Positions 1 to 30,585 of a stretch of 30,585 bases of DNA are shown piece by piece. The stretch lies in IMG/VR virus record IMGVR_UViG_3300032220_000192, positions 1 through 30,585 of that record, one strand, 5' to 3'. A program made the position numbers and the translations under genes. Source of the stretch: a virus. The notes below the pieces were generated by a model. The model saw nothing but the letters and a program-made list of their open reading frames with translations, made no database searches and was not told the origin of the DNA. Within the stretch, counting starts at the first letter, position 1, and every line of letters starts with the position of its first letter.

Positions 1-123
1 ATCTTTCTAGCTCCTCCAGGTCTTGGCGGAGTGTCGATTGCAGATTCGGTGACTTCGAAGAGTCCAGCATATTCACGAGAGATTGACTTGCTGACTGCAA
101 AAAAAAAGCATTAGCAGATTTAA
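1..123. repeat. Left copy of 123-bp direct terminal repeat
   Basis: Bases 1-123 are identical to 30463-30585, including the nine-A run at 99-107 (30561-30569). The repeat lies inside a coding sequence, and the reading frame continues from position 619 down to 1 and onward from 30462 when one copy is removed. This fits an assembler overlap on a circular or circularly permuted genome better than a true duplicated end. The unique length would be 30,462 bp. Confidence 0.95.
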
Positions 124-619
124 TTACTGACAAGGGAAGGAATCTAAATACCTTCTCTCTCTTCTTGGCTTCTTCTACAGAATACTTTTCCAGAACTATG
201 TAGTCTTCTGTTTCCTCTGCAATTGGTCTGTAGAGAATTGCTGCTATCTCTGCCAACCTGTTTTCTGGGCTTGCCCCAGTTGTGATTAAATCCAAGTCGA
301 TGAATTCTCCGACAGACATATCTTCGATGGAGGGCAGACCATATCTTTTCCCTGCAAACTCGATGACTGGGATAATCGATGTTGTCTGGTCAGAAGTTCC
401 CAGCAGGAGATCTTTTGTTTCATCCCAGAGAAAATACCAGTCTGAAAATTTAAGCTCCTTGAGGGTTTCTTTAGGGCACCCTGACAAGAACTCCACAATC
501 TCGTAGGGAGTTTCAGGGTCTTGGTTTTCTAGCATTGCCAGGACTTCTTTGTAGTTCTGGAGGGTAACGTCTTTGACTTCGTACTCTTCCCTGCCTATCT
601 TGAATTCTATTTTTTTCAT
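1..619 (-). CDS. Tail assembly chaperone-like protein, N-terminal part (continues across the circular join)
   Basis: The ATG at 619-617 overlaps the stop of the preceding gene as ATGA. The frame stays open to the window edge and continues at the right end of the window (30585 downward), because the ends are the same sequence. The N-terminal 173 codons read as an acidic protein beginning MKKIEFKIGREEYEVKDVTL. At 107-99 the minus strand has a nine-T run. A -1 shift there gives a 266-residue product whose stop overlaps the next start as ATGA; without a shift the product is 254 residues. Position (after the head-tail joining genes, two genes ahead of the tape measure operon), size and a slippery run are those expected of a tail assembly chaperone, which in many siphoviruses is made in a short and a frameshifted long form. 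The family assignment is inference from context; the gene itself is certain. Confidence 0.8.
   Translation of the reverse strand, partial: MKKIEFKIGREEYEVKDVTLQNYKEVLAMLENQDPETPYEIVEFLSGCPKETLKELKFSDWYFLWDETKDLLLGTSDQTTSIIPVIEFAGKRYGLPSIEDMSVGEFIDLDLITTGASPENRLAEIAAILYRPIAEETEDYIVLEKYSVEEAKKREKVFRFLPLSVIKSANAFFLQSASQSLVNMLDSSKSPNLQSTLRQDLEELER
99..107 (-). other. Slippery T9 run, probable -1 frameshift site
   Basis: On the minus strand the chaperone gene reads GCT TTT TTT TTG CAG. The heptamer T-TTT-TTT fits the X-XXY-YYZ rule for -1 slippage. After slipping, the frame stays open for 93 codons to a TGA at 30284-30282, which overlaps the ATG of the next gene. The same run appears as 30561-30569 in the right repeat copy. 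A miscounted homopolymer (ten T instead of nine) or transcriptional slippage would give the same protein. Confidence 0.7.
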
Positions 620-990
620 AAATCTATTTCCTTTTCGATTTCTTTATCAAACTCTTCTTCGAAGATCATCTGGAGTCTTTCTAGCTGGCCGTCGTTTAAA
701 CTGGACCAGAATCTAGGAATAATTCCCCCTTGACCTTTGCCTGGATTTGGGTTAAACGGACCAGACTCTGAAGCTCTATAACTTCTAGTTCCAAAGTCGG
801 TAAAGTCTCCATAAGATGTGGGATCATTTAGCACCAGTGCAACTATGTCTCCTGTTCTCTGTCCAATCACAGACACAGATCTCTGCAGATTGCCCGTCTT
901 GTAGGCGGAGATGCCAATCTGATCTTTGACAATCAGGGTGGCCATCCTTTCTGTTATCAGCATTGCATTCTGTAGAGGATCGTTTGCCAT
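616..990 (-). CDS. Tail completion / head-tail joining protein, HK97 gp10-like
   Basis: This 124-residue protein carries the pattern of the HK97 gp10-like neck proteins: an N-terminal helix, a segment rich in arginine and glycine (ISAYKTGNLQRSVSV, about residues 28-42), a central aspartate/glycine-rich beta region with YGDFTDFGTRS (about 60-70), and an acidic helical C-terminus. Such proteins sit at the head-tail interface or cap the tail. It lies between another neck-type gene (1 bp overlap with its stop at 990) and the chaperone gene (ATGA overlap at 616-619), so the three are probably translated in a coupled way. The assignment is by pattern and position, not by a search. Confidence 0.65.
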   Translation of the reverse strand: MANDPLQNAMLITERMATLIVKDQIGISAYKTGNLQRSVSVIGQRTGDIVALVLNDPTSYGDFTDFGTRSYRASESGPFNPNPGKGQGGIIPRFWSSLNDGQLERLQMIFEEEFDKEIEKEIDL

Positions 991-1460
991 TAGTTAAACG
1001 CGGCGTCGCAAAGGTTGAACGGTGACATAATCAACACGTTAATCTCTGCTGTCCAGCCGGCTAGGTTGTTATTAAATTTTTCCACAAAGGGCACCATTCT
1101 GATTGGGGTTTCTACATCCCAGTCCACTTGGCTTGGAGGAGTCATGATAATCTTAGAAAAGATGTCTTGCATAATCATCAGAGTTTCGTTGTGGACATTT
1201 CTCTGCAGGTCCTCTTCGTTCTTGGCTATATCTGCTACGATCAGAGAGAAGCCTAGAACCATCTTACCAAACCTGTCCATCGAAGATGCTCTTGGAATCA
1301 AGAAGACAAACGGGTACCTTTGGAAGGTCTCTGTGTTTGTCTGGATGTCTACGTCGGACATCTCCCCTACCTGAAAGTGTTTCACAGACATTTGGGACAG
1401 ACAGATCTGCTCGAATGCCTCGATCAGCTGTTTATAAGTGGTTGGTGTAACTAGTGCCAT
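990..1460 (-). CDS. Tail terminator-like neck protein
   Basis: This 156-residue protein starts MALVTPTTYKQLIEAFEQIC and alternates amphipathic helices with beta strands. It looks like the tail-terminator/minor tail proteins that follow gp10-like or connector genes in siphoviruses. It is the first gene after the large terminase and is preceded by one of the seven late promoter elements (1467-1493). The ATG lies 6 nt from the second box, so the mRNA may start at or very close to the start codon. The end overlaps the next start at 990. The role is inferred from size and neighbours. Confidence 0.5.
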   Translation of the reverse strand: MALVTPTTYKQLIEAFEQICLSQMSVKHFQVGEMSDVDIQTNTETFQRYPFVFLIPRASSMDRFGKMVLGFSLIVADIAKNEEDLQRNVHNETLMIMQDIFSKIIMTPPSQVDWDVETPIRMVPFVEKFNNNLAGWTAEINVLIMSPFNLCDAAFN

Positions 1461-1466
1461 TTGTTA

Positions 1467-1493
1467 TAAGTATGATTTAGTTGAATTCTGCCG
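1467..1493 (-). promoter_or_regulatory. Putative phage late promoter 1
   Basis: The minus strand shows CGGCAG (1493-1488), 12 nt, then TCATACTTA (1475-1467), then 6 nt and the ATG at 1460. The upstream box lies within the last codons of the large terminase gene. It matches six other copies with identical 12-nt spacing. Confidence 0.75.
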
Positions 1494-2718
1494 AAGGTGT
1501 TTGTCTGCCCGAGTAGACCCCATACTTCTTGCCCTCCGCCTTGAGCATCAGAACAGCATAGCGCAGGGAGTCCATCGCGTGATTCCAGTCGTCGATGGGC
1601 TTATCTGTCCCGCTTCGGTAGGCGTAGTTGTAGTACTCTTGGATTAGATTGGTAGATTCTGGATGGACAAAGACCTGGAAGGTTCTTACACGGTCGATTC
1701 CGGCCCTGATTGAATCTGGACCTTTGGCCGTTGGCCTTATGTTTCTATAGCCCATCCGCCTAATCGTCTCTATAGCCTTGGGCTCTGCTGAGTCTGCATA
1801 GATCACTGCGTCCCTTGGAATCCCCAGTTTAACCATGCGGTCGAAGATATCTTCGTTAGTTAGCCCCGTCTGGTAGAGAAGCTCTTCCACCCAGAGGGTT
1901 TTAGACTTCTTTCTTACCTTCAGGAGAACAGTAGGATCTGAGGCGAACCCCCAGTCCATCCCATAGACCACCTCGGCTTCTGGGTCGGGCTGAAAGTCAA
2001 AGTGCCAACCCTTGAAGACCTGCCCTTCTCCAATGTCTCTCCACTCGCCCAGGATGTGGTGTGCAAAGTAGTCCTCGTCTTCTTCTCGGAGGGCTTCCCA
2101 TTCGGCAACCTTAGTTGGGTCCAAGTTTTCTGCGTTGTCTAAGTAGGTGGTGTGTAGATACCCGTGTGTGCTAAGCCACTTAGGGTTGGCTTGGCCATCT
2201 GGCAGATAGAAGCGTTTGAACAGCCAGTGCGACTTAGAAGTCGGGTTAAACAGAACAAAGATTCTCCTCTCTGTTCCCTTCTGTCTAAAAGAATCCACCA
2301 GCTTTAGGTATTCCTCTTCGCTTGGTAATTCTGTGGCTTCGTCTATTAGCAGGTGGGTAACCCTAGCTAAACCTTTCGACTTAGCCGTGATTGTGCCCTC
2401 TGCCAACTTCATAGCGTGGGTCAGAATCATGTTGTCGTTCCGCTTGTTCCTGATCTCGTCCCCTTTAATCTCTAAGTAGCCAGTAAGTCCCCACTGACCA
2501 ATAAGGTCTAAGATGTCTCGGTAGATGGAGTTGGTCAAGGCCTTGCTTGTATACCTGGCTATTACCCCTCTGAAATACTCTGGCTGCATTAGCCTCATTA
2601 GAAAGTAGGCTGCAATGTTCGTAGACTTACCTGATGCACGACCTCCGCTTATGACCCAGTAGGTCTTGTCCTCGTAGAAGATTGGGGCGTAGGCTGGCAG
2701 GAAAGCAAATGCAGACAT
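1477..2718 (-). CDS. terL: Terminase large subunit
   Basis: This is the packaging motor ATPase and headful/end-cutting nuclease. The 413-residue protein has a Walker A motif GGRASGKST (about 25-33), a Walker B motif LLIDEATE (about 123-130), and an RNase H-like nuclease with acidic residues in GMDWGFASDPT (about 253-263), IYADSAEP (about 306-313) and DDWNHAMDSLRYAV (about 376-389). The arrangement resembles the Terminase_3/PBSX-type group. The length is normal for the family and all expected catalytic acids are present. Its ATG overlaps the stop of the small subunit as TAATG. The stop is followed at once by a late promoter element, whose upstream box is embedded in the final codons. Confidence 0.95.
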   Translation of the reverse strand: MSAFAFLPAYAPIFYEDKTYWVISGGRASGKSTNIAAYFLMRLMQPEYFRGVIARYTSKALTNSIYRDILDLIGQWGLTGYLEIKGDEIRNKRNDNMILTHAMKLAEGTITAKSKGLARVTHLLIDEATELPSEEEYLKLVDSFRQKGTERRIFVLFNPTSKSHWLFKRFYLPDGQANPKWLSTHGYLHTTYLDNAENLDPTKVAEWEALREEDEDYFAHHILGEWRDIGEGQVFKGWHFDFQPDPEAEVVYGMDWGFASDPTVLLKVRKKSKTLWVEELLYQTGLTNEDIFDRMVKLGIPRDAVIYADSAEPKAIETIRRMGYRNIRPTAKGPDSIRAGIDRVRTFQVFVHPESTNLIQEYYNYAYRSGTDKPIDDWNHAMDSLRYAVLMLKAEGKKYGVYSGRQTPSAEFN

Positions 2719-3032
2719 TAGTCTTCCCTAGGTTGTGGTGGCGGTAGGATAATCTGAACGGGTTCTATATTGGACCCATCTGCGTTCTGCAAAGCAGTCA
2801 CAGTTAAATCTGGGAGAAACTTCTGGGACAACTTAGTTAGCACCTGAACATAGTCTTTAGGGCTTTCCACTCTTAGTTGTTCTAGGGCAGCCTTGAAGTT
2901 CTCCTGCTCTGCCTCCAAGATGTTAGCAAAGAGTTCTCTGACCATTGTTGTAGTCCGGTTGGGGTTTCCCGGTGGTCTACCTGCTGGGTTTCCTGACTGG
3001 CCAGGCTGAAATAAGTGATTCCTGTTTTCCAT
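2718..3032 (-). CDS. Terminase small subunit-like protein (DUF5681-like N-terminus)
   Basis: This is a 104-residue protein whose N-terminus FQPGQSGNPAGRPPGNPNR (about 8-26) is the glycine/proline-rich motif typical of DUF5681-type phage proteins that often stand in for the small terminase. A helical middle and a proline-rich C-terminus follow. It directly precedes the large terminase with a TAATG overlap, the standard place for the DNA-recognition subunit. The DNA-binding role is inferred. Two copies of an 11-bp repeat lie just upstream and may be an operator or recognition site. Confidence 0.65.
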   Translation of the reverse strand: MENRNHLFQPGQSGNPAGRPPGNPNRTTTMVRELFANILEAEQENFKAALEQLRVESPKDYVQVLTKLSQKFLPDLTVTALQNADGSNIEPVQIILPPPQPRED

Positions 3033-3045
3033 TTGTTATTATCAG

Positions 3046-3079
3046 TTTACTTTACAAATTAGTAAGCTTTTACTTTACA
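3046..3079. repeat. Two 11-bp direct repeats upstream of the small terminase gene
   Basis: The sequence TTTACTTTACA occurs at 3046-3056 and 3069-3079, 23 bp apart, just ahead of the small terminase start at 3032. The second copy covers the stop of the preceding gene. About two helical turns separate the copies, which would suit a dimeric DNA-binding protein. The function is unknown. Confidence 0.5.
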
Positions 3080-3276
3080 TATTGTAAAAACATCTTCTTG
3101 ACCCTTGTCACTACCGCTCTTCTGCAAGAGCCGCAGCCGGTGTCTCTTCTATTCTCCCCTGTTTCTAAGTTGAAGATAGCATAAGCAACTGCAACCTCTT
3201 CAGGCTGCCAGATCTTCTTGTCCGTCTCGAACCAGCTTTTGTGCTGGTCGAATAGTGCTTTTACCCTCTCGTTCAT
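3070..3276 (-). CDS. Small hypothetical protein with GCGSC motif
   Basis: This 68-residue basic protein contains TGCGSCRRAVVTRVKK (about 46-61), a paired-cysteine motif followed by a positively charged helix. Its start overlaps the stop of the membrane-protein gene (TAATG) and it ends 38 bp before the small terminase. I recall no certain function. Small CxSC proteins near the terminase are common in phages of Bacteroidota, but whether they bind metal or DNA is not shown here. Confidence 0.7.
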   Translation of the reverse strand: MNERVKALFDQHKSWFETDKKIWQPEEVAVAYAIFNLETGENRRDTGCGSCRRAVVTRVKKMFLQYVK

Positions 3277-3548
3277 TAGAATAGTTTGGTGTGAATCTTA
3301 TCTGCCTCGTTACAGAGCCATCCTGTCATTAACGCTATCGGTATCGCTATCATCCAAGGTGTATGTAGAATCGGCAGATGCATTACTAAGCTCATCCAAA
3401 ACCCCAAGCATGTGGCGCACGTTAGAGGCGGTGAGTTCAGCCCGAGCTTCTTCAGGATCCAGATATAGGGTTGTGAGTTCAGGACTGGGGGTATTGCCGT
3501 TGCAAGAACTGCAGCCTGTAGAATTAGGTTCAGTAGTGAAAAATTCAT
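3276..3548 (-). CDS. Small membrane protein with CATCLGFW motif (holin candidate)
   Basis: This 90-residue protein has about three hydrophobic segments (roughly residues 4-24, 43-63 and 66-82). The motif CATCLGFWMSL between the first two matches the CxxCxGFW signature of small phage and bacterial membrane proteins (DUF1360-like). It is the only clear multi-pass small membrane protein in the window, which makes it the best holin candidate, though it sits before the terminase rather than beside an endolysin. It shares most of its DNA with another ORF in a different frame (3310-3684). Its TAATG link to the following gene supports this frame. Confidence 0.7.
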   Translation of the reverse strand: MNFSLLNLILQAAVLATAIPPVLNSQPYIWILKKLGLNSPPLTCATCLGFWMSLVMHLPILHTPWMIAIPIALMTGWLCNEADKIHTKLF

Positions 3549-3684
3549 TGATGATTTCTATTTTAGTTGTTTGTTTTAGTTTTAGACGTTCCCTCTGTCT
3601 CATCACGTCTCTCGTCATTCTGCTCTCTTCCGTCACGAAGTAGATCTCCGTGCCCTTGAATTTCCATTTGATTTGTTTGGTCAT
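3310..3684 (-). CDS. Hypothetical protein overlapping two neighbours in other frames
   Basis: This 124-residue ORF starts MTKQIKWKFKGTEIYFVTEE and contains GCSSCNGN (about 57-64), a paired-cysteine motif like the one in the 68-residue protein downstream. The first 121 bp overlap the charged 3' end of the sigma-like gene, and about 239 bp overlap the membrane-protein gene. The N-terminal half reads like a real beta-rich protein. The C-terminal half is acidic and low in pattern, and may be only the read-through of another gene's DNA. Either a genuine overprinted gene or a partly spurious extension is possible. Confidence 0.45.
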   Translation of the reverse strand: MTKQIKWKFKGTEIYFVTEESRMTRDVMRQRERLKLKQTTKIEIINEFFTTEPNSTGCSSCNGNTPSPELTTLYLDPEEARAELTASNVRHMLGVLDELSNASADSTYTLDDSDTDSVNDRMAL

Positions 3685-4237
3685 TGTGTTTTGTTTTTAT
3701 TTCTGTCGCAGTCCTAACATGTCTCCGAATCCTGTTGATTGTGAGGGAGACTGAAGTTCTGGGTATTTGAGTTGCCCTAGCCAACGATGAAACTGTGTGG
3801 TTCTCGCTAAGGAAGGTTTCGAATAACTTTCTGTCGTACCAGGGGAGTTTAGCAAGTTCTTCTCGGACTCGATCTGCCCGCTCCATGAACTCTGGATCCT
3901 CTTCGTAGATCTCGTCTGCAAATTTGTCTGTGATTTCATCGTTGTGTTTTCTATAAGTATGAAAGAACTCAGAAGTGGTAGACCGCCATTGGTTCATGAT
4001 TATGCGAACAATGTAGAATCTTCCACCACCCGAAGCTACTATGGTCAAACAGTCTTTCTTCCTTAGGAATTCTTCAAGACAGAAGTGAAGTAGTTCTTCA
4101 GACAGATCGCTGTTGTTGGAGATGCGAGTAGCAGCGGTCAGTAGCTCCCCGTAGTTCTCCCGCATAAACTGATCTATCGTCACGTTCCACTTTAGTCTAT
4201 TTGAAAGATGTCCTCTGGACCTGTTGAACCTTCGCAT
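3563..4237 (-). CDS. Sigma-70/ECF-like RNA polymerase sigma factor, candidate late regulator
   Basis: The 224-residue protein has two helical domains resembling sigma regions 2 and 4. The first (about 23-95) includes YGELLTAATRIS and a stretch with FYIVRIIMNQWRSTTSEFF. The second (about 127-175) contains LPWYDRKLFETFL and an HTH with ATQIPRTSVSLTINRIRRHVR. The spacing fits a group of small sigma-like proteins seen in Bacteroidota phages. A charged tail (about 180-224) overlaps the next ORF and may be dispensable. The start at 4237 overlaps the preceding gene by 46 bp; a later start (GTG near codon 19, or ATG at codon 25) is also possible. It lies last in the early/middle operon before the structural genes, so it is the natural candidate to recognise the seven late promoter elements. 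That link is inference. Confidence 0.7.
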   Translation of the reverse strand: MRRFNRSRGHLSNRLKWNVTIDQFMRENYGELLTAATRISNNSDLSEELLHFCLEEFLRKKDCLTIVASGGGRFYIVRIIMNQWRSTTSEFFHTYRKHNDEITDKFADEIYEEDPEFMERADRVREELAKLPWYDRKLFETFLSENHTVSSLARATQIPRTSVSLTINRIRRHVRTATEIKTKHNDQTNQMEIQGHGDLLRDGREQNDERRDETEGTSKTKTNN

Positions 4238-4533
4238 GCATCTTTAACGTCCGAGAAGGTAAAAGAAAGAGATCTAGCCCCACCTTGAAATCCACGATTG
4301 ATCGAAATGTAACCCTTCATCTGTAGAAGATTAAGGGTTGTGAAAATATCATTGGGCTGGACATTGAGTTTGAATGCTAGCCACTGGTCGCTGGAGAAGC
4401 AGCATCGATTCTGGATCGACCAGCTGAACACGTAGTTCAGAAGCATCTTCTCCATAAAGGAAAGTCCTTCTTCTCTAAAGATCCATGGGTCTATTCTCCA
4501 GAGGATCGCAGCTTCTGTTCTATCGTCTGCCAT
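4192..4533 (-). CDS. Hypothetical winged-helix-like protein
   Basis: This 113-residue protein has a helix-rich region LSFMEKMLLNYVFSW (about 24-38), then a segment with SSDQWLAFKLNVQPNDIFTTLNLLQMKGYISI. This has the feel of a winged-helix DNA-binding fold (recognition helix, then a strand ending KGYI). It starts with a TAATG overlap to the preceding 70-residue gene and ends within the sigma-like gene. A transcriptional or replication accessory role is plausible but not shown. Confidence 0.6.
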   Translation of the reverse strand: MADDRTEAAILWRIDPWIFREEGLSFMEKMLLNYVFSWSIQNRCCFSSDQWLAFKLNVQPNDIFTTLNLLQMKGYISINRGFQGGARSLSFTFSDVKDACEGSTGPEDIFQID

Positions 4534-4745
4534 TACTCTGCTCCTATCATTTTACCTAGTGCGTCCAGGGTGCACGCTGTCCAGATCTGATTTTCCAACC
4601 TTATTGGATCGTGTCCAAGTACGACTACATTCCCCGAAGGGGTTAACTTTACTTCTTGAATCAACCACTCACGTCCTTCGACTGTTAGGTAAATTCCATC
4701 GGGCCTATTCAGCCTCTGTTTTTGGGTTCTTACTACAAATGCCAT
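4533..4745 (-). CDS. Small hypothetical protein
   Basis: This 70-residue protein starts MAFVVRTQKQRLNRPDGIYL and appears to be a compact alpha/beta domain without transmembrane segments or cysteine pairs. It lies 2 bp after the preceding 69-residue gene and overlaps the next start by TAATG, so it belongs to the same tight operon. No function is recognised. The tight coupling on both sides is the main support that it is a real gene. Confidence 0.65.
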   Translation of the reverse strand: MAFVVRTQKQRLNRPDGIYLTVEGREWLIQEVKLTPSGNVVVLGHDPIRLENQIWTACTLDALGKMIGAE

Positions 4746-4747
4746 TA

Positions 4748-4957
4748 CTATTTTTCCTCTCTTGTTATAGTTAATCGGTCCGCCTTTGTTCCCTCGACAA
4801 TGACTTCGTCGAAGTGTCCCATGTTTACATTCATCCAGACTCCTCTCTCGTCGTTGTAGAAGCTGGCCATTAGGAAACCCAAGGCAGTGATGTAGGTTCT
4901 GTCTAAAATCCAGATGCCTTCATAGCCGTCGATCGTGTAAGTTAGTTTCTTTTCCAT
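4748..4957 (-). CDS. Small hypothetical protein
   Basis: This 69-residue protein starts MEKKLTYTIDGYEGIWILDR and is rich in beta-strand patterns and aromatics, with no membrane segment. It follows the helicase gene after a 33-bp AT-rich gap and has an A-rich leader instead of a Shine-Dalgarno sequence. It is separated from the next gene by only 2 bp. I cannot assign a function. Confidence 0.65.
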   Translation of the reverse strand: MEKKLTYTIDGYEGIWILDRTYITALGFLMASFYNDERGVWMNVNMGHFDEVIVEGTKADRLTITREEK

Positions 4958-4990
4958 ATTGTATATATCTTTTTTAATTTAGAACTGAAA

Positions 4991-6391
4991 TTAAATTTCA
5001 ACTGAAACTGGAGTTAACTTATCTGTAGCTGGGCTATAAACCAAAGTGAACGTTGTGTTCTTAAGAGAACCGTTGGGTCTATATTTACCAACTGTCATGA
5101 CAGTCTTTAGCTCTTCTGTCATTGGTTCTTTCCAAGTGTGACACAGAAATACATTAGACGCCTTCTTGGCCGAGTCGATTGAACCTGCTAAATCAGCCAT
5201 TGTTGGGGAGGTGTTTTGTAGGCCTGTTCGATTATACTGTTGAGGGATAAACACGTGCCAGTTGTTGTCTTCTGCTGCCTTCTGAATTTCTTTGTAGATC
5301 TGTCTCTTGTTGATCCAGTCCTGGTCAGAAGACTTTGTTGGATCCATTTCGTCCGGGTAGTCGAAGAACACTGCATCGAAGGGAATCCCAACCTGCTTTT
5401 CCACGTCTTTAATCTGCTGAAGGGTATCGTTAAACTTGTTGCCTGAACCTGCAAAGAAGATCTTTGGTTGGAGAATAGTGGTAGTTCTAGACACATCGTT
5501 CTGGAAATGAGTCCACTTCTGGATTTTCTCTTGCTTGGTTAAACTTGCCCATCTAGACTTTGTTATGTCGTACATTGGGGTGTACACCTTCTGAAAGAGA
5601 GAAAGGATAGACCCTTCCGTTCCGATGATGGCCACATGATAGCCAGCCTTACACAGGGAACCCCCTATGTTGCAGCAGAGGGTAGACTTACCTTCTCCAG
5701 TTCCAAGCACGAACAAAGTCATCTGACCTTTTTCCCAAGGACCAGATTTGCTTTCGTCGTTGTACAGATGTTCGTTGAACACAGACCATTCTGGATCCAT
5801 CTTTAAGAATTCCCTCTGAAGAGAATCGTCTTCGGGTAGTAGTTCTAAACACCAGTGAGAAAAGTCTGCTGCAGAAGTTTCCTTCTCGTCGGGTATCTTT
5901 GTCTCCAGAAAGAGTTTGGTCATCTCCTGAGCCTGTGCAAGGATATCCCCTTCGTTAGCAGTCTTTGCTCTAACAACAGAAACCCATAGGTCTCTAGCTA
6001 TGACTTTCATCTTGAGAATAGAATTGGTGTATTTAGACAGAAGGACGTAATCTAAACCATCGATCGGAGTCCAGAGTATATTATCCAATTGCTGAAGAGT
6101 TAGATCGGTATGTTTGGGCTCCTCCTGTATGAATCTTGCCAACTGATCCCTATCATCAGAAGTAGGGTAGGTCTTGTAAATCAGATAGTAGTTCTGAACA
6201 ACTTCAGCAAACTTTTGAACTGCTGAAACTGATTCTGGTGCATCGTGATTAAACACATCTCCTGCAAACAGAAGAGGTTGAAAGTGATTTAGATGGATTT
6301 TGTTATCCAGGATAAACTTTGCCACTTCTTCGACGTGAAACAGAGTGGGCTTGAGTTGGGTTTCTTTAGATTGTTTATAGGGTATTTTCAT
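4991..6391 (-). CDS. DnaB-like replicative helicase
   Basis: The 466-residue protein has an N-terminal helical region of about 200 residues and a RecA-like motor domain. Walker A is GTGEGKST (about 230-237), Walker B is VFFDYPDEM (about 341-349), and FIPQQYNR (about 381-388) looks like the H3 glutamine motif. This is the layout of DnaB-family hexameric helicases, which unwind DNA at the replication fork. No primase, polymerase or clamp is visible in the window, so replication probably recruits host enzymes. The gene follows a small HTH protein that may load it or bind an origin; that is inference. Confidence 0.85.
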   Translation of the reverse strand: MKIPYKQSKETQLKPTLFHVEEVAKFILDNKIHLNHFQPLLFAGDVFNHDAPESVSAVQKFAEVVQNYYLIYKTYPTSDDRDQLARFIQEEPKHTDLTLQQLDNILWTPIDGLDYVLLSKYTNSILKMKVIARDLWVSVVRAKTANEGDILAQAQEMTKLFLETKIPDEKETSAADFSHWCLELLPEDDSLQREFLKMDPEWSVFNEHLYNDESKSGPWEKGQMTLFVLGTGEGKSTLCCNIGGSLCKAGYHVAIIGTEGSILSLFQKVYTPMYDITKSRWASLTKQEKIQKWTHFQNDVSRTTTILQPKIFFAGSGNKFNDTLQQIKDVEKQVGIPFDAVFFDYPDEMDPTKSSDQDWINKRQIYKEIQKAAEDNNWHVFIPQQYNRTGLQNTSPTMADLAGSIDSAKKASNVFLCHTWKEPMTEELKTVMTVGKYRPNGSLKNTTFTLVYSPATDKLTPVSVEI

Positions 6392-6402
6392 TAGATTAAA
6401 AC

Positions 6403-6828
6403 TTATTTTTCATTAGGTGTAGATTCATTAGAATCTTGTGTAGAAGAGGGGGATGGTTTCGACCAGACCACTCTTCTCTGTCTCTCTTTAGAGAGACTAT
6501 TATATGTGGACACTGTTGTCTCCCCTTTTTGCATATTTTTGTCCTCCCCCTTTATGACTATTTGTGGGTAGATTTTTCTGGATAAACCTTCGTTAAAAGT
6601 CTTCACCAGAGTTTTGTTTTTTAGCTCTTTTAGGTTTCTTCTTACAGTTCTTTCTGTCGTTCCCAGCCATTCAGCCAAGGTTTCGTTGGTCGCATAGCAA
6701 TAGCCCTCTTTGTTTACTTTGGAGAGGACTATTGCATAGAGTGTTCTTGCAGCAGTAGACAGTTCTGGATTATATAGAACTTCTAAAGGAATTTGTGCAA
6801 AGGGAACAACCTTAGGGCTTTTGGACAT
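6403..6828 (-). CDS. Winged helix-turn-helix protein, possible replication initiator/loader
   Basis: This 141-residue protein has a clear N-terminal winged-helix pattern: LSTAARTLYAIVLSKVNKEG, then a second helix ATNETLAEWLGTTERTVRRN (about 46-65). This matches the HTH_36-like domain found in plasmid and phage replication proteins. The C-terminal 40 residues are polar and probably disordered. It lies 11 bp upstream of the helicase and overlaps the preceding gene by 17 bp. The pairing of an HTH_36-like protein and a DnaB-like helicase suggests origin binding or helicase loading, or a transcription role. Confidence 0.75.
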   Translation of the reverse strand: MSKSPKVVPFAQIPLEVLYNPELSTAARTLYAIVLSKVNKEGYCYATNETLAEWLGTTERTVRRNLKELKNKTLVKTFNEGLSRKIYPQIVIKGEDKNMQKGETTVSTYNSLSKERQRRVVWSKPSPSSTQDSNESTPNEK

Positions 6829-7231
6829 TAGATTGCACTTTGAATTTTTCGTACTGGAGTTCTGTCATGTACAGACCTATCTCGTGACCAAAGGGTCTTT
6901 TAGTGTTGATAGTAACAGGTAGACCGACCAGCAGTGCAGCAGAAATAGTCATGTCTTTGCTGACGTAGCAGTGGTGGGGGTTTCCTGTTGTCCACCTTTC
7001 TACATCGTGCTTGATAGAATATGGTCTGAACCAGTGGATTCTTTTCGATGTTCTTTGTTTGGCCAGCAACTTCATCCACTCGTATGCAGAATCTCTTCCT
7101 TTGTCGTAGACGAAATCTTCTGCTACTCCATGAAGAGGAACCCACCAGTTGGATTGGTCTTCGAAATTAAGATTAGAATAGAAGTTAATTTCGTCCTGTG
7201 AAATGCTAAGTCTTTTTGTTGGATTACTCAT
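6812..7231 (-). CDS. Hypothetical protein of the replication operon
   Basis: This 139-residue soluble protein is rich in tryptophan, histidine and aromatic residues in its middle, for example IHWFRPYSIKHDVERW (about 64-79). No catalytic motif I recognise is present. It overlaps the preceding gene by 8 bp and the HTH gene by 17 bp, so it is part of the tight early/middle operon. Confidence 0.7.
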   Translation of the reverse strand: MSNPTKRLSISQDEINFYSNLNFEDQSNWWVPLHGVAEDFVYDKGRDSAYEWMKLLAKQRTSKRIHWFRPYSIKHDVERWTTGNPHHCYVSKDMTISAALLVGLPVTINTKRPFGHEIGLYMTELQYEKFKVQSNVQKP

Positions 7232-7463
7232 GACCTGATTCTTCTTCGTCTGATTCGTACCAGTCTATGGTGTCCTGTAATTTACGCCTGACAGCATAAA
7301 GCTTCTTAATTACTTCGATCTTTTGATCTGGTGTTAGCAGATTCAGTTCTTCGTCTGTCATCTCTACAATTTTTTCAACCAGTTGGTCTTGTTCCAACCA
7401 TTGTTTGAATTGTGCAACTTCATCGTTGAAGTCGTCTTCGGGTGTAAATGTTACTTTTTCCAT
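7224..7463 (-). CDS. Small acidic hypothetical protein
   Basis: This 79-residue, strongly acidic and mostly helical protein starts MEKVTFTPEDDFNDEVAQFK and ends in a run of acidic residues. It is the first gene of the replication operon and lies downstream of the terminator at 7500-7556. Its leader (7464-7495) is almost only A, with some T and C, and lacks a Shine-Dalgarno sequence, as expected for a Bacteroidota host. Small acidic early proteins often act on host enzymes, but nothing in the sequence shows that here. Confidence 0.7.
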   Translation of the reverse strand: MEKVTFTPEDDFNDEVAQFKQWLEQDQLVEKIVEMTDEELNLLTPDQKIEVIKKLYAVRRKLQDTIDWYESDEEESGHE

Positions 7464-7499
7464 TTTTATATTTGTTTATTTGTTTATTTTTGTTTGCAT

Positions 7500-7556
7500 A
7501 AAAAAAAGACCTTGTCTCCTTCGGATGTGGGGCTCCTCGGGAAACAGGTCTTTAAA
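7500..7556 (-). terminator. Rho-independent terminator after the regulatory operon
   Basis: On the minus strand AAAGACC and TGTTTC pair with GAGACA and GGTCTTT (one bulged A), with a large loop, followed by eight T. This gives a stem of about 13 pairs and a clear U-tract. It ends the operon 9498-7634. The loop contains CCCCAC (7532-7527), complementary to GTGGGG at 7578-7573 just upstream, so extra structure is possible. Confidence 0.85.
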
Positions 7557-7633
7557 GTCTTTGTTGGTATCCCCCCACGGAATAATAAACTGTTATGTAT
7601 TATACTATATACCTTTTTTTTTGTTTCTTTTTT

Positions 7634-8329
7634 TCACCTTACCAGTCCATGATCTTGGACAATCTTTTTTATCCTGGATGTAGATGTCCATCCCATGCGG
7701 TCGATGATTGCGTAGAAGGTTTGCCCCTGGTTGAACAGCCGGATAACTTCTGCTATCTCTTCTTCTGTGCTCCTGGGTTTGGGTGTTCCCTTAGAAGTAA
7801 TTTTTTGATGCTTAGGTCTAGGGGGTAGATACTTTGCACGTGCTGACCTGAGCCATTGTGGTAACAGAAGCATGTCGTAGAGTTGCTCTTTGCCTACCCC
7901 TACCTTCTCCATTCGGTCTTCTGCCTTCAGCAGATGTTCTACAGAGGCTTGGGTAAATTTTGTTCTTGTTCTCAAGTAGGGTGCTCTTTCCTTTCCAGAT
8001 AAAGGCCCAGACAGCACCATATTCTCGAACCTCGTGTCCAAGGGGTTTGCATTCACAAAAAAGAAGTGGGGGGTGTTTACAATTTCCCCTGTGTAGCACT
8101 CCCAGATAATTCTGGTCTTAGTTCCTACTGAATTTCTGGTTGCTTGGTTCCTAACCATTGAAGTGTCCACCTTATCATAGATGCCATACTTGTCGTTGTC
8201 GCAGTAGATAACTCCCAGTTGGTTTACCTTGATGTCGTGCTTAGGGTGTGGAAAGAAAATTTCTTCTTCGTGATCTTCCAAAGTTGGAAACTTAGCCTCG
8301 AAGAAATGCTTAGCTGGATGGACTATCAA
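7634..8329 (-). CDS. Degenerate HNH-like protein with C-terminal HTH
   Basis: The 231-residue protein has two recognisable parts. Residues about 60-107 follow the layout of HNH homing-type nucleases (a segment with IIWECYTGEIV, then VNANPLDTRFENMVL), but the histidines expected of an active HNH site are not visible. Residues about 188-231 look like a resolvase-type helix-turn-helix (EEEIAEVIRLFNQGQTFYAI and onward). This suggests a DNA-binding protein derived from an HNH nuclease that has lost cleavage. The first codon available is TTG at 8329, overlapping the previous gene by 20 bp; no ATG lies near, so the start is uncertain. It is the last gene before a strong terminator. Confidence 0.6.
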   Translation of the reverse strand: MIVHPAKHFFEAKFPTLEDHEEEIFFPHPKHDIKVNQLGVIYCDNDKYGIYDKVDTSMVRNQATRNSVGTKTRIIWECYTGEIVNTPHFFFVNANPLDTRFENMVLSGPLSGKERAPYLRTRTKFTQASVEHLLKAEDRMEKVGVGKEQLYDMLLLPQWLRSARAKYLPPRPKHQKITSKGTPKPRSTEEEIAEVIRLFNQGQTFYAIIDRMGWTSTSRIKKIVQDHGLVR

Positions 8330-8558
8330 AATAAAATTCCTTCTTTTTTAACCTTGTTGTGATAAGATAATCAACATTGCCTTCGTTGGGGCGAATCCCT
8401 CCGAGATCTTCTATGTGGGTCAGATCAAGCTCAGGGTGGTAAAGCACAACATACAGTTTCCCGGTTTCCATTCGGTAGGCATTGTTTAATTTCCAAAGCC
8501 CATAGACCCCGGTTCTTTTGTACATTTTGGATCTGATAGAATATTCCTTTGCAATCAT
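8310..8558 (-). CDS. Small hypothetical protein
   Basis: This 82-residue basic protein begins MIAKEYSIRSKMYKRTGVYG and contains alternating strand-like segments such as KLYVVLYHPELDLTHIEDLG. No domain is recognised. It overlaps the upstream 60-residue HTH gene by an ATGA junction and the following gene by 20 bp, so it is held in the regulatory operon. Confidence 0.65.
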   Translation of the reverse strand: MIAKEYSIRSKMYKRTGVYGLWKLNNAYRMETGKLYVVLYHPELDLTHIEDLGGIRPNEGNVDYLITTRLKKKEFYFDSPSS

Positions 8559-8737
8559 GTTCTAGACTTGCCTAAGACGACTCTGCGTGCATGTGTATGT
8601 GAACAATTGAATGCTGCCCCAAGCTGCCTATAAGTCACAAGACGCAGTTCTGCAAGGCGTCTTAGGATGTCGACCTGATCGTCGGACAATTTAGCGTTCC
8701 CGTTCTTTTCGTTTTTGAAATCTGCTTTGATTTTCAT
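8555..8737 (-). CDS. Small helix-turn-helix protein
   Basis: This 60-residue protein has a homeodomain-like HTH: KLSDDQVDILRRLAELRLVT (about 16-35), then YRQLGAAFNCSHTHARRVVLGKSR. This is close to the pattern of small phage HTH proteins related to resolvase C-termini and NUMOD-type modules. It overlaps the methyltransferase stop by ATGA. With the methyltransferase upstream and another HTH protein two genes downstream, a regulatory role in early transcription is likely but unproven. Confidence 0.7.
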   Translation of the reverse strand: MKIKADFKNEKNGNAKLSDDQVDILRRLAELRLVTYRQLGAAFNCSHTHARRVVLGKSRT

Positions 8738-9498
8738 AACTCTATAGTGTTCTCAATTTCATTACCCCAGACATCCCAGCCCGGCTTAGCGTCTCTGGCG
8801 AATAGTTCTATCCTGGCGCAGTCTGGAAACATGCGGACTATTTCTTCTGCTATAAAGTCGGGTTTTTTAGAATGCTTAGTTCTTGTTGCTTCCACTACCT
8901 GAGAGACATTCCTTGCCTTCATGTGTTTAGTCATTGCTCCTCTTGTTCCTAATAAACAAAGTTCTGCCCCTTTGTTGGTCCAGGGAGCCATCATTTTAAC
9001 CTGTTTACCTGACTTTTCTTTTTTAACCCAAACAAACCCAATAGTCTTATAGGTAAAACCCCATGACTTCATTATCTCTAAAGCCTGAGGCATATGGGTA
9101 TCTGTTGTCCACATAAAACAAATAGCATCTTTGTCAACTAAATCTTTAATTGGTAGTTCTGCAATATCAGAAGAATCCATTGTTGGATATTGTTTTTCTT
9201 CTTTTTCATAATCTAAATTTCTTCCATCTCCTCTAATATCAAATCCTCCCTTAGTAAAATGAAGAGAAGACTTTCCATAATCCCATGGTGGATCTGCATA
9301 TACAACTTGATATTTGTTTATTTTTAATTCCATTAATTCTTGTTTGGTTAGTGTTGGGTAAACTTTTTCCTTGTCGTTGTTCCTTCCTTTTTCTTCAACA
9401 GTTCCCCATCCCCCTCCTTTAACTAAAAGATGGGAAGAATCGGTAAACTTCCAGGGTGGATCTGCATAAATGACCTGATACTTTTTTTCTGTATTCAT
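8734..9498 (-). CDS. MT-A70 family DNA adenine methyltransferase with duplicated DPPW segment
   Basis: This is an N6-adenine methyltransferase. The DPPW motif that binds the target adenine occurs twice: in YQVIYADPPW (about 7-16) and YQVVYADPPW (about 63-72). The flanking 50 or so residues are also similar (each followed by a GG-containing loop, a charged stretch and YPT). The rest resembles MT-A70 proteins: FMWTTDTHMPQAL, a helix with MKSWGFTYKTIGFVW, and a C-terminus with ARIELFARDAKPGWDVWGNE. The second copy is joined to the complete catalytic domain, so the first looks like an extra partial copy. The length of 254 exceeds the roughly 180-200 usual for such phage enzymes. It probably methylates phage DNA against host restriction. 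It is the first gene of the leftward early operon. Confidence 0.9.
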   Translation of the reverse strand: MNTEKKYQVIYADPPWKFTDSSHLLVKGGGWGTVEEKGRNNDKEKVYPTLTKQELMELKINKYQVVYADPPWDYGKSSLHFTKGGFDIRGDGRNLDYEKEEKQYPTMDSSDIAELPIKDLVDKDAICFMWTTDTHMPQALEIMKSWGFTYKTIGFVWVKKEKSGKQVKMMAPWTNKGAELCLLGTRGAMTKHMKARNVSQVVEATRTKHSKKPDFIAEEIVRMFPDCARIELFARDAKPGWDVWGNEIENTIEL

Positions 9499-9517
9499 AA
9501 TTGTTATACTATGTATC

Positions 9518-9525
9518 CAAATTTA
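9518..9525 (-). promoter_or_regulatory. Possible Bacteroidota-type -7 promoter box
   Basis: The minus strand reads TAAATTTG, matching the TAnnTTTG box of Bacteroidota housekeeping promoters, 19 nt before the methyltransferase start. No good -33 box is seen at the usual distance, because the terminator of the portal operon lies immediately upstream. The position, right after a terminator and before the first gene of an operon, supports a promoter. Confidence 0.4.
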
Positions 9526-9532
9526 TATTCCA

Positions 9533-9569
9533 CAAAAAACCCCCTGGAAGTTATGAGAAACCAGAGGGT
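9533..9569 (-). terminator. Rho-independent terminator after the portal operon
   Basis: On the minus strand ACCCTCTGG (9569-9561) pairs with CCAGGGGGT (9547-9539) over nine pairs including one G-U, with a 13-nt loop and a TTTTTT tail. It follows the 39-residue ORF and ends the portal-connector operon. Confidence 0.85.
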
Positions 9570-9651
9570 AATTTTGTTATAGAGAGATGGGGTTTTTGAT
9601 AAAAATAATAAATAGAATATGCAACGACTAAGTTTCCCCATTCTCTGTCTG

Positions 9652-9771
9652 TTATAGTTTTCTGTCGGGGAAAAGTTTCTTCTTAGCAAAGAGGTAGCTT
9701 TTCAGCTTCTCTTCGTTTACCAGGGAAGACTTGTAGGTCTTAGCCAGCTTAATTTCGGTGGGCTTGTCCAT
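9652..9771 (-). CDS. 39-residue hypothetical protein
   Basis: An ATG at 9771, one base after the stop of the connector gene, opens a 39-codon frame ending at 9652. The product begins MDKPTEIKLAKTYKSSLVNE and is lysine-rich. The tight spacing to the connector gene and the terminator 80 bases further on make it a likely real last gene of the portal operon. No function is recognised. Confidence 0.55.
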   Translation of the reverse strand: MDKPTEIKLAKTYKSSLVNEEKLKSYLFAKKKLFPDRKL

Positions 9772-9772
9772 C

Positions 9773-10414
9773 TTAGCTACCTGGTGCTTGATAGAAGTTC
9801 ATGCCGAAGGGCTCGCAGCCTTCTGTGCCGCCATACCAACCCACGTTTGCAGAATCTCTGGTACCAACCATGGTCCTCTTTTTCCATGCATAAGGTTGCT
9901 TTGGGGTAACCAAAGACCCAAAGTAAGGGTTTCCTCTCTCCGGAAGCTGGCCATCGAGCACCCTCGGCGCCACGTAGGCCTGATAGGCCCCGGGATGTAA
10001 AACCATCCACTCGATCATTCTCTTCATGTAGGTTTCACCTGCAGAGCGAACTTGCTCCATTAGAAACTTTAGCTCTTCAAGGGTAATCGGCTCTGAATTT
10101 TCAGAAGTTGGAGAAACCACCGACTTATTGAAGATTTTATACTTCAGGAACGGGAGAGCGTAGAATAGCCCCCAGTTGCACATTGCGTTTCCGATGTAGT
10201 TGTCCAGAAGAAATTGGTTGTCTGTTGAAACTGTGTTGGACACAACCTGATTCTTCAACTGCATGTAGTAGGTAGCTCCGATATAATTCTGAAGAACTAT
10301 ATCTTGACTTTGTAGAATATAGGGAATCAGATCGGCTGGGGAGACGTTCTGGTTGATTGATGTGAAGGCTTTAAGTTTCTCTTCAGAAACTAGCAGTGCT
10401 AATTTTTGTGCCAT
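9773..10414 (-). CDS. Head-tail connector / virion protein (DUF6712-like)
   Basis: This 213-residue protein starts MAQKLALLVSEEKLKAFTSI. It has the pattern of an adaptor found next to portal genes in Bacteroidota phages: an N-terminal helical part with NVSPADLIPYILQSQD, a middle helix with LDNYIGNAMCNWGLFYALPF, and a long C-terminal extension. It lies 3 bp after the portal gene. The predicted role is to join the portal ring to the tail. The domain name is from memory and should be treated as tentative. Confidence 0.65.
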   Translation of the reverse strand: MAQKLALLVSEEKLKAFTSINQNVSPADLIPYILQSQDIVLQNYIGATYYMQLKNQVVSNTVSTDNQFLLDNYIGNAMCNWGLFYALPFLKYKIFNKSVVSPTSENSEPITLEELKFLMEQVRSAGETYMKRMIEWMVLHPGAYQAYVAPRVLDGQLPERGNPYFGSLVTPKQPYAWKKRTMVGTRDSANVGWYGGTEGCEPFGMNFYQAPGS

Positions 10415-10417
10415 GTG

Positions 10418-11596
10418 TTATTCTATTGCTGTGGTTACTTCTTGACCAGCTACCTGCTTGCCTTCTTCGTCGAAGATCTTCTTGGGCTGGATGTATAGCT
10501 CTGTGTCGTACCCGTAGTAGGACATCAGACGGTCGAACACCTTCAACAGGGTTGCCTGGTCTGGCTGGATAACTGTGGAAACAAAGTGCTGGTAGGAAAC
10601 TGTAATTTCGTCTGCGTTGTTGCTGAACCCACTGGACCCTAAGTCCTTGATGCCAAGGAGGAGGGGTGATGTAATTCTGTGCCCCGTTAAAATTCTAGAG
10701 GTAATCCTATTTTCCAACGTGATGTAGTATTCGTCGTTGGCCGAGTTCAAGGCTGTGACCTCTAAGTTGGTGTCTTTTGAATCCGCGAACGAAAGGAAAA
10801 ACTTTCCGGCGGAATCCACCGAGGAGAAGTTTGACGCGATTTCCTGGTAGATGTCCTGGCGTTCTTCTGGGGAAGGTATTCCGTTGTGGAACTGTAGGAT
10901 CATAGACGGGTTTAACCCGTTCATCAAATTCCAGTAGTGAAAAGAAGAGATGGAAACGTCAACCTGAATATCGGTAAGAGAGCCAGAATAAGCAGGCATA
11001 GGGTAGTATTTCTGCCCAGGGTTGTGCTTAAAGAAATACAGGATTTGGTTAGGGTAAAGTGCTGCATGTGCGGGGTCGAAAGACTTATAGCCCTTAGGCT
11101 TGTAGGCGTCCTTTTTATATTTGGTCCAGTCTGCAGAGTAGTAGTACCACTCCACGCGATCTGTCTCGTAGTCGATGTGGCCAGAACGGATATCGTTAAA
11201 GTCCATGTTAAACATGTCGATAATTTTATCTCCGGTTTGGTTCCAGATAATGTTCAGGGCTGCGCCACCGTAGATAATGTAGTCCAATGCAAATCTGTCG
11301 AAGATGTCGTTCCAGCCCTGCATGTGGTTTGCTCTTTTTAAGACGTAGTCTAGATTCGGATCTATCGTCTTTAGACCTTCACCGATCGTTGCAATGTGCT
11401 TGGACACGATGCAAGACCGGTTCATAGCCGAGGCGTTATACAAAGGGGTAATCAGGGCGTTGGGGTAGAGATTGTCTGCACCGTAGTTTATCCATGATTG
11501 GCCTTTGACTTCAAAAACTCTTGCAAGCGTTGGATCTGGCACCGCTTGGGAAAACTTTTGAAAAGAAGCTTTTGGTTTGTTTTCTTTGTTCATCAT
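10418..11596 (-). CDS. Portal protein
   Basis: This forms the dodecameric ring through which DNA enters and leaves the capsid. The 392-residue protein shows the portal layout: an N-terminal region with WINYGADNLYPNALITPLYN, a helix-rich body, DFNDIRSGHIDYETDRVEWY, and the C-terminal crown region with LENRITSRILTGHRITSPLL (about 296-315). Length and pattern match the PBSX/HK97-like portal group. Two ATG codons open it (11596 and 11593). By analogy with the other late genes, the second, 6 nt after the TCATACTTA box, is the likelier start. It is not adjacent to the terminase or the capsid genes, which is unusual. Confidence 0.85.
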   Translation of the reverse strand: MMNKENKPKASFQKFSQAVPDPTLARVFEVKGQSWINYGADNLYPNALITPLYNASAMNRSCIVSKHIATIGEGLKTIDPNLDYVLKRANHMQGWNDIFDRFALDYIIYGGAALNIIWNQTGDKIIDMFNMDFNDIRSGHIDYETDRVEWYYYSADWTKYKKDAYKPKGYKSFDPAHAALYPNQILYFFKHNPGQKYYPMPAYSGSLTDIQVDVSISSFHYWNLMNGLNPSMILQFHNGIPSPEERQDIYQEIASNFSSVDSAGKFFLSFADSKDTNLEVTALNSANDEYYITLENRITSRILTGHRITSPLLLGIKDLGSSGFSNNADEITVSYQHFVSTVIQPDQATLLKVFDRLMSYYGYDTELYIQPKKIFDEEGKQVAGQEVTTAIE

Positions 11597-11599
11597 CTA

Positions 11600-11626
11600 T
11601 AAGTATGAAATTCACAGAAACTGACA
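11600..11626 (-). promoter_or_regulatory. Putative phage late promoter 2 (portal operon)
   Basis: The minus strand shows TGTCAG (11626-11621), 12 nt, then TCATACTTA (11608-11600). ATG codons follow 3 and 6 nt further on. It shares spacing and sequence with the other six copies. Confidence 0.8.
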
Positions 11627-11671
11627 TTGGGAACAATTTTTTTGTTCGATTCTATAATTGATATATAGTGC

Positions 11672-12589
11672 ATGACAAAAGATTCAAAGAAAATTGCGAC
11701 AAATTTATTACTTCACATTAACGGTGGTCTTGGTAAGTGCATCATGGCTACTGCAGTTATTGCGTCTTATAAAAGAACGTATCCGGACTCGAAAGTCGTG
11801 GTAGTGTCAGGCTACCCCGAAGTGTTTGTTAACAACCCATACGTCCACAAAAACTTTCCCTTTGCCACGGCTTACCTCTGGCAAGATTATTACGGCCAGC
11901 CTAGCTGGAACGTTTCTGCCCATGATCCGTACATGGAACAGCATTGGATCAAAAATGACAAAGTTCACCTTATAGATATCTGGTGTCGCATGCTAGGTGT
12001 TGATTCGGTCCAAAAGACCCCATTGCTTTATTTTGCAGGTCCAGAAGTCGACGAACTCCAAGCTATGATTAGAGTGGATAAGCCTCTAGTGGTTGTGCAA
12101 TCTACCGGTGGTGCAAATCCAGCTGCTAGATCTTGGACACGTAATCCACCGATTGGTGAGTTCGACGAGTTTTTAGCTAGGTATAAAGAGACACACTATG
12201 TTGTCCACCTGTGCTTACCAGAAACACCTGCGTTAACTAACATACACCAGCGGGTGGAAAATTTAAACCGCCGACAAGCAATGGCTTTAATTTATTTCTC
12301 ACAAGAAGTTGTTGGTATTGATTCGTATGCTATGCATGCTAGGGCGGCGAACTTAGAGGCTGGGCCTACCACAATCTTCTTCCCTCTAGCCGAATCAGTG
12401 GATAGACTGGGGTACACCAGAAGCGGATGGAATAATATAGTCCCCACCGCTCAAATACAGCAAATGCTGTTGGACCACACTGATTACTATGCTACAGTTT
12501 TCAAGCTGTCCATAGAAAATGCATCTGAGAATTGCCCTATCCCGGTTGGAACCAAATGGTTCGATTTCGATGGAGGACGACCTGTATAA
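11672..12589 (+). CDS. Glycosyltransferase family 9-like protein
   Basis: The 305-residue protein resembles ADP-heptose:LPS heptosyltransferases (GT9, GT-B fold). Its N-terminus contains INGGLGKCIMATAVIASYKR (about 17-36), matching the GGLGD-type nucleotide-sugar motif. A central VVVQSTGGANP and a C-terminal VGIDSYAMHARAAN match the second sugar-nucleotide binding lobe. In phages such enzymes may modify host surface sugars, virion proteins or DNA; which applies is not clear. It is one of only two rightward genes. Upstream, a TATAAT box (11653-11658) lies 13 bases before the ATG, in the intergenic region shared with the portal promoter. The opposite orientation suggests independent acquisition. 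Confidence 0.75.
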   Translation: MTKDSKKIATNLLLHINGGLGKCIMATAVIASYKRTYPDSKVVVVSGYPEVFVNNPYVHKNFPFATAYLWQDYYGQPSWNVSAHDPYMEQHWIKNDKVHLIDIWCRMLGVDSVQKTPLLYFAGPEVDELQAMIRVDKPLVVVQSTGGANPAARSWTRNPPIGEFDEFLARYKETHYVVHLCLPETPALTNIHQRVENLNRRQAMALIYFSQEVVGIDSYAMHARAANLEAGPTTIFFPLAESVDRLGYTRSGWNNIVPTAQIQQMLLDHTDYYATVFKLSIENASENCPIPVGTKWFDFDGGRPV

Positions 12590-12722
12590 ACTCCTGGTAA
12601 TTTCTTATTGCCTTCAAAGGATAAAAGAAGGGGATCAAAATCACCACTTCTTACAAATAGCAATTATTACTCTGCAGGAACTAATCGACAATACGATTAA
12701 CCCTGTCCTACCGACCGTTTAA
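12570..12722 (+). CDS. 50-residue hypothetical protein overlapping the glycosyltransferase gene
   Basis: An ATG at 12570, inside the glycosyltransferase 3' end, opens a 50-codon frame starting MEDDLYKLLVISYCLQRIKE. The start-in-end overlap of 20 bp and the rightward direction are what translational coupling would give. The protein is helical and partly hydrophobic, with no recognised function. It overlaps the 46-residue leftward gene at its 3' end, so it could also be chance. Confidence 0.4.
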   Translation: MEDDLYKLLVISYCLQRIKEGDQNHHFLQIAIITLQELIDNTINPVLPTV

Positions 12723-12837
12723 CGTAGTTAGTAGAACCCTTAGACCTTGAAGTCTTCTTTTTGCTATGAACACCTTTATTTTTACGCTTAGGCTTTTTTA
12801 GGAAGGCTGCTATGCTGGAGATCTTAGCTTTGGCCAT
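12697..12837 (-). CDS. Small basic protein with KRKNKGVHSKK motif
   Basis: A 46-codon frame opens at 12837 with a TAATG overlap on the stop of the LamG-like gene and ends at 12697. It is lysine- and arginine-rich, with KKPKRKNKGVHSKKKTSRSK (about 14-33) and a C-terminal SVGQG. I recall similar very small basic ORFs, with a GVHxK..TSK..S..Y.....GQG pattern, in other Bacteroidota phages; I cannot verify this here. The charge suggests nucleic acid or capsid binding. It is the last gene of the fibre operon. Confidence 0.7.
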   Translation of the reverse strand: MAKAKISSIAAFLKKPKRKNKGVHSKKKTSRSKGSTNYVKRSVGQG

Positions 12838-13598
12838 TAGAGTGCATATTTAGTCTGGACATAAGACCAAAGATCACTTAAATCACCTGCGGATAAAACT
12901 GAACCCCTGGTAATAATTACCTCTGCAATAGAACCAGCAAAATTATAAGCGTAATTACTACTATCATAACCTCCTATAAAAAACTTTGGATTTGTATTTA
13001 CTAAATAGGATCCAGATTTAGCATTAGAAGAAGAATTAAAATATGTATAAATATCGGTAGATGTTAATCCTATTCCTGCAAGAAGAGTTGCATTTAAAGA
13101 TGTTCCCGAAATAGAATTAGTTAATCCCCCTATAGATCCTGTCCACCCGTTGATGGATGAATCTTCTATATTAATACTCCAAGCTCCCCTGTTAGCAACA
13201 GATGCATCAGAACCTCCTCCAATAAAATTAAAAAATGCTGCTCCCAATGATTGATTTTTCCTTGCTATTATAAAACAATAAAGAGGAAAAGATCCAGAAT
13301 AAATAAAATCTGTATTATTTTCTAAAATATTAATAACAGTAGGCGTATCCGTTGAAATAAAATCTACAGTTGGTAAACCATTAAAATTTGCATTAGAAGA
13401 TGTAAATCCAGGCTGGTTTGCAACAGTTGCCTGAATTACTGATTTAGAGGTTAAGCTATCCTGCCATGCAGAAACAGTAGAACCATTCAAAGTTATCCCC
13501 ACATCTGATTTAAACCAGTTTTCTATGCCTGGTAAATCTGCTGGTGTCCAGCCTCCGCCCGCCGGGGCTGCCATAAAAGCAAATGGTGTGGTAAACAT
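12837..13598 (-). CDS. LamG/concanavalin-like virion protein
   Basis: This 253-residue protein begins with a short hydrophobic segment, then LPGIENWFKSDVGITLNGST, a typical start of laminin G-like lectin domains in phage tail and capsid proteins. Beta-strand patterns continue to the end (IIARKNQSLGAAFFNFIGGG; FAGSIAEVIITRG near the C-terminus). Such domains bind sugars or other virion parts. It follows the large collagen/YadA-like protein with a TAATG overlap and precedes the basic small gene. Likely role: receptor binding or virion decoration. Confidence 0.7.
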   Translation of the reverse strand: MFTTPFAFMAAPAGGGWTPADLPGIENWFKSDVGITLNGSTVSAWQDSLTSKSVIQATVANQPGFTSSNANFNGLPTVDFISTDTPTVINILENNTDFIYSGSFPLYCFIIARKNQSLGAAFFNFIGGGSDASVANRGAWSINIEDSSINGWTGSIGGLTNSISGTSLNATLLAGIGLTSTDIYTYFNSSSNAKSGSYLVNTNPKFFIGGYDSSNYAYNFAGSIAEVIITRGSVLSAGDLSDLWSYVQTKYAL

Positions 13599-15847
13599 TA
13601 TGCGAAGTTTAGATTAGCGTTTCCGTAGTAGCCTGTGATGCCCGCGATGTAAACCAAAGACACAGCGTCCGTTGCTCCAATTGCGGTGGACAGAGTGGGT
13701 CCTGTTCCCCCGGCAAAATTAACGTCTGCTCCAAAGTCCACTGTGTATCCACCCGAGCCTCCCTGAGTTAGGAAGAGAGTGTAGACTGCCCCGTCGATCG
13801 GATTAGACTTAGTTAATGTGGTGATGCTGGAAGTTAGAGTTAAAGTCTGAATGTTAGAGTTGTCCCAGTTTAAAGTTACAGAACCCCCGGTTGATCCAAC
13901 TGCGTTAGTCTTAGAGGCTGCTTGACCAAAAGCAACTAAAGAGTTAACGTGAGTTGTATCATTTCTAACTTGTCCCCCGGTTAGTCCAGATAAACCTATT
14001 AAAGCAACTCCAGATAAAACCCCAGTTAAACAGTTATTAAATCCACCGATAATTGTATTACAGTTTCCTGTAGTGTCTATTATATTACATTGTCCGATAG
14101 ACACTTGGTTTGTGCCGGTTTCATTTGTACCAATTCTTCCATTAGCCCCAATTAAAACTGAATTCGCATGTGTGTTATTACCTGACAAGTTTCCGATAGT
14201 AATAGTACTTGCTGCTGTTGCTCTGGAAGAAAATCCAATAGCAATACCTCCATTAGCCGCTGCAAGATCATCTCCAATCATAATTGTTTGACCTACTCCT
14301 CCATAAAGAGCTCTTCCTATATTAACAGAATTACTGCTTAAAGAGTTTATATTATATCCAATTCCTATAGACTGAGTTCCTGCTGCAGTTAAATTTCCGA
14401 TTGCAATAGCTTCAGAAGCAGTAGAAATTGCTCCATTTCCTATAGCAATACCAGAACTAGTTGAACACACAGAATTACCGATTGCAATTCCACATGCTGC
14501 AGTAGATTTAGCCGATTGCCCAATTACAACAGAATTTTTACCAGTAGCCTCTGTTGTATTTCCAATGACAACTGAGTTGCAAGCACCAGTTCCTCCGACA
14601 GAAGAGTTGCCTAAGACGATGGTGCCGGTTGCTCCTGGGAATACTGTGTTAAAATGTCCTACTGAAGATGTACAGTTTCCAACATTTCCGATATGTTTAT
14701 TACAGGATCCAACAATCAAAGAATGACAGTAAGAAGTTCCATCCCCTATCTTACAGTTGTTTTCCCCTAAAATTGTTTGTGCGCAGGAAGGAAAAGATAA
14801 ATTACAAGTTTGATTAAAAGAACCAACTACTGTTGATTCTTGTAATGCAGCTGTGCAGTTAATATTACACTGACCAATCATGGTTTGTCTCTGACCTCCA
14901 CCTCCGCCGTTATCGAAATTTGAAATTCCTATAAGTAAAGAATTTGCCCCGAGAAGGGTGTTATCCTTTCCAAAAATAGTTCCCCCTACGTTATTTGGAA
15001 CATTGTTGCATCCATAAATAACATTTCCTGATAATCCCGCGAACATCCGGTTGCAAGATCCAAAGATGATTGTATTGTCCCATCCACAGTTGTTGTTTCC
15101 AAAGGTTAAAGATCCTGTAGAGTGTCTTGAATTTGTATTTCCAACTGTTATAGATCCAGCTCCGTATGAAGGATTATTATCGAATCCTATGATAATACCT
15201 GTACTATCTAAGGGTGTCGCTCCTGCAGTATGACAACCAATTTCTATAGTCTTACAAGAAGTAAATGCAGCTGATTGGTCAATATTAAATCCTATCGCAA
15301 TTTTATTCTGTCCTGGGTTTGGATTAGTTTTATTAATATTAGGTCCGATAGCAATCTGGTTTGGTCCTGCAGCAGTTGCTGTTGCTCCGATTACAACTGA
15401 GTTAAAAGAACCCGAAGTTGCTGTCGCTCCGATAGCTGTAGCGACTAAAGAGTTGGTCTGCTCCAAAGTAATCGGTGAAGATGCTCCCGCTCCTGTTGCC
15501 CCGTTTACACCAGAAGTTCCGGAAGTACCAGAAGCACCGGATGTTCCGCTTGTTCCAGAAGAACCCGAAGCACCAGAGGTACCACTTGTTCCTGACGTTC
15601 CATCTGTTCCGGATGTTCCCGAACTGCCAGATACCCCAGAAGTTCCAGACGTTCCTGCTGCTCCTGTTGGGCCTATTGGTCCACCGGTTACATTGCCAGT
15701 AAAGTTAAATGTGGTTGTGGAAAGTTCGAACGGAAAGACGTTTCCGAATCCGTCTGTTACCGGCTGTAGTGTGCTCAGTGCTCCAGAAGCCCCTATGTTG
15801 AGTAGAGCTCCATATGTGTCTTTGATTTGATCGCCTGCTAAGTTCAT
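13598..15847 (-). CDS. Fibre/adhesin with collagen-like tract and YadA-head-like repeats
   Basis: This 749-residue, glycine-, serine- and asparagine-rich protein has a collagen-like stretch of Gly-Thr-Ser-Gly repeats (about 68-115). After it, from about 130 to 640, comes a long series of left-handed repeat units with the pattern xxIGNxxxxxxNSVVIG, as in SSGIAIGNGAISTASEAIAI. The latter is the head repeat of trimeric autotransporter adhesins (YadA/Hep_Hag). The repeats contain many cysteines (NNC, GSCN, QCN), unusual for a phage fibre. A C-terminal beta domain ends the chain. It likely trimerises into a fibre that meets the host surface. It has its own late promoter element and an ATG 7 nt from the second box. 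Confidence 0.75.
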   Translation of the reverse strand: MNLAGDQIKDTYGALLNIGASGALSTLQPVTDGFGNVFPFELSTTTFNFTGNVTGGPIGPTGAAGTSGTSGVSGSSGTSGTDGTSGTSGTSGASGSSGTSGTSGASGTSGTSGVNGATGAGASSPITLEQTNSLVATAIGATATSGSFNSVVIGATATAAGPNQIAIGPNINKTNPNPGQNKIAIGFNIDQSAAFTSCKTIEIGCHTAGATPLDSTGIIIGFDNNPSYGAGSITVGNTNSRHSTGSLTFGNNNCGWDNTIIFGSCNRMFAGLSGNVIYGCNNVPNNVGGTIFGKDNTLLGANSLLIGISNFDNGGGGGQRQTMIGQCNINCTAALQESTVVGSFNQTCNLSFPSCAQTILGENNCKIGDGTSYCHSLIVGSCNKHIGNVGNCTSSVGHFNTVFPGATGTIVLGNSSVGGTGACNSVVIGNTTEATGKNSVVIGQSAKSTAACGIAIGNSVCSTSSGIAIGNGAISTASEAIAIGNLTAAGTQSIGIGYNINSLSSNSVNIGRALYGGVGQTIMIGDDLAAANGGIAIGFSSRATAASTITIGNLSGNNTHANSVLIGANGRIGTNETGTNQVSIGQCNIIDTTGNCNTIIGGFNNCLTGVLSGVALIGLSGLTGGQVRNDTTHVNSLVAFGQAASKTNAVGSTGGSVTLNWDNSNIQTLTLTSSITTLTKSNPIDGAVYTLFLTQGGSGGYTVDFGADVNFAGGTGPTLSTAIGATDAVSLVYIAGITGYYGNANLNFA

Positions 15848-15854
15848 TTGTATC

Positions 15855-15881
15855 TAAGTATGATTTTGTTGTTTTCTGCCG
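15855..15881 (-). promoter_or_regulatory. Putative phage late promoter 3
   Basis: The minus strand shows CGGCAG (15881-15876), 12 nt, then TCATACTTA (15863-15855). The ATG of the fibre gene is 7 nt further on. Confidence 0.75.
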
Positions 15882-15884
15882 AAT

Positions 15885-16121
15885 TTAAGGTAAATTAGTT
15901 TCAACCTGAAATTCTTCTGGTTGTCCTAAGATTGGAATTAAACTATCATCAAAGATAATAAACCAAAATGTAGGTGTGTTTAGAAGAGCAAAAGAATATC
16001 CGACCCAATTCTGAGTTACGTCCTCAGGTTCAGCAGGAATTCCATAATAAACGTTACAGTCGTTCTGTGCAGTATCTGCTTCTTCTTCTGTTAAAAATTT
16101 ATATCCTTTAATAAGTGGCAT
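15885..16121 (-). CDS. Small virion-associated hypothetical protein
   Basis: This 78-residue protein starts MPLIKGYKFLTEEEADTAQN and includes VYYGIPAEPEDVTQNWVGYS, a pattern I associate with small accessory proteins in fibre clusters of Bacteroidota phages. It overlaps the preceding gene by 14 bp. A role in assembly or chaperoning of the neighbouring fibre proteins is possible. No function is known to me. Confidence 0.6.
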   Translation of the reverse strand: MPLIKGYKFLTEEEADTAQNDCNVYYGIPAEPEDVTQNWVGYSFALLNTPTFWFIIFDDSLIPILGQPEEFQVETNLP

Positions 16122-16965
16122 AGTAAGAATTTATATTGTTGTTTAGTGCAACCCGATTCGAAGACTGATTAGAAAAATAGTTAAAAAATTCAGACAGATA
16201 AAATTTCCCAGATAAAACTGTTTCGTTAGTTCTATAAGTTCCCATCCAAGTAACCGATGCTGGACTGATAGTAACACCAGGAACTGTATTTGTTCCATCG
16301 GAAACATTGTTTGTCCAAGCTCCTAAATTTCCTGCTCCAACTCCTTGAAACAAAGTGTTTCCTATGAATAAAGCATTTTGTCTTGTTGTCTGAAGAACAG
16401 AAAATGGGTTATAGTAAACTGATTCTAATTTCCCAGTTCCCCCATCCCAGTCCAAAGCTGGAGCGTTATCTATACCTGCTTGTTTAGAAGTTATAATACC
16501 ACCGTAGTTGTAGGGAGAAAGATTTTGTGTAACATAAAATGCAGACATTGTTGATTGACTAAATCTCTGAGAACCAATAGCAAAATAGTCGTTAGTTCCA
16601 TCGAACAGCATAGAAGGTTTCCCGTTCTGCGTATTTACAACCCCCGAAGTGACTAACTGAGGCTGAGAAGTAGCAGAAGACTGAGTCATGTTATAACCAT
16701 TCCCAGACTGATCATAGAAGGTTGTAATAAATCCATTCCCTGCTCCTACAAAAGAAAGTAGAGAACTGGTGTCAAGATTTATTCCAGAAAATCCAATATC
16801 TTGTTCTGCATTATCTGAAGATCTTCTAACACGAACAGAAGATCCAGCATATGCAGTTCTAAGTTTTCTTAGAGAATATGCAGTATCTGCTCCACCATAG
16901 AGATCAAGTGGGGGAACCACATAAATTGCTCTACTTTCTATAATTCCTATTCCTGTTAGTATCAT
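16108..16965 (-). CDS. Fibre protein with arabinofuranosidase B-like / LamG-like domain
   Basis: The 285-residue protein contains AYSLRKLRTAYAGSSVRVRR (about 29-48), then a strand-rich part with FITTFYDQSGNGYNMTQSSA. This is the pattern of the alpha-L-arabinofuranosidase B catalytic-domain-like or LamG-like modules found in phage tail proteins, where they usually bind carbohydrates. Catalysis is not shown. The start lies 1 bp past the collagen-like protein's stop. Confidence 0.65.
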   Translation of the reverse strand: MILTGIGIIESRAIYVVPPLDLYGGADTAYSLRKLRTAYAGSSVRVRRSSDNAEQDIGFSGINLDTSSLLSFVGAGNGFITTFYDQSGNGYNMTQSSATSQPQLVTSGVVNTQNGKPSMLFDGTNDYFAIGSQRFSQSTMSAFYVTQNLSPYNYGGIITSKQAGIDNAPALDWDGGTGKLESVYYNPFSVLQTTRQNALFIGNTLFQGVGAGNLGAWTNNVSDGTNTVPGVTISPASVTWMGTYRTNETVLSGKFYLSEFFNYFSNQSSNRVALNNNINSYYATY

Positions 16966-16966
16966 A

Positions 16967-18331
16967 TTATGCTTTTAGATCTCCAAATAAGTACCAAGTG
17001 TCGGTTGCTGCTTTAACCAAGGTTGATCCAGAGTATTGTGAATTTAAGGCCAAATATCCATTTGCTGAATTAATTGTTACCCCTGCTGCTCCTGTTAGAC
17101 CAAGTGCACCTGTTCCTCCTCTTGAAATTAGAATCTGAGAACCAGTTGTGATAGGAACCACTGCGTTTGTGTTGATTGTAAAAGTCAGTGCTGCTGCAGA
17201 AGCTCCGATAACCATTGTATTAACATCTGCTGCTGCAAAAGTGTAGTTGGCGGTCTTGGTAGAATTATTGACGATCGAAGTATCAACACCGGAAGTTCCC
17301 GACGTTCCATTAGCCCCTGAAGTACCCGAAGTTCCATTAGCCCCGGAGGTGCCAGAAGTTCCGTCTATGCCCGAAGTACCAGATGTGCCGTTGATACCAG
17401 AAGTACCAGACGTTCCACTTGTTCCGGATGGGGTTGCCACCAGGATGAATAGAACAGGATCGTTGTTGCTGAACGAGTGTGTGGAAGTTACCAAGGTAAC
17501 TGGGAGTGTCCAGTAGGTGGTGTTGTCAACTGGGGTTCCAATAGTCCAAGTTTGATAGTTGACATGGTTTGCCTGGTCTTGAATTGTAATGGTAGATCCA
17601 GAGGTTAGATTAGCAAAGAAAATATCAACGTTATTTCCATTTTGGTCTTCCTCGCTAACGTTCAGAGAAGTTGCAGATGCCTGGGTAGCATTGTTCCAGA
17701 TGATGTGTCCTGACCCAGGATCACCAGATGTGATTGTAGTCTTAGCCTGGTAGTTGAAGAAGGAGTTAGAAAAACCCGGTTCACCCTGTGGACCAGTTGC
17801 TCCGTTTATTCCTGAAGTACCCGATGTGCCAGAAGTTCCATCTGTACCACTTGTTCCATTTATGCCCGAAGTACCCGAAGTTCCATCTGTACCACTTGTT
17901 CCATTTATGCCCGAAGTACCCGAAGTTCCATCTGTACCACTTGTTCCATTTATACCCGAAGTTCCCGATGTACCGTTAGCCCCGGAAGTACCCGATGTAC
18001 CATTAACCCCGTTAGCACCTGAAGTTCCCGATGTACCATTAACCCCGTTAGCACCTGAAGTTCCCGAAGTTCCGTTTGCTCCACTGGTTCCAGAAGTACC
18101 ATTAGCCCCGTTAGCCCCAGAAGTACCGGATGTTCCCGAAGTACCCGATGTACCTGCTCCTCCAGTTCCCCCTGTTAGAATATTTGTTCCACTGGAATTG
18201 ATAGCATAAACTGTTGTTCCGTCCGTGTACATTGTCACATAACCAGCAGACGGATTGCTGGGAGTAGAAGGGACTACTGAAAAGTCTATTTGTCCACCGG
18301 TCTCTCCGATGATAAATTTAGCATTGCTCAT
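16967..18331 (-). CDS. Collagen-like repeat fibre protein
   Basis: The 454-residue protein has a short N-terminal domain (about 1-55), a long Gly-Thr-Ser-Gly/Ala-Asn-Gly tract (about 56-180), a globular insert (about 190-300) and a second repeat tract (about 305-350). It ends in a beta-rich domain with [20 protein letters not shown] and [11 protein letters not shown]. The Gly-X-X rhythm is that of phage collagen-like fibres that form triple helices. It overlaps the preceding gene by 14 bp. The DNA carries tandem 45-bp repeats (17835-17969), so copy number may vary between phages. Confidence 0.75.
17835..17969. repeat. Three tandem 45-bp repeats within the collagen-like gene
   Basis: Units of 45 bp begin at 17835, 17880 and 17925; the last diverges near its end. 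Each encodes 15 residues of the Gly-Thr-Ser-Gly tract. A second 36-bp duplication follows, with units starting at 17994 and 18030. The repeats are direct and in frame, so slippage would change fibre length without breaking the frame. Confidence 0.85.
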
Positions 18332-18986
18332 AAAGGCTATATGTTTGTTTTAAGAAAATATTTTGATTGATTTTTACTGACCCCCCGTTCTCGATTAGGA
18401 CAGGGCTGCAGTAGGTGATGGTGTTTGTTTCGACTACGAAAGCCTGTCCGTCTAAAACTGTGCAGGGGAAGTTGGCCATCGGAATAGATGTAACATACAC
18501 AACGTTGAAGAGACCTTCGTTGTCCGAAATATATGGAACAAATTCTATCTCTTTTTCACACACCACGTTGGTGTAGAGGAATGCCTGTCCTCTGTCTATT
18601 TCTTCATATTCTAGACACTGGTCCCAAATTGTGGTTGCAAAGTTCCAAAATGCTTCGTCCGTGTCCCACACTGCACAAGCTTCTGATCCGTTGGCAAGCG
18701 GATCGATAGATCCTGAAGATGTGTTGAAGACGATGTATTCGAAGTTTCCTTCTGGATAGAGATAGACCGATCCGTTGACTGGATCAGAAAAGCTCTGCAC
18801 CGACACAGTGTCGAACTCTAATTCGACGAATCTGCTGTTTCTACGCACCACCGTGGCCACAACCGCAAAGGTTTGCCTCGAGTAGGAGTTAGTTAAAATT
18901 ATGGTGAAGAAATTCCCAACAGATGTGGAAATCGTGTCAGCATAAATAATAACGTTATTGGTAGACCCTGGAGTTAGATTTAACAT
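18318..18986 (-). CDS. Hypothetical structural protein
   Basis: The 222-residue protein starts at the ATG at 18986 and begins MLNLTPGSTNNVIIYADTIS. I prefer this ATG to the GTG one codon earlier (18989), because the ATG is exactly 6 nt from the late promoter box. The protein is rich in beta strands, with several cysteines (EACAVWDTDEAFWNFATTIW and a CSPVLIENGG region), and has no recognised domain. Position after the tail tube and before the collagen-like fibre suggests a tail-tip or baseplate role. This is inference. Confidence 0.6.
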   Translation of the reverse strand: MLNLTPGSTNNVIIYADTISTSVGNFFTIILTNSYSRQTFAVVATVVRRNSRFVELEFDTVSVQSFSDPVNGSVYLYPEGNFEYIVFNTSSGSIDPLANGSEACAVWDTDEAFWNFATTIWDQCLEYEEIDRGQAFLYTNVVCEKEIEFVPYISDNEGLFNVVYVTSIPMANFPCTVLDGQAFVVETNTITYCSPVLIENGGSVKINQNIFLKQTYSLYEQC

Positions 18987-18992
18987 CACACA

Positions 18993-19019
18993 TAAGTATG
19001 AAACTTAGGATAACTGACA
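18993..19019 (-). promoter_or_regulatory. Putative phage late promoter 4
   Basis: The minus strand shows TGTCAG (19019-19014), 12 nt, then TCATACTTA (19001-18993), and ATG 6 nt further on. The first box coincides with the T-tract of the terminator just upstream. Confidence 0.8.
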
Positions 19020-19048
19020 AAACAAAGCCCCGAGAGAACCCCGGGGCT
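19017..19048 (-). terminator. Rho-independent terminator after the tail-tube gene
   Basis: On the minus strand AGCCCCG (19048-19042) pairs with CGGGGCT (19032-19026), seven pairs with a 9-nt loop, followed by TTGTTTTG. The T-tract runs into the first box of the next late promoter. Confidence 0.85.
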
Positions 19049-19088
19049 GTTTAGGAAAATAGATCGTCCTTTTTGTGTGTGAGGACGT

Positions 19089-19622
19089 TTATGCGTTTAC
19101 GAAGCTAGTGCCGGTCAAAGCAGCAAGTGTTGAAACTTGGAAAGCCATTTGTGGCTCCATTCCTTGTAAAACAAAGGAATACTGACTTGCATCTCCAGGG
19201 GCTGTACCAGTAACGGTAGATCCCGTGCTGATAACGCAACCTCTAGTTGCACCAACTAGCCAATAAAGGCCGTTGTTGTCTTCGAATACTACTTTTGATG
19301 CTCTGTTGTAAGCAAGTAGTTGGATTTGTGCTCTCTTCGCAGAAGAAAGGTGTTGAACTGGGATAGTTACTTCTTGTTGGAAAAAAGCAGTTCCGTTTGT
19401 GTTAGAGATATTGAAAGTCTCTGTGAACGAAGCTACGTCTTTAGCCACTTCGATTTGGTAGAATGTTCCAGTTGCACCAGCCAAGGAAGTAATTCCTGAA
19501 GTTGCACCTGCGGTGATTGTACCTGCCTCGAAGTCAGAAGAAACCCACAGTGTCTTAATACCGCCGATTGCATCTAAACAATCAAGGGCTATCGCTGCAG
19601 TTAAATTACATGTAGTTGACAT
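19089..19622 (-). CDS. Tail tube / major tail protein candidate
   Basis: This 177-residue protein starts MSTTCNLTAAIALDCLDAIG and contains FFQQEVTIPVQHLSSAKRAQ and QLLAYNRASKVVFEDNNGLY (about 95-120). The overall size, the beta-strand character and the order directly after the major capsid gene suit a tail tube subunit, present in many copies per virion. It is flanked by hairpin terminators on both sides (19659-19680 and 19017-19048), a sign of a separately tuned abundant transcript. No late promoter element lies in the 37 bases between the upstream terminator and its start. Assignment by pattern and context only. Confidence 0.6.
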   Translation of the reverse strand: MSTTCNLTAAIALDCLDAIGGIKTLWVSSDFEAGTITAGATSGITSLAGATGTFYQIEVAKDVASFTETFNISNTNGTAFFQQEVTIPVQHLSSAKRAQIQLLAYNRASKVVFEDNNGLYWLVGATRGCVISTGSTVTGTAPGDASQYSFVLQGMEPQMAFQVSTLAALTGTSFVNA

Positions 19623-19658
19623 TGGTTTCTTTTATTTTTTTATTGGGTTGTAAATTAA

Positions 19659-19680
19659 AGGGGCCTGCGAACAAGCCCCT
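19659..19680 (-). terminator. Hairpin terminator between capsid and tail-tube genes
   Basis: On the minus strand AGGGGCTTG pairs with CAGGCCCCT (nine pairs including one G-U) closed by a TTCG tetraloop, followed by TTTAATTTA. The U-tract is weak, so partial read-through into the next gene is likely. Confidence 0.75.
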
Positions 19681-19690
19681 TTTATTAAGA

Positions 19691-20635
19691 TTAGACTGTA
19701 GAAACGAACTGAGAAGCGTAAACTGCAGTTCCCATTCTGAAGGCCGCTAGCACATTGACAATATCAGCTGACGGATCGTAGTACATCTTCAACTTGTCAG
19801 CATCGTCGATTAGACCAGTTCCGAAGAAAATGTATTTCTTAGGTCCTACTAGGATGTGAGAGTTTGAAGAAAGTCCTGGTGCACCAAAGATAGTTACGTT
19901 AGTACCTGGCCAGATGAAAGATGCAGGAGCGTCTCCAGTGTAGTTTGTGATGTTAGGGTATTGGCTGATTAGAGCGTTACCTTTAGCCATCAAAGCTTGA
20001 ACTGCTACGGCATAATTCGTCATTGAAAGATACATCACTAGATCTCTTTCTTGCTTAAGAGCGTTAGAAAGTTTGTTGATGATTCCCCAGATAGAATCGA
20101 ATGCAGTTCCAACTGCCAAAGGTACAGTGATACCAGCACCTGTTCCGCCGATACATCCGTTAGCTACAGTAGCTTGTGCAAGAAGACCGTCTAGAGATCC
20201 ACCATCACCAGCCCAAATAGTGTTTTCAACATACTGAGAGATGTTGTCTACTTTATTTTGAGCAATCATAGCCTCGAAAGGAACTGATTCAAGATAGGCT
20301 GTAGGGCTAAGCTGAGAAGACAACCAGTATTGGCGTAGATCTTCTGGGCAAAGTTGCTCCTTAAGCATTTTAGTTTGTACTACAAGATCAATTTGATCGA
20401 ATACAGTAGAGTTACCAGTAGCACCACCTGGTCCTACTGTTGAAGCGTTAAATCCACACGCATAATCTATGATGTATGGATTAGAGTTTAGCAAGTTGAT
20501 TGCAGAAGTTCCTGCAGTCTTACCAGCTTGTACAGTCAAAAACTGTACTGAGTAAGGCTTAAGAAGTGCCTTGCTGATTAGGTCGGTAGATAGCTGATCA
20601 GTATAAACTGATAAGCCGGTTAAATCGAATGACAT
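19691..20635 (-). CDS. Major capsid protein (HK97-fold)
   Basis: This is the shell subunit. The 314-residue protein starts MSFDLTGLSVYTDQLSTDLI. It has the pattern of HK97-like capsid proteins of Bacteroidota phages: an N-terminal arm, a spine helix region, LSNALKQERDLVMYLSMTNYAVAV (about 190-213) and a C-terminal beta region ending in AAFRMGTAVYASQFVSTV. It follows a scaffold-like gene and a protease gene, the classical order. It ends 11 bp before a terminator hairpin. No Shine-Dalgarno is seen; the leader is A-rich. Confidence 0.85.
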   Translation of the reverse strand: MSFDLTGLSVYTDQLSTDLISKALLKPYSVQFLTVQAGKTAGTSAINLLNSNPYIIDYACGFNASTVGPGGATGNSTVFDQIDLVVQTKMLKEQLCPEDLRQYWLSSQLSPTAYLESVPFEAMIAQNKVDNISQYVENTIWAGDGGSLDGLLAQATVANGCIGGTGAGITVPLAVGTAFDSIWGIINKLSNALKQERDLVMYLSMTNYAVAVQALMAKGNALISQYPNITNYTGDAPASFIWPGTNVTIFGAPGLSSNSHILVGPKKYIFFGTGLIDDADKLKMYYDPSADIVNVLAAFRMGTAVYASQFVSTV

Positions 20636-20654
20636 AGTTTTTTAGTTTTATTTT

Positions 20655-21260
20655 TTAGAATCTTTTGTTGGTTTTGAAAGATGCTTTAAGAGATCTTAGG
20701 TGATCAACTCTTGCGTCTAGCGGACTTTCTTTTTCTTCTGATGGGTTAGCATTGAAAGTAGAAATTTTAGTTGCTGCCGGAGTAGCAGACATTTTTTCCA
20801 TCTTCTCTCTGTAAGAAGCCATTTCTTCTTTGACTGTTGCAACTTCTTTAGCAATCTCTTCGACTGCTTCCATGCACTGCATAATCATTTTAGTCATGTC
20901 TTCTTTCATGATTTCTCCTTCTGTTTTAACTGGCTCGTTTACAGCGTCTCCAGTTGGGGGAATGATATCTCCCTCTTTTGCCGCTTCGACTTCTACCTCA
21001 ACCTTTGGTTCTGGTTTCTCTACTGCGGTGATTGTTCCTTGGGCGTCAACGGTAACTTTAGTGCCATCTTCAGTGGTGTGAGTTCCTTCAGGAGCAGGTC
21101 CTTTATCTCCAGATTCAGATACAACAAATATCTTCTTTCCTGGTTCAAAAGCTTCCGCTTCTACTTTGGTCACGCCATCTTCCAACATAGCTTCAGTCAT
21201 CTTCACTTCCATTCCCAGAGCAATTCTGATTTGGTTTAATTTTTCTTCGTAAAAATTCAT
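20655..21260 (-). CDS. Scaffolding-like protein
   Basis: This 201-residue protein is acidic in the middle and helical near the end, where MIMQCMEAVEEIAKEVATVK (about 126-145) suggests a coiled coil. The C-terminus is short and basic (LRSLKASFKTNKRF), typical of scaffold proteins that contact the capsid subunit. It lies between the protease and the capsid gene. Its late promoter lies 33 bases upstream of the ATG, so this transcript has a normal leader, unlike the other six. Function inferred from context. Confidence 0.65.
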   Translation of the reverse strand: MNFYEEKLNQIRIALGMEVKMTEAMLEDGVTKVEAEAFEPGKKIFVVSESGDKGPAPEGTHTTEDGTKVTVDAQGTITAVEKPEPKVEVEVEAAKEGDIIPPTGDAVNEPVKTEGEIMKEDMTKMIMQCMEAVEEIAKEVATVKEEMASYREKMEKMSATPAATKISTFNANPSEEKESPLDARVDHLRSLKASFKTNKRF

Positions 21261-21293
21261 GGTTAAACTTATTTTAGATTTGGTTTATGTCTC

Positions 21294-21320
21294 TAAGTAT
21301 GAATCAAAAACAATCTGACA
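21294..21320 (-). promoter_or_regulatory. Putative phage late promoter 5 (capsid operon)
   Basis: The minus strand shows TGTCAG (21320-21315), 12 nt, then TCATACTTA (21302-21294). The ATG of the scaffold-like gene is 33 nt further on, so the mRNA would have a leader of about 27 nt. Confidence 0.75.
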
Positions 21321-21324
21321 TTTC

Positions 21325-23094
21325 TTAGATTGACTTCAGGATCCTCACGACTCTGTCGTACATCTCCCTGTCTTTTTTGTACTGCTCGTAGTCTTCTTTC
21401 TCCATAAAGTTGCCCTCGATGGAAAAGCCATTGAGCTTGCCTTCTTTGATTTGCTTCCACACTTCTGCATCTTGAACACGCATTGCCACCATCCAGGTTC
21501 CGATAGGAACATCCAGACCATATTTGGTGTTGGCTTTGTCGTCTTCTGTTTCTACTATCCAAGTTTCCTTGACGTAAGAGTTAGCCCCGTTAGCTCCGTC
21601 GTGTTCTACATTAGTAGATCCGTTGCGAAGTTCCCGCATAAACTTTTCTGCAATCTTAGCAATAGTTGCTGCAGAAAATTTAACTGCATACCTTTCCTTA
21701 GTTTTCTCGTCCACTCTAGGAATCACCATGTCCGGAATCATTGCTGGTCCTATCACGATGCGTTGGTCTTCAGAAGCAAAGAACTGCTTGGACATTTTCT
21801 CTGATGCCTTCGGGTGCCCTTTAGGAAGTAGGTCGTTGTCTTGATTGTAGTCCTTGTCATATCCGGATCTGTTGCCGGCTAGGATATTTAGAAAAGCGTT
21901 TACTCTCGCCATTGCCCACTGTGATCTCTGCATGCCTCTCTTGCCAGGAGTTCCTACCGAATAGGCACCCGAACCTCTGCGCCACACAGCCTTTAGCATA
22001 CCAAGTGTAGCCTTCTGGCTGTCCTGTGGGTTCTTTTCGTTGTGTGCTTCTATTTTGTCCTTCAGAGTTTTTTCCACAGAATCAGGAACTTCTACCCCTC
22101 CTCTTGTTGTTGTAGAATCTCCGGGTTCGTTCTTAGCGGATCCAGTTCTGCCTCTTTCCTCTTTAGGAATTCTTGCAAGCGGTCTGTCGCCTTTGTTGCC
22201 AGATGCTGGTGCTGCAAACTTTTCTAGCTCTGGGTGGTAGCCGATGTAAACCAGTTCTCCAGAATCAGTAATTGTTTCACCGTCTACTACAACTTCTGCA
22301 GGCTCTATATTGTCTGGGCTTTCGTACCAGTATTGGACATCATATCCTCCGTCTTCTTTAAGTTCAACAACTAGACCTCTGTCGTAGTTTTGATCTTCTG
22401 CCTGTAGGATAACCTTTTGCCCTCTTGGAAGTGGAATACCTTGCAGAGCATATTGGTCTTTCCGCTTTGGGATTTCATCCACATACACAGGAAGTGCAGA
22501 AACGTCGATTGACAATTCTTCTTTACGGATTTCCTTTAGCTTCTTTTCCGCCCAAGAAACTCCAGCTTCTCCACCCCAAGCGTCCCACATCAACTTGCCA
22601 CAGCCTTCGCCGTAGGGTGTATCTGAATTCTGCCTGTGTCTTTGGAATGCAGACATGCGGGCGATTGTGTCTTCTGAAATTGGTTCACGATTTGCCAGTT
22701 GGTTTGCTCTTGCTTTACCTGGTCCCATTCCACAGTCTCCCCATCCGTTTTCTTCCGCCCAAGCCAGTGCACGCTTTGCGTTGTTAACTGCTGCCTCTGG
22801 ATAGTCTGTGTAGGTTTCTGCTGCAAACTCTGCTGCCGAAGCCTTTTCTCTGTAGGTGCTATAGCAAATTGCTGCAGCTTGGTCGGTTTCATACCCTTCG
22901 TCTCCTACTAGCTTTGCTATACAACGTGGGATAAACTCGTCTTCTGATTCTCCAGCAGAAGGGTCCACGAACTCTTCACGTTTAAAGGCAAGCCAATTTC
23001 TCTCTATGGCAGGTATCTCTACCAAAGAAATAGCAGACACCCCAGACTCGATTAGGTCGTCTATAATTTCTAAGTCTATAATTTTGTTTTCCAT
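21325..23094 (-). CDS. Head maturation protease (XkdF-like) with large inserted domains
   Basis: The 589-residue protein begins with the N-terminal segment typical of XkdF-like proteases (SGVSAISLVEIPAIERNWLA, about 17-36). The protease core is at the C-terminus (about 438-565), with candidate catalytic residues H498 in NVEHDG and S558 in LNGFSIEGNF. Between them are four accessory stretches: a cysteine motif with IPRCIAKLVGDEGYETDQAA (about 55-74), an aromatic region with WAEENGWGDCGMGPGKARAN (about 112-131), a beta domain around 212-292, and a domain with QKATLGMLKAVWRRGSGAYS (about 360-379). The core probably cleaves the scaffold or capsid during maturation. The inserts may bind DNA, capsid or host. 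It follows the tape measure with its own late promoter. Confidence 0.8.
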   Translation of the reverse strand: MENKIIDLEIIDDLIESGVSAISLVEIPAIERNWLAFKREEFVDPSAGESEDEFIPRCIAKLVGDEGYETDQAAAICYSTYREKASAAEFAAETYTDYPEAAVNNAKRALAWAEENGWGDCGMGPGKARANQLANREPISEDTIARMSAFQRHRQNSDTPYGEGCGKLMWDAWGGEAGVSWAEKKLKEIRKEELSIDVSALPVYVDEIPKRKDQYALQGIPLPRGQKVILQAEDQNYDRGLVVELKEDGGYDVQYWYESPDNIEPAEVVVDGETITDSGELVYIGYHPELEKFAAPASGNKGDRPLARIPKEERGRTGSAKNEPGDSTTTRGGVEVPDSVEKTLKDKIEAHNEKNPQDSQKATLGMLKAVWRRGSGAYSVGTPGKRGMQRSQWAMARVNAFLNILAGNRSGYDKDYNQDNDLLPKGHPKASEKMSKQFFASEDQRIVIGPAMIPDMVIPRVDEKTKERYAVKFSAATIAKIAEKFMRELRNGSTNVEHDGANGANSYVKETWIVETEDDKANTKYGLDVPIGTWMVAMRVQDAEVWKQIKEGKLNGFSIEGNFMEKEDYEQYKKDREMYDRVVRILKSI

Positions 23095-23100
23095 TCTTAT

Positions 23101-23127
23101 TAAGTATGATTTAGTCTAATCTTGCCA
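23101..23127 (-). promoter_or_regulatory. Putative phage late promoter 6
   Basis: The minus strand shows TGGCAA (23127-23122), 12 nt, then TCATACTTA (23109-23101), and the ATG of the protease gene 6 nt further on. The first box differs from the consensus in its last base. Confidence 0.7.
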
Positions 23128-25504
23128 ATTGTGAAAGCTTGTTGTCTGCTTCTTGCTGGGAAGTCATGTCGGAAGCTACCACGTAGGTTTTAACTATTGG
23201 CTGTTGCATGTTGTTGTTTACCTGTGGTCCAGGTGTATTTCCTTGTGCATTGATCGATTGCAGAAGAGGCATGAAGTTTGCAGTGGATCTGCGGTTGACT
23301 ACAAATTCACCGCCTTCAAGTTCTCCGAGTGCAGTCTTAATTCCTCCAAGGTCATGGGAAGGTCCGCCCAGTAGTCCACCTTCTGCATATTTAGATGGTG
23401 CTGTACCACTACCTGCCCCGCCTGCTCCACCGCCTGCTCCTCCACCTCCAGATGGTTCAAACTTAGAAGAAGCAATCTTGGCAACGTTGGCAGCAGAAGT
23501 AATAATTGCAAAAGCTAAAGATGCAATACCTGCTGGGTTGGGAACCGGACCGATAGCAACTGGAGACTGAGCTAAAGAAGATGTGATTGCTTTAAATCCA
23601 TCTATGATAGCCAAAGACAGTTGCAGCTTCTTATTAAATTCAAATTGCTTCTTTAAAATTGCCTCTTCCTCTTTGGAACCTTTTTCTGCCTTGGCTAATT
23701 TGTTAGCAAAGTAGGCATCTCCAACGGCTTGGATAGCTCCTTGTGCTTCAGTAGCAAGTTTAAGTCCCTGGTTTATTTTATCGAGCTGATCTTCAAAATC
23801 TGTTTGACGTAGATCTTTTCTTTTGTTAAACAGTTCCAACTCCAACTTATAGTATTCCTCGTTAGACTTTTCGGTGGCAGCAAGTTTTTCTTCTAGCTCT
23901 TTGATTTCTAATTCTGCAAGTTGTCTTCTTAGCTCTCTTTCAGACAAACCCTTCTGCTGGAGAAGAGCAGCTTCTTTGTCGTAGAATCTGGTGATGCCTT
24001 CGATTCTCTTGTTGTAAGCCTCTTTAGCATCTGCAATAGCCTTCTCTTCTTCTGCTTTCTTCTTCTCTTCTTGAGATTTAGCAAAAGCATCTTCTTGTTC
24101 TTTTAGCAGTTCTAGCTTCTGGGCTTCCAACTTCGCAATCATATCTGCGTTACCCTTAGCCTTTTCGATCAGCTTGTTGTAGTTGTCTGTGGTCTGCTGT
24201 TGTTGTTGGGCAAACTTCTCTGCATCTGTGTTGACTAAAGCATCTGCCAACTCCTTCTGTAGGGCTTTTTCTTTGTCTGCAGCATCCTGATTTATCTTTG
24301 CTACTGCTAAATCATATGTCTCATCAGCCTCTAACTTCAACCTTTTCTTCTCTTTAGCTGTGTATTTCCCCCTGTCGATTTCTCGTTTAGTGTTTTCTTT
24401 ATCTAATTCTGCAGCTTTTCTATCTCTTTGCTCCTGGTCTTTAATAGAAGCCAACAGATTCTTTTGATCTGCAGCCCTAATTTTATCTTGGGCAGCAAGT
24501 CTTTCGTCTGCGTAAGCTTTAGCTTGTGCAGCAATCTCTTTGTTCTTCGCTTCTTCTTCTGCCTTTAACTTCTTTTCTTCTTTGTTGAAACCTCTTCTTT
24601 TGGCAGCAAGATCCTGTTCTGTCTGTAGAAGTTTAATGGTTGCAGCATCTATTGCATCTAAATTTTCTTTAGAATCTCCGTCTTGTCTTTGTTTTTCTTT
24701 TGCTGCATTAAGTCTTTTCTTAGCAAGATCTACTTCTTGTTGGGACAAAGAAGTTTCAGCAGCTCGAATTGTGTCTAAGGCTTTCTTCCTATCTGCATAG
24801 GAGGCATTGGTATCTGACAGAAGTTCTTTAGTTTCTGCAAGTTGTTTGTTTTGCTTTGCACGTGCAACTTCTAAATCCCCCTCGGCTTCGTCAATTTCGT
24901 TTAGAGTCTGGGCGAGTTTCATTCCGTCTTCTGCAGCTTGTGCAAAAGAAAGACCGAAGAACTTACCAACTTCGATTGCTGCCTCCATCGCCTTTACAAG
25001 ACCTTCTGCTACAAGAGCAGCAAGTTCTCCAATTGCTTTAGTGATTGGCTTTATGATGCCACCCAGTGCACCGAAGATTTTATTTAGGGCAAAAGTTCCC
25101 TTTTCGGTAGAGTTGATTGCTTTATTTACTGCTGCAAAAATTGCAACCAAAGCTGTAATCACTGCCCCAATTGGGTTCATGACAAATCCAAGAGCAGCCT
25201 TAGATAAGCCCTGGAATCCTGAAATTGCCCCGCCGATTGGTCCTGGGATAGTGCTCAGAGACTGACCAATGTTCTTTAACCCATCGATAGCCCCTTTAGG
25301 CTTTAGTCCGTCAAGACCTTCTTTCTGCAAAACCCCTAAAGAGGTCTTAGCTTTGTTGGATTCCTGGACAAGTTTACTAAAATCCGGATCGTTAATATCA
25401 GATGTTTTTATCTGCTCGTCAAGTGCAGCTATCTGATCTTGGATTCCCTTAATTGTCTTAGCAGCTGGTTCACCGTTTATTTTTAGTATAAATTCTTTTG
25501 CCAT
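23111..25504 (-). CDS. Tape measure protein
   Basis: The 797-residue protein has hydrophobic segments near residues 85-135 (including PIGAVITALVAIFAAVNKAI) and a very long charged coiled-coil region (about 195-600, rich in KAEEEKAIADAKEA-type runs). A glycine-rich stretch follows (about 690-715), then a C-terminal motif with YAEGGLLGGPSHDLGGIKTA. This is the layout of siphovirus tape measures, which set tail length and help DNA entry. If the usual 0.15 nm per residue holds, the tail would be about 120 nm. It has its own late promoter, with the ATG 7 nt from the second box. Confidence 0.85.
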   Translation of the reverse strand: MAKEFILKINGEPAAKTIKGIQDQIAALDEQIKTSDINDPDFSKLVQESNKAKTSLGVLQKEGLDGLKPKGAIDGLKNIGQSLSTIPGPIGGAISGFQGLSKAALGFVMNPIGAVITALVAIFAAVNKAINSTEKGTFALNKIFGALGGIIKPITKAIGELAALVAEGLVKAMEAAIEVGKFFGLSFAQAAEDGMKLAQTLNEIDEAEGDLEVARAKQNKQLAETKELLSDTNASYADRKKALDTIRAAETSLSQQEVDLAKKRLNAAKEKQRQDGDSKENLDAIDAATIKLLQTEQDLAAKRRGFNKEEKKLKAEEEAKNKEIAAQAKAYADERLAAQDKIRAADQKNLLASIKDQEQRDRKAAELDKENTKREIDRGKYTAKEKKRLKLEADETYDLAVAKINQDAADKEKALQKELADALVNTDAEKFAQQQQQTTDNYNKLIEKAKGNADMIAKLEAQKLELLKEQEDAFAKSQEEKKKAEEEKAIADAKEAYNKRIEGITRFYDKEAALLQQKGLSERELRRQLAELEIKELEEKLAATEKSNEEYYKLELELFNKRKDLRQTDFEDQLDKINQGLKLATEAQGAIQAVGDAYFANKLAKAEKGSKEEEAILKKQFEFNKKLQLSLAIIDGFKAITSSLAQSPVAIGPVPNPAGIASLAFAIITSAANVAKIASSKFEPSGGGGAGGGAGGAGSGTAPSKYAEGGLLGGPSHDLGGIKTALGELEGGEFVVNRRSTANFMPLLQSINAQGNTPGPQVNNNMQQPIVKTYVVASDMTSQQEADNKLSQLARLD

Positions 25505-25511
25505 GTGTTAG

Positions 25512-25538
25512 TAAGTATGATTTTGGTGCTTTCTGTTA
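25512..25538 (-). promoter_or_regulatory. Putative phage late promoter 7
   Basis: The minus strand shows TAACAG (25538-25533), 12 nt, then TCATACTTA (25520-25512), and the ATG of the tape measure gene 7 nt further on. The first box overlaps the stop of the upstream 939-residue gene. Confidence 0.7.
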
Positions 25539-28355
25539 GAAGTCGATAGAAAATTCCCCTTCGTATCCATCTACGGTAACTGCTGGTGCAATTGCTGCCG
25601 GGAAGCCACCTGTGATCGGCTGGTAAGTTCCTGATCTTGTTTCGTAGAATCCTGTTCCCCCATTAACTTTTAGAAGCATGGTCTGAGTGTTAATGCTAGC
25701 CCCGGAAGCCCCGGTTGGCCAAGTTAAATCAAACTTAACCCCGTAGGTAAAAGGAACATTGAAAGTTACGTCTAAAGAGTTCTGTGGGGTTAAGAAGTAG
25801 TACTGCATAGGAATATAGGTTCCCATTGTTCCCCCCGTTGCCCCGTACATTGCAACTTGTAAATTAGTTCCCAGTGTAGACCCCGTAGCCCCGATAGTTA
25901 GGTTAACATCTTCTCCTGTTTCGAAGTAAACTCCGCCTGTGCAGCCACCTGTAACAATAGCAGACCAATAAGTTGGCAAAGGATTAACTGGTGGGTAAAG
26001 CATACACACTGCGTTGCAGGTGTTTGGTGCAAGCGTCACAGTCTGTAGATTTCCGTCGCAGTCTACGTAAACGTAGCTAGAATTCTCAGCAGTCAACGAT
26101 TGGGTGTAGCAGAGAGACACAGTAGCACAAGTTCCTGACGTTGCTCCGGTAGCCCCGAGGGTTAGCCTCGGAAGAGCTGGATTCGGACACTTGACAAGCT
26201 CCACTTTAACCTTAGCTATTTCTCCTACTGGATAGTCTGAAATTCTACTGACAAAATACCATGCATCTTTCAACCAGATCTTATCGTTGAAACTAAGAGA
26301 CTGAACTTCTAACGGGTTTAACTTTAAGCTGGTTACAACTTTTCTGTTGTATGGATCGTACAGCCAAGTAACAAAGTCTTCCCAGTAAACTGTGTATAGA
26401 TCGTTGGCAGTTGTCTGCACATAGTCTGCTTCTGGAGACCAAAGCTGTGGCTTAGACTGGTAAGTTAGCTCTTGGGTAAACTTAGTTGGTGGCCAAGTTT
26501 CAAAAGTGGAAACCAACGGGTAAGTGTTTTGTGCTACAGCACCTGTAGTTCCTCCGACAGTTGGAAATAAGTACCACGGTATATCATTAGCCTGTAATCC
26601 GTTATAGAATAAAATTCTAGGCTTTACCTGGATTGGCTGAAGTCTGCCCGAGTTGGGTTGGGTAACTTCTCCCGGCTGGAGCTTTGCAAAAGTTGGAAAC
26701 ACCCAGTTTGGATACTGGGTTGACGTCTTAGAAAAGATAGACTGCAATGGAGTTGCTGCAAATGGAACTCTAGTTTCTTGTGTGCCCTTAATGATGTTGA
26801 TTCCTGAATCGAACTGACGGAACAAGAAAGATCTTTTGTACTGATCTTGGAAGATTGTGTTCTGAACATCCGAGTCGTCTAAGCCTGTGAAAATTAAATT
26901 TCTCTGCTGATCTTGAAACATTGGAATCTGCTGGAAGTCTGTGCTGCCGTCCATGTATTCTGTCCAATCTTTTTCTTGTCCCAACTGGATCCAATCTACC
27001 CAGGGTTCTATTTTAAAAGATCTAGCAGAATCTCTGTCTGGCTCGAACACCAAATTAAACATCTTGGTGATGCCTTTGATAAAGTCAAGCTTCTTCATGC
27101 TGCCTTCTCCTGGATAGAATGTAGAAACTACAACATCGTCTGGTCCGTCTACAACTTCAAAGAGAACTTCTGAAAATAGAATGTTCGGATTCGAATAGGA
27201 AAGGTTGGTTACTTGGTAGGAAAGGGTATCTCCCTGCGAGTAAGTTCCTGTTATTGTAGAGATGTAAACAAAAGTAGTAGAAATAGACGAAGAAAAGGTG
27301 TCGATAGACCCTGGAGATGGCACCCCATTTGTCACTGTATCCACCCTAATTGCTGCAGAAGCTCCGCCCGGAGGGGTAACCTTAGCTTTAAAAGTCATTC
27401 TGATGGTGTAAGTCCCAGTTACTGGAGCAGTCCACTCAGAAAGAATGGTGTCAAAAGTTCTATCTCTGTCGTTAAGAATGTTGGTAAAGAAGATTCTATC
27501 GGTCTGTCCAAGACCAACTCTGAAATCTCTACCTGCAACCTGACAAACTCCAACGTTCAGAAACTGTTCCGACCTTGCTATGTTGTCGCTGATCATGTAC
27601 ATTCTGTCCACTAGATCGGTTTCCATAAATGCAGATGTGTAGGTGTATCCTGCTTCTTCGAATATCTTGTCCCACAACCACTTAACTCTCGTGGCTGGCT
27701 TAAATTGTTTTAAATCTAAACCACCTGTTGTTCCCTGGGTGAAAGATCCTGCTGGTGCAGCACCTGTAGATCCCTTAGGAAATCCGTTGGACAGAGTTAC
27801 TATAGTTGGAACAGAAGCAGAGTTGTAGGTGTAGCCCCACTCGCACAGAGGATATAGCACGTTGCCGTCTTTTAGCCCCGAAGTAGCCCCGGCGGTTGCT
27901 CCCCAAGATGCGGTAACGTTCGCATAGGTCAGAGCGTGGTTTAGTTCGGACGTGTCTATCTCGTTCATGTAGGCATCCCCTACATCTGAAGCAAACGTGG
28001 ATGTGTCTCCCATGAATAGCACTTCGTATTCGATGGTCCCGTACTGCTCGTTTCTGATCACAGACTTTAAAGTTATATTTCCTATAGTAAATAGGAAACC
28101 GTCGCTTAAAATCCAGGCCTCTGCAGCTTTAGTGGCATCAAAAGAGTTTCCATTCACAGAGTAAACGTCTTCGAAGAATCTAACGTTCTCTCCCTGTCCT
28201 GGAATCCTGAACGTCTGGGAATAATAGGAGGACGGAACAAATGGGTTTTGTTCTGCCACCGACAAATTCATTCTGATTGGTTCGTATGCAGACAGCTGAA
28301 GAATACAAGTTTCCTCGGCCGTGTTCTTTGCAAATAATTGTACTTTTCCTGCCAT
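25536..28355 (-). CDS. Large tail-tip/baseplate-type protein
   Basis: The 939-residue protein starts MAGKVQLFAKNTAEETCILQ and is almost wholly beta-rich. Its N-terminal 150 residues include YEPIRMNLSVAEQNPFVPSS and YSQTFRIPGQGENVRFFEDV. The C-terminus has a cysteine-rich segment (about 745-800). It lies two genes before the protease and directly before the tape measure, so a tail-tip or hub role is likely. I do not recognise a specific family. Its ATG is one base after the stop of the 642-residue gene, so the two are coupled. Confidence 0.6.
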   Translation of the reverse strand: MAGKVQLFAKNTAEETCILQLSAYEPIRMNLSVAEQNPFVPSSYYSQTFRIPGQGENVRFFEDVYSVNGNSFDATKAAEAWILSDGFLFTIGNITLKSVIRNEQYGTIEYEVLFMGDTSTFASDVGDAYMNEIDTSELNHALTYANVTASWGATAGATSGLKDGNVLYPLCEWGYTYNSASVPTIVTLSNGFPKGSTGAAPAGSFTQGTTGGLDLKQFKPATRVKWLWDKIFEEAGYTYTSAFMETDLVDRMYMISDNIARSEQFLNVGVCQVAGRDFRVGLGQTDRIFFTNILNDRDRTFDTILSEWTAPVTGTYTIRMTFKAKVTPPGGASAAIRVDTVTNGVPSPGSIDTFSSSISTTFVYISTITGTYSQGDTLSYQVTNLSYSNPNILFSEVLFEVVDGPDDVVVSTFYPGEGSMKKLDFIKGITKMFNLVFEPDRDSARSFKIEPWVDWIQLGQEKDWTEYMDGSTDFQQIPMFQDQQRNLIFTGLDDSDVQNTIFQDQYKRSFLFRQFDSGINIIKGTQETRVPFAATPLQSIFSKTSTQYPNWVFPTFAKLQPGEVTQPNSGRLQPIQVKPRILFYNGLQANDIPWYLFPTVGGTTGAVAQNTYPLVSTFETWPPTKFTQELTYQSKPQLWSPEADYVQTTANDLYTVYWEDFVTWLYDPYNRKVVTSLKLNPLEVQSLSFNDKIWLKDAWYFVSRISDYPVGEIAKVKVELVKCPNPALPRLTLGATGATSGTCATVSLCYTQSLTAENSSYVYVDCDGNLQTVTLAPNTCNAVCMLYPPVNPLPTYWSAIVTGGCTGGVYFETGEDVNLTIGATGSTLGTNLQVAMYGATGGTMGTYIPMQYYFLTPQNSLDVTFNVPFTYGVKFDLTWPTGASGASINTQTMLLKVNGGTGFYETRSGTYQPITGGFPAAIAPAVTVDGYEGEFSIDF

Positions 28356-28356
28356 G

Positions 28357-30285
28357 TTAATATGATTGAACTACGTCTGGCTGTGCTTCTACGAAGGAGA
28401 CAAAGTATTGGAATAGCTTTTCTCTAGCGTAAGACTGCACAGAATAGTTAGCATCTGTGATTGTAATTAGGGTTGGTGTGGATCTACCTGGGAGGTAAAC
28501 GTGCACTGATGGGGAAGCAAACATAGTTCTAAGCCACTCAGATTGCTCTTCTGTAATCCAATCTGTCGAAGCTGTCCAAGTGTTGTTTAGCTGCATCTTG
28601 AAAACTGTTGTGCCCCAGGTGGAGGGGTTTATATCTTGGACAGACCATTGGGCAGAAGACCAGTACCCTGGGAGCTGATAGAATGTGTCCCGTGTTGCGT
28701 TTTGTGTGAACGTGTTTCTCTTGATAAAAGTGTACCAGTCCCTGCCGCCCAAATTGTTTAGCCAGGTAAATCTGATTGGATCAAATCCCCAACAGTTTGT
28801 ATCGTCGATTGTTAAACAAATTTCCTCCGACATTGCAGTTGCACCAAGTGCACAAGTTCCTGTGTTCGCAAAAGGGTACAGAGACAAGCAGATCTGGTCG
28901 AACTCTCCAGGGGTAACTGCAGTTGTTATGTTCCAGTAGTTGCTAAAGCAGCCAAACTTTCCACAAGAGACTGAAGTGCCACTGAACCATCTTAGTCCTA
29001 GTGCTGTGTAGTTCTTAGTTGCTGTGTGAGTCAGATTGTAGAGTTTATTTCCGCCCGAGTTTGTCACAGTAAACACTGCTATCTGTTCCCACTTTGCTGG
29101 GTTAGAAGATGCTCCGGTTGCTCCCCATAGATACATGGAAGCGTGCGAACCTGCAAAAGAGTTTAAAGATGGAATCTCAATGGAGATAACGTCTCCTATG
29201 GTGACAGTCATATCCTTGTAAACTAGATCTGACCAACCAGTGTAGCCAATTCCAAATCCAGTTGTACAGTTGCTGTTGTACTGGGGTTGAATATAAGAAT
29301 CGTCAATGGTGTAGACGAAGATGTTTGGGTTAGAAGCTGGAGTTAGTCCTGTGGTGTGTGAGCCAGGAAAGATGTCTATAGTTGGCTGGTAAGCACATCC
29401 GAATTCCCCGTCGAACAAAACTTCTTGATCTTGTACTATAGAAGTGATGTCTGCTGGGTTAATCTTAAACGAGTACAGCATGTTTTCTGGCCCCGAAGCC
29501 CCGGTGCCCAAAGGCGGCAGGGTGGAGCAAGTTGGCCAAACACCCCCGTTAGCCTCGGTTGCCACATAGTCTGTGTGTCCAACAAGTTCTCCATCTAAAG
29601 AGACTTCTGCCTTCATAGCATACGGGAACACAAATCCAGTTACTCCAGTTTCAAAGTTGCGGTTGATCCAAGACAACGTAAAATCTTCGTCAGACCTAAT
29701 TGCCTGAGGTGTATATGGACATCTGGTTAAAAACTTGCCCAGTGTATCTGGGGTAATACCACCAAGTCCCATCTCGTACTGCAGAATGTCTTCACCTGAG
29801 GTTGCCATGTAGTCGTAGTTTTCTGAAGCACCTTGTCCTGAAGCCCAAGCAACTACCGGAGTTGTGGAGTTGGGTGCTGGTCTCCAATCCCCGTCTGCAT
29901 ATAAACCGTAGGCTGGTGCACCAACGTTGCCCAGACCATCGTAGATAATGGAATCAGAAGTGACAGAGAGTGCATACTCTTCTCCGACTTTAGCGTAGAC
30001 CCTAGCAGCCAGACCTTCTCCGTAGTAGAATGGGGTTGTGCTTAGAAACGGAAGGTTCTGTGCTACTGTTAGTGCACCCTGCACCAACGAAGACACGTCT
30101 ATAATTCCTGATCCTGCTGGGTTAGCTGGGATTTTATATCTAAGGTAGGTGTTGTCGTTGATGTAGACGTCAAACACATATCTAAATTTAAACTGGGACA
30201 CCTGGTCGGACTGAACTTCCCAGATGATTGGATTGTATGCTGGCGACCAGATTGGTGGGGATTTAAGAGTTGAAACTATGCTCAT
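28357..30285 (-). CDS. Large virion protein, tail-tip module
   Basis: The 642-residue protein starts MSIVSTLKSPPIWSPAYNPI and has repeated beta-strand blocks, for example FRYVFDVYINDNTYLRYKIP (about 35-54). It ends with WLRTMFASPSVHVYLPGRST and a strand-rich tail. The start overlaps the stop of the -1 frame of the chaperone gene as ATGA, which both fixes this start and supports the frameshift. It has no recognised domain. Context suggests a distal tail or tail-hub component working with the 939-residue protein. Confidence 0.6.
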   Translation of the reverse strand: MSIVSTLKSPPIWSPAYNPIIWEVQSDQVSQFKFRYVFDVYINDNTYLRYKIPANPAGSGIIDVSSLVQGALTVAQNLPFLSTTPFYYGEGLAARVYAKVGEEYALSVTSDSIIYDGLGNVGAPAYGLYADGDWRPAPNSTTPVVAWASGQGASENYDYMATSGEDILQYEMGLGGITPDTLGKFLTRCPYTPQAIRSDEDFTLSWINRNFETGVTGFVFPYAMKAEVSLDGELVGHTDYVATEANGGVWPTCSTLPPLGTGASGPENMLYSFKINPADITSIVQDQEVLFDGEFGCAYQPTIDIFPGSHTTGLTPASNPNIFVYTIDDSYIQPQYNSNCTTGFGIGYTGWSDLVYKDMTVTIGDVISIEIPSLNSFAGSHASMYLWGATGASSNPAKWEQIAVFTVTNSGGNKLYNLTHTATKNYTALGLRWFSGTSVSCGKFGCFSNYWNITTAVTPGEFDQICLSLYPFANTGTCALGATAMSEEICLTIDDTNCWGFDPIRFTWLNNLGGRDWYTFIKRNTFTQNATRDTFYQLPGYWSSAQWSVQDINPSTWGTTVFKMQLNNTWTASTDWITEEQSEWLRTMFASPSVHVYLPGRSTPTLITITDANYSVQSYAREKLFQYFVSFVEAQPDVVQSY

Positions 30286-30585
30286 CTGATTTTTTGGTTT
30301 AGTTGGTTTCTAAGATTTAATTCTTGCTTCTTGATTTCGTCTCGCTTCCAAGCAAGCCAGTTAAAGGCTGATCTAAGAGGTAGGGTTGAAGCTTCTGCAA
30401 ATCGCAGGGGATCTTCTCCAGCAAGGACGTTAATGAGAGTCCACCAAGTTCTGGCTGGTGAAATCTTTCTAGCTCCTCCAGGTCTTGGCGGAGTGTCGAT
30501 TGCAGATTCGGTGACTTCGAAGAGTCCAGCATATTCACGAGAGATTGACTTGCTGACTGCAAAAAAAAAGCATTAGCAGATTTAA
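30282..30585 (-). CDS. Tail assembly chaperone-like protein, C-terminal part in the -1 frame
   Basis: This is the continuation across the circular join of the gene that starts at 619. After the T run (30561-30569) the -1 frame is open to TGA at 30284-30282 and includes RTWWTLINVLAGEDPLRFAE and SAFNWLAWKRDEIKKQELNL. It reads as a natural C-terminal helix bundle and its stop overlaps the next ATG. The unshifted frame ends at 30317 with an 81-residue tail of poor protein character. A longer, frameshifted product of about 266 residues and a shorter one of 254 are both possible, as in other phage chaperones. Confidence 0.7.
30463..30585. repeat. Right copy of 123-bp direct terminal repeat
   Basis: This stretch is identical to bases 1-123. 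See the left copy: most likely the redundant end of a circular or circularly permuted assembly. Confidence 0.95.

Follow-up and report, generated by a model that had tools for sequence, protein, structure and literature searches.

Phage-encoded sigma-type control of late genes is known from T4 (gp55) and SPO1 (gp28 and gp33-34), whose proteins and promoters belong to other families and take other forms than those described here. RinA/ArpU regulators are encoded beside the terminase genes in Gram-positive phages. In Salmonella phage 7-11, the sigma factor SaPh711_gp47 drives bipartite late promoters (GTAAtg-(16)-aCTA) in vitro (PMC8948821). Another phage sigma factor, gp36 of phiEco32, serves middle as well as late genes; unlike the protein considered here, it has no region 4 homology and its promoter, tAATGTAtA, is a single element (PMC8948821, PMC4331800). 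Late-gene control is little known in Bacteroidota phages.

The window analyzed here is the whole of a 30,585-base viral record with a 123-base direct terminal overlap (positions 1 to 123 equal 30463 to 30585), which therefore maps as a circle of 30,462 bp; one ORF spans the circular junction. The main plus-strand gene is an ORF divergent from the portal gene (11672-12589, 305 amino acids), the product of which is 51 to 90% identical across many relatives and belongs to no known family. In the tail-fiber ORF 16967-18331, the core is of low complexity, a G-T-S repeat, and gives matches to many tail fiber families. Rfam gave no match in the window, including the noncoding stretch 7464-7633, which contains AT-rich repeats and, just ahead of a T run, a hairpin; this stretch may include a terminator or an early control region.

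Relatives, all of them uncultured phages, were collected using the sigma-like protein, the portal protein, and TerL as queries, and the genes of the window were mapped onto 26 records, analyzed in full or in large part. No close DNA relative of the window was found in the phage collection, and tblastn searches of it gave no match for the sigma protein or the capsid candidate. Homology of the portal protein (25% identity) links the window to the cultured Nonlabens (Persicivirga) phage P12024S. A profile search of genome contigs with the sigma alignment returned only two weak partial matches, in Bacteroidota MAGs, and thus yielded no prophage and no named host. The portal link and these weak matches, the only pointers to a host, suggest that the phage may infect Bacteroidota.

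The preliminary description of this DNA had listed seven copies of the nonamer TCATACTTA on the minus strand, each with a hexamer at a constant distance of 12 nt upstream, and the positions of these nonamers and hexamers proved exact. The seven intergenic sites stand; the count of seven does not, as an eighth copy at 3962 to 3954 had been missed. Eight exact copies, all on the minus strand, compare with 0.34 expected, and none of 100 shuffles contained 8 or more. Each of the seven intergenic copies has YRNCAR exactly 12 nt upstream, the bipartite pattern with at most one mismatch was found 8 times versus 0.11 expected, and the hexamer family is restricted to one spacing in the window when spacings of 8 to 23 are compared. 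Because the first two letters of the nonamer are its least conserved, the core is written as TGnCAg-N14-ATACTTA. A weight matrix trained on the relatives, with the window left out, gave exactly 8 hits of at least 20.2 bits in the window, all on the minus strand, with the next best at 9.9 bits; the top score across 200 simulated genomes was 18.6 bits.

Coordinates of the predicted late promoters and associated features in the window
Feature	Position	Strand	Details
Predicted late promoter 1	1467..1493	-	CGGCAG (1493-1488)-N12-TCATACTTA (1475-1467); predicted transcription start 1461, ATG 1460; precedes ORF 990-1460, then neck-like ORF 616-990
Terminase large subunit (terL)	1477..2718	-	four genes downstream of the sigma gene
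ECF-type sigma factor (predicted)	3563..4237	-	224 amino acids; weak profile matches, family alignment, models, fold matches
Eighth site, within the sigma gene	3954..3980	-	TACCAC-N12-TCATACTTA (nonamer 3962-3954); 20.9 bits
Predicted late promoter 2	11600..11626	-	TGTCAG-N12-TCATACTTA; precedes portal gene
Predicted late promoter 3	15855..15881	-	CGGCAG-N12-TCATACTTA; precedes fiber ORF 13598-15847, ATG at +8
Predicted late promoter 4	18993..19019	-	TGTCAG-N12-TCATACTTA; precedes ORF 18318-18989 and downstream tail ORFs, ATG at +7 (18986)
Intrinsic terminator of capsid operon	19026..19048	-	abuts predicted late promoter 4
Putative scaffold/capsid operon ORFs	20655-21260, 19691-20635	-	
Predicted late promoter 5	21294..21320	-	TGTCAG-N12-TCATACTTA; precedes putative scaffold/capsid operon, ATG at +34
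Predicted late promoter 6	23101..23127	-	TGGCAA-N12-TCATACTTA; precedes protease-like ORF 21325-23094, ATG at +7
Predicted late promoter 7	25512..25538	-	TAACAG-N12-TCATACTTA; precedes tape-measure-like ORF 23111-25504, ATG at +8

The -7 element of the Bacteroidota primary-sigma promoter (consensus, -33 TTTG and -7 TAnnTTTG) was present at none of the seven sites, and the window contained no convincing TTTG/TAnnTTTG pair. Generic sigma-70-like sites occurred at chance level (33 versus 34.7 expected). One sequence on the minus strand, TAAATTTG at 9525-9518, matches the Bacteroidota -7 element; it is preceded by a terminator-like hairpin and lies directly before the methyltransferase gene and the early operon. 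A scan of all viral contigs for an exact 15-base pattern returned many unrelated contigs and was dropped as evidence, because chance alone gives such matches in so large a collection.

The same pair of elements was found in relatives at the orthologous starts of ORF 990-1460, the portal gene, ORF 18318, the capsid operon, and the protease and tape measure genes. The sites of the portal gene, g990, g18318, the capsid operon, and the protease gene are retained down to approximately 55 to 65% protein identity. A weight-matrix scan of the circle and its relatives, which the preliminary description had put forward as a check, gave, in addition to the 8 hits in the window, 4 to 8 forward and 0 to 2 reverse hits per genome in eleven relatives that have the sigma type of the window (leave-one-out matrix); apart from hits at the intragenic site, nearly all of the strong ones in these relatives preceded late genes. 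In two further relatives, with a sigma protein 35 to 38% identical to that of the window, matrix scores were poor; ATATTCA replaces ATACTTA there, and the spacing is unchanged. The strong terminator that runs into late promoter 4 has a counterpart in relatives, with a similar hairpin upstream of the site.

Among 101 dereplicated ATACTTA sites near gene starts in the relatives (window excluded), the strong information outside this anchor was at positions -20 to -16 (T64 G76 n C81 A88 percent) and just downstream, where the start base and the ATG fall; the opposite strand of these sites had no information at -20 to -16. A relaxed TGnCA was located 15 nt before ATACTTA at 61 sites and at no more than 5 sites for any other spacing from 5 to 29 nt, and the reverse-strand control histogram contained 0 to 4 sites. 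Twelve ATATTTA sites and seven ATATTCA sites peaked at the same spacing to TGnCA as ATACTTA. In its anatomy, TGnCAg-N14-ATACTTA is thus a predicted -35/-10 promoter. Of 72 bipartite sites, 71 have a purine 6 nt after ATACTTA, and so do 21 of the 22 among them that have no nearby ATG; the position is a purine in 59% of ATACTTA controls that lack a -35 and in 63% of opposite-strand controls. A base at which transcription starts would be expected to show such a pattern.

The preliminary description had also assigned a sigma-like protein to positions 3563-4237, at the end of an operon. A sigma fold is indeed predicted for this protein, but the end-of-operon position was not correct, with three short ORFs and terL following. 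Sigma2-like helices (residues ∼14 to 96) are connected by a linker (∼97 to 114) to sigma4-like helices (∼115 to 178), and linker residues 101 to 111 and the C-terminal tail are disordered in the model. Profile matches of the window protein were weak (Sigma70_r4_2, E 0.032, below the curated cut-off; PHROG sigma, E 0.029); Sigma70_r4_2 was matched by 10 of 14 family members, with a best E of 4.9e-4 that is also below the cut-off. The family is recognizable down to ∼34% identity, and IPRTS in the helix-turn-helix of region 4 is invariant in all 32 aligned members. For region 2 of the window protein, recognition came only from the fold and from the homologous proteins of the sister clade described below.

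An AlphaFold2 model built from the 32-member family (mean pLDDT, 80) replaced a first model with a pLDDT of 67. The predicted helix order is sigma2-linker-sigma4, and both Foldseek and VIA-align ranked sigma factors at the top, with sigmaE, SigL, and AlgU as the best structural matches; a sequence search of the PDB gave no match. The model matched E. coli sigmaE with a Z score of 10.2 over 152 residues, sigmaE region 4 on -35 DNA with a Z score of 9.8 (rmsd, 2.8 over 68 residues), and RpoE sigma2 with a Z score of 8.6 (rmsd, 3.2 over 82 residues). Domain placement was poorly predicted (pTM, 0.45), and the whole-chain rmsd was large (10 to 19) because sigma2 and sigma4 are placed differently; the fold evidence therefore applies to each domain separately. 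ECF-type (group 4) sigma factors have sigma2 and sigma4 domains only, in about 150 to 220 amino acids, and the domain make-up of the window protein, as modeled, is of this type.

It is very likely that a phage ECF-type sigma factor, together with the host core polymerase, fires the late promoters via TGnCAg/ATACTTA, with starts at +6 and minimal leaders. The early operon, presumably read by the host primary sigma, would encode this small two-domain protein, which would associate with the core RNA polymerase of the host. Region 4 of the protein would recognize TGnCAg as the -35 element, and region 2 would recognize ATACTTA, the -10 element 14 nt further on. Seven late units on the minus strand (neck, portal, fiber, tail, capsid, protease, and tape measure) would thereby be activated, and perhaps terL as well via the eighth site. 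Transcription would begin at the purine 6 nt past the -10, giving most late mRNAs a leader of 1 to 2 nt or none. The elements, with their spacing, strandedness, conservation, and position relative to start codons, are observed, as are the predicted sigma fold and the joint change of -35 and region 4; that the protein works with host core polymerase and binds these sites directly, that the units are transcribed late, and that transcription starts where predicted and yields leaderless mRNAs is what we infer.

The pair of elements might instead be the site of a phage late activator, a functional analogue of RinA/ArpU, with initiation by a host sigma. The location of the sigma-like gene close to terL and its region 4 helix-turn-helix both resemble those of RinA/ArpU, and the weak sigma profile score of the window protein would also fit, but two unlike elements spaced like a -35 and a -10, always 14 nt apart and showing neither a dyad nor a direct repeat, are difficult to reconcile with such a site. 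The near-invariant purine at +6 and the best matches of the two-domain model, which are to sigma factors, also argue against an activator; the 6 to 7 nt between element and ATG leave no room for a separate host-type promoter, and TAnnTTTG is absent from the sites. Thus, it seems unlikely that the pair is an activator site.

The best evidence on whether the phage protein reads the motif comes from a sister clade (G020, G021, G022, G025, and others), in which TerL is 66 to 76% identical to that of the window and the sigma protein is homologous to the window sigma over both domains (hhalign E, 9.7e-15). Region 2 of the sister proteins (SPFYSKYRK) resembles that of the window sigma, and the Sigma70_r2 profile recognized four of five homologous sister proteins, with a best E of 0.0019 that is below the curated cut-off. 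Region 4, however, has VDKNFVW where the window sigma has IPRTSIS. The -10 of the sister clade, CATATTTA, is similar to that of the window. In this small sample of 13 sites at gene starts, NNGAAA lies exactly 14 nt before ATATTTA at 10, with three lacking it, and none has TGNCA at that spacing; NNGAAA was found at only 1 of the 101 sites of the window's class. The -35 therefore differs together with region 4, whereas the -10, the spacing, and region 2 are alike, which fits direct reading of the motif by the phage protein. Motif and sigma share a common ancestry, and the covariation is thus not fully independent. Other late genes of this clade have diverged too: those portal and capsid genes that were found are only about 25 to 28% identical to their counterparts in the window. 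TerL, which is much closer, appears to have passed from one lineage to another.

Bacteroidota are rich in ECF-type sigmas, and one of the host's alternative sigmas could conceivably read these promoters while the phage protein, whose binding to them is deduced, has another role. Such a sigma would have to account for a -35 that, with no change in spacing, differs whenever region 4 of the phage protein differs, and for the retention in the phage family of a protein with a predicted sigma fold; we regard a host sigma as slightly less likely still than an activator. Conservation at gene starts, the fixed spacing, the predicted sigma fold, and the tracking of region 4 by the -35 support the phage sigma cascade that had been proposed from the window.

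Of 68 bipartite sites, 36 have the A of an ATG at +7 or +8; the corresponding counts are 4 in controls without a -35 and 0 on the opposite strand. Five intergenic sites in the window have ATG offsets of +7 or +8 (7, 8, 7, 8, and 7). The portal gene has its annotated ATG at +4, and a second ATG (11593, +7) is the conserved start; the capsid operon has the only intergenic site in the window with a real leader. It is scarcely credible that the nonamer acts in translation, as a ribosome-binding element of the mRNA: it lies at a tight distance, 6 to 7 nt, before most start codons, and Bacteroidota are without Shine-Dalgarno sequences (PMC6847099), but it is coupled at one spacing to another element, located 20 nt upstream, is separated from the capsid operon ATG by 34 nt with this offset kept in relatives, and is followed by a +6 purine that tracks the nonamer and not the ATG.

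With initiation by the phage sigma at the +6 purine and an ATG at +7/+8, leaders of 1 to 2 nt (or none) are therefore predicted for most late mRNAs, which on this geometry are probably leaderless. In Flavobacterium johnsoniae, a representative of the Bacteroidota, the mean leader is 33 nt and 87% of leaders are above 10 nt (PMC6847099). If true, the leaderless reading contrasts with the likely Bacteroidota hosts, in which mRNAs are mostly leadered, and would represent a distinct route for translation of virion genes in bacteria that lack Shine-Dalgarno signals. On balance, we consider it probable that a phage sigma initiating 6 nt past the -10 leaves nearly all of a late regulon leaderless and that region 4 and the -35 have been exchanged together in nature.

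The eighth site reads TGTCAC-N14-ATACTTA in two relatives, and its codons are kept in several; much of this conservation is explained by the encoded HTY residues. The window has no other candidate site before terL. In two relatives, however, ORF g2718, which lies just upstream of terL, is preceded by a weak intergenic site, and in P12024S a copy of that phage's own motif precedes gp35, two genes upstream of terL. Possibly, the eighth site serves as an internal late promoter from which the genes down to terL are transcribed.

The P12024S motif, AACA-N15/16-CGTTAAT, was found in this study and is not described in the papers searched; it lies immediately before six gene starts, with the ATG at +5/+6. 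The P12024S protein gp33, encoded four genes before terL, is annotated with sigma region 2; it is 16% identical to the window sigma in alignment, and the promoter elements differ. The sigma2-sigma4 two-domain fold and the bipartite -35/-10 reading are shared with E. coli sigmaE and M. tuberculosis SigL and SigH, whereas the window sigma is phage-borne, has no anti-sigma in view, and is only 10 to 19% identical to bacterial ECF sigmas. No report in the literature searched joins Bacteroidota phages, a phage sigma, and mapped late promoters; the Bacteroidota-type phage family, the region 4/-35 switch, and the leaderless geometry were not found described there. The motif provides a ready map of predicted start sites for an uncultured phage family and a candidate orthogonal sigma/promoter pair, and the switch amounts to a natural experiment on whether promoters are read in a modular way.

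Phage 7-11, which has the closest of the proven systems, is an unrelated, larger, phiEco32-like phage with other promoter elements, and no leaderless geometry was found described for it (PMC8948821). It resembles the window in having a phage-encoded sigma (gp47), bipartite promoters at eight sites before late genes, and starts close to the promoter element, at 6 to 9 nt; the activity of gp47 was proven in vitro with the core enzyme of E. coli (PMC8948821). With its sigma gene and a bipartite motif before several late units, the window appears to have the regulon layout of the gp47 type, and, given the late sigma with bipartite promoters proven in 7-11, the mechanism proposed here would be of an already known kind (PMC8948821).
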